Assembly: GCF_001425235.1 (NCBI RefSeq)
Contig: NZ_LMEA01000009.1
Location: forward strand, 124,001-188,000
Origin: Devosia sp. Root413D1
GTDB lineage: Bacteria; Pseudomonadota; Alphaproteobacteria; Rhizobiales; Devosiaceae
Direction: 5' to 3'
DNA: 64,000 nt
In this document: piece after piece, positions 1-64,000 of the stretch
Layout: each line of letters opens with the position of its first letter
Position numbering within the stretch: the stretch's first letter is position 1
Notes under the pieces: model-generated
Told to the model about the DNA's origin: nothing
The model's database searches: none
The model's input: only the letters and a program-made list of their open reading frames with translations
Program-made: the position numbers and the translations under genes

Positions 1-40
1 GTAGTCGGGCGACGAAGGGCCACTTGCTCGATCTCTCGGC

Positions 41-223
41 CATCTCTCCCCTTGCGGGAGAGAAAGCGATTTCTTGGGCTTAGCGTTTGCTAAGTCCTAG
101 AAATCGCAAGAGAGGGGATCTGGAGGGCACGGTGGCTCCTCACGCCCCCCTCTCTTGCGAAAACTAAGGACTTAGCTGTGCTAAGCCCAAGTTTTCGCTT
201 TCTCCCCCGCCAAGGGGGAGATG
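41..223. repeat. R3 double-hairpin intergenic repeat, copy 1
   Basis: Bases 1-245 hold no gene. They contain two adjacent long inverted repeats, about 41-119 and 141-223. Each has a TCTC-rich outer arm (CTCCCCCGCCAAGGGGGAG on the right) and an AT-rich inner stem (CTAAG...CTTAG, AAGTTTTCG/CGAAAACT). The same two modules occur at 34042-34254 in the opposite order. This looks like a dispersed extragenic palindromic element; a role as a bidirectional terminator downstream of the leftward gene is possible but unproven. Confidence 0.7.
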
Positions 224-245
224 TGACCGGTGATTGTGGCAGGTC

Positions 246-1535
246 TCACGCCCGCTCGTCCCGGCAGTAGTTCAGCAGCATCGCCGTCAGCACGACGTAG
301 AGCGCGTTGTGCATGGGGAAGCTCAGCATCGTGTCGGGCAACCCCAGCACGAAATAACTCACTGCCAGCAGGCTGCAGCCATAAAGCCGGGTTCGATACT
401 GGCTATCGCGCGGCGAGAACAGGCACGACACGATCGGCAGCACCAGCAGCACCAGATAGGTGGCGAGGCCGAGCACACCGGCGGCGACGCCAAAATTCAG
501 CGCGTCGTCGTGCAGATGCGGCAGGCGGGCGTGCACCAGGTTTTCGGGTGCAAGATGCGGCACGATGGATTGCATCAGCTGGCCCCAGCCATGCCCGAAG
601 ATCGGCGCGTCGAGATACGCCGCCACCCCGGCGCGATAGAGGATGAAGCGAACATCAGTGCCCAGATCTGCCGGGTCTTCGCCGCCCGCCAGCATCGACA
701 GCGCGTCGAACATTGCGGACGACGAGCGGGCGCCCACCAGGTCGGCGACATAGGCAACAATGCCGAAGCCGACAAGCAGCAACAGGCTGATCGCCAACGC
801 CTTGGCCTTGTGCTCCACCAGCAGCACCGCACCGACGAACAGCAGGATCGGGAAGGCGACCAGCGCCGCGCGTGAGCCGGAAGCAAAGATCACCACCAGC
901 GCCATCAGCGGGCCCAACAGGTAGATGAAGCGCTGCCGGCCCGACGAAGCTGCGGCGCCGATCATGGCGAAAAAGCCGATGATCAGTGCTGTGTTGGAGA
1001 GCCGGATCGGATCGGTGATCGCCGAGCCCATGCCGGCGCGTTCGGCGCCAAGCACGTAGGTATAGAACACCGCCAGCAGCATCCCGGCGGCGGTGCCGAA
1101 GAGCGCGAAATCGGCGACCTTGCGGGAGTTGCTGGCCCCCGCGGCGCGGCGGAACAACGTCGCGAGCGGCGCATAGAGCAGCATGGTGGAAAAGCCCAGC
1201 ACCGGCACCAGGTCGGCCGGCTGCCTCGCCGTCGCAACGGCACTGACGAACAGCAGGGTAAAGGCGGCAATGAACAGCTTGTCCGGCAGCTCGAAGCGCA
1301 GCCGGACAGCCCGCTGTGTCACGATGAAATAGACGAATACCGCGCCGAACAGGAAGAACAGCGCGTGCGCGGTGAGGTAGCCAAGAATCGACGACAGGCC
1401 GATCGCCGTGACCAGCACGGCGCGCCGCAGCAGCGTCTCGAAACGCGGCGTCGCCGGTACCAGTGGCAGCTCGGTGATCGCCAGGAGTTCCGGCGCTACC
1501 CGGCTGATTGCCTCGACCTTGTCGCCGATCCGCAT
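246..1535 (-). CDS. O-antigen ligase / Wzy-type polymerase family membrane protein
   Basis: A 429-residue polytopic inner-membrane protein with roughly ten hydrophobic segments and a large periplasmic loop near residues 270-330. The motif HLHDDALNFG in that loop resembles the HNxxL-type loop of the WaaL/Wzy_C family, whose members transfer or polymerise undecaprenol-linked glycans. I chose the ATG at 1535 (MRIGDK...) because it lies 10 bases after the pheT stop codon; an upstream in-frame ATG at 1589 would run back into pheT. It is probably co-transcribed with pheT as the last gene of the operon. The substrate cannot be told from sequence. Glycosyltransferase and sugar-dehydratase genes at 28-32 kb and 40 kb are plausible partners in surface polysaccharide assembly. 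Confidence 0.75.
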   Translation of the reverse strand: MRIGDKVEAISRVAPELLAITELPLVPATPRFETLLRRAVLVTAIGLSSILGYLTAHALFFLFGAVFVYFIVTQRAVRLRFELPDKLFIAAFTLLFVSAVATARQPADLVPVLGFSTMLLYAPLATLFRRAAGASNSRKVADFALFGTAAGMLLAVFYTYVLGAERAGMGSAITDPIRLSNTALIIGFFAMIGAAASSGRQRFIYLLGPLMALVVIFASGSRAALVAFPILLFVGAVLLVEHKAKALAISLLLLVGFGIVAYVADLVGARSSSAMFDALSMLAGGEDPADLGTDVRFILYRAGVAAYLDAPIFGHGWGQLMQSIVPHLAPENLVHARLPHLHDDALNFGVAAGVLGLATYLVLLVLPIVSCLFSPRDSQYRTRLYGCSLLAVSYFVLGLPDTMLSFPMHNALYVVLTAMLLNYCRDERA

Positions 1536-1545
1536 GTGCTCTCCG

Positions 1546-3954
1546 TCAGCCCCGCAACACGCCGCCGGTCGCCTTGGTGACCGCGGCAACGATCACAGTT
1601 GCCACCTTTTCGATCTCCTCGTCGGTCAGCGTCTTGTCGCTGGGTTGCAGCGTCACGGCGATGCCGACCGATTTCTTGTCGTCGGCGATGCCCTTACCTT
1701 CGAACACATCGAACACCGACACTTCCGTAATCAGCGTTCTGTCGGCGTTCCTGGCGGCGCGCAGGATCGTCGCCGCCGGCACCGAGCGGTCGACGAGGAA
1801 GGCGAAGTCGCGGCTCAGCGGCATCAGGTCGCTGAGCTTCAGCGCCGGCTTCGAGCGGGTCGGTTTCTTCCGCGGTTCCGGGATCGCGTCGAGATCGAGC
1901 TCGAATGCCGCCACCGGTCCAGTAAGGTCGAACTTTTCGAGCTCGCTCGGGTGCACTTCACCGAACCAGCCGATGGTCAGCTTGGGGCCGAGCTGAATGC
2001 GCCCGCCCCGCCCCGGATGGCTCCAGGCTGCGGGTTCGGCCACCAGCTGCAGCTTGTCGATGTCATGGCCCATGGCGTCGAGCAGCGCCGCGATATCGGA
2101 TTTGGCGTCGAACACCGAGACCTTGCCGTTGGCCGATTGCCAGTGGCGCGAACCGCCCAGGCGGAGGCCCGAGGCGTAAGTGCGCTGGCCTTCCGGCTGT
2201 ACCGAGTGGAACACCTGGCCGACTTCGAACAGCTTGAGTTCGCTCAGCCCGCGATTGGTGTTGCGCTGGGCTGCGCCGAGCAGCCCCGGCAACAGCGATG
2301 GCCGCATGTCGGTGAGCTCGGAGGCGATCGGGTTGGCGAGCTTCAGCTCGGCCGCGCCGCCGCCGAAGCGCTGCGCTTCCGCTTCCGGGATGAACGACCA
2401 GGTCACCGCCTCGTCGAGCCCGCGCGCCGCGAGGGTACGGCGGGCGAGGCGGCGGCGGTTCTGCAGCGTCGTCAGCATGCGCGGCGCCACGTGGTTGAGC
2501 CGCGGCAGTGGATCGATCGGCACGTTGTCGACGCCCACCATGCGCATCACTTCCTCGGCGAGGTCGGCCTTCATGGCGACATCAGGGCGCCACGACGGGA
2601 CATGCACCTTGCGGGTGAGGCCGGCGCCTTCGAGCTTGAAGCCGAGGCGGCCGAGAATGGCTTCGATCTCGCTGGGCGAAGTCTCGAGGCCGGTGAGGCG
2701 CTCGACTTCGCTGAGCGGGAACTCGACCACGGTATTGGGGAACACGTCCTCGCCCGAAATCACCGGCTCCATCGCTTCGCCGCCCACCAGCTCCAGCATC
2801 AGCCGGGTGGCGAGTTCGAGACCTGGTTCGGTCAGCGCCGGATCGACCGAACGCTCGAGCCGATAGCGGGCATCTGAGACGATGCCGGTCTTGCGGCCGG
2901 TCTGCGCGATCAGATCGGGGTCCCAGCTGGCGCATTCCATCAGCACGTTGACCGTTTCGTCGGTGGTGCCCGAGCGGATGCCGCCCATCACGCCACCGAG
3001 GCAGAGCGGGCCGGAATCGTCGGCAATGACGGTCATGGTCTCGTCGAGCGCGTAGACTTTATTATCGAGCGCGTCGAATGCCTCGCCCGGCCTGGCATTA
3101 CGCAGCACGGCCCGCCCGACGATCTTGTCGGCGTCATAGGCGTGCAGCGGCCGACCCCAGCCCAGCGACACGAGGTTGGTGATATCGACCACCGCGTTGA
3201 TCGGCCTCAGGCCCACGGCACGCAGCCGCTGCTGCAGCCAATCGGGCGACGGACCGTTCTTGATGCCCTTGAAGTAGCGGCCGGCAAACTTGCGGATCGC
3301 CTTGGGCTCGCCGGCACCGAACTGGTGCGGCAGCGGCGGGATCGGGCTCGGGCCCTTCGAGGGCACCGGCGACATGTCGGTGTGCTTCAGCGTGCCGATG
3401 CCGAACGCCGCGAGGTCGCGCGCCACCCCGTAGACGCCGGTAGCATCGCCGCGGTTGGGGGTGATCGAGATGTCGATCACCGTGTTGCCGAGCTTGGCAT
3501 AATCGACATAAGCCATGCCGATCGGGGCATCCGCGGGGAGCTCGATGATGCCGTCATGGTCGTTCGAAAGCTCGAGCTCGGCGGCCGAGCAGAGCATGCC
3601 GTTCGACGGCTCGCCGCGGATCACCACGCCGGCCTTCAGGGTGAAATCCTTACCCGGGATATAGGTGTCGGGGAAGGCGAACACCGACTTCATGCCGGTG
3701 CGGGCGTTCGGCGCGCCACACACCACATCGATCAGCGTGCCGGTGCCGGCATCGACCTTGCAGAGGTTGAGATGGTCCGAGTTCGGATGCGGCCTCGCTT
3801 CAACCACATGGGCGACGACGAACGGCCTGAGTTTTTCCGCGGGGTCGACGATCGCTTCGACCTCGAGCCCGACCATGGTCAGCGCCTTGCCGATCTCCTC
3901 GGCCGAGGCGGTGGTGTCGAGATGTTCTTTCAGCCAGTCGAGGGTGAACTTCAT
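1546..3954 (-). CDS. pheT: Phenylalanine--tRNA ligase beta subunit
   Basis: A protein of 802 residues, normal for bacterial PheT. It pairs with PheS in an alpha2-beta2 enzyme that charges tRNA-Phe in the cytoplasm. The start MKFTLDWLKEHLDT is the family's typical N terminus. It is followed by the tRNA-binding (EMAP-like) domain at about 40-155, the B3/B4 editing domain, the B5 domain, the synthetase-like core, and the C-terminal ferredoxin-fold anticodon-binding domain (about 708-802). The ATG at 3954 overlaps the stop codon of the upstream exonuclease gene by four bases (ATGA), so translation is probably coupled. The ORF stays open further upstream, but that extension is the overlapping gene in another frame. 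Confidence 0.97.
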   Translation of the reverse strand: MKFTLDWLKEHLDTTASAEEIGKALTMVGLEVEAIVDPAEKLRPFVVAHVVEARPHPNSDHLNLCKVDAGTGTLIDVVCGAPNARTGMKSVFAFPDTYIPGKDFTLKAGVVIRGEPSNGMLCSAAELELSNDHDGIIELPADAPIGMAYVDYAKLGNTVIDISITPNRGDATGVYGVARDLAAFGIGTLKHTDMSPVPSKGPSPIPPLPHQFGAGEPKAIRKFAGRYFKGIKNGPSPDWLQQRLRAVGLRPINAVVDITNLVSLGWGRPLHAYDADKIVGRAVLRNARPGEAFDALDNKVYALDETMTVIADDSGPLCLGGVMGGIRSGTTDETVNVLMECASWDPDLIAQTGRKTGIVSDARYRLERSVDPALTEPGLELATRLMLELVGGEAMEPVISGEDVFPNTVVEFPLSEVERLTGLETSPSEIEAILGRLGFKLEGAGLTRKVHVPSWRPDVAMKADLAEEVMRMVGVDNVPIDPLPRLNHVAPRMLTTLQNRRRLARRTLAARGLDEAVTWSFIPEAEAQRFGGGAAELKLANPIASELTDMRPSLLPGLLGAAQRNTNRGLSELKLFEVGQVFHSVQPEGQRTYASGLRLGGSRHWQSANGKVSVFDAKSDIAALLDAMGHDIDKLQLVAEPAAWSHPGRGGRIQLGPKLTIGWFGEVHPSELEKFDLTGPVAAFELDLDAIPEPRKKPTRSKPALKLSDLMPLSRDFAFLVDRSVPAATILRAARNADRTLITEVSVFDVFEGKGIADDKKSVGIAVTLQPSDKTLTDEEIEKVATVIVAAVTKATGGVLRG

Positions 3955-4604
3955 TTGTAGACGCTTTCGGTCGCTTCGATCCTGGGCAGCTGCCCGCTGA
4001 TCTCGAAAAGTTTGGCGAGGACGTTGGCAAAGCCGCGCGCATCGTCGATGGCGCGGTGGGTGTGTTCGATATGGCCGTACCAGGCCGGTGGCACGCGCTG
4101 CATGCCCCACTTGGTATACTCGGCGCCGCGTAAGGTGCCGGCCATGGTGTAGAGGCAGACGCCGCCGCCGCGGAAGATCTGCCGGATCTTGTACGGTCCA
4201 CCCATCACCCGGGTGCCGGCGAATACCGACAGGTAATGATCCATCCACAACCCGTCGAAGATCATCGGCGCCGCCGCAAAGACGCGGAAGCCGGGGAGCC
4301 TCTCGACCCAGTCGGCATAGCGCGGCATTACCACGCCTGGGTCTTCCGGGTTCTCGGTGGCATGCTTCCACGCCTCGGGTTGCGTCTGCCACCACGCCAT
4401 GGTGTTGGGGTCGGGCTTCCTGTCGGTGCGCGGCGTCAGCACCGCCTCGAACTCGTCGAGCACCTTGCCCTCGATATCGACTGCCACCGAGGCAAAGCTC
4501 AGCATCGAGGATTCGAGCGGGTTATGCCCGTCGGACTCGATGTCGGTGACGACGAAGGTGCAAAGCTCCGACTGACCCGGCGCGATGGGCGGCTGCAGGC
4601 TCAT
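3951..4604 (-). CDS. DEDDh-type 3'-5' exonuclease-like protein
   Basis: A 217-residue RNase-H-fold exonuclease-like protein. The first acidic motif is DIESDG near residue 19 (D-x-E), and the C-terminal HRAIDDARGFANV gives the H and D of a DEDDh site, so a metal-dependent 3'-5' nuclease activity on nucleic acid ends is expected. The start MSLQPPIAP at 4604 overlaps the preceding gene's stop codon by four bases (ATGA), and its own stop overlaps the pheT start in the same way. It is therefore embedded in the pheS-pheT transcript. Its substrate is unknown. Catalysis rests on recognising these motifs, since I could not run an alignment. Confidence 0.75.
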   Translation of the reverse strand: MSLQPPIAPGQSELCTFVVTDIESDGHNPLESSMLSFASVAVDIEGKVLDEFEAVLTPRTDRKPDPNTMAWWQTQPEAWKHATENPEDPGVVMPRYADWVERLPGFRVFAAAPMIFDGLWMDHYLSVFAGTRVMGGPYKIRQIFRGGGVCLYTMAGTLRGAEYTKWGMQRVPPAWYGHIEHTHRAIDDARGFANVLAKLFEISGQLPRIEATESVYK

Positions 4605-5026
4605 CGGGGCACCTCGGTCACGTAGGTGCAGTGGCCGGAGGCGACAGCGCCTTCCGTGTCGACGCGGACGAACGGCAGGTCCTGGTCGATCAGGCTGATG
4701 CGCAGCAGAAACCCGGTGCTGCTGTCGAGCGCCACGAAATCGATGCGCTCGCGCAGCGAACCCGGATTGATCACCTTGAGGCTGCCGGCCTCGATGGTGT
4801 CGTTGTCCGAGCCAATGAAATGCTCGCGATAGGCGCCGGTCTCGAGGTCGATGCGCGTCACCCGCGACCCGGCGCCGCGCGCCTTGTCGATGGTGATGAT
4901 CAGCGGTGGGGTCTCGCTCGAGTTGTAGTAATGCTCCGGCGTGCAGGCGACCATCTCTTCTGCGATTGCAGACGAGATGAATGTCATCGCCGCGAGGGCG
5001 ATCAGCAGTCGCATTGTCCACGTCAT
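4601..5026 (-). CDS. Small secreted protein of unknown function
   Basis: A 141-residue protein with a clear Sec signal peptide: a basic start, then LLIALAAMTFISSAIA with predicted cleavage after AIA at about residue 22. The mature part is about 119 residues with two cysteines (CTPEHYY near its start and GHCTYVTEVPR at its end) that could form a disulfide in the periplasm. I do not recognise the family. The start at 5026 overlaps the upstream stop by four bases, and the downstream gene starts inside its stop codon. An alternative start is Met5 (5014). It lies inside the pheS-pheT operon, with no visible functional link to aminoacylation. Confidence 0.6.
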   Translation of the reverse strand: MTWTMRLLIALAAMTFISSAIAEEMVACTPEHYYNSSETPPLIITIDKARGAGSRVTRIDLETGAYREHFIGSDNDTIEAGSLKVINPGSLRERIDFVALDSSTGFLLRISLIDQDLPFVRVDTEGAVASGHCTYVTEVPR

Positions 5027-5484
5027 GGCCTGGCCTCCCGTAGGGCGGCCAGCCGGGGCGGTAGCATCCGGTAGCCGAATGGCGTGTGACTGGCCTTGAG
5101 AAACGGCAGCGCGCGCTCGCTCAGCAAGGCCATGACTTTGGCCCGCAGCGGGCTGTCGCCATCGAGTTGATCATAGGCTAGTGCGTCGAGGCTGTTGTGC
5201 TCGGCCGTACTGTCGGCGAAATCGCCGATGCGCCAGCCCGAGAAGTAGGTGCCGGGCGGTACCCACTCCCAGTTGAGCAGGCGCTGCAAGCGGCCGAGAT
5301 TGAGGTAGCAGGCAAGGCCCGAGCTGCTGCGCTGGATTTCGACCCAGGTGCGGGCGAACGCGGTCGTGCGGCTCCAGCGCCCGCCGGCCTGGACATAGCC
5401 GGCGGGAGCGAGGATCGCATCGATCTCGCGGTGCAGCATGCGCACCACACGCTCGCGCAACGATGCCGGGGGGTTGGCAGACAT
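5023..5484 (-). CDS. Small cytoplasmic protein, possibly DUF4304-like
   Basis: A protein of 153 residues without signal peptide or membrane segment. The layout (an N-terminal helix, GGRWSRTTAFARTWVEIQRS, then a beta strand ending in NLGR) resembles DUF4304 proteins, which have the pattern of a rough or modified residue run followed by 'inlq.s..g..f.lnlgi'. The family assignment is tentative. The start shares one base with the pheS stop (TGATG) and the stop overlaps the next gene's start (ATGA), so it is the first of three small genes translationally coupled between pheS and pheT. Function unknown. Confidence 0.55.
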   Translation of the reverse strand: MSANPPASLRERVVRMLHREIDAILAPAGYVQAGGRWSRTTAFARTWVEIQRSSSGLACYLNLGRLQRLLNWEWVPPGTYFSGWRIGDFADSTAEHNSLDALAYDQLDGDSPLRAKVMALLSERALPFLKASHTPFGYRMLPPRLAALREARP

Positions 5485-6626
5485 CAGCTGCTGAGCCCCC
5501 CGAACAGCGTCGGCAGGTCGAGCGGCCGGAAGCCGTAGTGATCGAGCCAGCGCTTGTCTGCATCGAAGAAGGCGCGCAGGTCATTCATGCCGTATTTGAG
5601 CATGGCGATGCGATCGATGCCCATGCCCCAGGCGAAGCCCTGGTAGACATCCGGATCGAGCCCGCAATTGCGTAAGACGTTCGGGTGCACCATGCCGCAG
5701 CCGAGGATTTCGAGCCAATCCTTGCCTTCGCCGATCTTCACCTCGGCGCCCGAGCGGTCGCACTGCACGTCGACTTCCATCGACGGCTCGGTGAACGGGA
5801 AGAAGCTCGGCCGGAACCTGAGCGTCACGTTGTCGACCTCGAAGAAGGCCTTGAGGAACTCCTCCAGCACCCAGCGCAGCTGGCCGATATGCGAGCTCTT
5901 GTCGATGACGAGGCCCTCGACCTGGTGGAACATCGGCGTGTGCGTCTGGTCCGAGTCGTGCCGGTAGGTGCGGCCGGGCATCACCACGCGGATCGGCGGA
6001 TCGATTGCCGGGGTCAGGTACGGCGCCGCCGGCTTCTCGTTGCCCTTCAGCATAGTGCGGATCTGCACCGGCGAGGTGTGGGTGCGCAGCACGCGCTTCA
6101 CCCCATCCGGCGACGGCGCCATGAAGAAGGTGTCGTGCATCTCGCGCGCCGGGTGCCCCTCGGGGAAATTGAGCGCGGTGAAGTTGTACCAGTCGGTCTC
6201 GATGTCGGGCCCTTCGGCGATCGAAAAGCCCATGTCGGAGAAGATTGCGGTGATCTCGTCGATCACCTGGCTGACCGGATGGACGCGGCCTTCGGCGGTG
6301 GGCGAGGGGCGGACCGGCAGGGTCACGTCGACCCGCTCCGATGCAAGGCGGGCGTCGAGCGCCGCTTTGCCGAGTTCCGCGGCGCGGGCTTCGATCAGCG
6401 CAGTGACGTCGGTCTTCAGCCCGTTAATGGCGGCGCCGGCCGATTTGCGCTCTTCCGGGGCGATGCCGCCAAGCGTCGCGAGCAGCGCCGAGACCGAGCC
6501 TTTCTTGCCCAGCGCGGCGACGCGCACGGCTTCAATGGCGCCCTCATCGCTGGCGGCTGCAGTGGCGGCGGCGATTTCGGCGCGAAGGGTGGCGATCTGA
6601 GCGTCGAGAGACATGTGGTGTTCCAT
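5484..6626 (-). CDS. pheS: Phenylalanine--tRNA ligase alpha subunit
   Basis: The catalytic alpha subunit of phenylalanyl-tRNA synthetase; 380 residues from the ATG at 6626, or 376 from the in-frame ATG at 6614 (MSLDAQ). An N-terminal coiled-coil tRNA-binding arm (about 1-90) is followed by the class II core. Visible motifs are [32 protein letters not shown] and [14 protein letters not shown] (motif 3). It heads a leftward chain pheS, DUF4304-like, secreted protein, exonuclease, pheT and O-antigen-ligase-like gene. Each junction up to pheT overlaps by one to four bases. The separation of pheS from pheT by three genes is unusual compared with the directly adjacent arrangement of many bacteria. 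Confidence 0.97.
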
Positions 6627-6656
6627 TTATCGTTCGCTTCGTTGCCGCTCACTCGC

Positions 6657-6725
6657 TGTCATAGCGGCGAAGGTCGGTATCCATCTTGAGATCTCGGGAT
6701 GGGCCCCGGCCTTCGCCGGGGTGAC
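6657..6725. repeat. R1 REP-like palindrome, degenerate copy
   Basis: The 276-base gap between rplT and pheS contains a REP-like unit. Its best-preserved part is CCCCGGCCTTCGCCGGGG followed by TGAC (6704-6725). A weaker partner half (GTCAT...GCGAAGG) lies at 6657-6673. This is the pattern seen in better-conserved form at 11010, 25487, 47090, 50193 and 53972. Confidence 0.5.
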
Positions 6726-6750
6726 GTCGTGTTCTGGGCGGCGTCGAGAC

Positions 6751-6800
6751 CAAAAACAAAAGCCCCGCGCCATCCCCGGTTACGGGGCGGCGCAAGGCTT
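6751..6800 (-). terminator. Rho-independent terminator downstream of rpmI-rplT
   Basis: On the minus strand, about 100 bases after the rplT stop, a GC-rich stem (AAGCC..GCGCC.CCCC pairing with GGGG..GGCGC.GGGCTT) is followed directly by TTGTTTTTGG. It fits an intrinsic terminator for the leftward rpmI-rplT transcript. Confidence 0.7.
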
Positions 6801-6862
6801 AGCTTAGGGCCTCAGAAAAGGCGAGAATTCTTACTGGCTCTTAGCCTTGATCCGGAAATGGA

Positions 6863-6882
6863 TCCCCGCTTTCGCGGGGACA
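6863..6882. repeat. R1 REP-like half unit
   Basis: A single hairpin, CCCCGCTTTCGCGGGG with short flanks, just downstream of the rplT stop codon. It is one half of the R1 palindrome pair found elsewhere in the window. Confidence 0.55.
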
Positions 6883-6902
6883 TGCTTTCCGGGGCTAGAC
6901 GC

Positions 6903-7304
6903 TTAGGCCGAAATACGCTCGTGGGTGGTCGTCTCGATCTTGCCGAGATACCCCAGAGCCTTCTTGGCCTGCTCAACCAGCACGGCGAACGCTGCGGGCT
7001 CGGTGATCGCGAGATCGGAGAGCACCTTGCGGTCGACGGCAATCTCAGCCTTGCTGAGGCCGTCGATAAATCGACCGTAGGTCAGGCCGTGGTCGCGCAC
7101 CGCGGCGTTGATGCGCTGGATCCACAGGGCGCGGAAGTTGCGCTTCTTGACCCGGCGATCGCGGTAGGCGTACTGGCCGGCCTTGTCGACGGCGGCCTTG
7201 GCAGTACGGATGGTGTTCTTGCGGCGACCGTAAAAACCGGAAGCGGCCTTAAGAACCTTCTTGTGACGGGCGTGGGCGGTAACGCCTCTTTTAACGCGTG
7301 ACAT
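6903..7304 (-). CDS. rplT: 50S ribosomal protein L20
   Basis: Protein of 133 residues with the characteristic start [18 protein letters not shown], a long basic N-terminal helix that threads into 23S rRNA, and the globular C-terminal domain ending ...[13 protein letters not shown]. Many bacterial L20 proteins are near 118 residues; the extra C-terminal tail ([13 protein letters not shown]) fits alphaproteobacterial versions. It follows rpmI by 13 bases and is surely co-transcribed with it. infC, its usual operon partner in gammaproteobacteria and Firmicutes, lies 4.5 kb upstream with several genes between, so any L20 autocontrol through an infC-rpmI-rplT leader cannot operate in the classical form. 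Confidence 0.97.
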
Positions 7305-7317
7305 CTATCGGCGCTCC

Positions 7318-7518
7318 TTAACGGTTATACGGCATGTACCACTTGACCAGACTTTCATCGCCCTTCTTGAGGATCTTGGTCCCCCGATGCGAGCGGATGT
7401 AGTCGGCGTCGTGGCTAAGGAGACGGTGCCGCTTGCCCGCGACGCCAGCCTTGACGCGGCCGGTCGCGGTCATCTTGAAGCGCTTCTTGGCGCCCGATTT
7501 AGTCTTCATCTTTGGCAT
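7318..7518 (-). CDS. rpmI: 50S ribosomal protein L35
   Basis: Protein of 66 residues with the full L35 signature: start [23 protein letters not shown] and a second basic block [10 protein letters not shown]. It is a small, very basic component of the large ribosomal subunit, and it lies 13 bases upstream of rplT in the usual rpmI-rplT order. The length matches the family (64-67 residues), so the start codon is secure. Confidence 0.97.
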
Positions 7519-7733
7519 TTTGCTGTCCTGGTTAGAGGCGGCTCGCTAGAGCCTGCATTCGGGATCGCCACGGCATGCCTTTTGGCCGGGCGGCCCGTCG
7601 AGAAGGCGGGTGTATAGGGGGAAAGCGGCACAGACGCAAGAGGGCGCGCCGTCACCGTCATCGGCACGTAATATCGCTCTGCCGTGATCCCGGCAAGCGC
7701 CGCGCTGCAGGCGCGGGATCCGGGAAGCGTTCA

Positions 7734-7901
7734 ATGACTGATCTGTTTGCGCCCAAGCCGGCGAACCGCCCGTTGCCGAGGCCCAGCAAGGCGCAGTTGC
7801 GTGGCGCCATCTGGCTCGCGGCGCTGGCGGTCTTGGTGCTGCTGCCCAAGCCCTTTGCCGATGCCGAGCCGGCGGCGGCCCAACTGGCGGCCGAGCGCTA
7901 G
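7734..7901 (+). CDS. Small single-pass membrane protein, hypothetical
   Basis: A 55-residue ORF starting with ATG at 7734, eight bases after a GGGAAG ribosome-binding site. It has a basic N-terminal segment (residues 1-24), one hydrophobic segment GAIWLAALAVLVLLP (about 25-40) and a short tail rich in alanine. It is tail-to-tail with the MarR gene and shares the four bases CTAG, where both stop codons are read from opposite strands. I know no family for it. The ribosome-binding site, hydrophobic segment and precise stop overlap make a real gene plausible. Confidence 0.45.
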   Translation: MTDLFAPKPANRPLPRPSKAQLRGAIWLAALAVLVLLPKPFADAEPAAAQLAAER

Positions 7902-8320
7902 CCCCGGTTGGCGGCGGCGAGCTCGCTGAGGCCATCGATCAGGTGCGCGGCCTCGGTCTTTGAAAGGCTCGCCAGCGCCTGCCGGTCGGCGCGTGCCGCG
8001 GCGGCCGCAGCTTCGGGCAGCACGGTCTTGGCCTTGGGGCTGAGATAGAGCCCCTGCGCCCGGCCCTTGCCGATCGACGCCTTCTCGATCCAGCCCTCGG
8101 CTTCGAGGCCACCGAGGGTGCGGGCGACGCCGGGCTGCTCGAGCTCGAGGCGGGCGACCAGCTCAGCCTGCGTCAGGCCTTCGCGTTCGGCGATCTCGCT
8201 GAGCGCGGTAAACTGTGCCGGATGCAGCCCGAACGGCTCCAGGGTCTCGCGCAGATGGTTGGCGAGCCGGCGGGCCAGTTGGCTCGCAACGTGAAACAAG
8301 GTTTCCTTGTGGTCGAACAC
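7898..8320 (-). CDS. MarR family transcriptional regulator
   Basis: A 140-residue winged helix-turn-helix protein of the MarR type, which normally acts as a DNA-binding dimer responding to small phenolic or oxidative ligands. The N-terminal dimerisation helix is followed by a helix-turn-helix at about 48-72 (LTQAELVARLELEQPGVART) and a wing with the family's basic tip, KASIGKGRAQGLYLS (D-x-R replaced by K-G-R). The C-terminal helices complete the dimer interface. It lies downstream of the nucleotidyltransferase gene on the same strand after a gap of 92 bases. The target genes are not evident. Confidence 0.88.
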   Translation of the reverse strand: MFDHKETLFHVASQLARRLANHLRETLEPFGLHPAQFTALSEIAEREGLTQAELVARLELEQPGVARTLGGLEAEGWIEKASIGKGRAQGLYLSPKAKTVLPEAAAAAARADRQALASLSKTEAAHLIDGLSELAAANRG

Positions 8321-8412
8321 GGCCTCCTCCCCAGAGGTGAGAGGCCATCATAGCGTGTTGTGACTTAAGGGGAGATTGCTGGGCCTTACTGAGAGAGACG
8401 CTGCAGTTATCC

Positions 8413-9195
8413 CTACCGCACGATCTCCGACCACGGCCGGCCACTGCGCGCCGCCTCCGCGGCGAGTGCAATGGAGCGCCTCTGTGCCGCGGTCAGCTCG
8501 TCCGAGACGATGTTGGCGGCGTTTGCCGGGTCGAGCATGGCGCGCGGCACTAGGAGGCGCTCGAAAAAGCCGAGCGCCGCCCAGACATTGTCGGCCAGCG
8601 CCCCGGCCGGGCGGCGGCGCAACGCGGCCTGGGTGGCGAGCTCCAGGTAGTAGGATGGGAACTCCAGCCCGTTCTGGTCGCGCCAGAGCTTCAGGATCCG
8701 CACTTCCTCGTGCCGGCCGGCGTCGTGGCTGTCGAGCACGTGCTGATGCAGGTTCGTGGTGATCGCTGCGGATCGGCGGGTCGAATAGATCTCGTGGATG
8801 TCCGAGATCATCGACAGCCGTTTGGCCGGCAGCAGGTCGACGACCATGTTGCCAAGGTTGAGGGCCAGCGTCACGTCGCGGCGGACCGGCGCGAGGCCGA
8901 GACGCCGGAACGCCGAGAACATCGACTCGTAAAGTTCGGGGATGCGGCGATCCGATTGAGCGTGGATCCACACCACGTAATCGACACTGATGCCGCTGCG
9001 ATTGGCCATCGACTTCTCGAAGCCGCCGCCCGGCGTGACGTCGACAATGTCGCGGCTGCCCCAGGCGTGGCACAGCGCGGCGATCTTGTTCTCAACGCGT
9101 ACCAGTTCGGCCATCGCTTCACGCGTGACCATCTCGCGATCGAGGATGTCCCGAAGGTATTCGGACGCCGACACGGTACTGACTGCCACTTGCAT
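8413..9195 (-). CDS. Nucleotidyltransferase-fold protein (OAS/CCA-like) with altered active site
   Basis: A 260-residue protein that matches, by memory of the family, stand-alone bacterial nucleotidyltransferases with the pattern GSFAKGTA..sGTDIDLF...VDLVP and a C-terminal RNQHGLDFPSFYLEL helix. Here the equivalents are GGFEKSMANRSGISVDYVV (residues 57-75), VDLLPAKR (119-126) and RDQNGLEFPSYYLELA. The nucleotide-binding GS is GG, KG is KS, and the first catalytic Asp is Ser70; Asp72 and Asp120 remain. Loss of one metal ligand suggests an inactive or repurposed enzyme. No CBASS effector or toxin partner sits beside it. The start at 9195 is the first ATG. Confidence 0.6.
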   Translation of the reverse strand: MQVAVSTVSASEYLRDILDREMVTREAMAELVRVENKIAALCHAWGSRDIVDVTPGGGFEKSMANRSGISVDYVVWIHAQSDRRIPELYESMFSAFRRLGLAPVRRDVTLALNLGNMVVDLLPAKRLSMISDIHEIYSTRRSAAITTNLHQHVLDSHDAGRHEEVRILKLWRDQNGLEFPSYYLELATQAALRRRPAGALADNVWAALGFFERLLVPRAMLDPANAANIVSDELTAAQRRSIALAAEAARSGRPWSEIVR

Positions 9196-9300
9196 GATCG
9201 CATTTTACGATAATGCCATCGGTCCGGCCAGTATTCCGCCCGGGTAGATGCTGATGTGGTTACCGAAGACAGTTAATCTGTCGAGGAGAACAATATTGGC

Positions 9301-10197
9301 TCAGGCCGCCGTGTCTTTGAGGCCGCCGGCGATGGCTTCCATGAGGGCGCTCAACCGGCGCGGCACCAGGCGGCGCGACGGATAGACCAGGTGGATAGGC
9401 AGTGTCATGCGCTGCCAGTGCGGCAGCACCTCGATGAGCCGGCCGCTGCGCAACGGCTCGGTGACCAGATCGACCGGCAGATAGACGATGCCCGCGCCCT
9501 CCAGTGCTGCCGCCAACTGCGCCTCGCCATTGTCGATCTGCAGCCCGCCCTCGACCTCTGCAATCACCGAGGCGCCGCCCGGGCCGATGAACGGCCAGCG
9601 GTTGCGCGGGCTCATGTTGAGATTGAGGATGCAGCGGTGCTGTCTGAGTTCCTCCGGGGTAGCCGGCAACCCGAAGGCGTCGGCATAGGCCGGCGACGTG
9701 ACGCAGCGAAAGCGGTAGGTGCCGATCCGGCGCGCGATCATCGTCGAGGCCTGCAACTCGCCCACCCGGATGGCGACGTCAAAACCCTCGGCGATCAGGT
9801 CGGCGCGGCGGTCATTGAGGCTGAGCTCCACCGTCACGGCGGGGTTGTCCTCGCAGAACCGCGCGATGATGCCGGCGAGCCGGTGGATGCCGAGTGTCGC
9901 CGGTCCGGTGGCGCGGATGCGGCCCGAGAGTTTCCCGGGCTCGGTGCGGGTGAGATCGTCGAGTTCGGCCACCGCCTCGAGCACCGTCTCCGCCTGGGCG
10001 AAAAAGCTCTCGCCCAGCTCGGTCAGGCGCTGCGCCCGCGTCGTGCGCTCGATCAGCCGGGCCCCATGCTCCTCCTCCAACGCCTGGATGCGGCGCCCGA
10101 CCATGGCCGGCGAGATGCCGAGCAGCCGCGCCGCCCCGGCAAAGCTGCCGGCTTTGACCGCCGTGACGAAGGTTTCGAGGTTGGTGATCTCGGCCAT
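9301..10197 (-). CDS. LysR family transcriptional regulator
   Basis: A 298-residue LysR-type regulator. It has an N-terminal winged helix-turn-helix (residues 4-62; FAGAARLLGISPAMVGRRIQALEEEHGARL), a linker helix and a periplasmic-binding-protein-like effector domain (about 88-295). It is transcribed away from the NAD(P)-binding oxidoreductase gene at 10302. The 104-base divergent gap is where a LysR protein would be expected to bind, so that gene is the likely target. The inducer cannot be inferred. Confidence 0.92.
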   Translation of the reverse strand: MAEITNLETFVTAVKAGSFAGAARLLGISPAMVGRRIQALEEEHGARLIERTTRAQRLTELGESFFAQAETVLEAVAELDDLTRTEPGKLSGRIRATGPATLGIHRLAGIIARFCEDNPAVTVELSLNDRRADLIAEGFDVAIRVGELQASTMIARRIGTYRFRCVTSPAYADAFGLPATPEELRQHRCILNLNMSPRNRWPFIGPGGASVIAEVEGGLQIDNGEAQLAAALEGAGIVYLPVDLVTEPLRSGRLIEVLPHWQRMTLPIHLVYPSRRLVPRRLSALMEAIAGGLKDTAA

Positions 10198-10301
10198 TCG
10201 ATACTCCAGCGCAATAGTGAAGCGCCATCAGCAGCAATTCTATACCTCCATGTCGGCGCGTAGATAGGGGTCATCGCAATCGCAGGATGGAGCTTTCGAA
10301 A

Positions 10302-10925
10302 ATGACCACCACCGCAATTCTCGGCCTCGGCAACATGGGCAAGGGTCTCGCCAAGCGTCTCGCGGGCAAGACTGAGCTGGTGCTCGGCGCCTCTAACCCG
10401 GCCGCCGCCACCGAGTTCGCCGCCTCGGTCGGCGCCACCGTGACCGACTACAAGAGCGCTGTGCTCGCCGCCGACATCGTCGTCCTGGCCTTGCCCTATG
10501 GCGCGGCCCTTGAGCTCGCCGGCAAGCTGCCGCTCAACGGCAAGATCGTCGTCGACATCTCCAACCCGGTGAAGGCCGATTTCTCCGGCCTCGCCATCGG
10601 CCACACCACGTCGGCGGCCGAAGAGCTGCAGGCTGCCGCGCCCTCGGCCAAGGTGGTCAAGGGCTACAACACCATCTTCGCCAGCCTGTTCGATACCCCG
10701 GCCAGCGCCACCGCCAATGTCCCGGTCTTCCTCGCCGGCAATGACGCGGCCGCGGTCGATGCCGTTGCCGAGCTGGTCACCGCCTCGGGCTTCGCGGTCG
10801 AAAAGGTCGGTGGCCTCGATGGTGCCCGCCTGGTCGAGCCGGTCGGCATGCTGAACATCCGCTTCGGCTACGGCCTCGGCCAGGGCACTGCCATCGCCCC
10901 GACCTGGCTGAAGCTGGCGGCGTAA
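10302..10925 (+). CDS. NADPH-dependent F420-reductase-like NAD(P)-binding oxidoreductase
   Basis: A 207-residue Rossmann-fold protein of the F420H2:NADP oxidoreductase-like / dinucleotide-binding family. The nucleotide-binding loop GLGNMGKGLA lies at about 7-16, and VVVDISNP and KGYNT motifs follow in the usual order. I chose the ATG at 10302 because AGGATGGAG lies just upstream; the ATG at 10287 falls inside that ribosome-binding site. The F420 cofactor is not expected in this lineage, so NAD(P)H-linked reduction of an unknown substrate is likelier. It is divergent from, and probably controlled by, the LysR gene at 9301. Confidence 0.82.
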   Translation: MTTTAILGLGNMGKGLAKRLAGKTELVLGASNPAAATEFAASVGATVTDYKSAVLAADIVVLALPYGAALELAGKLPLNGKIVVDISNPVKADFSGLAIGHTTSAAEELQAAAPSAKVVKGYNTIFASLFDTPASATANVPVFLAGNDAAAVDAVAELVTASGFAVEKVGGLDGARLVEPVGMLNIRFGYGLGQGTAIAPTWLKLAA

Positions 10926-10951
10926 GGCCAGGCCAACGCAGCAGACGAAAG

Positions 10952-10985
10952 GGCCGGGGAAAGATCCCCGGCCTCTTTGTTCTTT
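10952..10985 (+). terminator. Rho-independent terminator
   Basis: GGCCGGGG and CCCCGGCC form a perfect 8-bp stem (10952-10959 and 10966-10973) with a six-base loop, followed by the T-rich tail TCTTTGTTCTTT. It sits 27 bases after the oxidoreductase stop codon. Confidence 0.85.
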
Positions 10986-11009
10986 ACCCTGCGTCGCCCT
11001 AACCCCGAT

Positions 11010-11086
11010 GTCATCCCCGCGAAAGCGGGGATCTCTGTTTTGGGGCAGGCACCGCAAACAGAGGTTCCCGCTTTCGCGGGAATGAC
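11010..11086. repeat. R1 paired REP-like palindrome
   Basis: Two hairpins in inverted orientation: GTCATCCCCGCGAAAGCGGGG on the left and TTCCCGCTTTCGCGGGAATGAC on the right, about 35 bases apart. The spacer also carries inverted copies of CTCTGTTT/AAACAGAG. It is a well-preserved member of the window-wide R1 family. Confidence 0.85.
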
Positions 11087-11200
11087 CCGGTGGGGCTGCA
11101 GGTTGTGCGTCGATTTCGACGTCCTGGCGCCGCCCGAGTGCAGATAGAGTCTTCGGCATCGGCGACTAACGCCCGAGTACCGGTGATCCTGGAGCATCCA

Positions 11201-11566
11201 ATGTCGAACCCCACCTTTACCTCCCGCCTGCTGTTAGTGGCGGCCGGTCTTTGTGGCGCACTGGGCGTCGCCGCAGCGGCCCGCGCCAGCCATGCCGGCG
11301 ACGACAATCTCGGGATCGCCGCGAACTTCCTGTTGCTGCATGCGCCGGTGCTGATCGGGCTCAGCCTTCTGGCGGCGAGCCGCATGGTCATGGTGGCGGG
11401 CGTCGTGCTGCTGGTCGGGCTGGTGCTGTTCGCCGGCGATCTCGCGGCCCGCTCGCTGCTCGGCGGCGCTTTGTTCCCGCTGGCCGCGCCGCTCGGTGGT
11501 GGCGGGCTGATCGTCGGCTGGCTGCTGGTGGCGCTGGCTGGGGTGGTGGGGCGGCGGGGCCGGTAG
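11201..11566 (+). CDS. DUF423 family membrane protein
   Basis: A 121-residue protein with four hydrophobic segments (about 8-26, 40-58, 62-80 and 90-115). It ends in GDLAARSLLG...PLGGGGLIVGWLLVALAG, which resembles the C-terminal GGxxFxxGW signature of the DUF423 (YgdD-like) family of small inner-membrane proteins of unknown role. The ATG at 11201 is preceded by CTGGAG at suitable spacing; the ORF's earlier in-frame Met would overlap repeat R1. It stands alone, with an R2 repeat directly after it. Confidence 0.75.
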   Translation: MSNPTFTSRLLLVAAGLCGALGVAAAARASHAGDDNLGIAANFLLLHAPVLIGLSLLAASRMVMVAGVVLLVGLVLFAGDLAARSLLGGALFPLAAPLGGGGLIVGWLLVALAGVVGRRGR

Positions 11567-11570
11567 TTTG

Positions 11571-11698
11571 CTGCCCCACCCCCTCCCAGCCTCCCCCATT
11601 AAGGGGGAGGTGCCGGCCGGTGTGTCAGGTACGATCGAGCCACAAGCTCGACTCTTCACCTCCCCCTTGATGGGGGAGGCTGGGAGGGGGTGGGGCAG
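11571..11698. repeat. R2 long inverted repeat, near-perfect 42-bp arms
   Basis: The arm CTGCCCCACCCCCTCCCAGC... (11571-11612) is matched by its reverse complement at 11657-11698 with a single mismatch by eye. The 44-base loop contains AGCTTG-type minor symmetry. It lies between the converging DUF423 and infC genes and is a variant of the R2 family seen at 13321, 52658 and 56473. Confidence 0.85.
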
Positions 11699-11707
11699 CC
11701 CGCACCG

Positions 11708-11743
11708 CACCAAAAACAAAGGGCGACCCGCGGGCCGCCCTTG
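11708..11743 (-). terminator. Rho-independent terminator downstream of infC
   Basis: Read leftward, AAGGGCG...CGCCCTT encloses an inner GCCCGCGGG and is followed by TGTTTTTGG. It starts 23 bases after the infC stop codon and resembles the terminator after rplT (same TGTTTTTGG tail). Confidence 0.8.
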
Positions 11744-11766
11744 TTCAACTCATATCGCTGTCGACC

Positions 11767-12303
11767 TTATTTCGGCGCCAGCACCATCACCATCTGGCGG
11801 CCTTCGGAGCGCGGCGAGGATTCGACCTTCGCCTTGGCTTCGAGCTCGGCCTGCACCTTGACCAAGAGCTGCATGCCCAGTTCCTGGTGCGCCATTTCGC
11901 GACCGCGGAAGCGCATCGTCACCTTCACCCGGTCACCGTCCTCGAGGAAGCGGTGTACCGCTTTCATCTTTGTCTCGTAATCGTGCGTGTCGATGTTCGG
12001 ACGCAGCTGGATTTCCTTGACCTCGATCACCTTCTGCTTCTTGCGCGCTTCGGCCGCCTTCTTCTGGGCAGCGTATTTGAAGCGGCCGAGATCGAGCATC
12101 TTGGCAACAGGCGGAACCGAGTTCGGGGAAATGATGACGAGATCGAGTCCCTGCTCCTGCGCCTCGGACAACGCCTCGCGCGTCCGCACGACGCCACGGT
12201 TGGCGCCTTCGGCATCAATCAGCTGGACATCGGGGGAGGAGATATCTTCGTTAGATTGCGGCCCATCTTTCTGGGGCGCGACGGGTCTCATGGGACGACG
12301 AAT
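11767..12303 (-). CDS. infC: Translation initiation factor IF-3
   Basis: IF-3 binds the 30S subunit, blocks premature 50S joining and proofreads the start codon. The N-terminal domain (about 15-85; [23 protein letters not shown]) and C-terminal domain ([23 protein letters not shown]) are intact. From the first ATG (12291) the product would be 174 residues. I prefer an ATT codon at 12303, four codons upstream, for three reasons: it restores the common N terminus MRRP, it lies nine bases from AAGGA, and infC is the textbook gene with an AUU start used for autocontrol. That gives 178 residues. The gene stands alone, away from rpmI-rplT. Confidence 0.95.
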
Positions 12304-12317
12304 GGGAGGCGATCCTT
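12301..12317 (-). promoter_or_regulatory. Shine-Dalgarno and probable AUU start codon of infC
   Basis: On the minus strand AAGGA (12313-12317) is followed by nine bases and ATT (12301-12303), then CGTCGTCCC and the ATG at 12289-12291. The ATG would be 21 bases from the Shine-Dalgarno sequence, too far for efficient initiation. An AUU start allows IF-3 to repress its own translation, as in E. coli. Confidence 0.65.
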
Positions 12318-12487
12318 CGATTGTTACCGGAGCGGCGGGAGATCGCGGCTAAAATCGTGCTGCGTCGGCCATAAGTCAACACCGGAACAGACAAGAAACA
12401 GCATGCAAGCGCGGTTTGATGACAAACTGTTGCCGCGAAGGCTAACGCGAGGCAAAAGGCCGAGCACGAGAATGGAGTCGGGGACGC

Positions 12488-13291
12488 GTGGAACCTGCGG
12501 TTGAGTATCTCGAGGTGGGCGAGGGGGCCGAGGCGCGCCGCATCGCCATGCTGCGCCGCCCCGGCAAGTCCCCCGGCATTTTCTGGCTCAACGGCTACCG
12601 TTCCGACATGGGCGGCACCAAGGCCTCGGCGCTCGATGCCTTCGGCGCCGAGCAGGGCCTCGCCGTCACGCGCCTCGATCACTCCGGCAACGGTCTGTCG
12701 GGCGGCGATTTCCTTGATGGCACGGTGAGCCGCTGGCTCGAGGAATCGCTCGCCGTGTTCGCCACCACCTCCGGGCCGCAGGTCATTGTCGGCTCCTCGC
12801 TCGGCGGCTGGCTGGCGCTGCTGATGGCGCGCGAGCTGCGCCGGCGGGGCGAGGGCGATCGGGTGAAGGCGCTGGTATTGATCGCTCCCGCCGTGGATGC
12901 GACGGCCGAGCTGATGACCAAGCGGATGAGCAAGGCGCAACTGGCAGCACTGAAGCGTGACGGCGTGGTGCAGCGGCCGTCGCAATATTCCGACGAACCC
13001 TATCCCTATACGGCCAAGCTGATCGAGGACGGCAACCAGCATCATCTGATGTTCGGCCGCGGTATCGATGTCGGCGCGCCGGTGACGATCCTCCAGGGCG
13101 GCAAGGACCCCGATGTGCCGCGCGAGCACGCCATGCGGCTGGTGCAGCACCTGCTCACCGACCCGGTGACCTTCACCCTGATCCCCGATGGCGACCATCG
13201 GTTGAGTCGCCCCGAGGATCTCGAGCTGCTGAAAGCCGCGGTCGAGCGCGAGATCACCGCGCCGCCCGAGCAGCTGGAGCTGGAGCTTTAG
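12488..13291 (+). CDS. Alpha/beta hydrolase (ABHD10-like thioesterase/esterase)
   Basis: A 267-residue alpha/beta hydrolase starting at GTG 12488. The oxyanion region FWLNGYRSDMGGTKA is followed by the nucleophile elbow GSSLGG (Ser104), an acidic region GGKDPDVP and the C-terminal GDHRLS histidine. The pattern LNGyrSDMgGtKA plus DHsGnGlSgG is typical of the group that includes mitochondrial ABHD10, which removes acyl groups from thioesters or glucuronides. It is transcribed divergently from infC. The substrate is unknown. Confidence 0.85.
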   Translation: MEPAVEYLEVGEGAEARRIAMLRRPGKSPGIFWLNGYRSDMGGTKASALDAFGAEQGLAVTRLDHSGNGLSGGDFLDGTVSRWLEESLAVFATTSGPQVIVGSSLGGWLALLMARELRRRGEGDRVKALVLIAPAVDATAELMTKRMSKAQLAALKRDGVVQRPSQYSDEPYPYTAKLIEDGNQHHLMFGRGIDVGAPVTILQGGKDPDVPREHAMRLVQHLLTDPVTFTLIPDGDHRLSRPEDLELLKAAVEREITAPPEQLELEL

Positions 13292-13320
13292 GATCGAACT
13301 GGTCCGCTGGTGCGGGCTGC

Positions 13321-13431
13321 CCCCCACCCCTGTCCCCTCCCCGCAAGGGGGAGGGAGACCCCTACACTAGCATCTCAGTCTGCGTCTCCCTCCCCCTTGC
13401 GGGGAGGGATCAAGGGTGGGGTCCACAGCCA
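13321..13431. repeat. R2 inverted repeat
   Basis: The left arm CCCCACCCCTGTCCCCTCCC plus GCAAGGGGGAGGGAGAC is matched by GTCTCCCTCCCCCTTGCGG and AGGGATCAAGGGTGGGG on the right. Nearly identical copies lie at 52658-52762 and 56473-56574. It fills the gap between the converging hydrolase and GNAT genes. Confidence 0.85.
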
Positions 13432-13446
13432 CCGGCCCATATTGGT

Positions 13447-14100
13447 TCAGCCGAACCGCAACGGCGCCTTCTGCTGCCCGTCCGCATCGAAATTGCCCGG
13501 CTCGAGCCAGCGCTCGAAGCCGGCCTTTTTCGCCGGCCATTCGCCGTCGAGCATCGAGAACCAGGCGGTATCGCGGTTCTCGCCCTTCATGATCATGTGC
13601 TGGCGGAACAAGCCCTCATAGCTGAAGCCGAAGCGCCTCGCGGCGCGTTTGCTCGGTTCGTTCCGATCGTTGCATTTCCACTCGAAGCGGCGATAGCCGA
13701 GATCCTCGAAGATGTGGCGGGCGAACAAATACAGCGCTTCGGTGGCGCGCGGCGTGCGGGAAATGGCCGGGCCCCAGTAGATCGAACCGATCTCGATGAC
13801 GCCGTGCTCCGGCACGATGCGCATCAGCGCCTGGCGGCCACCCGCCTTGCCGGTCGATTTGTCGATGACGGCGAAGAGTATCGGGTCGGCCTTGCCGAGG
13901 ACGCTCTGGATGAACGCCTCGGTATCGGCCTGCGCCTTTGGTGCGTAGTCGCCGAGATAGGCGAAACGAACGTCGCCATCGGGCACGTTCGAGGCTTCGA
14001 ACAGGTCCGGCGCGTGCGCCATGCTCAGCGGTTCGAGCCGCACATAATGGCCCTCGAGCACCACGCGCTGCGGCGGGGTGCCGGGTTTTGGAGCGCTCAT
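13447..14100 (-). CDS. GNAT family N-acetyltransferase (RimJ/RimL type)
   Basis: A 217-residue acetyltransferase of the RimJ/RimL-like group. Features are LEGHYVRLEPLSMAHAPDLFEA at the N terminus, a central beta region GVIEIGSIYWGP, the acetyl-CoA-binding stretch SRTPRATEALYLFARHIFEDLGYRRFEWKCN and the family pattern N..S..A..RFGF.YEGLFRQH. Members acetylate ribosomal-protein N termini or small molecules; this substrate is unknown. The start overlaps the stop of the upstream SDR-like gene by four bases (ATGA), so the two are coupled. Confidence 0.88.
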   Translation of the reverse strand: MSAPKPGTPPQRVVLEGHYVRLEPLSMAHAPDLFEASNVPDGDVRFAYLGDYAPKAQADTEAFIQSVLGKADPILFAVIDKSTGKAGGRQALMRIVPEHGVIEIGSIYWGPAISRTPRATEALYLFARHIFEDLGYRRFEWKCNDRNEPSKRAARRFGFSYEGLFRQHMIMKGENRDTAWFSMLDGEWPAKKAGFERWLEPGNFDADGQQKAPLRFG

Positions 14101-14969
14101 TGCCGGCCTTTCCAGATGGCGTCGAGACCTTCGCGATAGGTCGGATAGAGCAGGTCGGCGCCAAGCGCCGCCAGCACTTTCTTCGACGAGACGCGCTTGT
14201 TGTCGGAGTAAAAGCTCCGCGCCATCGGCGTCATCTCGGCGGTCTCGAACGGCACCTCGGCGGGCGGCGCGATCCCCATGACGTGGGCAGCGTAGGTGAC
14301 GAGATCCTGCGGCGGCGCCGGCTCGGTATCGGCGAGATTAAAGGTCCCCTCGAGATCGCTGAGCGCGGCGCGCGCCGTGATCCGGCCGATATCGGCGACG
14401 TGGATGCGGTTGAACACCTGGTTCGGTTTGACGATGCGGCGTGCCGTTCCCTCGCGCAGCTTGTCGAAGGCCGAACGGCCGGGGCCGTAGATGCCGGCCA
14501 GCCGCACGATGAACAGCGGCACGCCGCGCTGTTTGGCATAATCGCGCCAGGCCTGCTCGGCCTCGACCCGCTGCTTGGAGCGGATGTTCAGCGGCCGGGT
14601 CGGCGCCTCTTCATCGATCCACTCGCCGCCGAAATCGCCATACACCCCGACGGTGGAGAAGTAGCCGATCCACTCGAGGTTCGGCGCCGCATCGAGATCG
14701 GCGCGGTGCAGGTTCAGCGCCGGATCGCCGCGCTCGTCGGGCGGGATCGAGAGGATCACGTGCGTCGCTGCCCTGAGGTCTTCGCTGAGCGTCGTGCCCG
14801 GCACTTCGCCATCGAACACGTGGATGCGGTAGGCCGAATCGGCCTCCGATTCGGCGGCTTCGGCGCTGCGCGTCGTGCCGGCGACAGGAATTTGCGGGTC
14901 GGCCAGGAGGTGCAGGGCGCGGGCGGTGGCGCGCGAGGAATAACCCATGCCGAAGAAGAACAGGCGCAT
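14097..14969 (-). CDS. NAD-dependent epimerase/dehydratase-like (atypical SDR, YeeZ-like)
   Basis: A 290-residue extended/atypical short-chain dehydrogenase. The N-terminal RLFFFGMGYSSRATARAL is a Rossmann start with an unusual GxGxxS pattern. Internal motifs include SIPPDERGDPAL, YFSTVGVYGDFGGEWIDE (the S-T..VYG catalytic segment) and RLAGIYGPGRSA. It resembles the YeeZ/SDR_a group whose function is poorly known. I use the ATG at 14969 (MRLFFF); the ORF's earlier Met would lie inside queG. It sits 13 bases after queG and overlaps the next GNAT gene, so queG, SDR and GNAT form an operon. Confidence 0.8.
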   Translation of the reverse strand: MRLFFFGMGYSSRATARALHLLADPQIPVAGTTRSAEAAESEADSAYRIHVFDGEVPGTTLSEDLRAATHVILSIPPDERGDPALNLHRADLDAAPNLEWIGYFSTVGVYGDFGGEWIDEEAPTRPLNIRSKQRVEAEQAWRDYAKQRGVPLFIVRLAGIYGPGRSAFDKLREGTARRIVKPNQVFNRIHVADIGRITARAALSDLEGTFNLADTEPAPPQDLVTYAAHVMGIAPPAEVPFETAEMTPMARSFYSDNKRVSSKKVLAALGADLLYPTYREGLDAIWKGRQ

Positions 14970-14982
14970 CTCAGATAGAACT

Positions 14983-16122
14983 CTAGTTTGCACGCGCCGG
15001 CTGGACGACCGCGCTCCACTCTGCCTGGACGCTGATGTCGCCTTCATCGGGCAAAAACGCAAGCGCCAGTGCATCCGCGCGCGCTTTCGTCACAAGCCGG
15101 CGCACTGCCCAAACCGCGGCGCCGCGGATCAGCGGCTCAGGATCGGCAAGCCGGGCTTCGGCCAAGGGGATCAGCGTCTGGTCAGCGGAATTGCCCACCG
15201 CGATCAGCACGTTCCTCAGGAACCGCGCCTGGCCGATGCGTTTGATCGGCGAGCCGGCGAACAGGCTGCGGAAGCCGGCGTCGTCGAGCTGCAGCAGATC
15301 GCTCAGCGCCGGTGATTTCAGCTCGTCGCGGGCGCGCAGCTTCAGCTCGTGTGTCTCCGAAGCGAACTTGTTCCAGGGGCAGACGGCGAGGCAATCGTCG
15401 CAGCCATAGATGCGGTTGCCCATCGGCACGCGGAATTCCAGCGGGATCGGGCCGGGATGCTCGATATTGAGGTAGCTGAGGCAGCGCCGCGCATCGAGCT
15501 GGAACGGCGCCGGAAAGGCGTTGGTGGGGCAGACATCGAGGCAGCGCCGGCAGTTGCCGCAGCTCTCGGCATGCGCTTCGTCGGCCGGCAGTTCGGCGGA
15601 GGTGAAGATGGCGCCGAGGAACAGCCACGAGCCATACTCGCGGCTGACCAGCACGGTGTGCTTGCCCTGCCAGCCGATGCCGGCCGCTTCGCCCAGCGGC
15701 TTTTCCATCACCGGTGCGGTATCGACGAACACCTTCACCTCGGCTCCGGTGCGGCGGTTCAGCAGCCCCGCCAGCGCCTTGAGCTTGCCCTTGATGATGT
15801 CGTGATAGTCGCGATTGCGGGCATAGACCGAGATATTGCCGAAGGAGCGATGCGCGAGGTCGGCCATCGGGTCGCTGTCGGGCCCATAGTTCATCCCGAC
15901 CACGATCACTGATCTGGCCTTGGGCCACAGCGCCTCGGGCGAACCGCGCCGCTCCGCGGTCTCCGCCATCCACGCCATCTCGCCATGCCAGTCGTGGGCG
16001 AGGGCGGTGCCGAGCTTTTCCGGCAGGTCCGGCCGCGCATCGGCCCGCGCCACGCCGAACGCCTCAAAGCCCAGGGCTTTGGCGCGGTCGCGGAGTTCAG
16101 CGAGGAGCTTTGTGTCTGTCAC
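14983..16122 (-). CDS. queG: Epoxyqueuosine reductase
   Basis: QueG is a cobalamin- and [4Fe-4S]-dependent enzyme that converts epoxyqueuosine to queuosine in tRNA (wobble position 34). Visible motifs are HGEMAWM near residue 46, the ferredoxin-like cluster site SCGNCRRCLDVCPTNAF, RCLSYLNIEH, and the second site GCDDCLAVCPWN. These are followed by a HEAT-like C-terminal segment that helps hold tRNA. The likely start is GTG at 16122 (VTDTKLLAELRDRAKALGF), giving 379 residues; a longer form from 16200 adds a segment overlapping the gst gene and does not look like QueG. It is probably an operon with the following SDR and GNAT genes. Confidence 0.95.
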   Translation of the reverse strand: MTDTKLLAELRDRAKALGFEAFGVARADARPDLPEKLGTALAHDWHGEMAWMAETAERRGSPEALWPKARSVIVVGMNYGPDSDPMADLAHRSFGNISVYARNRDYHDIIKGKLKALAGLLNRRTGAEVKVFVDTAPVMEKPLGEAAGIGWQGKHTVLVSREYGSWLFLGAIFTSAELPADEAHAESCGNCRRCLDVCPTNAFPAPFQLDARRCLSYLNIEHPGPIPLEFRVPMGNRIYGCDDCLAVCPWNKFASETHELKLRARDELKSPALSDLLQLDDAGFRSLFAGSPIKRIGQARFLRNVLIAVGNSADQTLIPLAEARLADPEPLIRGAAVWAVRRLVTKARADALALAFLPDEGDISVQAEWSAVVQPARAN

Positions 16123-16153
16123 GCCGCGCGGTGTAGCACAGCCAGCGGCCGCG

Positions 16154-16831
16154 TCAGAAATCGAGATCCGCATATCCGGCTGCCGCCGGCATCCCGGCAA
16201 CGCGGTCGTTGAGCAGGGTGCGGAAGGCCGGACGGGACTTGATCCGGGCGTACCATTGCCGGGTTTCCGGCGAAGTGTCCCACTGCACGTCGCCCAGGTA
16301 GTCGAGGCTGGAGAGGTGCGCCGCGAGCGCGAAATCGGCGAGCGTCATGGTGTCGCCGGCAATCCAGTGCCGGGTGGCGAACAGCCAGTTGAAATAGTGC
16401 AGGTGCTCGGCAAGGTTCGCCTTGGCGACGCGCAGCACGCCTGGCTCGGGCGTCATGCCGCGCTGGTCGCGCTTGACGATCTTTTCCTCGAGCACATAGC
16501 GGGTCACTTCGTCATTGAGCTTGACCAGCACCCATTCGAGCAGCCGCCACATTTCGTTGCGCAGCGCCGCATGCGACGGGAACAGCCCGGCGACCGCGGC
16601 GGGCACATAGCGATCCTCGATGGCGTGGATCACCGCCAGCGTCCCCACCACCGGCGGCTCGCCGTCCTCGGCGAGGATCGGCACCGTCGCCGCCGGATTG
16701 ATCTCGAGCAGCCCCGGCTCACGCCGCCAGGGCTTGATGTCCTCGAGGTCGATGCCGACGCCATATTCGGCGAACATCAGACGGGCGAGGCGGGAGGAGG
16801 GGTCGAGCCTGTGCTGCAGCAACCGTGGCAT
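16154..16831 (-). CDS. Glutathione S-transferase family protein
   Basis: A 225-residue GST: a thioredoxin-like N-terminal domain (about 1-80) with INPAATVPILAEDGEPPVVGTLAVIHAIEDRY carrying the cis-proline and the glutathione-binding region, then an all-helical C-terminal domain ending in MTLADFALAAHLSSLDYLGDVQWD (the N-capping box region). The start MPRLLQHRL at 16831 gives a normal-length protein; the ORF is open to 16873. It precedes queG with a 31-base gap, an arrangement I recall from other Rhizobiales. It is probably a detoxification enzyme of unknown substrate. Confidence 0.88.
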   Translation of the reverse strand: MPRLLQHRLDPSSRLARLMFAEYGVGIDLEDIKPWRREPGLLEINPAATVPILAEDGEPPVVGTLAVIHAIEDRYVPAAVAGLFPSHAALRNEMWRLLEWVLVKLNDEVTRYVLEEKIVKRDQRGMTPEPGVLRVAKANLAEHLHYFNWLFATRHWIAGDTMTLADFALAAHLSSLDYLGDVQWDTSPETRQWYARIKSRPAFRTLLNDRVAGMPAAAGYADLDF

Positions 16832-16928
16832 GCGGTGAAACGATCCTTGCCGATCCTTGGCGGGCCCGGGCAAATCGCGCTAGATGCGACGCTTGCCGCC
16901 CTTCCGGTGGGATGAGTTAGGGGATCAG

Positions 16929-17741
16929 ATGAACGCCGATCAAGGTCTTTTTGTGCCGCTGATCCTAGGGATTATCGAGGGCCTTACCGAATTCCTACCG
17001 GTCTCCTCGACCGCCCACATCCTGCTCGCGGGGCACTTTCTCGGCTTCAACAGCCCGGGCCGGGTGTTCGAGGTGCTGATCCAGCTGGGCGCCATCCTCG
17101 CCATCCTGGTGGTGTATTTCCAGCGCCTGCTCAGCATCGCCAAGGACGCGATCGCGAGGAAACCCGGGGCTCTGCGCTTCATCCTCGGGGTCATTCTCGC
17201 CTCCTTCCCGGCGGCGATCGCCGGCGTGCTGCTGCACGATTTCATCAAGACGGTGATCTACGAAACGCCGGTGGTGTTCTGCGTGTCGCTGATCGTCGGC
17301 GGCATCATCCTGCTCTATGTCGACCAACTGAAGCTCACCCCGAAGTACACAGATATCTACAACTACCCGCCGCTGCTCTGCCTCTATATCGGGCTGTTCC
17401 AGGTGCTGGCGCTGATCCCCGGCGTGTCGCGCTCCGGCTCGACCATTGTCGGCGCGCTGCTCTTGGGCACCGACAAGCGCTCGGCGGCCGAGTTCACCTT
17501 CTTCATCGCCATGCCGATCATGGGCGGGGCGTTCGCCTACGACCTCTACAAGAGCCGCGACTTCATCACTGCCGAACTCGGCGCCGCGGTGATCATCGGC
17601 TTCGCCGCCGCCTTCGTCACCGCCTTCTTCGTGGTGCGCTACCTGCTCGATTTCATTTCGAAGAACGGCTTTGCCGTGTTCGCCTACTGGCGCATCTTCG
17701 TCGGCGCCATCGGGCTATGGGGGATTTTGCTGTTCGGGTGA
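16929..17741 (+). CDS. uppP: Undecaprenyl-diphosphatase
   Basis: UppP (BacA) is an inner-membrane phosphatase that recycles undecaprenyl pyrophosphate to undecaprenyl phosphate, the lipid carrier for peptidoglycan and O-antigen; overproduction confers bacitracin resistance. This 270-residue protein has the two active-site motifs: [17 protein letters not shown] near residue 16 and [10 protein letters not shown] near residue 164. It has about eight membrane segments. The start ATG 16929 gives the standard N terminus; the upstream in-frame Met at 16884 adds a non-homologous piece. It is divergent from gst. Confidence 0.97.
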
Positions 17742-17791
17742 GTGACGCTTCCGCCGGTGGGGGGCAGCCCGCACCGGACCCTCGGGTACGA

Positions 17792-18514
17792 CTACCCCGC
17801 CATCGCCGCCTTGAACGCGCGCACCACTGCCGGGTCAGTACGCCGGCGCGTCTCCGCCGCAAAGCCGAGCCGCACCGCCGGGGCGCTGCTGGCCGGGCCG
17901 GGTGAGGCGCAGGAGCTGTGCACTTCGTCGACCGGCACCGCGGCGAGCAGCGCGCCGACATTGGCGGGCGTCAGCCCCGAGCCGGCCATGATCTTGATCC
18001 GCCCACGCGCCGTGGTCAGCGCCGTGGCGATATTGTCGACCCCATCGAGCGCCACATGCACGCCGCCCGAGGTGAGGATGCGCTCGAACTTGAGTGCGAT
18101 CGCCGCTTCCGTCGCCTCGGCGAAATCCGGCACCAGGTCGATCGCCCGATGCAGGGTCGAGCCGAGCCCCTCGGCCTGCTCCTGCAGGCGGGCCAGCACC
18201 TTGAGATCGAGTTCGCCATTCGGCAGTGACGCCCCCAGCACCACGCCGGCGAGGCCGGCGGCGCGGATAGCGTCGATATCGCCGAGCATGGCGTCGAGGT
18301 CGGCGCCGTCGCAGACGAAGTCGCCGCTGCGCGGCCGGACGATGGCGTAAACCGGAATCGGCGCCGTCGCGGCGAGCCGCATCAGGCCGGCCGACGGGGT
18401 GAGGCCGCCCAGTTCGAGCCCCGAGCAGAGTTCGATCCGGTCGCCGCCGCCGGCAATGGCGGCAGCGAGGCTTTGCGGGTCGGCGACGCAGACTTCCAGC
18501 AGGCGAGCACTCAC
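17792..18514 (-). CDS. cutC: CutC family protein
   Basis: A 240-residue TIM-barrel protein of the CutC family, historically called copper homeostasis protein, though the copper role is disputed. Typical family stretches are LEVCVADPQSLAAAIAGGGDRIELCSGLELGGLTPS at the N terminus, VYAIVRPRSGDFV, LHRAIDLV, ILTSGG and IMAGSGLTPANV. The start overlaps the stop of the ROK kinase by four bases, so the two are translationally coupled. In several bacteria cutC sits among amino-sugar genes, and here too the partner is a sugar kinase. That suggests a role in sugar metabolism more than in copper handling. Confidence 0.92.
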   Translation of the reverse strand: MSARLLEVCVADPQSLAAAIAGGGDRIELCSGLELGGLTPSAGLMRLAATAPIPVYAIVRPRSGDFVCDGADLDAMLGDIDAIRAAGLAGVVLGASLPNGELDLKVLARLQEQAEGLGSTLHRAIDLVPDFAEATEAAIALKFERILTSGGVHVALDGVDNIATALTTARGRIKIMAGSGLTPANVGALLAAVPVDEVHSSCASPGPASSAPAVRLGFAAETRRRTDPAVVRAFKAAMAG

Positions 18515-19428
18515 GCGGCGTTCTCCGTAAAACCGAGGATAGCGGCCCCGACGAGGCCGGGCTCTAGCGTGAGTCGCGAGGGCACCACCAGCGGGTCGCT
18601 GAGCCGGCGCAGGATGCGCTGGCGCACGGCGGTGTCGAGCAGCGCGATGAACTCCGGCGCCTTGCCGAGCCCGCCGCCCACCGGCACGATGCTGGCGCCG
18701 ATGACATTGACCACCAGTGCTAAAGGTCCGGCGAGCAGGTCGATCTGCACCTCGATGGTGCGGGTCGCCTGGAGGTCGCCAGCCTGCCAGGCCTCGACGA
18801 TGGCGGTGCTCGGCAGATCAATGCCGAAGAGGTGCTTGTGCAGCCGCTCCATGCCGCGCGCCGCGCCCACCGCGTCGACGCAGCCCACCTGGCCGCAGCC
18901 GCAGGCAATGCGCGGGATATCGACCGGCGGGTTGCCCGCCGAGGTCGCGGCCACCGGCCCGTGCCCCCATTCGCCGGCAAAGCCTCCGGCGCCATTGACG
19001 ACGCGACCATCGATGACGATGCCGCCGCCCACCCCGGTGCCAAGGATGGCGCCGAAGACGATGCGATGCCCGCGACCGGCGCCCTCGATGGCTTCGGCCA
19101 GCGCGAAGCAGTCGGCATCGTTGGCGATGAACACCGGGCGGCCGAGCTCCGTTGCGAGGTCGGTCGAGAGCGTGCGGCCATCGATGCAGGGGATATTGGC
19201 GCAGGTGATGATGTCGGTGACCGGATCGACCACGCCGGTGATCGAGATGGCGATCGGCGTGCCCGCCGGTGCGCCGGCTGCGTCGGCGACGCCACGGATG
19301 GCGGCGACAAAGGCGTCGAAGTCGTCGAGCGGTGTCGGCACCCGGCCCAGCGGCGTCAGCTCGGCGGGGTTTTTGGCCAGCGCCGCCTTGATCCCGGAGC
19401 CGCCAATATCGAAGCAGATAATCATCAC
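18511..19428 (-). CDS. ROK family sugar kinase, N-acetylglucosamine-kinase-like
   Basis: A 305-residue ROK-family ATP-dependent sugar kinase. It has the phosphate-1 loop CFDIGGSGIKAAL at residue 5, the catalytic NDADCFALAEA, GTGVGGGIVIDG, the EWGH substrate motif, and a zinc-binding cluster CGCGQVGCVDAVG close to the classical CxCGxxGCxE. This combination is typical of N-acetylglucosamine or N-acetylmannosamine kinases and of ROK glucokinases. It is coupled to cutC and divergent from a LacI regulator 83 bases away. With the glycosylasparaginase operon next door, GlcNAc is an attractive substrate, but that is an inference. Confidence 0.88.
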   Translation of the reverse strand: MMIICFDIGGSGIKAALAKNPAELTPLGRVPTPLDDFDAFVAAIRGVADAAGAPAGTPIAISITGVVDPVTDIITCANIPCIDGRTLSTDLATELGRPVFIANDADCFALAEAIEGAGRGHRIVFGAILGTGVGGGIVIDGRVVNGAGGFAGEWGHGPVAATSAGNPPVDIPRIACGCGQVGCVDAVGAARGMERLHKHLFGIDLPSTAIVEAWQAGDLQATRTIEVQIDLLAGPLALVVNVIGASIVPVGGGLGKAPEFIALLDTAVRQRILRRLSDPLVVPSRLTLEPGLVGAAILGFTENAA

Positions 19429-19458
19429 TGTTGAGTGCTTTCTAACGAGCAGGCATCT

Positions 19459-19473
19459 ACGTTCGTCGAACGT
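19459..19473. promoter_or_regulatory. Candidate operator between ROK kinase and LacI gene
   Basis: ACGTTCGTCGAACGT is a perfect 15-base palindrome around one central base, placed in the 83-base gap between the divergent kinase and regulator genes. Position and symmetry fit an operator for autoregulation, although it differs from the LacI-type site upstream of the transporter operon. Confidence 0.4.
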
Positions 19474-19511
19474 GGCCGACTCGGGCCGCGCGGAAGGTGC
19501 GATGACGGATA

Positions 19512-20513
19512 ATGGTTGAACAGGCCCGGCAGCAGGCGACCCCCACCATCGACGATGTCGCGGCTCTCGCCGGGGTGTCCCGCGCCGTGGCGTCGCGCGC
19601 GCTCTCGTCCGAAAAGCGGCCGGTCTCGGCGGAAAAGCGCGAGCGGGTGCTGCAGGCGGCGGCCGAGCTCGGCTATCGCGTCAACCTCTTGGCGCAGAGC
19701 CTCACCACCAAGACGGTCAATCTGATCGCCGTGGTGGTCAACCACATCCACGACCTCTCGGACCTCGACCTGTTCGATCGGCTCTTGGCCGAGACCCAGG
19801 CGATCGGCAAGCAGGTGATCCTGATCCGCGTCGGCTCGGTCGACAAGGTCGAGGAGTTCCTGCGCCAGGGCGTCGCCTACCATGTCGACGCGGCGCTGGT
19901 GTTCTCTGATTTCGCAGATGCCGAGACGGTGCGGAAGATGTTCCGCTCTGATCTCGTGGTAATGCTCAATGGCCGGCACGACCGGCTGTCGCCGACGGTG
20001 ATCCCCGACGAGGCGATGGGCATCCACCAGGCCGTCGCCGACGCGGCGCAGCACGGGGTAAAGACCGCGGCGCTGGTCACCGGCCGTGCCTCCTCGCTGG
20101 TCGAACAGGCGCGGATCGCGTCCTATCTCAGCGCTTTCAGTCAGCATGGCATCGAGCTCGTCCAGACCGTCCAGGGTGATTATTCCTATCAGAGCGGGCA
20201 CGCCGCAGCGCCCGCGGTTGTCGGCTTCGATTGCCCCGATGCCGTGTTCTGCACCTCGGACGCCATGGCGATGGGCATTCTGGACGTCTGCCGCGAGGAT
20301 TTCCCCGGCAACCGTCCGACCCGTTTCCGGCTCTACGGCTTCGACAACCTGTCGCTGACCGATTTTGATGCCTACCCGATCTCGTCCATCGGCTACGACA
20401 AGGCCGACTACGTGCGCCAGATGGTGCGCTTCCTCGCCGACCCCACGGCGTTCACGCCGGGCCAGCCACCGGTGCTGATCCCGACGCGGTTCGTGCCGCG
20501 GAAGACCAGCTAA
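19512..20513 (+). CDS. LacI family transcriptional regulator
   Basis: A 333-residue LacI/GalR regulator. The helix-turn-helix TIDDVAALAGVSRAVASRAL lies at about 11-30, with the hinge helix AAELGYRVNLLAQSLTTK at 50-67, and the rest is a periplasmic-binding-protein-like effector domain ending with the usual GFDNLSLTDF...SSIGYDKADY. LacI proteins bind palindromes of the form TGAAACC-GGTTTCA; exactly such a site lies at the promoter of the transporter operon starting at 24525. It therefore probably represses that operon and the divergent ROK-cutC genes. Inducer unknown, perhaps an amino sugar or its phosphate. Confidence 0.93.
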   Translation: MVEQARQQATPTIDDVAALAGVSRAVASRALSSEKRPVSAEKRERVLQAAAELGYRVNLLAQSLTTKTVNLIAVVVNHIHDLSDLDLFDRLLAETQAIGKQVILIRVGSVDKVEEFLRQGVAYHVDAALVFSDFADAETVRKMFRSDLVVMLNGRHDRLSPTVIPDEAMGIHQAVADAAQHGVKTAALVTGRASSLVEQARIASYLSAFSQHGIELVQTVQGDYSYQSGHAAAPAVVGFDCPDAVFCTSDAMAMGILDVCREDFPGNRPTRFRLYGFDNLSLTDFDAYPISSIGYDKADYVRQMVRFLADPTAFTPGQPPVLIPTRFVPRKTS

Positions 20514-20539
20514 GCTCGCAGTAGACCTCCATCCTCACC

Positions 20540-20659
20540 GGTGGTGGGGAAATATCGGTTGCCCACCACCACGCTTGAATACTGGCGAAGGTAGTGGAGG
20601 CGGCGGCTGCCACCACCACCCCCACAAATGGTTCCGGGCCGCCTTGGGGGACGGCCCGG
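20540..20659. repeat. Hairpins between convergent genes, possible terminators
   Basis: The 197-base gap between lacI and the binding-protein gene holds GGTGGTGGG/CCCACCACC (20540-20548, 20562-20570; perfect 9-bp stem), a GTGG-rich imperfect hairpin (20594-20618), and CCGGGCCG/CGGCCCGG (20634-20641, 20652-20659; perfect 8-bp stem). None has a T-run, so intrinsic termination is uncertain. It may be an unlisted dispersed repeat. Confidence 0.45.
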
Positions 20660-20710
20660 CATTCGGCTGGAGCAGCGGCAAAGGGAGACCGGCGCCGCCC
20701 CGGCCAGTTC

Positions 20711-21502
20711 TTACCAGAGCGCGATCAGCTCGGGCGGATTGGCGGTCTCGCCCCACCACTTCTTGTAGTTCGCCGCGTAAGCGCCCGACTGGATGTAATC
20801 GGACACGAACATGTCGAGCCAGCGCACGAATTCCGGATCGCCCTTGGCGACGGCAATGCCGATCGGGTCGTTCGAATAGAGGCCCGGAAGGGTCACGAGG
20901 CTCGGGTTCTTGGTGGCGAGATAGTCGAGCAGCGACGAGTCTTCGATCGCCGCGTCGACGCGCTTCTGCTGCAGCTGCAGCACGCCATCGGGCGCGAACT
21001 GGTCGACATAGACCAGCTCGGCGGTCGGCACGGCGGTCTTGATGAAGGTCTCGCCGGTGGTGCCGCGGCCGACGACGATCTTCTTGCCGGCGAGGCCTTC
21101 GAGCGAAGTGATGCCCGAGTCGGCCTGGACGATGACGCGCAGGCCCGCGCGGTTATAGGGGATGGTGAAGTTCACCGACTTGGCGCGCTCGAGCGTCGCC
21201 GAGGTGTTGGCGACCACGATATCGAGCTGGCCCGAGACCAGCATCGAGATGCGGGCGTCACCCGACACGTCGGTGAATTCCACCGGCACGCCGAGCTTGG
21301 TGGCGATCATGTTGGCGACGTCGACGTCGTAGCCGACCGGGTTGTTCTGGTCGTCGCGGAAGCCGATCGGCTCGCCGCCGAGCGATACGCCGATGCGCAC
21401 GACATTGCGGCCACGGATATCGTCGAGCATGCCGGCAAAGGCCGGGACGGCCGTGGTGGCGACGAGCGCCAGCGCGGCGATGGCAGTCAGAATACGCTTC
21501 AT
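20711..21502 (-). CDS. Amino acid ABC transporter substrate-binding protein (family 3)
   Basis: A 263-residue periplasmic binding protein with a signal peptide (KRILTAIAALALVATTAVPAFA, cleavage near residue 22). The mature protein is a family-3 polar-amino-acid receptor: VVRIGVSLGGEPIGFRDDQNNPVGYDVDVANMIATKLGV, DARISMLVSGQLDIVVANTSATLERAKSVNFTIPY and the ligand-binding Arg segment. It is the last gene of a leftward operon after two permeases, an ATPase and a glycosylasparaginase-type hydrolase. This suggests it captures an asparagine derivative. Confidence 0.93.
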   Translation of the reverse strand: MKRILTAIAALALVATTAVPAFAGMLDDIRGRNVVRIGVSLGGEPIGFRDDQNNPVGYDVDVANMIATKLGVPVEFTDVSGDARISMLVSGQLDIVVANTSATLERAKSVNFTIPYNRAGLRVIVQADSGITSLEGLAGKKIVVGRGTTGETFIKTAVPTAELVYVDQFAPDGVLQLQQKRVDAAIEDSSLLDYLATKNPSLVTLPGLYSNDPIGIAVAKGDPEFVRWLDMFVSDYIQSGAYAANYKKWWGETANPPELIALW

Positions 21503-21521
21503 GGGTTGGTTCCTCTCCTTG

Positions 21522-22439
21522 TCAGATAGTCTTCGCTGCGCGGAGTTCTGCTTCCGGCATCGAGTCGTCCCAGAGCCAGTAGCGGATCTCGCCCTGGCAC
21601 CTGAAATTGAACACTTCGTGGTTGCCCTTGGCGTCGACGGCGTGGATCACCACCCCGCCAAGGAACCCGTCGGTGAGTTCGCTGAGCTCGTCGACCGCGA
21701 GCTTGACCGCATCGCTGAGCGAATAACCGAGCTTCATGGCGAGGACGATGGTGCGGCTGGTGGCGCAGCGCATCGTCATCTCGCCGGTATGGGTACAGGC
21801 CGCGGCGCCGTAACGGCTGTCGGCATAAAAGCCGGCGCCGGGGATCGGGCTGTCGCCGAGCCGGCCCGGATATTTCCAGGCCCAGCCCGAGGTCGAGGTC
21901 GCGGCATGGATGCCACGCGCCGGGTCGGCGCTGAGATAGACCGTGGTGTCGCGCACCCGCTCCGGATCGGTGATGGTCTTGAGCAGCGGCGCCAGCGGGG
22001 TGTTGGGGAAAGCCGCCTTCTGCTCCGGCGTCATTTCCTGTTCGAGCCGCTCCCACCAGACCCGTTTACTATCCTCGAGCAGCACATCGTCGACTGAGAA
22101 ACCGGTTTCAGTGGCAAAGCGACGAGCGCCCGCGCCGGTCAGCATGACATGCGGCAGTTGCTTCATCACCTCGTGGGCCAGCCGGGCTACCGGGATGGTG
22201 TCGGGCACTGCGCCGACGCTGCCGACTTCGCGCGTCGTGCCGTCCATCACCGCGGCATCGCACTCCATCACACCAAGCATATTGGGCCAGCCGCCATGGC
22301 CGACGCTGCGCACCTTGGTTTCGGCTTCGACTTTCGAAATGCCGGCGACCATGGCCGTCAGGCTGTCGCTGCCCGAGCGCAGCATCTCGATGGTCGTCGG
22401 GATGCCGGGCCAGCCTTCCGCATTGGCGATGAACAACAT
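21522..22439 (-). CDS. N(4)-(beta-N-acetylglucosaminyl)-L-asparaginase / isoaspartyl peptidase family
   Basis: A 305-residue Ntn-hydrolase of the glycosylasparaginase family. Members are cleaved in two before a threonine that becomes the nucleophile and split GlcNAc-Asn or beta-aspartyl bonds. The processing site here is RVRDTTVYLS, with Thr165 after Asp164; the common His before DT is Arg. The following TSTSGWAWKYPGRLGDSPIPGAGFYAD and ACTHTGE are strongly conserved family blocks. Product chemistry would be aspartate plus an amino sugar or ammonia. It lies inside an amino-acid ABC transporter operon, five bases after the ATPase gene, so the imported solute is probably its substrate. Confidence 0.88.
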   Translation of the reverse strand: MLFIANAEGWPGIPTTIEMLRSGSDSLTAMVAGISKVEAETKVRSVGHGGWPNMLGVMECDAAVMDGTTREVGSVGAVPDTIPVARLAHEVMKQLPHVMLTGAGARRFATETGFSVDDVLLEDSKRVWWERLEQEMTPEQKAAFPNTPLAPLLKTITDPERVRDTTVYLSADPARGIHAATSTSGWAWKYPGRLGDSPIPGAGFYADSRYGAAACTHTGEMTMRCATSRTIVLAMKLGYSLSDAVKLAVDELSELTDGFLGGVVIHAVDAKGNHEVFNFRCQGEIRYWLWDDSMPEAELRAAKTI

Positions 22440-22444
22440 GGTGG

Positions 22445-23179
<735 letters not shown>

Positions 23180-23182
23180 GCT

Positions 23183-23854
23183 TCAGAGGCCCCGGAAGGC
23201 GCTGTGCGCCCGCAGACGTTTTTCGGCCCAGGCGCCCAGCGAGGCGACCGCCTTGGCGGCGAGGTAGTAGAGGATGCCGACCGCGGTCCACACGATGAAC
23301 GGCTTCAGCGTCCTCAAGTTGAGCGTGGCGCCGATCTTGGCGAGGTCGAGCACGCCGATCACCGAGATCAGCGAGGTGACCTGCAGCTGGTTGACCAGCA
23401 GCGCCGTCAGCGGTCCGATCGAGAAGGCGGCGGCCTGCGGCGCGATCACGTGGCGCAGTACCTGCCAGCGGCTGAGCCCGAACACCCGCGCCGCCTCGAC
23501 CTGGTCGCGCCCGATCGATTCGATCGACGACACCGCGATGACGTAGACAAAGGCCGCGGTATTGGCCGAGAGCGTCACGATCGCCGCCTGCACCGGCGTC
23601 ACGTTGACGTGGAAGAACGCCGGAAAGCCGAAGAACACCAGGAACAGCTGCACCAGCACCGGCGAGTTCTTCAGGATCTCCGAAACGAAGGTGACGAGCT
23701 GCATCAGCACCGGCACGCGGTAGAACCGCACGATGCCCCACAGCACGCCGACCGCGAGCCCGATCAGCGAGGTGACGAGGAACAGCCCCACAGTGACCCC
23801 GAGGCCCTGCAGCAGCAGCACGATATCGTAGGGGGTGAACTCGGCGAAACGCAT
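23183..23854 (-). CDS. Amino acid ABC transporter permease
   Basis: A 223-residue inner-membrane permease of the HisM/GlnP type, with about five membrane segments and the cytoplasmic coupling motif EAARVFGLSRWQVLRHVIAPQAA (EAA loop, about 130-152) that docks onto the ATPase. It starts at 23854, overlapping the stop of the first permease by one base. The two permeases probably form the heterodimeric channel. Confidence 0.93.
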   Translation of the reverse strand: MRFAEFTPYDIVLLLQGLGVTVGLFLVTSLIGLAVGVLWGIVRFYRVPVLMQLVTFVSEILKNSPVLVQLFLVFFGFPAFFHVNVTPVQAAIVTLSANTAAFVYVIAVSSIESIGRDQVEAARVFGLSRWQVLRHVIAPQAAAFSIGPLTALLVNQLQVTSLISVIGVLDLAKIGATLNLRTLKPFIVWTAVGILYYLAAKAVASLGAWAEKRLRAHSAFRGL

Positions 23855-24525
23855 CAGCTCACCTGTTCCTGGAGGTCGCGGTTGAGGCGGCGGTGCAGGA
23901 GGGTAATCCCCAGCGACACCAGGTAGGTCAGCGCCGCATAGACCACCAGCAGCACGACATAGACTTCGAACGGCCGGAAGGTATCGGAGGCGACGATCTT
24001 GGCCTGCCCGGTCAGCTCGTTGAGCGTGATGGTCGAGAGGATCGATGAGGTGAGGATCATGTTGATCAGCACCGAGCCGAGCGGCCGCACCGAGGTCCGC
24101 AGCGCAATCGGCAGCACGATGCGGGTGAAGGTGACGCGCTTCGAAAGCCCGCTGACCTCCGCTGCTTCGAGGATGCCGTTATCGATGGCGAGGATGCCGG
24201 CGCGGATCGCATCCGACGCATAGGCGCCGCCGGCGATCGACAGCGCCACCACACCGGTGGTGAAGGCGTCGATGTAAATGCCGATTTCGGGCAGGCCGTA
24301 ATAGAAGAAGAACAGCTGCACGATGAACGGGATATTGCGGAACAGGTCGACATAGAGGAAAGCCAGCCGGCTGATCCACTTGCTCGACGAGGTGCGCGCG
24401 ATGGCGACCAGCATGCCGAGGATGACGCTGCCCACCAGCGCCAGGGCGCAGGCTTCGAGCGTCAATAGCGCCCCCTCGGCCAGAAAGCCGAGATGTGGAA
24501 TGAGAATGGTGAGATCGAGCCGCAC
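23854..24525 (-). CDS. Amino acid ABC transporter permease
   Basis: The first gene of the transporter operon, a 223-residue permease with about five membrane segments. The EAA loop is LEAAEVSGLSKRVTFTRIVLPIALR, and LFRNIPFIVQLFFFYYGLPEIG is a typical HisMQ-family segment. Its start codon lies 15 bases from a perfect LacI-type palindrome (24541-24556), so the operon is likely repressed by the LacI protein encoded at 19512. The two permeases are equal in length but clearly different in sequence. Confidence 0.93.
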   Translation of the reverse strand: MRLDLTILIPHLGFLAEGALLTLEACALALVGSVILGMLVAIARTSSSKWISRLAFLYVDLFRNIPFIVQLFFFYYGLPEIGIYIDAFTTGVVALSIAGGAYASDAIRAGILAIDNGILEAAEVSGLSKRVTFTRIVLPIALRTSVRPLGSVLINMILTSSILSTITLNELTGQAKIVASDTFRPFEVYVVLLVVYAALTYLVSLGITLLHRRLNRDLQEQVS

Positions 24526-24540
24526 GTGCCCTCCCGCCGA

Positions 24541-24556
24541 GTGAAACCGGTTTCAC
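24541..24556. promoter_or_regulatory. LacI/GalR-type operator of the transporter operon
   Basis: GTGAAACCGGTTTCAC is a perfect 16-base palindrome with the central CG step typical of LacI-family sites. It covers the expected transcription start region, just downstream of the -10 element, where a repressor would block initiation. The likely binder is the LacI protein at 19512-20513. Confidence 0.8.
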
Positions 24557-24582
24557 TTTATGTGACAGTTCGGCAATGTCAA
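24555..24582 (-). promoter_or_regulatory. Sigma-70-type promoter of the transporter operon
   Basis: On the minus strand a perfect -35 TTGACA (24577-24582) is separated by 16 bases from TAAAGT (24555-24560) as -10. The LacI-type operator overlaps the downstream edge of the -10. Confidence 0.65.
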
Positions 24583-24747
24583 GCAGGGTATCAGACCAGT
24601 CCGGCAGGTGTTCGGCCAGTGCGGAACCGAACACACGCCGCCGTGATCGGCATTGGATGTGAAGTGTGACCCCAATGCACTCGACAAGTGACCTCGCTTT
24701 TTGCTGGTAGACACCCTGATATTGCCACTCTTGTTGCGAGACCCGTT

Positions 24748-25407
24748 TTGACCACCCGCCGCCTGTTCCTGATCGGGGGCGCCGCCCTGGCGCTCAGTGC
24801 CTGTTCCTCCACCGGCAAGCGCGACCTCACCGCGCGAACCAACGTGATCCAGGTCGACGAGCCGTGGGCCAGCTACTATTCGATGAAGACCAACGAGCCG
24901 TTCCCGGTTCCTGGCATCGACATCCGCAAGATCCCGCAGCAGTTCTGGCGCCAGGAAGTCGATTATGCCGGCAACGAGAAGCCGGGCACCATCGTCGTCA
25001 ACACCTCCGAGCGCTTCCTCTACCTGGTGCAGCCAGGTGGCCGCGCCATGCGCTACGGCGTCGGCGTCGGGCGTGAGGAGGGGCTCAACTTCCGCGGTTC
25101 GGCGGTGATCGCCCGCAAGGCCGAGTGGCCGCGCTGGACCCCCACCGCCAACATGATCAAGACCCAGCCCGAGCGTTACGGTCCGGTGGCCGCCGGCCTC
25201 GAGCCAGGGCTCAAGAACCCGCTCGGCCCGCGCGCCCTCTATCTCTATCGCAACGGCAAGGACACGCATTTCCGCCTGCATGGCACGCTCGAGCCCTACA
25301 CCATCGGGCAGTCGGTTTCGTCGGGCTGCATCCGCCTGATCAACCAGGATATCATCGATCTCTATAGCCGCGTCTCCACCGGCACCCGGGTGATCGTCAC
25401 CGGCTGA
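24748..25407 (+). CDS. L,D-transpeptidase (YkuD domain) lipoprotein
   Basis: A 219-residue L,D-transpeptidase of the ErfK/YbiS/YkuD family, which makes 3-3 peptidoglycan cross-links or anchors proteins to the wall. From a TTG start at 24748 it has a short signal peptide TTRRLFLIGGAALALSAC with a lipobox and lipidated Cys19. The catalytic region is RLHGT...SVSSGCIRL with nucleophile Cys194. A longer reading from GTG 24688 adds 20 residues that bury the signal sequence, so I prefer the TTG. It is a single gene, divergent from the transporter operon. Confidence 0.88.
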   Translation: MTTRRLFLIGGAALALSACSSTGKRDLTARTNVIQVDEPWASYYSMKTNEPFPVPGIDIRKIPQQFWRQEVDYAGNEKPGTIVVNTSERFLYLVQPGGRAMRYGVGVGREEGLNFRGSAVIARKAEWPRWTPTANMIKTQPERYGPVAAGLEPGLKNPLGPRALYLYRNGKDTHFRLHGTLEPYTIGQSVSSGCIRLINQDIIDLYSRVSTGTRVIVTG

Positions 25408-25486
25408 TCGACCGGTCTGCTCCCGACGCGCCGCGTTGGGCCACCGAGTAAGCGAACCGACGCTGTGCAAGTCCCCCAAACTCGGT

Positions 25487-25565
25487 GTCATCCCAGCGAA
25501 AGCTGGGACCCAACTATCAGCTGGTGCTGGCGGTGAGATGGGTCCCTGCTTTCGCAGGGATGACC
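25487..25565. repeat. R1 paired REP-like palindrome in a 331-base gene-free gap
   Basis: The gap 25408-25738 holds GTCATCCCAGCGAAAGCTGGG and, inverted, TCCCTGCTTTCGCAGGGATGAC. A third partial hairpin, GCGGGGATAACCCCG, lies near 25607-25622. Apart from these R1 units and the ribosome-binding site of the next gene I see nothing in the gap. Confidence 0.85.
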
Positions 25566-25738
25566 GCCGGTGGGTGGGGCGCGACCATAACTTAGCGCCC
25601 ATGTGCTTTCGCGGGGATAACCCCGTGGGCAGGCCCGTCTGAAGTGCCACACCTCCCCATCCGGGCAGGGCGCTCCAGGACAGGGTGACAAATCCCGTTC
25701 CGCTCATCATTATGGCCCTCCCGGAATCAGCGGTGGGG

Positions 25739-26566
25739 ATGTCCGTGGCATCAAAGGCCAATATCGATGCCTGGTTCGAGCGTATCGGCTTTGCCGGCTC
25801 GATCGCTCCCTCGCTGGAGACGCTGAGCCAATTGCATCAGCTGCATCCGGCGGCCATCCCTTACGAAAACCTCGATCCGCTGATGGGCGCGCCGGTCCGG
25901 CTCGACCTCGCCAACCTGCAGCAGAAGCTGCTGTTCGATCGTCGTGGTGGCTATTGCTTCGAGCACAACCTCCTGTTCAAGGCGATGCTCGAGGAGCTCG
26001 ACTTCGAGGTGAAGATGCACGGCGCCCGCGTGCTGTGGGGCCTCGCCGAGGGCGAGGAGCCGCCATTGCGCCACCTGGTGCTGACAGTCGAAGTTGCCGG
26101 TGTCACCTATCTCGCCGATGTCGGTTTCGGCGGCCAGACCGCCACGGCGCCGCTCCGGCTGCGCGCCGACGCGCCCCAGGCCACCCCGCTCGACACCTAC
26201 CGCCTGCTCGAAGCCGACGGCACCTGGCAGGTGGAGATCGAGATCGCCGGTGCGTGGCACGCGCTTTACAGCTTCGAGCGCACCGAACGCAGCATGGACG
26301 AGCTGGCCAGGCTGAACGATGAAGCCGACTCGTCGCCGTTCTTCACCCAGAACCTGCTGGTCGCCAAGGTCGAGAAGGCCCGGCGCGTCGCCCTGTTCAA
26401 TAGGAAGCTCAACATCCACACCGTCGGCGCGCCGAGCGAGGGCCGGCTGATCAATTCGACCACCGAACTGCGCGAGCTGCTCACCGGCACCTTCGGTCTG
26501 CAGCTGCCCAATGATGAGCGGCTCGAACTGGCGCTGCAAAAGATCATCGAACGCGAGTCCGACTGA
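25739..26566 (+). CDS. nat: Arylamine N-acetyltransferase
   Basis: A 275-residue NAT that transfers acetyl from acetyl-CoA to arylamines or hydrazines. The cysteine-protease-like triad is complete: Cys73 in RGGYCFEHN, His112 in LRHLVL and Asp127 in LADVGFGG. PYENLDPLMG at about 41-50 is also characteristic. The ATG at 25739 follows GGTGGGG closely and gives the usual length; earlier in-frame starts (25685, 25712) lack a ribosome-binding site. The stop overlaps the next gene by one base, starting a run of coupled genes (YdeI-like, DUF1697, ribokinase-like). Confidence 0.93.
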   Translation: MSVASKANIDAWFERIGFAGSIAPSLETLSQLHQLHPAAIPYENLDPLMGAPVRLDLANLQQKLLFDRRGGYCFEHNLLFKAMLEELDFEVKMHGARVLWGLAEGEEPPLRHLVLTVEVAGVTYLADVGFGGQTATAPLRLRADAPQATPLDTYRLLEADGTWQVEIEIAGAWHALYSFERTERSMDELARLNDEADSSPFFTQNLLVAKVEKARRVALFNRKLNIHTVGAPSEGRLINSTTELRELLTGTFGLQLPNDERLELALQKIIERESD

Positions 26567-27168
26567 TGGCGCCAGTCTATGTCGACCCCGACAAGGTGCT
26601 CGAATTCAAGGACGAGCAGGCCTTCTACGATTGGCTCAGCCAGCACCACGACAGCTGGGATGAAGTCTGGATCAAGATCCACAAGGTCGGCTCTGGCCTG
26701 CCCTCGATCACCGCCAAAGAGGCGATCGACGCCATCCTCTGCTGGGGCTGGATCGACGCGGTGCGCAAGGGCTTTGACGACAAGAGCTTCCTGCAGCGCT
26801 ACACCCGCCGCGGCCGGAAAAGCATCTGGAGCAAGATCAACGTCGACAATGTCGCGCGGCTGGTCAAATCCGGCCGGATGACCGAGCACGGCATGAAGCA
26901 TGTCGAGGCCGCCAAGGCCGACGGCCGCTGGGACAAGGCCTACGGCGCCGGCAAGGACATGAAGATCCCCGATGATCTCCAGGCGGCAATCGACGCCGAA
27001 CCGGCGGCCAAAGAGATGCTCGGCCGGCTCAGCGAGCAGAACCGCTTCGCCATTGCTTTCCGCACCCACAACATGAAGACCGAGGCCGGGCGGAAAAAGA
27101 AGATCGAGAGCTTCGTCGAGATGCTGAAGCGCGGCGAGACCATCCATCCGCAGGGCAAGCAGAAGTGA
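26566..27168 (+). CDS. YdeI/OmdA family protein
   Basis: A 200-residue protein of the YdeI/OmpD-associated family. FKDEQAFYDWLSQHHDSWDEVWIKIHK, the conserved block EAIDAILCWGWIDAVRKGFDDKSFLQRYTRRGRKSIWSKIN and a lysine-rich C terminus match the pattern. Family members have been linked to bacteriocin or envelope-stress resistance, but the biochemical role is unknown. It is coupled to nat (one-base overlap) and to the DUF1697 gene (four-base overlap). Confidence 0.88.
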   Translation: MAPVYVDPDKVLEFKDEQAFYDWLSQHHDSWDEVWIKIHKVGSGLPSITAKEAIDAILCWGWIDAVRKGFDDKSFLQRYTRRGRKSIWSKINVDNVARLVKSGRMTEHGMKHVEAAKADGRWDKAYGAGKDMKIPDDLQAAIDAEPAAKEMLGRLSEQNRFAIAFRTHNMKTEAGRKKKIESFVEMLKRGETIHPQGKQK

Positions 27169-27683
27169 CCGTCTGGGTGGCGTTCCTGCGCGCCGTCAAT
27201 GTCGGCAAGCGCCAGATGAAGATGGCGGAACTGCAGGCGCTCTGCGCCGAGCTCGGCTACACGGGCATCAAGACCATCCTCGCCAGCGGCAATGTGCGCT
27301 TCGAGTGTGGGCACGACCCCAAGGCGGAATTGGAAGCGGCGATCGAAAAACGCTGGGGCTGGTTTTCCGAGGCGGTAATGCGCTCGGGCCCCGAGATCGA
27401 GGCCATGCTGGCGGCAAAACCCTTCGCGGCCTATCCGGAGGCGGGGAACTTCCACCGCTACGTCATGCTGTTCGACAAGCCGTTGCCCGCGGGCGCGAGC
27501 TATACCGGCGTTCCCGAAAATTACGACGTGGTGCGGGTCGAGGCGCGCGAAATCTATCTCGTCGGCTACCGCCAGTCCGACGGTCGGCACGGTCCGGGGC
27601 TGGACAAGTTCGACCGGCAGTTGGAGAAGGGCGCGGTCGCTACCATGCGCAACTGGAACACCATCCCCAAGGTCCTCAATTGA
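27165..27683 (+). CDS. DUF1697 domain-containing protein
   Basis: A 172-residue protein starting at GTG 27165 with the DUF1697 signature WVAFLRAVNVGKRQMKMAELQALCAELGYTGIKTILASGNVRFE, and near the end ATMRNWNTIPKVLN, equivalent to the conserved TxRNxxTxxKL. The family has a ferredoxin-like fold and no established function. It overlaps its neighbours by four bases on both sides (GTGA and TTGA), so it is translationally coupled in the nat-ydeI-DUF1697-kinase run. Confidence 0.93.
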   Translation: MTVWVAFLRAVNVGKRQMKMAELQALCAELGYTGIKTILASGNVRFECGHDPKAELEAAIEKRWGWFSEAVMRSGPEIEAMLAAKPFAAYPEAGNFHRYVMLFDKPLPAGASYTGVPENYDVVRVEAREIYLVGYRQSDGRHGPGLDKFDRQLEKGAVATMRNWNTIPKVLN

Positions 27684-28573
27684 TCACTGTCCTCGGCTCC
27701 ACCAATCTCGACCTGATCGGCACCGTCAGCCGCATCCCCAAGCCCGGCGAGACCGTGCCCGGGGACCAGTTCTCGATGGCGGCCGGCGGCAAGGGCGCCA
27801 ACCAGGCGCTGGCCGCCCGTCGCGCTGGAGCCGAGGTCCGGATGTTCGCTGCCGCCGGCACCGACAGTTTCGCCGATGAAGCGCTGAAGCTGCTGCGCGC
27901 CGACGGTGTGGACCTCACCCACGTGCGCGTCGTCGAAGGCGCCACCGGCATCGCCATGATCTTCGTCGATGAGGCCGGCGAGAACGTCATCGCCATCCTC
28001 CCCGGCGCCAACGGCACCATGGGGCGGGCTGACGCCGATGCAGCGCTCGAGGGGCTGGGCATCGGCTCGGTGCTGATGCTGCAGCAGGAGATTCCGCAGG
28101 CCGCCACCGAGCGAGCGCTGGAGCTGGCCAAGGCCCAGGGCGTCGTCTCGATCCTCAACACCGCGCCGTTCCTGAAGACCACCAAGGCCGTGGCCGAACA
28201 GGCCTCGATCGTCATCGCCAACGAAACCGAGTTTGAACTCTTGACCGGCGCCGGCGTCGACCGGCTCGATGCCGCGATGACCGATTGGGCCAGATCGCAG
28301 AATCAGACGGTGATCGTCACCCTCGGCCCCGACGGCGCCCGCGCCGCCACCCCGACCGGCAGCTTCGCCGTTCCGGCAATGAAGGTCGATCCGGTCGACA
28401 CCGTCGGCGCAGGCGACACCTTCTGCGGCTACCTGGCGGCAGGGCTGGATCGCGGCCTCGACCTCGAAGCCGCCATGCGCCGCGCCGCCGTGGCCGCCAG
28501 TCTTGCGGTGCTGAAGCCGGGCGCGCAACCGTCTGTGCCGTACCTGCGCGACGTCGAGGCGGCGCTGAAGTAG
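27680..28573 (+). CDS. Ribokinase-like PfkB family carbohydrate kinase
   Basis: A 297-residue PfkB-family kinase closest in pattern to ribokinase: MITVLGSTNLDLIGTVSRIPKPGET at the start, sugar-binding GGKGANQALAARRAG near residue 40, and the C-terminal catalytic DTVGAGDTFCGYLAAGLD with the Asp base. It phosphorylates ribose or a similar sugar using ATP. The start is TTG at 27680, inferred from the family N terminus and a four-base overlap with the DUF1697 stop. No ribose transporter lies nearby, so the physiological substrate is uncertain. Confidence 0.88.
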   Translation: MITVLGSTNLDLIGTVSRIPKPGETVPGDQFSMAAGGKGANQALAARRAGAEVRMFAAAGTDSFADEALKLLRADGVDLTHVRVVEGATGIAMIFVDEAGENVIAILPGANGTMGRADADAALEGLGIGSVLMLQQEIPQAATERALELAKAQGVVSILNTAPFLKTTKAVAEQASIVIANETEFELLTGAGVDRLDAAMTDWARSQNQTVIVTLGPDGARAATPTGSFAVPAMKVDPVDTVGAGDTFCGYLAAGLDRGLDLEAAMRRAAVAASLAVLKPGAQPSVPYLRDVEAALK

Positions 28574-28579
28574 GGCGGC

Positions 28580-28969
28580 ATGGAGCGGGTCTGGCTTGGG
28601 GGCAAGGTTGTTGAACTGATCCCCAGCATACATGCCGACGAGCGCGGCGCTCTCGCCGCCCTGGCGTTCGACCGGCATCGCTTTGCCGCGGTCAGGAGCT
28701 TCATCGTCGAGGCCCCGGATGGGGCCCGCCGGGGCGGCCACGGACATCACCGGGGCCGGCAGCTGCTGGTGCGGCTGTCCGGCAGCATCGACGTCGAGCT
28801 CCGCTATGGTGGAACCGTCGAGCGGCTGACCCTCGATGACAGGCTCCGTGCTGTTCTTGTCGAGCCGCCGGTCTGGGCCAGTCAGACCTATCGGGGCGAG
28901 CGCGCGAGCCTGCTGGTTCTGTGCGACACCGCCTACGATCCCGACGACTACTCCGAGGACCCCGTCTAG
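28580..28969 (+). CDS. FdtA/QdtA-like cupin (WxcM-like) protein
   Basis: A 129-residue single-domain cupin of the sugar 3,4-ketoisomerase type (FdtA, QdtA, WxcM C-terminal). Family marks are IPSIHADERGALAALAF, RRGGHGHHRGRQLLVRLSGSIDVEL with the paired His residues, and the C-terminal VLCDTAYDPDDY. Such enzymes isomerise dTDP-4-keto-6-deoxyglucose on the way to unusual amino sugars for O-antigen or S-layer glycans. Its stop shares one base with the start of the following FAD enzyme. No dTDP-sugar aminotransferase is in view. Confidence 0.82.
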   Translation: MERVWLGGKVVELIPSIHADERGALAALAFDRHRFAAVRSFIVEAPDGARRGGHGHHRGRQLLVRLSGSIDVELRYGGTVERLTLDDRLRAVLVEPPVWASQTYRGERASLLVLCDTAYDPDDYSEDPV

Positions 28970-30180
28970 TGCCTCGTAAACGCATCGCCGTACTCGGCGC
29001 TGGTATTCTCGGCTCTAGCCTGGCGCTTTTGCTCGCCCGCCGTGGCCACGACGTGACCGTGTACGACAAGGAGAGTGAGCCGGTCGCCTGCGCCAGCCGC
29101 TGGAACGAAGGTAAGATCCACCTGGGATATCTGTACGGGGCAGATGACAGTCTCAGGACGGCCCGGCACATCCTCCCCGGCAGCCTCAGCTTCGGGCGCG
29201 TGCTGTCCGAGCTGCTGGAGGCCGACCTCAGGCCGCACACTACCTCCAGAGATGACATCTACCTCGTACATCGCAACTCGGTCGTCGACGCCGCCACCCT
29301 GGAGCGGACCTTCGGCCGGATCGACGACCTGCTGCACGAGCACCCGGGGGCGCGGAACTACCTGGTCGATGTCTCGGCGGCACGGAGCCGGAAGCTCTCG
29401 CCGGCCAAATGGGGCGAGATCAGCACCTCAGACGAGGTGGTTGCCGGATACGAAGTTCCCGAACGCTCGATCAACACGCAGTGGGTCGCCGGGAGCCTGG
29501 CCGCGGCGCTGCGCAGCCAACCCCGCGTCACGTTGCGGCTGGAGACGACGATCACCGAGGCAAAGCCCGTGGCCGGCGTCGATGGGAAATGGCAGGTGGC
29601 TACCAACGATGGGGCGCGGGAGCAGTTTGACGTGGTGGTCAATGCGCTGTGGGAAGGTCGCCTTGCCGTGGACCTGACTGCGGGCATCACGCCCGAGCCG
29701 GGATGGTCGCACCGCTTCCGCTATTGCCTCTTCATTCGCACCAAACGACCGGTTGCGTTGCGAAGCGCCCTCATCACCGTCGGAGGTTTTGGCGACGTCA
29801 AAAACTACAATGGACGCGACTTCTACATGTCCTGGTACCCGGTCGGCATGGTCAGGCAGGGCAGCGGCATCACCCTCGAGCGACCCGAAGCGCTGGACGC
29901 GGCGGCTACAGAACGATTCGCCGACGCCGTACGAGCTCGGCTGGGGACCCTGCTCCCAGGGACCGAGGCGGTTTTCGAGGCGGCCGAGGACATCAAGGTC
30001 CGGGGCGGCTTCGTCTTCGCCCAGGCCAGGGGATCGGTCGACGACCCCGCGGCGAGCATCCATCGGCGCGACCGTTTCGGCGTGCAGCGCGAAGGCAGCT
30101 ACTATTCCGTCGACACCGGCAAGTACTCTACTGCACCGTGGATGGCCGAGCAGCTGGCCGCCGAGATTTCGGGAGGGTAG
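28969..30180 (+). CDS. FAD-dependent oxidoreductase (DAO family)
   Basis: A 403-residue flavoprotein beginning at GTG 28969 with the dinucleotide-binding motif IAVLGAGILGSSLALLLARRGHDVTVYDKE. The body resembles the D-amino-acid-oxidase/glycine-oxidase fold, with an ASRWNEGKIHLGY segment after the FAD site and a C-terminal VDTGKYSTAPWMAEQLA. The reaction is unknown. It is coupled to the cupin gene by a one-base overlap and followed after five bases by a glycosyltransferase, so it may act on a nucleotide sugar or lipid-linked intermediate in surface polysaccharide synthesis. Confidence 0.78.
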   Translation: MPRKRIAVLGAGILGSSLALLLARRGHDVTVYDKESEPVACASRWNEGKIHLGYLYGADDSLRTARHILPGSLSFGRVLSELLEADLRPHTTSRDDIYLVHRNSVVDAATLERTFGRIDDLLHEHPGARNYLVDVSAARSRKLSPAKWGEISTSDEVVAGYEVPERSINTQWVAGSLAAALRSQPRVTLRLETTITEAKPVAGVDGKWQVATNDGAREQFDVVVNALWEGRLAVDLTAGITPEPGWSHRFRYCLFIRTKRPVALRSALITVGGFGDVKNYNGRDFYMSWYPVGMVRQGSGITLERPEALDAAATERFADAVRARLGTLLPGTEAVFEAAEDIKVRGGFVFAQARGSVDDPAASIHRRDRFGVQREGSYYSVDTGKYSTAPWMAEQLAAEISGG

Positions 30181-30185
30181 CGGCC

Positions 30186-31052
30186 GTGCTGGACCAATCC
30201 TTGCCGCCGGTCGCGCCCTGGCAGCCGAAGGTGACCGCGCTGGTCCCCTGCTACAACTCCGCCGCCTTCGTCACCCGGGCGCTCGATAGTCTCGCCGCCC
30301 AGACCTGGCCGAACCTCGAGATCCTGATCGGTGAGGATTGCTCGACCGACAATACCTTCGACATCGTCACCGCCTTTGCGGCGACCCGCGGCGATGTGCG
30401 CGTCCTGCGGCGCAGTGAAAATCTCGGCTGGCTGCGCAACGCCAACGACCTGATGGCCAACGCCACCGGCGAGCTGATGTTCTTCGCCTTCCACGACGAT
30501 GCGGTCGAGCCGAGCTATGTCGAAAAGCTCGTCGCGGCGCTGCGCGACAACCCCGGCGCGGTGCTGGCCTATACCGATATGCAGCTGTTCCAGCCGGATG
30601 GGTCGGGCGAGATCAAGGTGTTCGACGCCCTTGCCGCCACCCACACACCATTGGCGCGCGGCCTGGTGATGGGCGGCCTCGTGACCGACTGGTGGCTGCC
30701 TAATCGCGGACTGTTCCGCTCCTGGGCCTTCGCACGGGCCGGTGGGATCAAACCCAATGCCGAAGGTGAGTTCTCGGCCGACTGGACCTGGCTCCTGCAT
30801 CTGTCGCTGCTCGGCGATTTCGTCCGCGTGCCCGAAACGCTCTGCCGAAAATACTTCCAGAAAACCAGCCTCAGCCGGAACTGGGCCTTCAGCCCCGCGC
30901 AGCGCCGCGCCCTGCGCCAGGCTGGCATGCGCGAGGTGTGGAACAGCCGGCTCGACCTGCCACGCCGCGCCGTCCTGGCCGTCTATATCGGGCTGAACCT
31001 GGCGCGGCTGGGCGTGCTGTGGCGCCGGGTCACCGCACCAACTGGCCGCTAG
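30186..31052 (+). CDS. Family 2 glycosyltransferase
   Basis: A 288-residue GT-A fold transferase starting at GTG 30186. Marks are VTALVPCYNSAAFVTRALDSLAAQTWPNLEILIGEDCSTDNT and the metal-binding acidic motif in FHDDAVEPSYVEKL. The last residues (about 255-280) are amphipathic to hydrophobic and may touch the membrane. It probably adds a sugar to a surface glycan. Its stop codon is the first triplet of an R4 repeat (31050-31176), which suggests the repeat was inserted at the gene end. Confidence 0.88.
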   Translation: MLDQSLPPVAPWQPKVTALVPCYNSAAFVTRALDSLAAQTWPNLEILIGEDCSTDNTFDIVTAFAATRGDVRVLRRSENLGWLRNANDLMANATGELMFFAFHDDAVEPSYVEKLVAALRDNPGAVLAYTDMQLFQPDGSGEIKVFDALAATHTPLARGLVMGGLVTDWWLPNRGLFRSWAFARAGGIKPNAEGEFSADWTWLLHLSLLGDFVRVPETLCRKYFQKTSLSRNWAFSPAQRRALRQAGMREVWNSRLDLPRRAVLAVYIGLNLARLGVLWRRVTAPTGR

Positions 31053-31176
31053 AGCGCTTTCAGGAAAAAGCCTGTCCCGCGAAGGCGGAGCATGCAGACT
31101 TTCCTCCTCGAAAGCGCGACCAAATCAAAGACCTGGAGCATTTCATCGATTCAACGAAACGGTGAAAATGCTCTAG
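31050..31176. repeat. R4 dispersed element, copy 1
   Basis: Starts with TAGAGCGCTTTCAGGAAAA, contains GAAAGCGCGACCAAATCAAA, and ends with GGTGAAAATGCTCTA. The outer GCGCTTTC/GAAAGCGC and GAGCATTTCA/TGAAA-TGCTC pairs form two hairpins. A closely related copy lies at 35421-35520. The TAG at the left end and the CTA at the right end supply the stop codons of the two converging glycosyltransferase genes. Confidence 0.85.
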
Positions 31177-32045
31177 TCCAGCTTCACTCGCTGTTCGTAG
31201 GCCCTGAGCATCGGTTCGAGGTGATCCTCGAACAGCAGCCCCGGCTTTTCCTCGAGCGCCATCGGGTAGGCGGCTTCGGCGGCGAGCGACAGGCCGAGGA
31301 AGGCGATCAGGCCTTCCGCCGCACCGGGGGCGGCGAAGCGGTAGTGGCCGGTTTCCAGCCGTTGCAGCAGCGCTTTCTTCGAGGCGATCATCTTCTCGGT
31401 GACGCCGATGCCGTTGCTCATCGAGCTCGAGAGCTTGACGTAGTCGTGCTGTGGCGTGCCGAGGTGGTGAACGGTTCCGGCGGTGCGCCAGAGCTGCATC
31501 AGCAGCTCCAGGTCGGTCATGTTGGTGAGTTCGAGATCGTAGCGCGCGTCGCAGCGCCGGCGGTCCCAGACGATCATCGAGTCCATCGACAAGTTGACGA
31601 ACTTGTAGGCGCCGGGGGTCAGCACCCGGTCCTCGCCGTCACCGACGAAACGCAGGTGCGTGTAGCCGTCATCCATCACCTCGAGCGCCGAAGCAACGAT
31701 CGGGTGCTCGGCCAGCGCCGCGACGGCCAGCTCGAGCTTCCGCGGTTTCAGCCGGTCGTCGGCATCGAGGATGGCCACATAGGGGGCGCTGATGCGGTCG
31801 AGCGCCAGGTTGCGGGCCCGCGACGCACCGGCGCCGACCCGGCCGGAGCTGAGGAAATGGAAGCGCTCGTCGACGAGACCGGCACGGCCGAGCAGCTCTT
31901 CGTAGTCCTCGCCGTCATCGGTGACGATCCAGGCCTCCCAGTCCGCATGAGTCTGCTGGAGGACGCTGCGAACCGCCTGTTCAATCAGGCTCTCGGCCTT
32001 GTAGGCGGGGATCACCACCGCCACCGTGCTGTCGGTCAAAGTCAT
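31173..32045 (-). CDS. Family 2 glycosyltransferase
   Basis: A 290-residue GT2 transferase: TVAVVIPAYKAESLIEQAVRSVLQQTHADWEAWIVTDDGED at the N terminus and the DxD-type metal site in YVAILDADDRLKP at about residue 95. A basic linker and helical C terminus follow. It converges on the other GT2 gene with only an R4 element between them. The ATG at 32045 is the only start that keeps the family N terminus. The substrate is unknown; a surface polysaccharide role is likely. Confidence 0.88.
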   Translation of the reverse strand: MTLTDSTVAVVIPAYKAESLIEQAVRSVLQQTHADWEAWIVTDDGEDYEELLGRAGLVDERFHFLSSGRVGAGASRARNLALDRISAPYVAILDADDRLKPRKLELAVAALAEHPIVASALEVMDDGYTHLRFVGDGEDRVLTPGAYKFVNLSMDSMIVWDRRRCDARYDLELTNMTDLELLMQLWRTAGTVHHLGTPQHDYVKLSSSMSNGIGVTEKMIASKKALLQRLETGHYRFAAPGAAEGLIAFLGLSLAAEAAYPMALEEKPGLLFEDHLEPMLRAYEQRVKLD

Positions 32046-32104
32046 GCTCCCCGCCGGGGCGGCGGTCTTGATTGGGAAGGGTCCCAGACCCATATCACGG
32101 GCAT

Positions 32105-32168
32105 GGAACGGCGCCACTGAAACTCGGGCCGCTCCACACCGTTGCTTGGAACAAGGACGATACGGATG
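32105..32168 (+). promoter_or_regulatory. ROSE-like RNA thermometer upstream of hsp20
   Basis: The hsp20 leader folds into two hairpins. The first pairs GGAACGGC (32105-32112) with GCCGCTCC (32128-32135), with one A-C mismatch. The second, ending at the start codon, pairs CCGT with ACGG (32139-32142, 32162-32165). Inside it TTGCTT faces the Shine-Dalgarno AAGGA (32153-32157). The TTGCT opposite AGGA arrangement is the hallmark of ROSE elements, which free the ribosome-binding site on heat shock in rhizobial small heat-shock genes. Confidence 0.55.
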
Positions 32169-32585
32169 TCGCGCGTCTCCATGTTTTCGGCGCCCTTCCT
32201 GCTCGGCTTCGACGCGTTCGAGGAACGCATCGATCGGTTGAGCAAAGCCGCCGATGGCTACCCGCCTTACAATATCGAGCGCTCGCTCGATAACGAGGGC
32301 GCGGAGACCTTTCTGATTTCCATCGCTGTCGCGGGGTTCGGCCTGGCCGACCTCGAGGTGACGGTGGAGGATAACCAGCTGCTGATCCGCGGCCGGCAGA
32401 AAGACGACGCCAGCCGGCAGTACCTGCATCGCGGCATCGCCGCGCGGCAGTTCCAGCGAAACTTCCTCCTCGCCGACGGCATGGTGGTCAAAGACGCGAT
32501 GTTACGGAACGGCATGCTGATGCTCGCAGTTGTTCGTCCGAGAGCCGAAAAGATCGCCCGCCGTATCGAGATCCGTTCTGCCTAG
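32166..32585 (+). CDS. Small heat-shock protein, Hsp20/IbpA type
   Basis: A 139-residue class A alpha-crystallin-type chaperone that holds unfolding proteins. The start MSRVSMFSAPFLLGFDAFEERIDRL, the block YPPYNIERSLDNEGAETFLISIAVAGF, the consensus FQRNFLLADGMVVKDAMLRNGMLMLAV and a C-terminal I-x-I anchor (RIEI) fit IbpA-like proteins. The ATG at 32166 follows AAGGACGA. A ROSE-like hairpin hides that ribosome-binding site. DUF1150 follows in the same operon. Confidence 0.95.
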   Translation: MSRVSMFSAPFLLGFDAFEERIDRLSKAADGYPPYNIERSLDNEGAETFLISIAVAGFGLADLEVTVEDNQLLIRGRQKDDASRQYLHRGIAARQFQRNFLLADGMVVKDAMLRNGMLMLAVVRPRAEKIARRIEIRSA

Positions 32586-32600
32586 AAAGGGGAACATGAA

Positions 32601-32873
32601 GTGCAAGAGAACAGAGAACACCCCATCGACAATCCCCTGCGGAACCTGACCCCGGCCCAGTTCATGGCGCTCGGCGGCAATGCAGTGGTCTACGTCAAGC
32701 ACGTCAAGGGCGCGGACATGGGTCCGATCCTGCCCGACAGCGAATTCAACGAGGACTCCGACTTCCACATCGTGGTCTCGGCCGACGGCTCGCCGTTGAT
32801 GGTCGGCGACAGCGAGGAAGCGGTCGAGGAATGGCTGAGCGACAAGTCGTTCGGCATCGTGACGCTGCACTGA
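32601..32873 (+). CDS. DUF1150 family protein
   Basis: A 90-residue acidic protein beginning at GTG 32601, with LTPAQFMALGGNAVVYVKHVKGADM and FHIVVSADGSPLMVGDSEEAVEEWLSDKSFGIVTLH. This is the DUF1150 pattern found almost only in Rhizobiales and relatives, usually directly after an hsp20 gene as here (15-base gap). Its role is unknown; the constant pairing suggests a link to heat stress. Confidence 0.92.
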   Translation: MQENREHPIDNPLRNLTPAQFMALGGNAVVYVKHVKGADMGPILPDSEFNEDSDFHIVVSADGSPLMVGDSEEAVEEWLSDKSFGIVTLH

Positions 32874-32880
32874 ACCTGAG

Positions 32881-32998
32881 CCCCTCTGCTTCCCTCCCTC
32901 GCGGCGCTACCGCGTCCGCTAGGAGGGGAGGGATTGAGGGAGGGGGTGATCCTGCGATCACCGATGGACCCCCACCCCTCCCCTCGAGGGAGGGGAGC
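32881..32998. repeat. R2-like inverted repeat, diverged
   Basis: CCCTCCCTCGCGG and GGAGGGATTGAGGGAGGGGG on the left, CCCACCCCTCCCCTCGAGGG on the right. It forms a G/C-tract inverted structure related to the R2 family but more diverged. It lies between DUF1150 and the converging secreted-protein gene. Confidence 0.55.
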
Positions 32999-33014
32999 CG
33001 AAAGCAGTTTCAGC

Positions 33015-33872
33015 TCAGTCGCCGAGGCTGGTGAGGTCGACCTTGTTGACGCTCACCATCTTGGTTTTGCGCACGAAGCCGTAGAGCACGTCAGGCTGCG
33101 AGCGGTCCCAGGCAATGCCCTGGCCGGCAATGGCCAATGGCACGGTGCCAATCCAGCTCAGCGTCGAACCGATCTTGGGTAGCTGCATCACATAGGCTTC
33201 GGCCGGATCGTGACCGCTGAGATAGAGGTTGCCGTCCGGGCCCCACGAGCCGCCCGAGTTCGACATGTCGTCGAACTTTTCCACCACCGCATCCGGAATC
33301 ACATAGGCCGCGGCCACCTGCCAGTCGGGGGTGAAGCGCACCACCTGCGTATTGTATTTGTTGCCATAGGCGACGGGGCTCTTGTCGAACACCCGGTTGT
33401 AGTTGGCAAAGCCGCCCCACCAGCTGCCGTCGGCCGCCCGATCCACCCAGGTAAACGAGCCGATCTGAATGCCGAAGCTGTGGCTCTCGAGGTGGTCGAG
33501 CGTCGCCGCGTCGAAAATCTCCAGCGACGAGGTCATCGGCCATACCGGGTAGTTGGAATGGGCGACATAGATCTTGCCGTCGACCACCGTGGCGCTGTCG
33601 AAATGGCTGGCGCCGATATCCTCGTAGTCGCGGCTGAGCACCAGCTGCTTGCTGTCCTTGGCGTATTTGGCGATCGAGGTGTTGTCGATGGCGTAGAAAT
33701 GCTCGGCGTCGACGCCGATCGCCTGGTTGATCTCGGGAATCTCGAAGCTGTCGAGCACGCTCGAGGTCATCGCCACCGGCTCGGCGGCGAGGCTGAGCGT
33801 AACAACGACAGGGGCAACACAATTGACGGCGACAACAAGCGTTGCCGCCAGCGACAATCTGGCAAACATCAC
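33015..33872 (-). CDS. Secreted beta-propeller-like protein of unknown function
   Basis: A 285-residue protein with a signal peptide (about 1-29; long hydrophobic stretch then SLAAEP). The mature part contains repeated short segments such as AIGVDAEHFYAIDNTSIAKYAKD, GKIYVAHSNYPVWPMTSSLEIFDAATLDHLESHSFG and SWGPDGNLYLSGHDPAEAYVMQLP. These look like blades of a YncE- or glutaminyl-cyclotransferase-like beta-propeller in the periplasm. No catalytic residues can be assigned. It is monocistronic and converges on the DUF1150 gene. Another reading would be a PQQ-like repeat protein without enzyme activity. Confidence 0.6.
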   Translation of the reverse strand: MMFARLSLAATLVVAVNCVAPVVVTLSLAAEPVAMTSSVLDSFEIPEINQAIGVDAEHFYAIDNTSIAKYAKDSKQLVLSRDYEDIGASHFDSATVVDGKIYVAHSNYPVWPMTSSLEIFDAATLDHLESHSFGIQIGSFTWVDRAADGSWWGGFANYNRVFDKSPVAYGNKYNTQVVRFTPDWQVAAAYVIPDAVVEKFDDMSNSGGSWGPDGNLYLSGHDPAEAYVMQLPKIGSTLSWIGTVPLAIAGQGIAWDRSQPDVLYGFVRKTKMVSVNKVDLTSLGD

Positions 33873-34041
33873 ATTCTCCTGAACGGCCTGGGGTGGCGCA
33901 CTTAAGGCGGCGCGACCGCGGAAGACGCTAGGCGTGCTCGGTGAAGCTGGTGTGACGGGGCGGGCTTCCCTACCCCTTGTGGGCAGGGCAATCGCATATG
34001 GGAAGCGCCGGATGAGGGATGCTGCAAAACTCGGCAGCTCC

Positions 34042-34254
34042 CCACGCCCCCCTCTCTGGCGAAAACTAAGGACTTAGCTGCGCTAAGCCCAAGTTTTCGC
34101 TTTCTCCCCCGCCAAGGGGGAGAGTCCAGACGGATACTCAGGAGCAAGTGGAAGGCACTGATCATCTCCCCCTTGGCGGGGGAGAAAGCAAAATCTTAGG
34201 TTTAGCCGTTTGGCTAAGCCTTAGATTTTGCAAGAGAGGGGGCCTGGAGGGCAC
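34042..34254. repeat. R3 double-hairpin repeat, copy 2, in a 446-base gene-free gap
   Basis: The gap 33873-34318 carries the same two modules as 41-223 but in reversed order: first CGAAAACTAAGGACTTAG...CTAAGCCCAAGTTTTCG with the CCGCCAAGGGGGAG arm, then CTCCCCCTTGGCGGGGGAG...CAAGAGAGGGGGCCTGGAGG. A short unrelated stretch (33873-34040) contains nothing I can identify. Confidence 0.8.
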
Positions 34255-34318
34255 AATGGTTCGGCCATATGCGATCGCCTGCCTCAAGGGGGAGGGGGTC
34301 GCGGGGAGCCCTCCGGAC

Positions 34319-34786
34319 TCAGGCCGCCCGCGTAGCTTCTAGCGGCTGGGTCAGGATGCCGTAGAGTTCGCCGGCATCGTCGGCGCGACGCAGCCGCGCG
34401 ACGACTGAATCGGTGCGCAGGATCCGCGCCACCCGAGCCAGTGCCTTGAGATGGTCGGCGCCCGCGCCCATCGGCGCGAGCAGCAGCATGACGAGGTCGA
34501 CCGGCTGGTCGTCGACCGACTCGAACTCCACCGGCTGTTCCAGCTTGGCGAACAGGGCCGTCACCGACCCCAGCCCGGCAAACTTGCCGTGCGGAATGGC
34601 GATGCCATTGCCGAGCCCGGTCGAGCCCAGCTGTTCGCGATCGTTCACCGCTTCGAAGATGGTCGCTGCGTCCTGCCCGGTAATCTCTGCGGCCCGCTCG
34701 GAGAGCCTGTGCAGCACGTCCAGCTTGGTCTTGATCTCAGAGCAAACAATCACGGACTCCTCCGAGAGGATGTCAGCCAATTCCAT
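34319..34786 (-). CDS. ptsN: PTS IIA-like nitrogen regulatory protein
   Basis: A 155-residue EIIA-Ntr of the nitrogen PTS, a phosphocarrier that adjusts potassium uptake, carbon/nitrogen balance and stress responses. The phosphorylatable histidine is in GLGNGIAIPHGKF near residue 66. MELADILSEESVI at the start and the fold pattern match the family. The ATG at 34786 is used; the ORF's TTG one codon earlier is less likely. It ends the lptC...rpoN-hpf-ptsN cluster, 48 bases after hpf. Confidence 0.95.
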   Translation of the reverse strand: MELADILSEESVIVCSEIKTKLDVLHRLSERAAEITGQDAATIFEAVNDREQLGSTGLGNGIAIPHGKFAGLGSVTALFAKLEQPVEFESVDDQPVDLVMLLLAPMGAGADHLKALARVARILRTDSVVARLRRADDAGELYGILTQPLEATRAA

Positions 34787-34834
34787 CAAGAAGTTCCCAT
34801 CGTGGATGCGGAAAGAGCAAGCTTTTCCGGAGCC

Positions 34835-35404
34835 CTAGTTCGGCCTGAGGGCCGGATCGATCCAGCCAATATTGCCGTCGGCGCGGCGGTAGACCACATT
34901 TAGGCCACCATGTCCAGCATGCCGGAATACGACCACTTCCGCCTGGGTCAAATCAAGCTGCATCACCGCTTCGCCCACAGACATCTGCCTCAGGCTCGAG
35001 GTCGCCTCGGCGATCACCGGCGGCGAGTAGTCCTCCAGCAGCTCGTCATCCTCGCTGGGCGCGGCGAGCACGTAGGATGGCGCCTCCTCGTCAGTGCCAT
35101 TGGCATGGCGGCGGTGCGCCTTGAGCTTGCGGTTGTAGCGCCTGAGGCGCTTCTCGATGGTGTCAGCCATGCCCTGGTAGGCCGACATGGCGTCGCCGCC
35201 ATAGGAGCTCGACTGCAGCACGGCGCCGGAATCGAGGTGCACCATGCACTGGGCGTTGAACCCCGAGCCTTCCGGTTCGAGGGTGAGGTGGCCGGTGTAG
35301 TTGCCGTCGAAGTACTTCTTCACCACCGTGTCGAAATGGCCCTGCGCCCTGATACGCAGCGCATCGCCGACATCCATGTTCTTTCCTGAGACGCGCAGTG
35401 TCAT
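34835..35404 (-). CDS. hpf: Ribosome hibernation-promoting factor, long form
   Basis: A 189-residue long-type HPF that joins 70S ribosomes into inactive 100S dimers. The N-terminal domain (1-100) binds the 30S subunit (MTLRVSGKNMDVGDALRIRAQGHFDTVVKKYFDGNYTGHLTLE). After an acidic linker the C-terminal dimerisation domain (about 130-189) reads MSVGEAVMQLDLTQAEVVVFRHAGHGGLNVVYRRADGNIGWIDP. It sits between rpoN and ptsN, as in many Proteobacteria. An R4 element occupies its leader, so transcription may start within or before that repeat. Confidence 0.96.
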   Translation of the reverse strand: MTLRVSGKNMDVGDALRIRAQGHFDTVVKKYFDGNYTGHLTLEPEGSGFNAQCMVHLDSGAVLQSSSYGGDAMSAYQGMADTIEKRLRRYNRKLKAHRRHANGTDEEAPSYVLAAPSEDDELLEDYSPPVIAEATSSLRQMSVGEAVMQLDLTQAEVVVFRHAGHGGLNVVYRRADGNIGWIDPALRPN

Positions 35405-35420
35405 GGAGGTCCTCTCTCGC

Positions 35421-35520
35421 TAGAGCGCTTTCAGGAAAAGTTCTGAGACTTTTCCGGTTCGAAAGCGCGACCAAATCAAAGCCTGAGCATTTCAACGCTT
35501 CAGCAAACGGTGAAATGCTC
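35421..35520. repeat. R4 dispersed element, copy 2
   Basis: Begins TAGAGCGCTTTCAGGAAAAG and ends GAGCATTTCA...TGAAATGCTC. It is the second copy of the element at 31050-31176, placed in the 256-base gap between rpoN and hpf, 16 bases upstream of the hpf start. Outer arms GCGCTTTC/GAAAGCGC and GAGCATTTCA/TGAAATGCTC are perfect. The rest of the gap (35521-35660) shows no clear feature. Confidence 0.85.
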
Positions 35521-35660
35521 GTGTAGCCGGCCGGAGCGGCCGCCACCATGAGATGTGGTCACCCCGGTGAGGGGAGTCTAGACCGACCCCTCCCAAGGGG
35601 CAATGCGCGGAACCCGATTGGGTTCAAATGCGAGGTGTCGACAGCGGCAGTGCCGACGCG

Positions 35661-37169
35661 CTATCGTCCCGCCGCGACCAAAGCGCGCTTCTGGCGGCGC
35701 CGGATCACCGAGGAGGGGATGTTCATCCCCTCGCGGTATTTCGCCACGGTGCGGCGCGCCACTTCGATCCCGCGTTCCTTCTGCAGCATCTCGGCGATGG
35801 TGTCGTCGGAGAGGATATCGGCCGGCTGCTCGGCATCGATGATCTGCTTGATGCGGTGGCGCACTGCCTCGGCGGAATGGTCGCCCTCGCCGGTCGATGA
35901 GCCGAGCGCCGTGGTGAAAAAGTACTTCATCTCGAACAGCCCGCGCGGCGTCGACACGTATTTGTTCGAGGTGACCCGGCTTACCGTCGACTCGTGCATC
36001 TCGATGGCGTCGGCAACCGCCTTCAGCGTCATTGGCCGCAGATGCGTGATGCCGTGGACGAGAAAGCCGTCCTGCTGTTTGACGATCTCGGCGGTGACCT
36101 TGAGGATGGTCTGCGCCCGCTGGTCGAGGCTTTTGGCCAGCCAGTTGGCGGTGGCGAGACAATCGGTCAGGAAGCTCTTTTCCGTGGTGTCGCGGGTCTT
36201 CTTGGTCACCGAGGCATAATAGGTGCGGTTGACCAGCACCCGCGGCAGCACGTCGGCATTGAGCTCGATCTGCCACTCGCCGCCGGGCCCCGGCCGCACG
36301 AACACATCCGGCACCACCGATTCCACCGGCCCTGCCTCGAAGGCGCGCCCAGGCCTGGGGTCGAGCTGGCGCAGCTCGGCCAGCATGTCGAGCAAATCCT
36401 CGCGGTCGGCGCTCACGGCGCGGGCGAGGGCGGCGAGGTCGTGCTGAGCCACCAGCTCGAGATTGTCGAGCAGCCGCAGCATCAGCGGATCGAGCCTGTC
36501 CTTCTCGCGCAGTTGCAGCGCCAGGCACTCGCGCACATCCCGGGCGAACACCCCAACCGGGTCGCACCCCTGCAGCTTCAACAGCACCGCTTCGATGGTT
36601 TCGACGGGGGCGCCGAGCTGCTCGGCGACGGTTTCGAGCTCGACCGCGAGGTAGCCCGCCTCGCTGAGGCTGTCGATCAGGAACTGCGCGATCAGCCGTT
36701 CCGCCGGATCGGCGGTGATCAGCCCGGCCTGCGCGGCAAGGTGGTCGGAGAGCGTCGGTCGCGCGGCGACGAACTGGTCGATATCGGCCGCCTCGCCGTC
36801 ACCGCCGCTCCGCTCGTTCCACTGTGTCGAGTCGGTCAGCCGCTCCGGCGCCGACTGGTCGGGGAAGACGTTCTCGACTTCGGTATCGTAGCCATTGGCG
36901 ATCGAGTCCGCCGACTGGATGCGATCGGAATAGTCGACCGTATCCTCGGCAGCGTTCAGTTCGGCCGGGCGCTCCGGCGCTTCCGCCGCCTCGTCGGCCG
37001 GTTCCGCCCCGTCCTCGCGCTCGAGCAGCGGATTGCGCAGCAACTCCGCCTCGACGAAGCTGTTGAGCTCGAGGTGGCTGAGTTGCAGCAGCCGGATCGA
37101 CTGCATGAGTTGCGGCGTGAGCGTCAGGCCCTGGCTCTGACGAACCTCAAGCCGTGGCGACAAGGCCAT
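35661..37169 (-). CDS. rpoN: RNA polymerase sigma-54 factor
   Basis: A 502-residue sigma-54. The glutamine-rich region I, LEVRQSQGLTLTPQLMQSIRLLQLSHLEL (about 5-35), interacts with enhancer-binding activators. An acidic region II follows, then the core-binding domain, the helix-turn-helix (about 385-410) and the C-terminal RpoN box ARRTVAKYREGM that reads the -24 element. It directs nitrogen, flagellar and other activator-dependent genes. The start MALSPRLEVRQS at 37169 is the family N terminus; the ORF's upstream extension is not homologous. Here rpoN is cut off from lptB by a gene on the other strand. Confidence 0.96.
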   Translation of the reverse strand: MALSPRLEVRQSQGLTLTPQLMQSIRLLQLSHLELNSFVEAELLRNPLLEREDGAEPADEAAEAPERPAELNAAEDTVDYSDRIQSADSIANGYDTEVENVFPDQSAPERLTDSTQWNERSGGDGEAADIDQFVAARPTLSDHLAAQAGLITADPAERLIAQFLIDSLSEAGYLAVELETVAEQLGAPVETIEAVLLKLQGCDPVGVFARDVRECLALQLREKDRLDPLMLRLLDNLELVAQHDLAALARAVSADREDLLDMLAELRQLDPRPGRAFEAGPVESVVPDVFVRPGPGGEWQIELNADVLPRVLVNRTYYASVTKKTRDTTEKSFLTDCLATANWLAKSLDQRAQTILKVTAEIVKQQDGFLVHGITHLRPMTLKAVADAIEMHESTVSRVTSNKYVSTPRGLFEMKYFFTTALGSSTGEGDHSAEAVRHRIKQIIDAEQPADILSDDTIAEMLQKERGIEVARRTVAKYREGMNIPSSVIRRRQKRALVAAGR

Positions 37170-37324
37170 GCGCGCGTTTCCACGTAAGAGAGGCTTCCAA
37201 CGCCATCCATGCATGATTGGCGAGGTAAGGGCAAGAACCGTGCCAAGAGTGGCCAAACGCATTTCCTGCCTTCCGGTTGTATCCGAGCCGGCGGTAGTCG
37301 ATGGTGAGCCATAAGGAGAGTCCG

Positions 37325-38083
37325 GTGCCACTCAAGATAGTCAGACGGCTGCTGCCGGATTGGGGCACGACCTATGGACCGCCGGGTGAAGGACCATTTC
37401 CGGTTGTCCTCCTGCTCCACGGTTCGGAGGGCCCGTGGTCGGGCTGGAGCCACCGCAACGCCGTGATCCTCGCCGCGCATGGGTTCCTCGCCTTCCCCTT
37501 CGGCTACTCTAAGGGTGGCAATGCCTGGAACGCCGGCAACATCATCGATGTGCCGCTCGACCGCACCGTCGAGGCACTGGCGGCGCTGCGCGGCTTCGCT
37601 CCGGCCGGGCCGCGGCTTGGCCTCTATGGCGTCTCGCGCGGTGCCGAGCACGCCCTGCTGCTTGCCGCGCTGATGGCGCGTGACGGGGACCGGGGCATGC
37701 CCGACGCCATTGCCGCCCACAGCCCGCCCGATGTGATCTGCGGCAGCTTCGACAGCCGTTCATGGCGCGACGCCGGTGATCCCGGCTGGCAGCCTTGGGA
37801 TCCGGGCCACCGTGCCTGGAGCTGGAAGGGCTCGTCGGACGGGCTGCTGCCGACCACGCCGATCGAGATCGAGCGCTACCCCGGGCCGCTGTTCCTCAGC
37901 CACGGCACCGCCGACCGGGTATGGTCGGTGGAGATGACGCGGCGTCTGGCCGACCGTCTGCATCGCCACGGCCGCAGCCCGGAAGTGCATCTCTACGAAG
38001 GCCAGGATCACCTGCCGGGTAGCGACGCTGAGAACGAACACCACGAGCACCTGATCGACTTCTTCGAGCGAAACCTCGCTTGA
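37325..38083 (+). CDS. Dienelactone-hydrolase/BAAT-like alpha/beta hydrolase
   Basis: A 252-residue alpha/beta hydrolase from GTG 37325, which follows a strong AAGGAGAG ribosome-binding site by four bases; the ATG at 37301 lies before that site. Catalytic features are LLLHGSEGPWSGW (oxyanion), the elbow YGVSRGAEHA with Ser104, Asp in HGTADRVWS and His in GQDHLPG. It resembles acyl-CoA thioester hydrolase/BAAT C-terminal and dienelactone hydrolase proteins. It is inserted in the opposite direction between rpoN and lptB, which are normally contiguous in related genomes. This suggests a local insertion. Confidence 0.85.
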   Translation: MPLKIVRRLLPDWGTTYGPPGEGPFPVVLLLHGSEGPWSGWSHRNAVILAAHGFLAFPFGYSKGGNAWNAGNIIDVPLDRTVEALAALRGFAPAGPRLGLYGVSRGAEHALLLAALMARDGDRGMPDAIAAHSPPDVICGSFDSRSWRDAGDPGWQPWDPGHRAWSWKGSSDGLLPTTPIEIERYPGPLFLSHGTADRVWSVEMTRRLADRLHRHGRSPEVHLYEGQDHLPGSDAENEHHEHLIDFFERNLA

Positions 38084-38087
38084 CCAG

Positions 38088-38855
38088 TCAGACCTCGAAC
38101 GTATCGCCCAGATACACGCGCCGCGCCTCGGGGTCGGCGGCGATCACCTCGGGCTTGCCCTGGATCATCACATGGCCCTCGTGGATCACATAGGCGCGGT
38201 CGACTAGCGACAACGTCTCGCGCACCGAATGGTCGGTGATCAGCACCCCGATGCCGCGGCGGGTGAGGTGCCTGACCAGCATCTTGACTTCGCTGACCGC
38301 GATCGGGTCGACGCCGGCGAACGGCTCGTCGAGCAACATGAACAGGGGGTCGGTGGCGACCGCCCGGGCGATTTCGACGCGCCGTCGCTCGCCACCCGAC
38401 AGCGCCAGCGCATTGGATTTGGCGATATGGGCGATACCGAACTCCGCCAGTAATTCATTGAGCCGCACTAGCCGGTCGGCTTTCCTCGGTACGTGCCCCT
38501 CGAGCACTGCGAGGATGTTGCCCTCGACGCTGAGGCCGCGAAAGATCGAGCTTTCCTGCGGCAGGTAGCCGATGCCGAGCCGCCCGCGCTGGAACAGCGG
38601 CAGGTTGGTGATCGGTCGTCCGTCGACCAGGATCTTGCCCTTGTCCGGCTTCACCAGCCCCATGATCATGGTGAAGACGGTCGTCTTGCCGGCGCCGTTC
38701 GGCCCAAGCAGGCCAACCGCCTCGCCGCGCCGCACCGCGAGGCTGACATTCTCGACCACCGTGCGCTTGCCGAAACTCTTGTTGAGCCCGTGCGCCACCA
38801 GCCAGCCGGATTGGTCGACCGGGGTCCTGGTCGTCACTGTCGCCGCTTCGTTCAT
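38088..38855 (-). CDS. lptB: LPS export ABC transporter ATP-binding protein
   Basis: A 255-residue ATPase of the LptB2FGC machine that extracts lipopolysaccharide from the inner membrane. Marks are Walker A GPNGAGKTT, the YLPQESSIFRGLSVEGNILAVLE Q-loop region specific to LptB, signature LSGGERRRVEIARA, Walker B FMLLDEPFAGVDP and the H-loop ITDHSVRETLSL. The start at 38855 overlaps the lptA stop by four bases (ATGA). It is the last gene of rnd-lptC-lptA-lptB before the inserted opposite-strand hydrolase. Confidence 0.96.
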   Translation of the reverse strand: MNEAATVTTRTPVDQSGWLVAHGLNKSFGKRTVVENVSLAVRRGEAVGLLGPNGAGKTTVFTMIMGLVKPDKGKILVDGRPITNLPLFQRGRLGIGYLPQESSIFRGLSVEGNILAVLEGHVPRKADRLVRLNELLAEFGIAHIAKSNALALSGGERRRVEIARAVATDPLFMLLDEPFAGVDPIAVSEVKMLVRHLTRRGIGVLITDHSVRETLSLVDRAYVIHEGHVMIQGKPEVIAADPEARRVYLGDTFEV

Positions 38856-39313
38856 TGCGGGGTGAAGACGCCGGTCACCCGGCCTCCGGCATTGCCCTTG
38901 AACACCGAGCTGTTGGTCTTGAGGTTGATGGTCAGCTCCGGCCCGTTCAGCTTGCCCTGCGCGTTGACCACCGTGACATTGCCGCTCAGCCTCAGGATCA
39001 GGGTGTCCGGATCGAATGTCGCCTTGGCCCCGGTGGCGTCCTGGCTGTCGGTCTTGATCCGCACATTGCCGGTGGCGGTAAGGCCGTCGATGTCGCTTTG
39101 CCCACCGCTGCCATAGACCACCACCACCTTGTCGGCCCAGAGCTTCAATCCGGTCCGGGTGATCGTGACGTTGCCGGTGAAGGTGGCGTTGTTGTTGTTC
39201 TGGTCGATGGTGAAATCGTCGGCGGCGACGTTCACCGGCTCGGCCGCGGCCGCCGGCAGCGCCATGGCCAACAGGGTGGTCAAGGCAATAGCGAGGGCAG
39301 CACAAAACTTCAT
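38852..39313 (-). CDS. lptA: LPS transport periplasmic protein LptA
   Basis: A 153-residue OstA/LptA-domain protein with a signal peptide (MKFCAALAIALTTLLAMALPAAAA, cleavage after AAA at about 24). The mature part has the beta-jellyroll pattern NVAADDFTIDQNNNNATFTGNVTITRTGLKLWADKVVV...ATGNVRIKT. LptA polymerises into the periplasmic bridge carrying LPS from LptC to LptD. It overlaps both lptC and lptB by four bases. Sequence is poorly conserved in the family; context makes the call firm. Confidence 0.93.
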   Translation of the reverse strand: MKFCAALAIALTTLLAMALPAAAAEPVNVAADDFTIDQNNNNATFTGNVTITRTGLKLWADKVVVVYGSGGQSDIDGLTATGNVRIKTDSQDATGAKATFDPDTLILRLSGNVTVVNAQGKLNGPELTINLKTNSSVFKGNAGGRVTGVFTPQ

Positions 39314-39948
39314 TCGGTTTCCCCCGGGGTCGAAACCAGCGTCACCCTGGCGTTCTTGAAGGTGTAGATACCGGTTTCGCGGTCATAGGTCATGCCATCG
39401 GAGACGATGTGCGAGCCGCTGGGCATGGTGATGTCGACGTTGCCGCTCGCCACCATCTTCCAGTTCATCAGGTCGGCGAACACCGCTTCGAGCGTGCCAT
39501 CGAGCCCTTCCGAACTGGTGACATGGGCGATCCCCGGCACGTTCAGCAACTGGTCATTGGTCTGGAACTGTGCTGCCGCCGCTTCCGCCTGCATCGCCGC
39601 ACCCTCCGGCGGGGTCATGGTGAACACTGCGTCCTCCATGTCGATCAGGTCGTTCTGTGTCGGCGCCACCTTCGCCGCCCGAGCCGACAGCGCGTAAAGC
39701 GTGCCGTCATCGCCGGTGGAGGTGAGTCGTGGCGTTTCCACCACCAGGTTGTCCCGATCGATCCTGATATTGGAGTAGCCGAAGCGCTGCCCCAGATTGT
39801 CGATGACGATCATCGCCAAGAGCACCACGAACACCAGCACCCCGCCGGCTGGCACCAGCCAGCGCAACAGGCTGACCAGCCGGTTACGACGATTGAGTCG
39901 CGCGTAGAGCGCGGCGCGATCGTCGATCGGGGTGGCCAGCGACGCCAT
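39310..39948 (-). CDS. lptC: LPS export system protein LptC
   Basis: A 212-residue LptC: a cytoplasmic N terminus (about 1-25), one membrane anchor LVPAGGVLVFVVLLAMIVIDNLG (30-52) and a periplasmic beta-jellyroll (about 60-212). Typical alpha-type stretches are LVVETPRLTSTGDDGTLYALSA and SDGMTYDRETGIYTFKNARVTL. It receives LPS from LptFG and hands it to LptA. The start shares a base with the rnd stop (TGATG) and the stop overlaps lptA. Confidence 0.93.
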   Translation of the reverse strand: MASLATPIDDRAALYARLNRRNRLVSLLRWLVPAGGVLVFVVLLAMIVIDNLGQRFGYSNIRIDRDNLVVETPRLTSTGDDGTLYALSARAAKVAPTQNDLIDMEDAVFTMTPPEGAAMQAEAAAAQFQTNDQLLNVPGIAHVTSSEGLDGTLEAVFADLMNWKMVASGNVDITMPSGSHIVSDGMTYDRETGIYTFKNARVTLVSTPGETE

Positions 39949-40562
39949 CAGCTATGCGCGAAGATGTCGGTCTCGTCCCAGCCCATCAGGTCGAGGTCGA
40001 TCCGGTGCTTGAGGAACTCGAAGCAGGCCTGGGCCAGTTCGGTCCGGCCCTCGCGCCTGAGCATCCGATCGAGGTGGCGCTTCAGGTCGTGGAGGTAGAG
40101 GACGTCCGATGCGGCATAGTCGAGCTGCGCTTCGGAGATCTTTTCGGCGCCCCAGTCCGAGCTCTGCTGCTGCTTGGACATGTCGATGTTGAGCAGCTCG
40201 CGCGCCAGGTCCTTGAGGCCGTGCCGATCGGTGTAGGTGCGCACCAGCTTACTGGCGATCTTGGTGCAGTAAACCGGGCCGGTGACGATACCGAAGCGGT
40301 GCTTCAGCACGGCCATGTCGAAGCGCGCATAGTGGAAAATCTTGGTGACCCCGGGGTCACTCAGGAGCTTCGTGAGGTTCGGCGCGTCCTTCAGATCCTG
40401 CGGGATTTGCACCACGTCGGCGCTGCCGTCACCGGGGGAGAGCTGCACCACGCAGAGCCGGTCACGCCGCGGATCGAGGCCCATGGTTTCGGTATCGATC
40501 GCCACCTCCCGGCCATAGCGCTGGAGGTCGGGCAGGTCGCCCCGATGCAGTCTGATCGTCAT
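39948..40562 (-). CDS. rnd: Ribonuclease D family 3'-5' exonuclease
   Basis: A 204-residue short RNase D of the alphaproteobacterial type: only the DEDDy exonuclease domain without HRDC domains. Catalytic motifs are AIDTETMGLDPRRDRLCVVQLS (D-x-E), IFHYARFDMAVL and the C-terminal YAASDVLYL. It trims RNA 3' ends such as tRNA precursors. The start MTIRLHRGDLPD at 40562 is the family N terminus; ATG 40601 would add 13 residues. It leads the rnd-lptC-lptA-lptB operon, which is typical of Rhizobiales. Confidence 0.94.
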   Translation of the reverse strand: MTIRLHRGDLPDLQRYGREVAIDTETMGLDPRRDRLCVVQLSPGDGSADVVQIPQDLKDAPNLTKLLSDPGVTKIFHYARFDMAVLKHRFGIVTGPVYCTKIASKLVRTYTDRHGLKDLARELLNIDMSKQQQSSDWGAEKISEAQLDYAASDVLYLHDLKRHLDRMLRREGRTELAQACFEFLKHRIDLDLMGWDETDIFAHS

Positions 40563-40690
40563 GTCGAAATCCTGGTTCGGCGATTTGGGCTGTGATGCCA
40601 TAGCATAAAGGCGTTGGAAAGACCGGGCGGCATCGTTACAAAACCCGGGGCGGCCGCAGGCCACGCGGCTCGCGGCGGGTGGGTTACTTT

Positions 40691-42544
40691 ATGACGTTGA
40701 ACAAGGTCCGCGACGGACTGAGCGGACTGCCGCGTCGCTGGAAGCAAGCCATTCTGATCGGCTTCGACATGCTCGCGCTGCTCGGCGTGCTGTGGCTGAG
40801 CTTTGCTATCCGCCTGGGCGGCACCTTCACGCCTACCATGTCGCACATCCTGTTGATGCTGCTGGCGCCGATCCTCGCCGTGCCGGTGTTCATCCGGATG
40901 GGGCTGTATCGCGCCGTGATCCGCTACCTGCCGGAGCGGGCGCTGTGGACCATCATCCAGGCGATGATGCTGGCAACCCTGCTCTGGGTGTTCGCGCTGT
41001 TTCTCGCCGAGGCGACGCGGCTGGCGACCTTCCCGCGCACCGTGCCGCTGTTCTACTTCATCTTCGGCACCGTCATTGTCGCCGGCTCGCGCTTCCTCGC
41101 CAAGGCACTGCTCTGGCTGCCTGAGCGCAACCTCCGCCATGGCGGCGGGGTGGTGATTTATGGCGCCGGTTCCGCCGGCACGCAGCTTGCCGAAGCGCTG
41201 CGTGCGCATCGCGCCAGCTCCGTCGTCGCCTTCGTCGATGATGACCAAAGCCTCTGGGGTCGCGATGTCGCCGGCATCCGCGTCGACCCGCCGACCAGGC
41301 TCGGTGAGCTGATCAGCAACCGCGGTGTCAGCGAGGTGATCCTCTCGATTCCCTCCGCCGACGCCACCCGACGCGCCCAGATTGTCACCGAGCTCAGCCA
41401 CCACCCCGTCAAGATCCGGGCGCTGCCGGCGATTGCCGACCTGGTCTCCGGCAAGTACCTGATCAGCCAGCTGCGCGAGATAGATATCGACGATCTGCTC
41501 GGCCGCTCCGCCGTGCCCGCCGATCCCGAGCTGATGGGCGAAATCCTTGGCGGTCGGGTGATCCTCGTTACCGGCGCTGGCGGCTCGATCGGCTCGGAGC
41601 TCACCCGGCTCATCGTCCAGCACGCGCCCAGGAAGCTGGTGCTGCTCGAGGCCAACGAGTTCGCGCTCTACGAGATCGACCGGCACCTGCGCACCCTGGC
41701 TGAGGTCGAGATCGTCCCGGTGCTCGGCTCGATCGCCGACGCCGCGCTGCTCCGCCGCACGCTCGAGGGGCAGGGCGTCGAAGTGATCTTCCATGCCGCA
41801 GCGCACAAGCATGTGCCACTGGTCGAGGCCAACGCGCTGGAGGGCGTGCGCAACAATGTTCTGGGCACCCGCATCCTGGTGGAAGCGGCGGTCGCGGCGG
41901 GCGTACAGCGCTTTGTCCTGATTTCGTCCGACAAGGCAGTGCGGCCGTCGAGCGTCATGGGGGCGACCAAGCGCTGGGCTGAACTGATCGTCCGCCACTA
42001 CGGCAAGGGCAGCGGTATGCGCTACTGCTCGGTGCGTTTTGGCAACGTGCTCGGCTCCAACGGCTCGGTGGTGCCGCTGTTTCGCGAGCAGATCGCCGCC
42101 GGCGGCCCGGTGACCCTCACCGACAGCCGCATGACCCGCTACTTCATGTCGATCCACGAGGCGGCCGAGCTGATCGTCCAGGCCGGCGCCATGGCCGAGG
42201 GTGGTGACATCTTCCTGCTCGAGATGGGCGAGCCGGTACGCATCCGCGATCTCGCCGAGAACATGATCCGGCTGGCCGGCCTGTCGGTGAAATCCGACGA
42301 CAACCCCACCGGTGACATCGCCATCCGCGAGACCGGCGCGCGGCCGGGCGAGAAGCTGGCCGAAGAGCTGTTCTTCGATCCGGCCAACGCGCTGCGCACC
42401 GCGCAGCCGAAGATCCTCCGCTCGCCACCGGGCGCCCGCCAGACCAACGACCTGTTGCCCGCCCTCACGGCGCTCGATGCTGCGCTGAAAGCCGAAGACG
42501 AAGCCGAGCTGCGCCGCGTGCTGTTCGACTACGTGAAAGTCTGA
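40691..42544 (+). CDS. Membrane-bound nucleotide-sugar 4,6-dehydratase (CapD/WbpM family)
   Basis: A 617-residue protein. Four N-terminal membrane segments (about 15-130) are followed by a CoA-binding-like Rossmann domain with GAGSAGTQLAEALRAH, then the dehydratase domain: VTGAGGSIGSELTR (about 298), HAAAHKHVPLVE, and the active-site stretch SSDKAVRPSSVMGATKRWAE, where Met replaces the usual catalytic Tyr as in WbpM. It converts UDP-GlcNAc to a 4-keto-6-deoxy sugar, a first step to O-antigen or capsule sugars. The ATG at 40691 follows GGTGGG. It is divergent from rnd, with the CpdA-like gene 7 bases after it. Confidence 0.93.
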   Translation: MTLNKVRDGLSGLPRRWKQAILIGFDMLALLGVLWLSFAIRLGGTFTPTMSHILLMLLAPILAVPVFIRMGLYRAVIRYLPERALWTIIQAMMLATLLWVFALFLAEATRLATFPRTVPLFYFIFGTVIVAGSRFLAKALLWLPERNLRHGGGVVIYGAGSAGTQLAEALRAHRASSVVAFVDDDQSLWGRDVAGIRVDPPTRLGELISNRGVSEVILSIPSADATRRAQIVTELSHHPVKIRALPAIADLVSGKYLISQLREIDIDDLLGRSAVPADPELMGEILGGRVILVTGAGGSIGSELTRLIVQHAPRKLVLLEANEFALYEIDRHLRTLAEVEIVPVLGSIADAALLRRTLEGQGVEVIFHAAAHKHVPLVEANALEGVRNNVLGTRILVEAAVAAGVQRFVLISSDKAVRPSSVMGATKRWAELIVRHYGKGSGMRYCSVRFGNVLGSNGSVVPLFREQIAAGGPVTLTDSRMTRYFMSIHEAAELIVQAGAMAEGGDIFLLEMGEPVRIRDLAENMIRLAGLSVKSDDNPTGDIAIRETGARPGEKLAEELFFDPANALRTAQPKILRSPPGARQTNDLLPALTALDAALKAEDEAELRRVLFDYVKV

Positions 42545-42551
42545 GCCGGCG

Positions 42552-43349
42552 GTGCTGATCGCGCAGCTCTCCGACCCGCACCTCTGCGCCCCCGACACGC
42601 TCTATCAGGGGCTGGTCGATTCCAACGCCATGTTCGAGGCTGCCATTGAGCGGCTGGCGACGCTCGATCCCGCCCCCGACCTGGTGCTGCTGACCGGCGA
42701 CGTCACCGAGCACGCCGCAGCCGCGGAGTACCAGCTGGCCCGGCGCCTGCTCGCCGGCATCCGGCAGCCCGTGCTGGCCATCCCGGGCAATCACGACGAG
42801 CGCGAAGCTTTCCGCGCCGCCTTCGCCGACCGGGGCTACGTGCCCGCCACCGGCCCGCTGCATTTTGCTGTCGGCCGTCACGGGCCGGTCCGTGTCATCG
42901 GCCTCGATATCAGTGTGCCGGGCCAGCATCACGGTGATTTCGACGCGGCGACGACTGCGTGGCTGGAGGCGGCGCTCGCGGCCGAACCGGAGCGGCCGAC
43001 GCTGATCATGCTGCACCAGCCGCCCATCGAAACCGGCATCGGCTTTATCGACACCTATCGCTGCTTTGGCGGCGAGCGGCTGGCGGCCATCATCGCGCGC
43101 TACCCGGCGGTGGAGCGCGTGCTCTGCGGCCATGTCCACCGTCACATGTCGCGGCGCTTCGGTGGCAGCCTGCTGCAGATCGCCCCAAGCACCACCACAG
43201 CCATCGCCCTGCGCCTCGCGCCCGGAGCCGAACCCGCCTCGTTCGTCGAGTCACCAGCGCTGCTGCTGCACCACTGGCGAGCGGATTCCGGGGTGGTCAC
43301 TCATCACGTGCCGATCAACCCGGGCGAAGGCCCGCTGCCGTTCTTCTGA
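42552..43349 (+). CDS. CpdA-like metallophosphoesterase
   Basis: A 265-residue calcineurin-type phosphoesterase with the complete metal-binding set: DPHLC (D-x-H) at residue 8, LTGDVTEH, PGNHDERE, MLHQPP and CGHVHRHMS. This pattern is typical of class III cyclic-nucleotide phosphodiesterases such as CpdA and Rv0805, so cAMP or a phospholipid-like phosphodiester may be hydrolysed. Its close spacing to the preceding dehydratase suggests co-transcription, but I see no functional link. Substrate uncertain. Confidence 0.88.
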   Translation: MLIAQLSDPHLCAPDTLYQGLVDSNAMFEAAIERLATLDPAPDLVLLTGDVTEHAAAAEYQLARRLLAGIRQPVLAIPGNHDEREAFRAAFADRGYVPATGPLHFAVGRHGPVRVIGLDISVPGQHHGDFDAATTAWLEAALAAEPERPTLIMLHQPPIETGIGFIDTYRCFGGERLAAIIARYPAVERVLCGHVHRHMSRRFGGSLLQIAPSTTTAIALRLAPGAEPASFVESPALLLHHWRADSGVVTHHVPINPGEGPLPFF

Positions 43350-43392
43350 GCGCCAGCTAAGCGGCAGCTGACTGCATCATTCATCAGGCATT

Positions 43393-43424
43393 CAAGTGCT
43401 ACTGAGCACTTGTTGATGATCAAC
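43393..43424. promoter_or_regulatory. Two abutting palindromes upstream of a secreted-protein gene
   Basis: CAAGTGCT-ACTG-AGCACTTG (43393-43412, perfect 8-bp arms) is followed immediately by GTTGAT-G-ATCAAC (43412-43424). They lie 75-105 bases upstream of the ATG at 43499 in a 149-base intergenic region. They could be an operator pair or a leader hairpin. A weaker GGGGCTC/GAGCCCC stem follows (about 43440-43476). Confidence 0.4.
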
Positions 43425-43498
43425 GCGGGCGGCGGGCTTGGGGCTCCGCCGGTTTCGCGCTCGGCTCCGAGCCCCGGTGAATCCTAGGGAGAATTGCC

Positions 43499-44515
43499 AT
43501 GAAACGAATTGCACTCGCCGGCTTCGCATTGCTTGGCCTGGTCACCGGCGCAGCCGCGCAGACGCCGCCTCCGGCAGTGGTCAGCTTCGCCACCATTGCC
43601 GACATGCCGACGCTGAAGGATACCTCCAAGCAGGATCATTTCGCCGTCACGCTTTCCGACGCCCAGGTGGTGACCAACATCACCGTCGATTGCACTGCCG
43701 GCCGCACTGAGCTCTTGATCGTGCGCAACGACAAGGCCTGCGCCATCGGCGGCAATGGCTCGATCATCAACCCGTCCAACAAGCAGGCACTGCCGCGCAC
43801 CCAGTATCTGGGCCAGTACACCGTCACCGCCGACGGCAGCACCGACGCGCGGACGCTGTCGATCAACTACCTCGCCGTCGGCAAGGTGGCGCCCGACACC
43901 AAGCAGTTCGGCGGCTCGCTGAACTTGAAGCCCGAGCTCTCCTCGAGCGGCGCGGCCGGGCTCACCCAGTCGGTGCTGAAGAAAATCACCGGCGACAATA
44001 CCGGTCCGATCAACAATGCCGTCGACACTGTCGACCTCAACCGCCTGTTCATCCCCTCGGCCGGCCTGCCGTCCGACAAGGGCTGCACCTGGTCTGGCAA
44101 CATGGTCTTCGCCTACCAGACCTATTCCTGGTTCATGTCGCTGTCGGCCGATTGCAACGGCAAGGTCTATGAGCTGAAGGGCAATATGCCGTTCACCGAT
44201 ACGCCCGGCGTCGAAGGCCAGACCCAGTATGACCTGACCCTGACGCTGCCCTCTACCGAACTGGTCGGCGACGACGCGCTGTTCGCCACCACCGACGAGA
44301 ACGCCGACCTGTTCGCCTCGGTCGACGGCATCACCGGCAACATCATCATGAAGAATTCCAACAATGTCACCGTCACCGTCGATGGCGAAAAGATCACCAC
44401 CCCGATGAAGGTGGAGGCCTCCGGCAGCCTCTCGGGCACCAACGTGCCGCTCGAAGTGGTCCGTTCCTTCGCCACCCTGATCGGCATGCTGCCCTCGACC
44501 TTCTTCGGCGCCTGA
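43499..44515 (+). CDS. Secreted protein of unknown function
   Basis: A 338-residue protein with a signal peptide, MKRIALAGFALLGLVTGAAAQ, cleaved near residue 21, and a ribosome-binding site AGGGAGA upstream of the ATG. The mature protein has four cysteines (ITVDCTAG, DKACAIGG, KGCTWSG, SADCNG), suggesting two disulfides. It has many short beta-type stretches such as GTNVPLEVVRSFATLIGML near the end. I do not recognise a family. It is monocistronic, ended by a strong terminator, and preceded by two palindromes. A periplasmic or outer-membrane-associated role is the most that can be said. Confidence 0.7.
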   Translation: MKRIALAGFALLGLVTGAAAQTPPPAVVSFATIADMPTLKDTSKQDHFAVTLSDAQVVTNITVDCTAGRTELLIVRNDKACAIGGNGSIINPSNKQALPRTQYLGQYTVTADGSTDARTLSINYLAVGKVAPDTKQFGGSLNLKPELSSSGAAGLTQSVLKKITGDNTGPINNAVDTVDLNRLFIPSAGLPSDKGCTWSGNMVFAYQTYSWFMSLSADCNGKVYELKGNMPFTDTPGVEGQTQYDLTLTLPSTELVGDDALFATTDENADLFASVDGITGNIIMKNSNNVTVTVDGEKITTPMKVEASGSLSGTNVPLEVVRSFATLIGMLPSTFFGA

Positions 44516-44539
44516 GCCGTTATCGGTCGCACCCATCGA

Positions 44540-44565
44540 GCCCCGCGCGAACCGCGCGGGGCTTT
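44540..44565. terminator. Strong hairpin terminator between convergent genes
   Basis: GCCCCGCGCG (44540-44549) pairs perfectly with CGCGCGGGGC (44553-44562) over a three-base loop, followed by TTT. It lies 24 bases after the secreted-protein stop codon. Because the globin gene converges on it, it may serve both strands. Confidence 0.8.
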
Positions 44566-44584
44566 GCCATGAAGCCGGCAGGCG

Positions 44585-45094
44585 TCAGGCCTGTTCGGCT
44601 GCCTCGTCGCCGGCCCGGATCGGCTTCACCGCTTCGAGGTCCTGGCCGCGGAACTGCGCGATGCGCAGGCGAAAATTGTAGCCGATGCGTTCGGCCCGCT
44701 CGACGAACAGCGCCGCGACCTCGGGCGGACAGAGTTCTTCCGCCGTCTCGCGGAACAGCTTCAGCCAGCGCGCGAAATGCCGGTCGGAGAGTTCGGGGAT
44801 GGCGATGTGCTTGGGCATCGGGCGGCCGTAATAGCGGCCACTGCCCAGCAGCATCGAGCTCCAGAAATCGGCGATGGTTTTGAGATGCGCCGGCCACTCG
44901 GCCTCCGGGATCACCCGGTTGAACACCGGCCCGATCACCTCATCGCGCCGCGCCCGGCCATAAAACTGTTCGACCACCGCAGTCACCATGGCGTCGTCCA
45001 GCTCGGCTGGGATCAAGCGGCCGGTCGGGTGGAGGCGGGGGCCTTCGGGAGCAGTCACGTCATGGCCTTTCGGAGCCGCCGGCGCGTCGTGCAC
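44585..45094 (-). CDS. Group III truncated hemoglobin
   Basis: A 169-residue globin of the truncated group III type, a heme protein thought to handle oxygen, NO or related ligands in the cytoplasm. The pattern VEQFYGRARRDEVIGPVFN...WPAHLKTIADFWSSMLLGSGRYYGRPMPKHIAIPELSDRHFARWLKLF contains the proximal His in the DRHFARW helix (about residue 107) and the LxxFWxxxLxGSGxYxG signature. The first 25 residues are a non-conserved extension; a later start cannot be excluded. It is separated from metY by 22 bases on the same strand and may be co-transcribed with it. Confidence 0.9.
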   Translation of the reverse strand: MHDAPAAPKGHDVTAPEGPRLHPTGRLIPAELDDAMVTAVVEQFYGRARRDEVIGPVFNRVIPEAEWPAHLKTIADFWSSMLLGSGRYYGRPMPKHIAIPELSDRHFARWLKLFRETAEELCPPEVAALFVERAERIGYNFRLRIAQFRGQDLEAVKPIRAGDEAAEQA

Positions 45095-45116
45095 GCCGGC
45101 GACCTATGTAGTTAGC

Positions 45117-46391
45117 TCAGGCGACCTTTGCGAGCGCCTGTTCGACATCGGCGATGATGTCGTCGATGTGCTCGATGCCGACCGAGATGCGGACCAGGTC
45201 TTCCGAGACACCGGCCTTGGCCAGTTCCTCGGGGCCGAGCTGGCGGTGCGTGGTCGATGCCGGATGACAGGCCAGCGACTTGGCATCGCCGATATTGACC
45301 AGCCGAAGGATCATCTGCAGCGCGTCGATGAACTGGCCACCGGCGACGGCGCCGCCCTTGATGCCGAAGCTGATAATGCCCGACGCCTTGCCCTTGGTGA
45401 TCTTCCTGGCCGTCGCATTGTACTTGCTGTCCGGCAGCTGGGCGTAGTTCACCCAGTTGATCTTGGGGTGCTGCTTCAGCCAGGCGGCGAGCTTTTCGGC
45501 ATTCTCGCAATGCCGCTCCATCCGAAGCCCGAGCGTCTCCAGCCCTTGCAGGAACAGGAAGGCGTTGTGCGGCGACAAAGCCGCGCCGGTATTGCGCAGC
45601 GGCACCACGCGGCAGCGCCCGATATAGGCCGCCGGCCCCAGCGCTTCGGTATAGACCACGCCGTGATAGGACGGGTCGGGCTCGTTGAGGATCTGGAAGC
45701 GGTCCTTGTGCTTCACCCAGTCGAACTTGCCCGAGTCGACGATGATGCCTCCGATCGAGTTGCCGTGCCCGCCGATATATTTGGTGAGCGCGTGCACCAC
45801 GATGTCGGCGCCGAACTCGAACGGCTTGCAGAGATAGGGCGTCGCCACCGTGTTATCGACGATGACCGGCACACCGTGGCGATGCGCGATCTCTGCCAGC
45901 CGCTGGATATCGACGATGTTGCCAGCCGGATTGCCGATCGACTCGCAGAATACCGCCTTGGTCTTCTCATCGATGAGCTTCTCCAGCCCCTCGAAATCAC
46001 CCTGGTCGGCCATCCGCACCTCGATGCCCTGGCGCGGGAACGAGTGCATGAACAGGTTATAGGTGCCGCCATAGAGCTGGCTGATCGAAACGATGTTATC
46101 GCCGACGCCGGCGATCGCCTGGATCGAATAGGTGATGGCGGCCATGCCCGAAGCGACGCAAAGGCCGGCAATGCCGCCTTCCATCTCGGCGACGCGCTGC
46201 TCCAGCACTGCCGTCGTCGGGTTCATGATGCGGGTATAGATGTTGCCGGGGACCGCCAGGTTGAACAGGTCGGCGCCGTGCTGGGTGTTGTCGAAGACGT
46301 ATGACGTGGTCTGATAGATCGGGACCGCCGCCGCTTTAGTGGTTTCCTCCGCCTTGTAGCCATGATGGAGCGCGATGGATTCGAGCTTCAC
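45117..46391 (-). CDS. metY: O-acetylhomoserine aminocarboxypropyltransferase
   Basis: A 424-residue PLP enzyme that makes homocysteine (or methionine with methanethiol) from O-acetyl-L-homoserine and sulfide. The N terminus reads LESIALHHGYKAEETTKAAAVPIYQTTSYVFDNTQHGADLF, with YTRIMNPT at about 52-59 for phosphate binding. The PLP lysine is Lys204 in ALTKYIGGHG, and LRLVNIGDAKSLACHPASTTH lies near the C terminus. The length fits MetY (about 425), longer than MetB/MetZ. The leader carries competing hairpins (46453-46487) but not a recognisable SAM riboswitch. Confidence 0.95.
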   Translation of the reverse strand: MKLESIALHHGYKAEETTKAAAVPIYQTTSYVFDNTQHGADLFNLAVPGNIYTRIMNPTTAVLEQRVAEMEGGIAGLCVASGMAAITYSIQAIAGVGDNIVSISQLYGGTYNLFMHSFPRQGIEVRMADQGDFEGLEKLIDEKTKAVFCESIGNPAGNIVDIQRLAEIAHRHGVPVIVDNTVATPYLCKPFEFGADIVVHALTKYIGGHGNSIGGIIVDSGKFDWVKHKDRFQILNEPDPSYHGVVYTEALGPAAYIGRCRVVPLRNTGAALSPHNAFLFLQGLETLGLRMERHCENAEKLAAWLKQHPKINWVNYAQLPDSKYNATARKITKGKASGIISFGIKGGAVAGGQFIDALQMILRLVNIGDAKSLACHPASTTHRQLGPEELAKAGVSEDLVRISVGIEHIDDIIADVEQALAKVA

Positions 46392-46452
46392 TTATTGTCC
46401 TTTCAAGCAATGAACCCCCGGCGAACCGGTGGACCTATATCCGTAACATGGC

Positions 46453-46487
46453 CGGATGGGGCAGGGACCCCGTCCGAACGGATGGGG
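46453..46487 (-). promoter_or_regulatory. Mutually exclusive hairpins in the metY leader
   Basis: In the metY leader (read leftward) the 9-mer CCCCATCCG occurs twice, at 46479-46487 and 46453-46461, flanking CGGACGGGG at 46468-46476. The middle element can pair with either copy (eight pairs plus one mismatch), giving two alternative stems. That is the architecture of a switch, though no known riboswitch consensus is visible. Confidence 0.4.
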
Positions 46488-46544
46488 ATTGCGTGATTTG
46501 CGCGCAGTGGGAAATATCGCTCCCCTTCAACCATCGAGGCCAAC

Positions 46545-47039
46545 GTGCAAATCCGAGCTGAACGCCCTGCCGACGATGCGGCGATCCATGAGCTGACCCG
46601 CTTGGCGTTCGAGCCGATGCCGTTCAGCAGCGGCACCGAAGCGCCGATCATCCGGGCGCTGCGCGCCGCCGGCGACCTGACGCTGTCGCTGGTCGCCGAG
46701 GACGACGGCACGATCGTCGGGCACATCGCCTTCTCGCCGGTTACCATCGATGGCGTGCATGGCGGCTGGTTCGGGCTCGGGCCGATTGCTGTGCGTGCCG
46801 ACCGGCAGCGCCAGGGCATCGGCAAGGCGCTGATCGCCCGGGGGCTGGAGCTGCTGCGCCAACAGGGCGCCGCCGGTGTGGCGCTGATCGGCAACCCCGA
46901 TATCTACGGACGCGTCGGCTTCGAGAGCGACGGGCTATTGGCCTATGGCGATCTCGATCGCCGCTACGTGCAGCGGCTGGTGCTGTCCGGCCCGCCGCCG
47001 CGCGGCGAACTCAAATTCGCGCCGGGCTTCGACATCTAG
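46545..47039 (+). CDS. GNAT family N-acetyltransferase (YhbS-like)
   Basis: A 164-residue acetyltransferase starting at GTG 46545: MQIRAERPADDAAIHELTRLAFEP, a beta strand region GTIVGHIAFSPVTIDG, and the acetyl-CoA pyrophosphate loop GPIAVRADRQRQGIGKALIARGLELLRQQG. The region GVALIGNPDIYGRVGFESDG is typical of the YhbS subgroup. Substrate unknown. It is divergent from metY across a 153-base gap. Confidence 0.88.
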   Translation: MQIRAERPADDAAIHELTRLAFEPMPFSSGTEAPIIRALRAAGDLTLSLVAEDDGTIVGHIAFSPVTIDGVHGGWFGLGPIAVRADRQRQGIGKALIARGLELLRQQGAAGVALIGNPDIYGRVGFESDGLLAYGDLDRRYVQRLVLSGPPPRGELKFAPGFDI

Positions 47040-47089
47040 CGCTTGAGGACATCGGCGACATTGTCGCCGGGCCACACCCCAAACTCGGT

Positions 47090-47169
47090 GTCATCCCTGC
47101 GAAGGCAGGGACCCAACTCACAGCCCGCGCAGGTGGATGAATGGGGGGGCCTGCTTTCGCAGGGATGAC
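47090..47169. repeat. R1 paired REP-like palindrome in a 308-base gene-free gap
   Basis: GTCATCCCTGCGAAGGCAGGG on the left and CCTGCTTTCGCAGGGATGAC on the right. The gap 47040-47347 lies between converging genes. Besides this repeat it contains only the operator-like palindrome at 47213-47230. Confidence 0.85.
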
Positions 47170-47212
47170 AGCCGGTGGGTGAACCGGTCCAGCGCCGTTT
47201 GACCGTCTAACC

Positions 47213-47230
47213 ATGTTATTATAGTAACAT
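47213..47230. promoter_or_regulatory. Operator-like palindrome, site A of the 47-62 kb motif
   Basis: ATGTTATTATAGTAACAT is symmetric at 16 of 18 positions. It matches the motif found at promoters at 55303, 61009, 61178 and 62393. Here it lies between converging genes with no promoter-proximal gene, so it may be a relic of a lost gene or control a transcript I cannot see. Confidence 0.5.
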
Positions 47231-47347
47231 ACTCTGCGCCGATGCGGTGCGGAGGGGCGGTTGCTTGCAACCGGGCAGAGGTTGGCGATCGAGGCGCGCG
47301 GGACGGAGCGGATGGCACGGTTTGAGCCGCACCGTCCGGTCGCGCCG

Positions 47348-48124
47348 TCAGATCTTGTTGGCGGCCTTCAGTTCGGCGTCGAGCTTGGCCTGGTAGGCCC
47401 GCTTCATCTCTTCATCGGCCTTCGCGCTCACCCCGAAATACACAAAGCCCAGCGCCCGGCGCGAGCGGGTCGGCGAGCGGTTGGGGCTCGCCCAATGCAC
47501 CGTCTTGCAGTCGTGCATCAACAGCATGCCGGCCGGCCCCGGCTGCGCCGCGGTATTGGCGACATCGTGCTCGGTGCCGAAATCGGTGATGCCCTGCGAG
47601 AAGCCGAGGATCTCGGAGCGCCCATGCGGACGCCAGCCCTCGAAGGCATGCGAGCCACGCACATATTGCAGGCACCCGTTCTCGTCGTCGACCGGTTCCA
47701 GTGCCAGCCAGCCGGTGATCGCCTTGGGCGGCGCGATCTTGAAATAGTAGCCGTCCTGGTGCGGCGGGGTCTGCTTGCCGATGCCGGGCGGCTTGTTGAA
47801 ATACTCCATGTTCTGCGCGATCGCCGCCTCGCCCAGCACCGTCTCGGCCAGCTCCTTGATCACCCCGTCCGAGAGCAGCGCCTTGAAGTAGCTGTCGTAT
47901 TTCTCGAGGTACATCATCTGCTTGACCGTCGAGCGGTTGGCCTTGTCCTCGTAATAGACCTCGGTCTCCGACATCTTCGGCACGCATTCGATCAGGAAGC
48001 GGTCAAGCTCGCGGTTGATCTCGGCCATGCGCGCGGCATCGAACAGCGGCCGGAAGGCGATGAAGCCGTCGCGGTCGAAATCTGCCTTCAACTGGCTATG
48101 CGGAATGCTCATTGCAGCACTCAT
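47348..48124 (-). CDS. Phytanoyl-CoA dioxygenase (PhyH) family protein
   Basis: A 258-residue Fe(II)/2-oxoglutarate-dependent dioxygenase of the PhyH family. The metal-binding HxD is in PPHQDGYYF (His122, Asp124), the distal His is in CKTVHWASPNRS (His210) and the 2-oxoglutarate Arg is in the following SPTRSRRAL. Members hydroxylate diverse small molecules. It is divergent from an AraC regulator (133-base gap) and stands at the edge of a sugar-catabolic region, so a sugar-derived or osmolyte-like substrate is possible. The start could also be the second Met (48112). Confidence 0.88.
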   Translation of the reverse strand: MSAAMSIPHSQLKADFDRDGFIAFRPLFDAARMAEINRELDRFLIECVPKMSETEVYYEDKANRSTVKQMMYLEKYDSYFKALLSDGVIKELAETVLGEAAIAQNMEYFNKPPGIGKQTPPHQDGYYFKIAPPKAITGWLALEPVDDENGCLQYVRGSHAFEGWRPHGRSEILGFSQGITDFGTEHDVANTAAQPGPAGMLLMHDCKTVHWASPNRSPTRSRRALGFVYFGVSAKADEEMKRAYQAKLDAELKAANKI

Positions 48125-48257
48125 CCTGCGCTCCTCTCCTCAGGGCCGATGCGGCCTTACCTGATGAAAGGCCACCGCCGCCCTCCCGTCATTCGTGAGG
48201 ATCGGCACGACGTTAGGAAATCCGATTGCTGCCGTCAGCGGGCACTGGCGAGGCGCC

Positions 48258-49040
48258 ATGCCCTGTGACACCGATCAGCTCGAGCTGCGCGACCACCGCT
48301 TCGGTCGGATCAACCGCCGCATGCCGATCGGACCCGTGCAATGGCCATTCCACGATCTGTTCTGGGTGCACGAAGGGCGCGTCGCCATTACATTTCCAGA
48401 GCTCGAGGCCAAACTCGAACTGGTGGCTCCATCAGGTGTGCTGATCCTGCCGGGCACCCAGTTTCAGGGTGCAACACTTGGTGCCTTCGCCACCGCCTCG
48501 ATCTGCCATTTCGCGATGCCCGAAAAGCCGGCGGGGCCAGGCTATGCCCTGCCCAACCCGGACGAGGCGCTGCATCTGCAGAACCTCATCCGCCTCGCCA
48601 TGCACCTCGCCCGCCGCAACCGCCCCGACGAGTTGCCGCGCCGCAAGCGCCTGCTGCTGAGCCTGCTCGACGGGTTCGAACTCACCGGCGCAACCGACAT
48701 CCCGACTGCCGACGAGGACCGGCTGACCATCGCCTGGACCCAGGCCGGGCAGAACCTCCATCGCATGCGCACCCTCGCCGACGTGGCGGCCTTGCTCGGC
48801 ATCTCCGAGAGTGCGTTGCGCGCCATGCATCGCAAGGCCCGGCATACGTCCGCGGGAGAGCACCTGAGGGAACTGCGTCTCACCCGCAGCGAGGAGCTCT
48901 TGGTTTCGACCGACAAGTCGCTTGCGACCATCGCCGCCGAAGTCGGCTACGGCCATGCCGCCACGCTCGCCGCGGCGTTCAGGAAGCGCCGCGGCAAGAC
49001 CCCCGGCCAGTATCGCCACTGGTCCAATCCTTTCGCCTGA
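48258..49040 (+). CDS. AraC family transcriptional regulator
   Basis: A 260-residue AraC-type regulator. It has an N-terminal cupin sensor domain (about 10-110; FHDLFWVHEGRVAITFPE...GVLILPGTQFQG) and a C-terminal pair of helix-turn-helix motifs (about 165-255; LADVAALLGISESALRAMHRKA and KSLATIAAEVGYGHAATLAAAFRKRRGKTPGQYR). I start at ATG 48258 with GCGAGGCG upstream; GTG 48195 would add 21 residues. It precedes the BNR gene by 12 bases, so it may activate that gene and the divergent dioxygenase. Confidence 0.9.
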   Translation: MPCDTDQLELRDHRFGRINRRMPIGPVQWPFHDLFWVHEGRVAITFPELEAKLELVAPSGVLILPGTQFQGATLGAFATASICHFAMPEKPAGPGYALPNPDEALHLQNLIRLAMHLARRNRPDELPRRKRLLLSLLDGFELTGATDIPTADEDRLTIAWTQAGQNLHRMRTLADVAALLGISESALRAMHRKARHTSAGEHLRELRLTRSEELLVSTDKSLATIAAEVGYGHAATLAAAFRKRRGKTPGQYRHWSNPFA

Positions 49041-49052
49041 CCGGAGTTTTTG

Positions 49053-50132
49053 ATGCAGCGTCTTGAAGAGATCACCATCTACGCCAACCCCGACCCGCTG
49101 CTGGTCAGCCGCCAGGCAACCTTCCCGGGCATCGTGCAACTGGCCAATGGCGAGCTCTGCGCCATCTTCACCATCGGCCAGGCCTTCGACGCCGCGGATG
49201 CCCGCGCCCATGTGAGCCGCAGTGCCGACAATGGCCGCACCTGGTCTGCCCCGGTGCGGCTCACCGACCATGAGGTGCGGCCGGAAGAATCCGAGAGCTT
49301 CAAGCCGCTGCTGCTGGCTGATGGCTCGCTCCTCGCCACCGGCTATGTCTTCGTCCGCCCGACCCCGCTGACCCCGGTGGTCGACCCCGAAACCTTCAAG
49401 CTGCTGACCCTGCGCAACAAGACCAGCACCTCCAGCGATGGCGGGCGCAGCTGGAGCGTTCCGGCCTATTTCGACATCGAAGGCCAGCCGCTCGAGCTCT
49501 CCGGCCCCGCCATCCAGCTCGCTTCGGGCCGCATCATCGCCGCCACCGCGCCGTTCCATCTCGGCAAGGATGGCCATGCGGGCTGGATCATCGCCAGCGA
49601 CGACAATGGCAGAAGCTGGCGCAAGCTCTCCGAGTTCTACCGCTCGCCGGCCGGGAACGTCTCGACCTGGGAGAGCCGTATCGCCGATCTCGGCGGCGGC
49701 CGCGTCGCGGTGATCTTCTGGGCCTATGACAATGCCGCCGGCGCCAACCTCACCAACCACATCGCCCTCTCCAGCGATGGCGGCGAGACCTTCGCGCCGG
49801 CGATCGACACGGGCATCCGCGGCCAGGCCTCGAACCTCTTATCGCTTGGCGGTGGCAAGGCGCTCACCATCCATTCGCACCGCGAGGCGCCGGTCGGGCT
49901 GATCGTCCGCCGCGTCGATCTCAACGGAGGTGGTTTCAAGGTGGAGGAGGAGCTCAACCTCTTCGCCGATGCTGCGATGGGCAGCGACTCCGCCGACATC
50001 AAGAAGCAGTTCGGCAGCCTGAAGTTCGGCCAGCCCTCGCTGCTGCGTTTGCAGAACGGGGAAATCTACGCCGCCTGCTGGAGTTTCGAGCAGAGCCAGT
50101 ATGTGATCAAGGGCTATCGGATCGCGCTTTGA
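49053..50132 (+). CDS. BNR-repeat sialidase-fold protein, cytoplasmic
   Basis: A 359-residue six-bladed propeller of the exo-alpha-sialidase/neuraminidase superfamily with at least four Asp-boxes: SRSADNGRTW (about 55-64), SSDGGRSW, ASDDNGRSW and SSDGGETF. There is no signal peptide, so it acts in the cytoplasm. The position of the sialidase F-R-I-P motif reads ATFPGIVQLANGELCAIF (22-39), with the Arg missing. True sialidase activity is therefore doubtful; another glycan or glycoside reaction is likely. A second, related protein lies at 52793, on the other strand. An ATG at 49053 follows CCGGAG. Confidence 0.8.
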   Translation: MQRLEEITIYANPDPLLVSRQATFPGIVQLANGELCAIFTIGQAFDAADARAHVSRSADNGRTWSAPVRLTDHEVRPEESESFKPLLLADGSLLATGYVFVRPTPLTPVVDPETFKLLTLRNKTSTSSDGGRSWSVPAYFDIEGQPLELSGPAIQLASGRIIAATAPFHLGKDGHAGWIIASDDNGRSWRKLSEFYRSPAGNVSTWESRIADLGGGRVAVIFWAYDNAAGANLTNHIALSSDGGETFAPAIDTGIRGQASNLLSLGGGKALTIHSHREAPVGLIVRRVDLNGGGFKVEEELNLFADAAMGSDSADIKKQFGSLKFGQPSLLRLQNGEIYAACWSFEQSQYVIKGYRIAL

Positions 50133-50192
50133 CCGGGCCCTTTCTGAACCGGAGGAGCTGGTTGGGCTCGACGGTAGACCAACCCACCGGCT

Positions 50193-50270
50193 GTCATCCC
50201 AGCGAAAGCTGGGACCCAACTCGCAGCCCGTGCAAGTGGACAATTGGGTCCCAGCTTTCGCTGGGATGAC
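50193..50270. repeat. R1 paired REP-like palindrome
   Basis: GTCATCCCAGCGAAAGCTGGG and its inverted partner CCCAGCTTTCGCTGGGATGAC, almost perfectly complementary over the whole 78 bases. It lies between the BNR gene and the transporter gene at 50364. Confidence 0.9.
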
Positions 50271-50363
50271 ATCGCAGGTGGGGCGATCACAGTGGTTCAA
50301 CTCATCTGTGAAGCGATCCAGAGCGAGGTCGGGAACGGGCGAGTCGGTGGGAGGACAGGTATC

Positions 50364-52637
50364 GTGTCGCGGGTGGAAAGCATCGGCGCAGTTGCGGCCG
50401 AGTATGAGGAGCAGTCGGATTTCGACAAGATCCGGCGCATTCCCTATCTCTACGCCTTCAACATCATCACCGCCGCAGCGCTGCTCTGCACCGTCACCTC
50501 GCCTTTGGCGCTGTTCGCTGCCGAGCTGGGCGTCCCCAAGGACCGCATCGGGCTGATCGGCGGCATCATGCCGTTCGTGCAGGTCATCGCGGTGGTGTTC
50601 CTGCCCATCGTCATGGCCTTCGGCCATCGCCGGGTCGCCGGTTACGCCTCGCTCACCCGCTATCTCTGCCTGTCGCTGATCCTCGTGGCGCCGATGTTCC
50701 AGGGCAACCCGGACATGGTGTTCTGGGTGCTGTTCGCGGCCATGCTGGGCTTTTCGATCTTCCGCACCTTGGCCGAAACAGCGATCTGGCCGTGGTCGCA
50801 GGAATATATGCCGAGCTTCATCCGCGGCCGGCTCACTGGCGGCATCGCACTCGCCTACCTGCCGGTGGCACTGGTGGGTTCGGTCCTGGTGCAGCTCTGG
50901 CTTGATGGCCAGCAGGGCATCGAGCGCTTCTTTCCGGTTTTTGCCATCGGGTTGCTGCTGGGCGTCATCGCGGCGTCGACGCTGTTCGGGCTCGGCGGCG
51001 GCAAGCCGCGCCCCGGCTCGGCCCGCGGCTTCGATGCTATCCGCGCTATGCGGGTGCCGCTGCGCGACGGTAATTTCCTGCTCTATCTGGTCTCCTCGGG
51101 CACGCAGTTCCTCGTCTACACCGTCATCAACCTCTTTATCCTGCTGTTCTTTCGCGAGCGGCTCGGCATCTCGTCGGGCCAGATCGTCCTGATGGCTGCC
51201 TTCATTCCGGTGGGCGCGGCGCTCGGCAGTGTCGCTTCGGGCTGGTTCGTCGATCGCTACGGCACCCGCGCCATCCGCATCACGCTGCAGGCGTTGCAGG
51301 TGGCGATGCTGATTGGGCTGATGTTCGTTACCAAGGATACGCCCGGCACGATCTTCATCGTCGGGCTGATCTTCTTTGTCTTCGGCATGCTGTTCCAGAG
51401 CGCCATCTCGGTGGGCGGCATCTACATGCTCAACTACGTGCCGCCGGCCAAAAAGGAGAGCTACATGACGCTCGCCTATATGACCGACGGCCTGATCGGC
51501 GGCGGCGCCGCCTTCCTTGCCGGCTGGCTGCTCGAACTGCTCGCCAGCAACACCATCGTCATCTCAGGCGTGACGCTGGGCAATTTCGAAACCCTGTTTG
51601 CGCTCAGCGCCGTGATGGTGGTGGTCTCGGCCATCACCTTCGCCATGCTGAAGGAAGAGGGGGCGACCGGGGTGCGCGATTTCCTCGGCCAGTTCGGCCG
51701 CGGCCGGCCGCTCAGCGCGCTCTGGGGCATCCACCGCTATGGCGCGCTGACCTCCGAGGAGCGCCGCCGCGACCTCGCCTATGGCTTCGGCAAGACTCGC
51801 AGCGCCCTGGTCAAGGAGGAACTGATCGCCGCGTTGAGTGATCCCTCGTTCGACGTCCGGCACGAAGCGATCCAGTCGCTCGGCCACCTGCCGCCGAGTC
51901 CCGTGGTGGTGCTGGCACTTGAATCCATGCTCGCCTATGATGGGCTGGTCGAGCTGCAATATGCAGCGCTCAACTCGCTGGGCCGCATCAAGGCGACGCA
52001 AAGCGGCGAGGCCATCGCCCGCTTCCTCGACAGTCCCAACCCGCTGCTCCGCGCCCGCGCCGCCCGCACCCTCGGCGATATCCGGGACGTCAAGCAGCTG
52101 CCGCGCATCCGAACAATGTTGGCCGAGGATCCCGAAATCGACGCCCGGCTGGCGGCGGTCTCGGCACTCGGCAAATTCCGTGACAGCCAGAGCGTCGATG
52201 GGCTGCTGCAGGTCTATCGCGAACTGGCCGGCGATGCAGTGAGCATGGTGGGCGAGCCGCGCAGCAAGGTGCTGCTCCTGGCGCTGGCCAAGATCCTCGA
52301 CTGGGAAGAGAGCTTTTCGCGCGAGTGGCGGCACGAGGAAAAGGTGCTGGGCTACCGCCTGCCGGGTCTGTTCGGCCGCCTCAGCGACGACCTGCGCAAG
52401 CGCTCCAATGCCGAGCACTCCCGCCTGATGATGCAGGCCGCCGCGGCGCTGAGCTCGGGCAGCACCGGCACCGCCTTCCGCGCCCTGCAGGACCTTCGCC
52501 CCTATATCGAGCGCAGTGGCCACCCCGAAGCCGGCATCGTGCTCAAGCTGATGGATGGCACCCGGGATATCGAACAACCGCACCGCGCGCTGCTGATCCT
52601 CCTGGCACTGGCGATGCGGCCGGTGCTGGCGGGGTAG
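50364..52637 (+). CDS. MFS transporter fused to a C-terminal HEAT-repeat-like domain
   Basis: A 757-residue protein from GTG 50364, nine bases after GGAGG. Residues about 25-455 form a major-facilitator transporter with around twelve membrane segments (IPYLYAFNIITAAALLCTVTSPLALFAAE at the start; GAALGSVASGWFVDRYGTRAIRITL as the MFS loop motif). Residues about 480-757 are soluble and contain HEAT/PBS-like alpha repeats: LSDPSFDVRHEAIQSLGHLPPS, LDSPNPLLRARAARTLGDIRD, EIDARLAAVSALGKFRD. The fusion is unusual. Placement next to BNR and amino-sugar genes suggests uptake of a sugar, with the repeats acting as a cytosolic docking or sensing platform. Confidence 0.85.
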   Translation: MSRVESIGAVAAEYEEQSDFDKIRRIPYLYAFNIITAAALLCTVTSPLALFAAELGVPKDRIGLIGGIMPFVQVIAVVFLPIVMAFGHRRVAGYASLTRYLCLSLILVAPMFQGNPDMVFWVLFAAMLGFSIFRTLAETAIWPWSQEYMPSFIRGRLTGGIALAYLPVALVGSVLVQLWLDGQQGIERFFPVFAIGLLLGVIAASTLFGLGGGKPRPGSARGFDAIRAMRVPLRDGNFLLYLVSSGTQFLVYTVINLFILLFFRERLGISSGQIVLMAAFIPVGAALGSVASGWFVDRYGTRAIRITLQALQVAMLIGLMFVTKDTPGTIFIVGLIFFVFGMLFQSAISVGGIYMLNYVPPAKKESYMTLAYMTDGLIGGGAAFLAGWLLELLASNTIVISGVTLGNFETLFALSAVMVVVSAITFAMLKEEGATGVRDFLGQFGRGRPLSALWGIHRYGALTSEERRRDLAYGFGKTRSALVKEELIAALSDPSFDVRHEAIQSLGHLPPSPVVVLALESMLAYDGLVELQYAALNSLGRIKATQSGEAIARFLDSPNPLLRARAARTLGDIRDVKQLPRIRTMLAEDPEIDARLAAVSALGKFRDSQSVDGLLQVYRELAGDAVSMVGEPRSKVLLLALAKILDWEESFSREWRHEEKVLGYRLPGLFGRLSDDLRKRSNAEHSRLMMQAAAALSSGSTGTAFRALQDLRPYIERSGHPEAGIVLKLMDGTRDIEQPHRALLILLALAMRPVLAG

Positions 52638-52657
52638 TTGTTAGGCCGGTGGCTGTG

Positions 52658-52762
52658 GACCCCCACCCTTGATCCCTCCCCGCAAGGGGGAGGGAGACGC
52701 AGACTGTGAAGCCAGTGTTTTCGTCTCCCTCCCCCTTGCGGGGAGGGGACAGGGGTGGGGGT
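52658..52762. repeat. R2 inverted repeat
   Basis: CCCCACCCTTGATCCCTCCC plus GCAAGGGGGAGGGAGAC on the left, and GTCTCCCTCCCCCTTGCGG plus GGGACAGGGGTGGGG on the right. Its arms are the same as the 13321 copy but in inverted orientation. It lies between converging genes. Confidence 0.9.
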
Positions 52763-52792
52763 CAGCCCGCACCAGCGCTTCAGTAGGCGCAG

Positions 52793-53908
52793 CTAAACCC
52801 GCAGCTTCGCCCACCGCACATCGAGCGCGCTCGGCTCACCCGCATAATACACCACCAGCACATCCCCATCCGGCAGGGCCGTCGCCGAGGGCAGGCCAAA
52901 ACTCCACACATCCATGCTGGCCAGCATGTCGCCAGTATCGCTGCTCGCCGCCTGCACCCTGGCATGCGCATAGACCTCGACCTCGCTCGCCGCCGCGAAC
53001 GGCGCATCGATGCTCTGGGCCACCCGGGCGCGGATCGACTGCGACCCGAACCGATCGACCCAGGCCAGCACCACGCGGCCATCGGCCAGCACCGCCGGCC
53101 GCGCCGCCTGGTCGGCAAAGCCGAGATCTTCGGCCGCACTCCAGCTCGCCCCGCCATCGGCGCTGATCCGGCGGTGGATGTTGAGGTAGCTCGCCGTCGT
53201 GGTGTCGTAGGTCCAGGCGAACGAGCCGACCCGGCCATCCGGCGCCACCGCACAGCGGAGGTCCCAGTTGAAAATCTGGCCCGACGGGTCCTCGGCCACC
53301 GTCACCGGTCCGCTCCAGCTCTGGCCCTCGTCGGACGAATGAAAGAACACCGCCCGCTGCAGCCATCTCGAACGATCGAGATAGGTCTTGTTGGTCTCGA
53401 TGCTCATCGCCAGCCGCCCGTCGGCCAACCGCATCAGCGGGCTAGTGAGGCTGGCGGGTCCGATCTCCTGGGGCATCGGCACCGCGCGCCAGTCGCTCCA
53501 GCTCGTACCGTTATCGTCGGAATTGGCGAGGAGGATCACCATCGGCAGGCAGCCCTCGGTCTCGGCATTGAACAAAGGTTTGCCAGGATACGTCGTCCGA
53601 TCGACCCACATCGCGGCGGCCAGCAGCCGCTTGGGAGCGAGTTCGGTGATGTAGCAGAGCTTCAGCGTGCCGCCGATGCCGCGCACCGCGGGCGGCTCGA
53701 ACGGGTAAGTCGGCGCCGACCAGCTGAGCCCGCTATCGGCAGAGCGATAAAAGGCGATCCGCTCCTTGGGCGAATCCTTCTCGTCGCCGGCCCTGAGCGT
53801 TGCCAAGAGCGAACCGTCCGCCAGCGCGGTGACCGACGGAAAGGTCAGGTTGGCGCGATCCGTACCTGGCTCCGCCTTGCCCAGAATTCCCGCTGCGACG
53901 ATCTGCAT
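52793..53908 (-). CDS. Second BNR-repeat sialidase-fold protein, cytoplasmic
   Basis: A 371-residue propeller with Asp-boxes RSADSGLSW (about 55-63), SDDNGTSW, SSDEGQSW and SADGGASW. Like its neighbour at 49053 it lacks a signal peptide and has NLTFPSVTALADGSLLATLRAG (20-41), so T-F-P again replaces F-R-I-P. The shared replacement suggests both proteins belong to one non-sialidase branch. The ATG at 53908 follows AGGGGGATGG. It is on the minus strand just downstream of nagA, with a 201-base gap holding an R1 repeat, and may share its regulation. Confidence 0.8.
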   Translation of the reverse strand: MQIVAAGILGKAEPGTDRANLTFPSVTALADGSLLATLRAGDEKDSPKERIAFYRSADSGLSWSAPTYPFEPPAVRGIGGTLKLCYITELAPKRLLAAAMWVDRTTYPGKPLFNAETEGCLPMVILLANSDDNGTSWSDWRAVPMPQEIGPASLTSPLMRLADGRLAMSIETNKTYLDRSRWLQRAVFFHSSDEGQSWSGPVTVAEDPSGQIFNWDLRCAVAPDGRVGSFAWTYDTTTASYLNIHRRISADGGASWSAAEDLGFADQAARPAVLADGRVVLAWVDRFGSQSIRARVAQSIDAPFAAASEVEVYAHARVQAASSDTGDMLASMDVWSFGLPSATALPDGDVLVVYYAGEPSALDVRWAKLRV

Positions 53909-53971
53909 TGGCCCATCCCCCTGAGCGTTTCGCGATTGAGTTGCGCCGAGCGACCCTGACCCACCCACCGG

Positions 53972-54055
53972 GTCATTCCCGCGAAAGCGGGAACCTCTGT
54001 TTTCTTGGCCTCATGCACCATCCCAAACGGAGTTCCCCGCTTTCGCGGGGATGAC
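53972..54055. repeat. R1 paired REP-like palindrome
   Basis: GTCATTCCCGCGAAAGCGGGAA on the left and TTCCCCGCTTTCGCGGGGATGAC on the right, with a 35-base spacer carrying CTCTGTTT, as in the 11010 copy. It lies between nagA and the BNR gene. Confidence 0.9.
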
Positions 54056-54109
54056 ACCGCGGGTGGTGCAATTCGTCCGTGAAACGCTCTAAGCCGTTGC
54101 GCCAACCTG

Positions 54110-55282
54110 CTACGCGGCGCGCCTGAACAGTGTCTCGCCGCCCACCACCGTCGCTTCGATCTCGAGGGTTTTAGGGTCCAGCACAGCGAAGTCCGCGAGC
54201 TTACCCACTTCGATCGAGCCGATATCCTTTTCCATCCCCAGCACCCTGGCCGGCACGAGGCTGGTGGCGTGGGCGGTGCGAACGAGGTCGGCCCCGACCA
54301 GCTGCACGTAGTTGCGCATCGCCTCGTCCGGGGTCAGCGACGAGCCGCAGAGCCCGCCATTGCGATCGACCACTGCCTTGCCGCGCGCGCTGCGTACCCA
54401 CTGACCCGGATAGAACTCGAACTCCATCTCCTCAGCGCCGGCATATTTGTTGGCGTCGGTTTCGAGGAACACACGGTCGACCGGCAGTTGCGCCAGGATC
54501 TTCATCAGCTTGGGCGAGACGTGGATGCCGTCGCAGATCAACCCCAGCGCCAAGCCCGGTTCGGCCAGCAGCGCATCGGTGAGCGACAGCACGTGCAGCC
54601 CCATATTGCCCGGCTCGGGCTGGCGCATCACGTTGTACATATGGGTCACCGCATCGATGCCCCAGGAGACGTAGCGCGCCACATCATCGGGTGCGGCCTG
54701 GCTGTGGCCGAGATGGATGCTCACCCCGTGCTGCTTCAGCCGCTTGATGAAGGCTTCGGCACCCGGCAGTTCTGGCGCCAGCGTCACCGCCTTGAGCCGG
54801 CCGTTGCTGGCGGCCAGCATCCGCTCGGCCAGTTCGACGCTCGGCTGTTGCAGGTTGCGCGGGTTGTGCGCGCCAGGCGAGGCGAAGACCGGGCCTTCGC
54901 TGTGGATGCCGATGGCGCGCGCGCCGGTGGCCTTCTCGGTCTCGGCCGCGAGGCGCGTCAGCGTCGGTTCCATGTTCTCGGGCGGCAGGCAGCTGATCGA
55001 CGGCAGGAACCCGGTCACGCCGCGCGACAGCAGCAGCGTCGAGTTGTCCGACACGCAGCCGGGCAGGGTGTCGTTGTAGAGATAGACGTCCATGCCGTGC
55101 TGCAACAGGTCGATAATGCCGGGGAACAGCAGCTTGCCGCTGGCCTCGACATCCCGCCAGTCGGCGCCGGTGGCGGCGTCCCGGCTGACGATGCCGGTGA
55201 ACCGGCCATTCTCGATCAACAGATCCTGCCCGATTTCTCCGCCCGGGGTCACCAGCGTGGCGTTACGCCATCTTTGCTTCAC
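54110..55282 (-). CDS. nagA: N-acetylglucosamine-6-phosphate deacetylase
   Basis: An amidohydrolase of 390 residues that removes acetate from GlcNAc-6-phosphate, a central step of amino-sugar use. Active-site stretches match NagA: GIHSEGPVFASPGAHNP (metal-binding Glu), VTLAPE, IHLGHSQA, VTHMYNVM, LICDGIHVSP and the catalytic Asp in FLETDANKYAGAEEM. The first metal motif is IDLLQHG rather than HxH, as in the E. coli enzyme (IDVQLNG). I prefer GTG 55282 as start; ATG 55330 would lie across the promoter. It is divergent from a GntR-type regulator with operator site B between them. Confidence 0.9.
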   Translation of the reverse strand: MKQRWRNATLVTPGGEIGQDLLIENGRFTGIVSRDAATGADWRDVEASGKLLFPGIIDLLQHGMDVYLYNDTLPGCVSDNSTLLLSRGVTGFLPSISCLPPENMEPTLTRLAAETEKATGARAIGIHSEGPVFASPGAHNPRNLQQPSVELAERMLAASNGRLKAVTLAPELPGAEAFIKRLKQHGVSIHLGHSQAAPDDVARYVSWGIDAVTHMYNVMRQPEPGNMGLHVLSLTDALLAEPGLALGLICDGIHVSPKLMKILAQLPVDRVFLETDANKYAGAEEMEFEFYPGQWVRSARGKAVVDRNGGLCGSSLTPDEAMRNYVQLVGADLVRTAHATSLVPARVLGMEKDIGSIEVGKLADFAVLDPKTLEIEATVVGGETLFRRAA

Positions 55283-55302
55283 TTGCAGAATCCATGCTCG
55301 TA

Positions 55303-55321
55303 GTATATTGTCATGATAACC
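55303..55321. promoter_or_regulatory. Operator-like site B between nagA and its divergent regulator
   Basis: On the minus strand GGTTATCATGACAATATAC matches the 61178 site over GTTATCATG. It covers the probable nagA -10 element TATCAT (55313-55318). This is one of five related sites in the 47-62 kb region. Confidence 0.6.
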
Positions 55322-55340
55322 ACCTAACATGCGAATTCAA
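55313..55340 (-). promoter_or_regulatory. Probable nagA promoter
   Basis: -35 TTGAAT (55335-55340) and -10 TATCAT (55313-55318) with 16-base spacing on the minus strand, about 30 bases upstream of the GTG start. Operator site B overlaps the -10. Confidence 0.55.
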
Positions 55341-55446
55341 GGGGAAACATGGCGCCGCAAAGCGCCTCTGTGATCGGCAGGGCGGGCGTGGTGCTATATG
55401 TCGCCGAAGCAAACTTCGGCAATCACCTGTCACGGGAAGACCTGGC

Positions 55447-56442
55447 TTGAGTATTGACCTGTCGCCACGCCACTTGCAGCTCAGAGACATGCTGTTCCGG
55501 CGCTGGAAAACCAACGGCCTCAAAGCCGGGGACAAGATCGAGTCGCAGAACGAGATCGTGAAGTTCTGCGAATTCTCGCTGATCACCGTGATCAAGACGC
55601 TGAAGGACCTCGAGGCCGAAGGGATCATCCGCCGCCAGGTGGGCAAGGGCTCCTTCCTCGTCGAAACGCCGTGGACCGAAGCGCATCATCGCATCGGCTT
55701 CTTTTACAACCGCGACATCGTCGGCGGCGGCATCTTCAACAACGAGTTCTATACCAAGCTGGTGGTGGCGCTGGAAAAGGCCGTGGTCTCCGATGGCCAC
55801 GAGTTCATCCTCGGCAGCTTCACCCACAAGTCGATGCCGACCCATGTGTGGGACGCGCTCGATGTGGTGGTGCTCGCCGGCATTACGCCGGAAACCGAGA
55901 TCGACAAGTTGCCCGAGACCTCGGCGCAGGTGGCGATCATGGACCTCGTCATCGAGGAGCTGCCCTACCACGCCTATCGCATCGATTTCGAACCGGCCTT
56001 CATGGAGATGTTCCGTCAAAACGACGGCAAGAAGCTGAAATACCTCTACCTCAACACCACCATCACCTCGAGCGAGCAGGCCTCGCGCCTCGCCAGCATC
56101 AGGCGCGCCAATGCCTCGACCGCCACCGAGCAGGAGCTGCGCGTCATCTCGGTGAACCAGGAGACCGGCCAGAACGACACGGCCGAACTTGAGGCAGTGC
56201 TCAAGAGCTACAAGCCCGATATCGTCTGCGGCTACATGCACCACAGCTGGGTGCCGGTGATCGCCGCCAAGGCAACCAAGCCGACCAAGGCCTATCGCTA
56301 TTCGCTCGACAATGACGGCCCGAGCTTCAACGTCGACTCCGCCGCCTGGATGCAGCAGGTGCTGGCCGACATCTACGCCAACCTCGAAGACCGCAAACCC
56401 GGCAAGCAGGTCATGAGCATGCCGGCGACGTTTCATCCTTAG
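55447..56442 (+). CDS. GntR-type regulator with LacI/periplasmic-binding-like sensor domain
   Basis: A 331-residue regulator from TTG 55447. The N-terminal winged helix-turn-helix (about 5-75; GDKIESQNEIVKFCEFSLITVIKTLKDLEAEGIIRRQVGKGSF) is GntR-like, and the larger C-terminal part resembles a periplasmic-binding-protein-like effector domain, a combination known from AraR. It is divergent from nagA, with site B in between, so it is a prime candidate for binding the shared 47-62 kb motif and sensing an amino-sugar derivative. The start codon is uncertain; the ORF is open upstream without a plausible family N terminus. Confidence 0.82.
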   Translation: MSIDLSPRHLQLRDMLFRRWKTNGLKAGDKIESQNEIVKFCEFSLITVIKTLKDLEAEGIIRRQVGKGSFLVETPWTEAHHRIGFFYNRDIVGGGIFNNEFYTKLVVALEKAVVSDGHEFILGSFTHKSMPTHVWDALDVVVLAGITPETEIDKLPETSAQVAIMDLVIEELPYHAYRIDFEPAFMEMFRQNDGKKLKYLYLNTTITSSEQASRLASIRRANASTATEQELRVISVNQETGQNDTAELEAVLKSYKPDIVCGYMHHSWVPVIAAKATKPTKAYRYSLDNDGPSFNVDSAAWMQQVLADIYANLEDRKPGKQVMSMPATFHP

Positions 56443-56472
56443 GAGCCTTGCTTAGAGGCTGGTGCGGGCTGA

Positions 56473-56574
56473 CCCCCACCCCTGTCCCCTCCCCGCAAGG
56501 GGGAGGGAGATCAAAACACCGACATCGAAGTATGCGTCTCCCGCCCCCTTGCGGGGAGGGATCAAGGGTGGGGT
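56473..56574. repeat. R2 inverted repeat
   Basis: CCCCACCCCTGTCCCCTCCC with GCAAGGGGGAGGGAGA on the left, CGTCTCCCGCCCCCTTGCGG and AGGGATCAAGGGTGGGG on the right. It lies between converging genes. Confidence 0.9.
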
Positions 56575-56611
56575 CGGCCCGCGCCGGCGCTTCGGTCAGC
56601 CCGGACCAGTG

Positions 56612-57430
56612 CTACCCCAACGCCTTATCAAACGCCGCCATTGACTCATCGGCATAGTTCGCCAGCGCGATCACGTCGGCGCCGACCGAGAGCAGATTAT
56701 ACCCCATGTCGACATACTCGCCGATCAGCTCGCGGTTGGTCACCGTTGCCGCGATCTTCCCGTACTTCCGCGCCACCTGGGCAATGCGCTTGCGTACCGC
56801 CTTGATCTCGTCGTGCTGGATCTCACCCGGGATGCCGCTCGCCACCGAATAGTCGCCGGGGCCGAAGAACAGGCAATCGACGCCGTCCATCTCGGCGATC
56901 GCCTCGAGGTGCTCCATCGCTTCGGGATCCTCGATCTGGTAGCAGGCGAAGCGCTCCTCGTTGGCGGTCTTGAGGTAGTCGAGAAAGCCGACCCGGGTGA
57001 ACTGCGCATCGTTATTGCCGCCATCGACGGCGCGCTTGCCGAGCGGCGCGAACTTGGTGATGTCGCGCACCTTGCGGGCGTCATCGGCATTCATCACGTG
57101 CGGCACGATCAGGCCGGTCGCATCCATCTCATAGCCGCGGATGTAGTCGCTGTAGCTGCCGCGCGACACGCGCAGCAGCGTGTCGACGTCATAGAGCTTG
57201 GCGGCGCGGATCTGGTTTTCCACCTGCTCCCAGGTCGCCGAGGTATGCTCCATGCACAGCCACAGCGCATCCGGCTGCGCCGCGGCGAAAATCTCGGCGA
57301 TCTTGGCGTCGGCGATGTTGAGCTTCAGCACCCGGGCCACCTTGCCCTCGCGGATGGTGCGCAGCACGCGGCTCGGCCGCATGCGGAAGCGCGTCGGGGG
57401 CGTCGCGGCGTAAGGCTGCGTCTGGGACAA
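56612..57430 (-). CDS. HpcH/HpaI family aldolase
   Basis: A 272-residue class II aldolase-like TIM barrel of the HpcH/HpaI (2-dehydro-3-deoxyglucarate aldolase) family, which splits 2-keto-3-deoxy acids to pyruvate plus an aldehyde using a divalent metal. Recognisable parts are VARVLKLNIADAKIAEIFAAAQPDALWLCMEHT, DTLLRVSRG, GLIVPHVMNADDARKV, CYQIEDPEAMEHLEAIAEMDGVDCLFFGPGDYSVASG and the closing MGYNLLSVGAD. It follows the SDR gene by 20 bases and would be the carbon-cleaving step of the pathway encoded upstream on the same strand. Confidence 0.88.
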   Translation of the reverse strand: MSQTQPYAATPPTRFRMRPSRVLRTIREGKVARVLKLNIADAKIAEIFAAAQPDALWLCMEHTSATWEQVENQIRAAKLYDVDTLLRVSRGSYSDYIRGYEMDATGLIVPHVMNADDARKVRDITKFAPLGKRAVDGGNNDAQFTRVGFLDYLKTANEERFACYQIEDPEAMEHLEAIAEMDGVDCLFFGPGDYSVASGIPGEIQHDEIKAVRKRIAQVARKYGKIAATVTNRELIGEYVDMGYNLLSVGADVIALANYADESMAAFDKALG

Positions 57431-57450
57431 GGTGATCTCCTCCGGAGGGG

Positions 57451-58236
57451 TTATTTGGCGGTATAGCCGCCATCGATCGGGATGTTGGTGCCGGTGACAT
57501 AGGCCGAGGCGTCGGAGGCGAGAAAGACGATGACGCCTTTCAAATCGGTATCGTTGGCCATGCGACCCAGCTGGGTGCGGGCGCTATAGGCTTTGACGAA
57601 CGGCGCCGGCTGGTTGTTGAAGAAGCCGCCCGGCGACAGGCAGTTCACCCGGACATTGTCGGCGCCGAGGATGCTCGCCGCCCAGCGGGTGAAGTTGAGC
57701 ATGCCGCCCTTTTCGTAGTGGTAGATCGGCGAGGGGTTGGGCGTCATGTCGGTGCCCTCGTAGTTCGCCATTTCGACCCCGACCATGCCCATCATCGAGC
57801 CGATATTGATGATCGAGCCGGATTTCTGCGCCCGCATGTTGCGGCCGAACAGCTCGGTGATCTTGAACAGCGCCGAGGCGTTGACGCGGAGGCTCCTGTC
57901 GAACGCATCGAGATCATGGGCCCAGCCATCGAGTGCCGAGCGGGTCACCGCGTTGTTGACCAGCACGTCACAGCGGCCGGCCCGGGCGATCACCTCGCGA
58001 TGCAGCGCTTCGATCGAGGCGTCCGACGACAGGTCGAGCTGCAGCGCCGTGACGTCGAGGCCGCGGGCCCGCTCTTCAGCCGCCACCACTTCGAGTTTTG
58101 CGAGATCGCGTGCCGCAATGAAGGTCTGCGCCCCGGCCTCGGCCAAAGCCGCGACGATCTGCCGGCCATAGAGCCCGGCGCCGCCGGTGACCACGGCGAC
58201 CTTGCCTTTGAGCGAGAAGCTTTCGAGTACCTGCAT
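57451..58236 (-). CDS. Short-chain dehydrogenase/reductase
   Basis: A 261-residue classical SDR. It has a GGAGLYGRQIVAALAEAG nucleotide loop (about 18-35), LVNNAV, the catalytic Ser in INIGSMMGMVG and a Y-x3-K in IYHYEKGGMLNFTRW. The C-terminal SDASAYVTGTNIPIDGGYTAK is typical. The insertion MANYEGTDMTPNPSPIYHYEKGG before the active Tyr is shared with the SDR at 59211, so the two are close paralogues with one substrate-binding feature. It probably oxidises a sugar or sugar acid with NAD(P). It lies three bases after the Gfo/Idh gene. Confidence 0.92.
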   Translation of the reverse strand: MQVLESFSLKGKVAVVTGGAGLYGRQIVAALAEAGAQTFIAARDLAKLEVVAAEERARGLDVTALQLDLSSDASIEALHREVIARAGRCDVLVNNAVTRSALDGWAHDLDAFDRSLRVNASALFKITELFGRNMRAQKSGSIINIGSMMGMVGVEMANYEGTDMTPNPSPIYHYEKGGMLNFTRWAASILGADNVRVNCLSPGGFFNNQPAPFVKAYSARTQLGRMANDTDLKGVIVFLASDASAYVTGTNIPIDGGYTAK

Positions 58237-58239
58237 GGT

Positions 58240-59199
58240 TCAGTCCATCTCGCTGAGGAAAACGCGGCGACCGCCTTGTTCGCGGCTTTCGATGCCGGCG
58301 ATCACCAGTTGCATCAGTTCGCGCGTCTCCTCCCACGGCACCGGCGGCTTGCCGGTGCGGAGGTAATCGACGAAGCCGACGAGCTGGGTTCGGAACGCAT
58401 GATAGGTGTCGGTGAACTTGAGCTGCAGCCCGGCGGCGGTGCCGGCCAGCGTCACCATGCCGAAGCCGCCGCCCATATCCTTGGTCACCTGCAGCAGCAC
58501 GTCGATGCCGTCGCGGTGGCGCAGGTGCACGATGTTGGAATTCGCGTCGCCGATATTCTGCACCGACACGTAGCCTGGTCCGGTGATCGGGTAGACCGTC
58601 TCCAGCGCATGGATGCCATAGGCTTCCCATGACTTCGCCATCGTGGCGCTGACATGGCGCAGCTGCCCGAGCGCATGCGTGGCGCGGTGATAGGGCGCGT
58701 ACTCCTTGGCAAAGCGCATCGCCGACGAGCTGATCAGCGGCTTGCCCTCGGCCACCCATTTCGAGAACGTCGCGAGATCGAGCCGGTTGTCGCAGAGCGG
58801 CTTGTCGATGAACACCGGGATGCCGGCCTCGATGAACGGCCGGGCCCGCTCGACATGCTCGAACCCTTTGTCGGTGGCGACCAGCACCGCATCGACCTCG
58901 CCGATAACGTCCTCAGCTCGGCCCGCGATGTTGGGAATATGCGCCACCGCGGCGACCTGCACGGCGTCCGCCGGGTCATCCGTCCACACATGCGTGACCT
59001 TGGCGCCGGGGATACCGAGCGAGCCCGGAGGTTGCTTTCCGATATAGTCCTTGATCACCGGGTAGGGGCAGGCCGCGAGCGCCTTGGCGTCGTAGCTGCC
59101 ATTGATGATGATGCTCCAGGAATAGGGGTGCCCGTTGCCCTCCACCATGCCCAGCATGGCGAGACGGATTTCATCCCGGGTGATCGGCAGAACGCTCAT
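58240..59199 (-). CDS. Gfo/Idh/MocA family oxidoreductase
   Basis: A 319-residue NAD(P)-dependent sugar oxidoreductase-like protein. The N-terminal Rossmann domain is atypical at the GxGxxG loop (LAMLGMVEGNGHPYSWSI), but the second-half signature VDAVLVATDKGFEHVERARPFIEAGIPVFIDKPLCDN matches the family's EKP motif as DKP. The C-terminal alpha/beta domain (about 135-319) closes the site. I start at ATG 59199; the TTG two codons upstream is less likely. It is between two SDR genes in the same operon. Substrate unknown. Confidence 0.83.
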   Translation of the reverse strand: MSVLPITRDEIRLAMLGMVEGNGHPYSWSIIINGSYDAKALAACPYPVIKDYIGKQPPGSLGIPGAKVTHVWTDDPADAVQVAAVAHIPNIAGRAEDVIGEVDAVLVATDKGFEHVERARPFIEAGIPVFIDKPLCDNRLDLATFSKWVAEGKPLISSSAMRFAKEYAPYHRATHALGQLRHVSATMAKSWEAYGIHALETVYPITGPGYVSVQNIGDANSNIVHLRHRDGIDVLLQVTKDMGGGFGMVTLAGTAAGLQLKFTDTYHAFRTQLVGFVDYLRTGKPPVPWEETRELMQLVIAGIESREQGGRRVFLSEMD

Positions 59200-59210
59200 C
59201 GACAAATTCC

Positions 59211-59978
59211 CTACCAGGCGGTCCAGCCGCCATCGACATTGAGACAGTGCCCGGTGATGTAGCTCGCGGCATCGCTGAGCAGGAACGCCGTCGGTCCGGC
59301 CATTTCGTCCTGCCGGCCGATCCGGCCGAGCATGGTCTGGCGCGCCAGGTTCCCCATGAACTCGGCATTGTCCTGCGTCGCCTGGTGCGGGTAGGGGCCG
59401 GGCGCCACGGCGTTGACGCGGATGCCGGCCGGGCCGAAATGGCCGGCCATGTAGCGCACCATCTGGATCATCCCGGCCTTGCCGGCGCCGTACTCGATCG
59501 GGTTGGGCGCCATGTCGCCCGGGTAGTTCGCCGGGTTCGGCGCCACCACGCCATACATCGAGGCATAGAGCACCATCGCGCCGCCAGGGCCCATATGCCT
59601 GGCTGCCTCGCGCGCGAGGAGGAAGCTGCCGGTGAGGTTCAGCCGGTTGGTGCGGTCGAAATCCGCCGCGGTCAGCTCCTCGAAGCGCTTGCCGGTGGAG
59701 CCGAAGGTGGCGTTCACCACCCCATGCAGCGCGCCGAACTGTTGCGCCGCGCCGCGTACCGCCTTGAGGATCGAGTCCTCGTCGCCGATGTCGAGCGGCA
59801 ATGCCAGCACCCCGCCGCCGAGCCCCTTGAGCTCGGCCTCGGCTGCCGCCAGCCGCTCCGGGTCGATGTCCGCCAGCACTACATTGGCGCCCTCAGCGGC
59901 GAGCAACTTGCTCACTGGCAGCGCCAGGTAGCCCGCGCCACCGGCCATCAGAATGGTCTTGCCACCAAAACCAGGCAT
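59211..59978 (-). CDS. Short-chain dehydrogenase/reductase
   Basis: A 255-residue SDR. The nucleotide loop is AGGAGYLALPVSKLLAAEG (about 13-31), with NATFG in place of NNAG, catalytic Ser in LYASMYGVVAPNPANYPGDM, Y-x3-K in IEYGAGKAG, and the end YITGHCLNVDGGWTAW. Its ANYPGDMAPNP insertion parallels that of the SDR at 57451. Probably it handles a related sugar intermediate. It starts on the last base of the upstream Gfo/Idh stop codon (TGATG-type overlap). Confidence 0.9.
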   Translation of the reverse strand: MPGFGGKTILMAGGAGYLALPVSKLLAAEGANVVLADIDPERLAAAEAELKGLGGGVLALPLDIGDEDSILKAVRGAAQQFGALHGVVNATFGSTGKRFEELTAADFDRTNRLNLTGSFLLAREAARHMGPGGAMVLYASMYGVVAPNPANYPGDMAPNPIEYGAGKAGMIQMVRYMAGHFGPAGIRVNAVAPGPYPHQATQDNAEFMGNLARQTMLGRIGRQDEMAGPTAFLLSDAASYITGHCLNVDGGWTAW

Positions 59979-60979
59979 CAGAGCCTCACGATCCGTTTTT
60001 CGAGCCAGGATTGCTTGGCGGCCAGCGCCACCCGCAGGTTGTCACGCGCGTCGTCGAGCGTCGCCAGCCAGCACGGCTTGCCCTCGATCGCATCGAGCAT
60101 GGCGTCGGCCTGCATGCGGAAGCGCGCCTGATGCGCTTCGGTCGGCACCAGCCCCTGCATGAAGTCGCGCTCGTCCTGCCATTTGCCGCTGTCGTCGTCG
60201 GCGAATTTCAGCGTCGAATGCTCGAGCATCAGGTTGCCCTTGGTGCCGATGAACTCGAAGCGCGCAATATTGGGCTTCTGGAACTGGTTGATGGTGACGT
60301 TCGCCATGGCGCCGCTCTGAAAGCGGATCGAGACGAGGCAGGTGTCCTCGGTATTGGTGCCCTCGAGCACCAGCCGGTCATAGAGGCAGCTGACATCGGT
60401 CGGCTTGCCCATCAGCCAGATCAGCATGTCGAACAGGTGGCTCGCCGCATCGAGAATGGCGCCGCCGCCCATTTCCGGGCGGGCGTAGTAGGTGCGCTGG
60501 AAATCCGGTCGATATTTCGGGAATTCCTGCGAGGAGTTGAGATAGGCGAGCCGCAGCGTGCCGATCTTGCCGTCGAGGATCTGCTGGCGCAGCGTCACCA
60601 CTTCATCGGCGACCCGCCGCACATAGCCGACCCGCGCCACGAGGTTCTTGGAGTGGACCAGCGCCAGCGTCTCGTCGACCTCGTCCATGGTCACCGACAG
60701 CGGCTTCTCGACGAGGAAGTTGAGTCCGGCCTCGGCGCAGCGCCGCATCAGCGCCACATGAAAGTTGGCCGGGGCACAGATCACCGCGAGGTCGAAACTG
60801 TTGAGGTCGGCTTCGCTGATATCGGTATAGGTCTCGGTGATGCCGAACAGCGCCTTGGCTTCATCGCGGCGCCCGGCGTCCGGCTCGACGATCGCCAGCT
60901 GCACCCGCCCCGTCAGGCTGTAGCCCTTGAGGTGGCGCCGGCCAATGCCGCCGCTCCCCACGATAAGCACCCGCTTCAC
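59978..60979 (-). CDS. Gfo/Idh/MocA family oxidoreductase
   Basis: A 333-residue enzyme with a standard NAD(P)-binding loop, VLIVGSGGIGRRHLKGY, and the motif GLNFLVEKPLSVTMDEVDE (EKP with the active-site Lys). SRGxYDAASHL-like features appear in ILDAASHLFDMLIWLMG, with the catalytic-type His. I use GTG 60979, eight bases after TGAGGGGG, in place of the open ORF's earlier ATG at 61003. It is the first gene of a leftward operon Gfo/Idh - SDR - Gfo/Idh - SDR - HpcH aldolase, controlled by operator site C. It probably oxidises a hexose or amino sugar derivative. Confidence 0.9.
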   Translation of the reverse strand: MKRVLIVGSGGIGRRHLKGYSLTGRVQLAIVEPDAGRRDEAKALFGITETYTDISEADLNSFDLAVICAPANFHVALMRRCAEAGLNFLVEKPLSVTMDEVDETLALVHSKNLVARVGYVRRVADEVVTLRQQILDGKIGTLRLAYLNSSQEFPKYRPDFQRTYYARPEMGGGAILDAASHLFDMLIWLMGKPTDVSCLYDRLVLEGTNTEDTCLVSIRFQSGAMANVTINQFQKPNIARFEFIGTKGNLMLEHSTLKFADDDSGKWQDERDFMQGLVPTEAHQARFRMQADAMLDAIEGKPCWLATLDDARDNLRVALAAKQSWLEKRIVRL

Positions 60980-61008
60980 CGACGCTGCCCCCTCACCCGA
61001 CAACCAAG

Positions 61009-61031
61009 TATGTTGTTATGCTAACGGCATA
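61009..61031. promoter_or_regulatory. Operator-like site C of the sugar operon
   Basis: Core TGTTGTTATGCTAACGGCAT. On the minus strand it sits between a perfect -35 TTGACA (61040-61045) and the operon start, covering the spacer and the likely -10 (TAGCAT). This is a typical repressor position. Confidence 0.65.
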
Positions 61032-61177
61032 TTTAGTGCTGTCAATCGCGGCTGAGGGTCATCAGCTGCACAAAAAGTCGAAAGCCGTTGAGCTCGCACC
61101 ATGATCCGTGATGCGGCGGTTCCGCCAGACGAACCACAGTCGAACGCACTGTTTGACTCACTTGACTCCAAGAAAAG

Positions 61178-61201
61178 CATGTTATCATGCTAACGGTATA
61201 T
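61178..61201. promoter_or_regulatory. Operator-like site D upstream of the epimerase gene
   Basis: Core TGTTATCATGCTAACGGTAT, 32-55 bases upstream of the ATG at 61233. Two TTGACT boxes (61153-61158 and 61162-61167) precede it, so the site covers the expected -10 region of the rightward promoter. It is nearly identical to site C over CTAACGG-AT. Confidence 0.65.
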
Positions 61202-61232
61202 TTAACCGATCAATGCAGGGGGATGCATTCGA

Positions 61233-62018
61233 ATGGGTACAAAACCAAAGGTCCTCGTGACCGGCGCCAGCGGTCTGATTGGCGGCCTCGTCATCCGCGA
61301 CCTCTCCGACAAATACGAGTTCAGCGGCTTGAGCCGGCGTGTCGTCCCGGGGATCGTCCACACCCAGGCCGAGATCGCCGACCCGGTGGCCATCCGCAAG
61401 GCGTCCGCGGGCATGGACATGGTGCTGCACCTGGCGGCCGAAACGCACGAGTATGACGACTGGGACAAGGTGATGCAGAACACCATCGGCGGCACCCTCA
61501 ACATGTTCCGCGCTGCACAGGAGGCCGGCGTGAAGCGGGTGGTGTTCATGAGCACCGGCAGCACCATGTGCGGCTATGAATGGTACGAGGGCTCGCCCTA
61601 CGGCAAGCTCGCCGCCAACCAGTTGCAGGCCCTGCCGCCGGGCGAAAAACTGCTCGACTACAAGGATCCGCCGCGCCCCGACAGCTTTTATGGGGTCGGC
61701 AAGCTGTTCGGCGAGAATACCGGCCGGCTGTTCTCCGATCGCTACGGCATGTCGGTGATCTGCATTCGGCTCGGCGCCGTGCTGCCGAGCGACCAGCCCG
61801 AACTGATCCGCCATTACCCCGGCTACCTCTCGCAGGCCGACGCGGTGCAGATGGTCGACAAATGCCTCGATGCCCCCGAAAGCGTCCGCTTCGACATCTT
61901 CGACGCCATCTCCGAGAACAAGCGCCGCTGGCGCGACACCTCGCACGCCAAACAGGTCATCGGCTGGCAGCCGACGGGTTCGGCCGACAAGTACGACATC
62001 AGCAAGCTGAGCGTTTGA
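61233..62018 (+). CDS. NAD-dependent epimerase/dehydratase family protein
   Basis: A 261-residue extended SDR: VLVTGASGLIGGLVIRDLS (GxxGxxG, about 7-25), HLAAETHEY, a catalytic Ser/Thr-Y-K set in FMSTGSTMCGYEW and RPDSFYGVGKLFGE, and CIRLGAVLP. It resembles uronate dehydrogenase and related sugar enzymes that oxidise hexuronates or epimerise sugars. It is divergent from the Gfo/Idh operon, and both flanks carry the shared operator (sites C and D), so all belong to one regulated set. Confidence 0.85.
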   Translation: MGTKPKVLVTGASGLIGGLVIRDLSDKYEFSGLSRRVVPGIVHTQAEIADPVAIRKASAGMDMVLHLAAETHEYDDWDKVMQNTIGGTLNMFRAAQEAGVKRVVFMSTGSTMCGYEWYEGSPYGKLAANQLQALPPGEKLLDYKDPPRPDSFYGVGKLFGENTGRLFSDRYGMSVICIRLGAVLPSDQPELIRHYPGYLSQADAVQMVDKCLDAPESVRFDIFDAISENKRRWRDTSHAKQVIGWQPTGSADKYDISKLSV

Positions 62019-62116
62019 GCGGCCGAAACCGCCAATCGTGCAGCGGCTGCCTTCTCCCACAACAAGGGGAGAAGGCGAGAGGTGTCTTACTCTCCATCTC
62101 GCCACTCCCACCGGCC

Positions 62117-62255
62117 GTCATCCCGGCGAACGCCGGGACCCACTGCTCGGAGGCCTGGGCAGGCACGAACCGTGCTGATCTGTCACGGCAAGGTCGGCGG
62201 GGTCCGCGCCGGTGCAACCTTCGGAGCACTGGGTCTCGACTTTCGTCGGGATGAC
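62117..62255. repeat. R1 REP-like pair with extended spacer
   Basis: GTCATCCCGGCGAACGCCGGGA on the left and CTTTCGTCGGGATGAC on the right, about 95 bases apart instead of the usual 35. The right half is diverged. Confidence 0.65.
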
Positions 62256-62374
62256 GGCCGTTGGGGTGGGTTTCATCCAGCCCGACTGCGACCAAGCCCA
62301 TCCCCCCAAAAATCCCCGGAAATCCTGACTTTGTTCCGTCTGGCGAACCTATTCGCCGGTGTCGCAGCCGTCGC

Positions 62375-62415
62375 TTGACCACCCCAAACTGATATGTTGT
62401 TATGTTAATGACATA
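62375..62415 (+). promoter_or_regulatory. Promoter with operator-like site E
   Basis: -35 TTGACC (62375-62380), 17-base spacer, -10 TGTTAT (62398-62403). Site E (62393-62415; core TGTTGTTATGTTAATGACAT) overlaps the -10. It drives the 5' region of the FadR-type regulator. Confidence 0.6.
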
Positions 62416-62554
62416 TGCAGGCCACCAGGGGGAATTGGTGACTCAGCGGGGCGATATCGTCGATCGGATGCGCGCTGGCCGCGCCCCGCTCCGCCCGTCC
62501 GTCAACCGCTTCCACCATCCGTCGATGCCCACTTGTTCACAGCGAGCATGGCAG

Positions 62555-62568
62555 TTTGGTCGACCAAA
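62555..62568. promoter_or_regulatory. Perfect palindrome, candidate FadR/GntR-family operator
   Basis: TTTGGTCGACCAAA is perfectly symmetric and matches the TGGTC/GACCA half-sites recognised by FadR-subfamily GntR proteins such as FadR and PdhR. It lies 71 bases upstream of the FadR-type gene, so it fits autoregulation by that protein. Confidence 0.5.
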
Positions 62569-62638
62569 ACATAAAAGTTTGACACCATATAGCGTCACAT
62601 GGCTCCCTAAAGTTGTAGAGGACTGGGGAACCGCTGAC

Positions 62639-63382
62639 ATGGCGACCGAAGCTGCCGACATCGCGCAGGCGCTGGCCGAGGACATCCACTCCGGCGTCAT
62701 CAAGGCCGGAGAGATGATCCCGTCGGAACGCGATCTCTGCGAGCGCTTCGCTGTCGGGCGCACCGTGGTGCGCGAAGCCATCACCATGCTCGAGGGCATG
62801 AAGCTGATCGAACAGCGCAAGGGCTTTCGTCCGCGCGTCGTGACGCCGACGCTGGCCCAGGCCATGGCCGGGGCCGCCGAGGCGGCGCGCTTCTTCTTTC
62901 GCGGCAGCGAGGGCAATGCCCATCTGGAGCAGGCTCGGTTCTTTCTCGAAATGAGCCTGGTGCGCTATGCCGCCCAATACGCCACGCAGGCGCAGCTGGG
63001 CAAAATGCTGGCGGCCATTGAGGCGTGTGAGCGCGCCATCGGCAACTACCCGCTGTTCCGTGAGATGGACCTGCGCTTTCATCGCACGCTGGCCGAAGTG
63101 CCGGGCAACCCGATCTTCGTTGCGCTGCACGATGCCTTTGTCGATCGCCTGATGCGCCGCCGCGAGGCGCCGGCCGATGTCGCCACCCATAACCGGCGCA
63201 GCAATGACGAGCATCGCGCCATCGTCACCGCTCTTGTCGCCCGCGACGAGCCGGAGGCGGTCAGGGTGCTGACCGTCCACCTGTCGCGCAACTACGCCAC
63301 CTACATGCGCCAGGCCCTTAGCGGCACTGAATCGCCTGTCGGCACTGAACCACGTGCGGCCGTTTCCAACTCGGAGGGATGA
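62639..63382 (+). CDS. FadR/GntR family transcriptional regulator
   Basis: A 247-residue GntR regulator of the FadR subfamily. It has a winged helix-turn-helix (about 5-68; GEMIPSERDLCERFAVGRTVVREAITMLEGMKLIEQRKGFRPRV) and an all-helical FCD ligand domain (about 95-220) with metal-type residues in MDLRFHRTLAE and SNDEHRAIVTAL. FCD regulators often sense sugar acids such as hexuronates or gluconate. The ATG at 62639 gives the usual length, although an in-frame GTG at 62438 with a strong ribosome-binding site would add 67 residues. The next gene is a solute-binding protein. Confidence 0.9.
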   Translation: MATEAADIAQALAEDIHSGVIKAGEMIPSERDLCERFAVGRTVVREAITMLEGMKLIEQRKGFRPRVVTPTLAQAMAGAAEAARFFFRGSEGNAHLEQARFFLEMSLVRYAAQYATQAQLGKMLAAIEACERAIGNYPLFREMDLRFHRTLAEVPGNPIFVALHDAFVDRLMRRREAPADVATHNRRSNDEHRAIVTALVARDEPEAVRVLTVHLSRNYATYMRQALSGTESPVGTEPRAAVSNSEG

Positions 63383-63457
63383 GAGGGAAGGCCGGCGCCG
63401 TCGGGGTCCACGAAAGCGTGGATCACTATCCGTGAGTTAAACAGGGAACCCATTCAC

Positions 63458-64000
63458 ATGAAGAAATTGCTGGCACTTGGCATGGCGCTGCTCATGTCGA
63501 CCTCGGCGATCGGCACCGCAGCCGCGCAAGCCACCAACAACAACCCGCTTTCGGACGTCCGCGTCCGCCAGGCCCTGGCCTACGCCATCGACATGCAGAC
63601 CATCATCGACACCATCTTCGATGGCAACGCCATCAAGGCGGTCGGCATGCTGCCCAATGGCCCGTTCAAGAACCCCGAGCTCAACCCCTACGATTACAAC
63701 CCGGACAAGGCACGCGAGCTGCTGAAGGAAGCCGGCTGGGATTCGAACCGCACCCTCGAGATGGTCTACTATTACGATGACCAGATCACCGCCAACCTGA
63801 TGCAGGCGCTGCAGGCCTATTTCGCCGATGTCGGCATCAACATGAATGCCCGCCTGCTGACCGGCGACGTGGCCAAAACCCTCGGCGCCATCCCGCCGAA
63901 CCCGACCGACAAGTCGCTGGTCTCCTGGGATCTCGGCTATGGCGCCCGCGCTGCCATCGTCATGCAGGAATATTACAACGACTACGCCACCGGTAAAGCC
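63458..64000 (+). CDS. Family-5 ABC transporter substrate-binding protein, 3' end beyond window
   Basis: Partial; 181 codons are seen before the window ends. It has a signal peptide (KKLLALGMALLMSTSAIGTAAAQ, about 1-24) and then immediately NNPLSDVRVRQALAYAIDMQTIIDTIFDGNAIKAVGMLPNG. In oligopeptide/oligosaccharide binding proteins of family 5 this D-VRVRQALxYAID block normally lies near residue 270-300, after a long N-terminal lobe. That lobe is missing here, so the protein is either an in-frame deletion derivative or a new short form. It probably belongs to an ABC importer continuing past 64000 and serving the sugar region. Confidence 0.8.
   Translation, partial: MKKLLALGMALLMSTSAIGTAAAQATNNNPLSDVRVRQALAYAIDMQTIIDTIFDGNAIKAVGMLPNGPFKNPELNPYDYNPDKARELLKEAGWDSNRTLEMVYYYDDQITANLMQALQAYFADVGINMNARLLTGDVAKTLGAIPPNPTDKSLVSWDLGYGARAAIVMQEYYNDYATGKA

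Follow-up and report, generated by a model that had tools for sequence, protein, structure and literature searches.

Which protein reads the AT-rich sites that recur across a gene cluster of Devosia sp. Root413D1, and do these sites mark a regulon? In the window, the 64,000-nucleotide stretch that was analysed, a first-pass annotation placed the motif at 47213-47230, 55303-55321, 61009-61031, 61178-61201 and 62393-62415, and all five sites (S1 to S5) are present there. The description of the sites as near-identical is overstated, as their cores differ by two to three bases and the 62396 core differs by four (by eye). The window holds one exact copy of the core GTTATCATGCTAAC, at 61181-61194; the copies at 61012, 47215 and 55307 depart from it by two, three and three bases, respectively, and the 62396 core (GTTGTTATGTTAAT) falls outside the window matches with up to three mismatches. 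The 14-base core has six matches in the window against 1.18 expected, a count that none of 100 shuffles reaches. As a genome-wide probe this core was dropped because its 92 matches (≤3 mismatches), against 75 for a reversed control, are unspecific. By contrast, the longer motif TATGTTRTTATGYTAAYGRYATAT has three matches with up to three mismatches in the 5.85 Mb genome (window positions 61009, 61178 and 62393) and none for the control; thus, the 22-26 base motif is specific genome-wide, unlike the bare core.

A 26-column matrix was trained on 19 sites from other genera and families and scanned over 123 kb (C9:104001-227000), with most of the training sites outside the genus gathered by likeness to S3-S5, so that the matrix is an independent test only in part. 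Scores of at least 4 occur at seven places, which all other rows above 4 overlap. These include: (i) the five reported sites (61178, score 41.1; 62393, 36.6; 61009, 35.9; 55304, 22.1; and 47206/47212, 16.7/16.3) and (ii) two places past the window end (73660, L029:10660, 19.2; and 76513, L029:13513, 15.4). In 100 Markov-1 resamplings, the mean count scoring at least 12 is 0.01 and the largest single score is 17.0; the two weakest places are therefore not individually beyond chance.

S2 (55304..55329, + strand; core 55307-55320) lies between a nagA-like gene (54110..55330, - strand; N-acetylglucosamine-6-phosphate deacetylase family), for which the true start is probably a GTG near 55282, and the gene of a GntR-type regulator, P0002 (55447..56442, + strand). 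The S2 26-mer is identical in L038, L074, L077, L108 and L110, and other genera also carry nagA-side operators. S3 (61009..61034, + strand; core 61012-61025) overlaps the -10 of a TTGACA promoter that points leftward and is the candidate operator of Gfo/Idh/MocA, SDR, Gfo/Idh/MocA, SDR and HpcH/HpaI aldolase genes (56612..61003, - strand), whose spacing suggests an operon. S4 (61178..61203, + strand), which holds the exact core, precedes an NAD-dependent epimerase/dehydratase family gene (61233..62018, + strand; closest NCBIfam model Azf, 135 bits, cut-off 400), with a -35 TTGACT at 61162-61167. S5 (62393..62418, + strand; core 62396-62409) is upstream of transporter genes and of the gene that precedes them, which encodes a FadR-subfamily GntR regulator, P0001 (62639..63382, + strand), closest to NanR (194.2 bits, cut-off 260).

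S1 (47213..47230, no strand assigned) is a perfect 18-bp palindrome, ATGTTA-N6-TAACAT, overlapped by a promoter-like TTGACC-N15-TATAGT. The site lies between two convergent genes (GNAT and PhyH) with no gene downstream, and is the same in G004 and G007 although the flanks differ. In G008 and G185, an operator and an M81-type gene are found beside PhyH, and a search of G000 for a close M81 orthologue found none. S1 was probably left behind as an operator when an M81/MlrC-type gene was lost.

In relatives, the motif recurs at the promoters of the nagA, gfo1 and epimerase orthologues and at the orthologous promoters on the transporter side. This recurrence, which the first-pass annotation had named as the check on its proposal, strongly supports a local regulon defined by a common operator; the regulon is new and of an ordinary kind. 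Model R1, for which sites from beyond the genus were used, yields 33 matches (E ≤10) in 19 genus genomes, all within the 10 genomes that carry P0002 and none in the other nine. Of these matches, 31 are placed at cluster genes and the remaining two are on a G002 contig that carries P0002. In the genome-wide search, R1 missed S1, S2, S6 and S7. The motif (≤3 mismatches) is absent from 9 of the 19 genus genomes, which are also without P0002, and reversed controls give no matches in the genus and 13 against 88 motif matches in the family.

The distribution of the motif points to P0002 as the likely binder. Among 136 genomes of the family, the motif (≤2 mismatches) occurs in 26 of 27 with a P0002 orthologue and in 3 of 109 without (Fisher p 1.7e-23), while a P0001 orthologue also tracks the motif (22/22 genomes versus 7/114, p 1.2e-19); both Fisher values overstate independence, as the genomes share ancestry. 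Each of the 10 genus genomes with the motif has P0002, whereas the P0001 orthologue is present in five of them. In a second family (f15), TGTTATCATGCTAACA lies upstream of P0002, at a distance of about 0.8 kb, in all six P0002 genomes found, and in the three fetched more widely TGTTATCATGCTAACA lies between nagA and an SDR-P0002 pair. There are exceptions: G026, G074 and G133 are without P0002 yet have the motif at two mismatches, and in G105, which has P0002, the motif is found only at three mismatches. In G074, the contig with the cluster stops short of nagA/P0002, and the 18 kb fetched around the G026 match hold no cluster gene. Of the two binders suggested by the first-pass annotation, only the GntR/LacI-type protein at 55447 fits, as opposed to the FadR-type protein at 62639. 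The favoured reading, with a probability of roughly 0.8, is that P0002 binds these sites as the repressor of a single local regulon.

It is improbable that P0001 binds the five sites as the NanR of this lineage. In its favour, its gene is located 3' of S5, NanR is its closest relative and its orthologue tracks the motif. Against this, five genus genomes (G001, G003, G005, G008 and G018) have two to three motif copies each and no close P0001 orthologue, with an RraA-type gene in its place. Likewise, the six f15 genomes have the motif and P0002 but no close P0001 orthologue, the FadR-like proteins of f15 being either at most 33-37% identical and on other contigs, or not found. The operator genomes without P0001 perhaps represent three lineages (part of the genus, G105 and f15). 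In addition, the P0001 promoter has a conserved box of its own, TTTGGTCGACCAAA (62555..62568, no strand assigned), which was absent from the first-pass annotation and is proposed to be the site of P0001. This box is the sole copy with up to two mismatches in the 123 kb, and is found (≤3 mismatches) upstream of 20 of 20 P0001 orthologues examined (13 exact, five with one mismatch, one with two and one with three). L103 has two one-mismatch matches to the box away from the P0001 gene, at positions 398 and 10378. UxuR/GntR-like operators of the FadR subfamily are described in PMC4494728 as TKGT/ACMA boxes with 2-nt spacing; TTTGGTCGACCAAA fits this consensus, as a second operator distinct from the five-site motif. 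NanR operators are given as TGGTATAW direct repeats (PMC4494728), of which the 123 kb hold no pair with up to one mismatch each. Presence and absence in relatives together with the conserved box are the grounds on which P0001 was rejected as the five-site binder.

A similarly small chance is given to an arrangement in which both regulators share the sites, or in which an AraC-type regulator (gene at 48195) binds them. All three regulator genes are within the cluster in this genome; however, no AraC homologue is found in 36 kb around P0002 in each of three operator-bearing f15 genomes, and the five-site motif is a palindrome, an unusual feature among the sites of AraC-type proteins. Sharing by P0001 meets the same counterarguments of presence/absence and its own box.

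The promoter geometry is consistent with repression by P0002. All 23 non-nagA sites tested have a TTGACN -35 with a -10 that overlaps the core (2.4% at random positions), in a test where the -35 box carries the weight because the -10 required only three of six matches, spacing was allowed up to 19 and controls were not AT-matched. The test failed at five of nine nagA-side sites, S2 included, and was marginal (TTTACA) at the other four. With the operators overlapping the -10 at the 23 sites, repression of the target promoters is likely. Least probable of all is that the motif is conserved promoter sequence (-10 regions) or chance, as suggested by the overlap with likely -10 regions and the unspecific bare core, since the motif bears a palindrome and at 22-26 bases far exceeds a -10, is missing from the nine genus genomes without P0002, outnumbers its reversed controls and occurs at unrelated genes whose sole common point is the cluster.

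In the proposed mechanism, P0002, presumably dimeric, would recognise the palindrome GTTATCATGATAAC together with the bases that flank it. As the operator covers the spacer and -10 of TTGACN promoters, RNA polymerase would be blocked when P0002 is bound; several relatives have a single operator that spans two divergent promoters. Release of P0002 may be triggered by a catabolic intermediate, probably amino-sugar or sialic-acid-like, handled by NagA and the SDR/Gfo enzymes. The regulon would comprise nagA, P0002, the Gfo/SDR/aldolase genes, the epimerase-family gene, the FadR-type gene together with the transporter genes that follow it, and a further two units past the window end. P0001 may separately control its own gene, and perhaps the transporter, through the 62555-62568 box.

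The cluster encodes NanA-like (256 bits, cut-off 281), NagA-like (194 bits, cut-off 225.65) and sialidase-like (BNR) proteins, the first two scoring below their cut-offs. This gene content suggests catabolism of a sialic-acid-like compound or an amino sugar, and it is from gene content that the 'sugar regulon' of the first-pass annotation is plausible. The proteins and the closest match of P0001 resemble a NanR system. By contrast to NanR, P0001 is below the 260-bit cut-off, its box is the palindrome TTTGGTCGACCAAA in place of the TGGTATAW direct repeats, and the five sites track P0002.

P0002 has a GntR-type winged HTH at the N-terminus. Pfam GntR matches 24 of 24 orthologues (best E 4.9e-6), while P0002 itself, at 26.1 bits, is just below the curated cut-off of 27. 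A phmmer search relates P0002 to the GntR structure 3by6 (E 4.7e-4), and a PDB profile search with the 24 orthologues returns only a GntR HTH (E 0.0054). A LacI-like nature of the C-terminal part is weakly supported by a weak hhalign match (44.8%) to 12 LacI-type proteins of the same genome and a Peripla_BP_4 match in one of 24 orthologues (E 0.0013); the single-sequence structure prediction (pLDDT 34) was unusable. A recognition-helix Arg contacts G in FadR and AraR (PMC4494728, Table 1). The GntR-family operator consensus is the palindrome NyGTNxACNy with a GT-AC spacing of 2-3 in the FadR and 4 in the HutC subfamily. In P0002, the position of the FadR/AraR Arg (alignment by eye) is instead occupied by Leu45, which is invariant in all 24 orthologues, and the operator GTTA-N6-TAAC is a palindrome with GT and AC, but 10 bases apart. 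P0002 is like AraR-type GntR proteins (e.g., Bacillus subtilis AraR) in its N-terminal HTH, possible LacI-like C-terminal part, local catabolic operons and operator at its own promoter, and differs in the weak C-terminal relation, the Leu45 and the GT/AC distance.

A broader reading is tentative and somewhat doubtful: P0002 may be the founder of a separate GntR subfamily that has an unusual recognition helix without the Arg and reads both the wide palindrome GTTA-N6-TAAC and an offset TA step. With a NanR-like regulator acting through a separate box, it would make up a circuit of two layers that controls an undescribed catabolic pathway for a sialic-acid-like or amino-sugar compound, the supply coming from a transporter with a circularly permuted binding protein. 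Literature searches found no work on NanR operators for sialic acid in Alphaproteobacteria, or linking sialic acid, anhydro forms, oxidoreductase, GntR and MocA. As far as the retrieved extracts go, papers joining Devosia and sialic acid are apparently unrelated, Devosia regulons or transcription factor binding are represented by a review only, and two of three motif strings do not occur among the 20 of 28 matching papers listed, the third occurring only in seemingly unrelated ones. Published work apparently on circularly permuted solute-binding proteins exists.

For poorly studied soil bacteria, the analysis names a testable regulon, repressor and operator, and tells apart the roles of two neighbouring regulators. 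Counting operators in relatives that have or lack each candidate regulator can settle the identity of a binder, and the operator itself can flag more genes of an uncharacterised pathway.

The 14-base core of the operator motif, reported at five sites (S1, 47213-47230; S2, 55304; S3, 61009; S4, 61178; S5, 62393), is on its own poor evidence: at up to three mismatches it has 92 matches in the 5.85-Mb genome compared to 75 for the reversed control. The window corresponds to C9:124001-188000 of that genome, which, judging from the relatives of its FadR-type protein, is that of a Devosia-type alphaproteobacterium. Once the motif is extended, the flanks of the core prove conserved. The genome matches of TATGTTRTTATGYTAAYGRYATAT are S3, S4 and S5 only (control, 0), while TGTTRTYATGYTAAYGRYATAT, at up to three mismatches, has 30 matches spread over 10 of the 19 genus genomes (control, 0) and, family-wide, 88 matches in 45 of 136 genomes compared to 13 control matches. 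The first-pass annotation proposed conservation at orthologous promoters as a test, and the motif is indeed found at cluster genes in stretches fetched from relatives. In the 18 larger stretches, copies lie between gfo1 (first gene of the Gfo/SDR/Gfo/SDR/aldolase operon) and the FadR-type regulator gene (62639-63382); others there lie (i) 5' of the epimerase-family gene (61233-62018 in the window), (ii) 5' of an RraA-type gene, at the place of a missing FadR gene, and (iii) between nagA (54110-55330) and the pair formed by an SDR gene and P0002, the GntR-type regulator gene (55447-56442). Stretches L112 and L116, picked for 3-mismatch matches, and L177 (2-mismatch) show no cluster-gene context at the motif.

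Two regulators may be considered as partners of the motif. In the family, 27 of 136 genomes encode a P0002 orthologue (E 1e-30 or better); the motif, at up to two mismatches, is present in 26 of these 27 versus 3 of the 109 others (Fisher p 1.7e-23; shared ancestry overstates independence in this and the following p values). The FadR-type protein, whose closest named relatives are from Devosia species (D. insulae, 98% identity), also associates with the motif (p 1.2e-19): all 22 family genomes with a FadR orthologue (E 1e-45 or better) have it, yet so do 7 of the 114 without. The genus data separate the two, as P0002 is present in 10/10 motif genomes and absent from 9/9 others (p 1.1e-5), while a FadR orthologue is found in only 5/10 motif genomes (p 0.033), the other five having FadR-like proteins of at most 36% identity or none at 1e-20. 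Model R1, built from 17 sites outside the genus, finds 33 places over the 19 genus genomes, every one in a P0002 genome; a seemingly stray place (G008:C45:116475) is 5' of an M81-type gene adjoining PhyH. In five genus genomes (L105-L109), the position between operator and transporter is taken by an RraA-type gene instead of the FadR-type gene; G057 and G185 have both genes.

Outside the family, P0002 is found in 9 of 397 genomes of an order-wide sample, six of them in family f15. All six have TGTTATCATGCTAACA, in which the exact core of the first-pass annotation is embedded in a longer palindrome, ~0.8 kb upstream of P0002; in the three fetched more widely it lies between nagA and SDR-P0002, and no Gfo operon, FadR or AraC genes of the cluster are seen in those three stretches. 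G185 (family f51) has the complete cluster, with operators at gfo1, the M81-type gene and nagA.

The FadR-type gene has its own predicted operator, TTTGGTCGACCAAA (62555-62568), 71-84 bases before the start codon and followed by a conserved TTTGACACCA stretch. The box is upstream of 20/20 FadR orthologues examined (13 exact, five with one mismatch, one with two and one with three), whereas the 22 fetched loci that lack the FadR gene have no copy at up to two mismatches. TTTGGTCGACCAAA matches the FadR-subfamily operator consensus given in section 10 of PMC4494728, TKGT/ACMA; therefore, P0002 and the FadR-type protein are predicted to use different DNA. A GntR HTH is present in 24/24 P0002 orthologues, with a weak LacI-like signal C-terminal to it in P0002. 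In FadR and AraR an Arg contacts G (PMC4494728, Table 1), whereas P0002, aligned by eye, has Leu45 at this position, invariant in 24/24 orthologues. Leu45 may be tied to the unusually wide GT-N10-AC operator.

Promoter geometry was scored at 32 sites (-35 of at least 5/6 bases, spacing 15-19, -10 of at least 3/6 on the core), a test that 2.4% of random positions pass. All 23 non-nagA sites pass, every one with TTGACN, while among nagA-side sites 5/9 fail, including S2, and 4/9 pass marginally; a weaker TTGAAT-N16-TATCAT is seen by eye over S2. Both strands pass at 13/32 sites, although at no single site within the window. As the operators sit over the -10, their placement suggests repression.

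A scan of 123 kb around the window used a 26-column matrix built from 19 sites, all outside the genus. The matrix recovers all five reported sites and adds two, with scores of at least 4 at seven places (S4, S5, S3, S2, S6, S1 and S7). S6 (L029:10660-10685; 73660 on the window scale) is flanked by an amidohydrolase gene and a divergent gene of unknown kind, and S7 (L029:13513-13538; 76513) is 5' of a class III aminotransferase gene; both are present in G004 and G007, and G057, a genome from a different genus, has the S7-type site as well. Most training sites were picked by resemblance to S3-S5, and thus the test is only partly independent; the f15 and f51 sites were instead located via the P0002 protein. 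Since resampled sequence reached a score of 17.0 once in 100, S1 and S7 are supported by conservation, not score.

S1, an 18-bp palindrome that is the same in G004 and G007, is promoter-like without a downstream gene. Relatives have an M81/MlrC-type gene at that place; in G008 and G185 it is beside PhyH with the operator directly upstream, and the G008 copy has Pfam M81 and MlrC_C domains. Close orthologues (68-100% identity) occur in G001, G003, G005, G008 and G018; G000, G002, G004, G007 and G010 have none (best, 44-47%), and no remnant is detected in the window at E 1. With the gene in relatives and no trace here, S1 is best read as an operator remaining after its loss.

An MFS transporter fused to HEAT repeats (50244-52637) adjoins two BNR-repeat proteins; the matrix finds no operator over threshold at this unit. 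Behind the FadR-type gene is encoded a family-5 solute-binding protein (63458 to past the window end; L029:458-2080) that is circularly permuted: in DppA-like proteins, its residues 25-264 match the second half and its residues 317-538 the first. As its orthologues are 52-98% identical across cluster relatives, the permutation is no assembly error.

The cluster includes two Gfo/Idh/MocA enzymes, two SDRs, one HpaI aldolase, a family-5 ABC transporter, sialidase-like BNR proteins (weak likeness), and NagA-like and NanA-like proteins, both under curated cut-offs. The top PDB matches of the lyase are N-acetylneuraminate lyases. Judging from these protein likenesses, the putative substrate of the cluster is likely sialic-acid-like or an amino-sugar.
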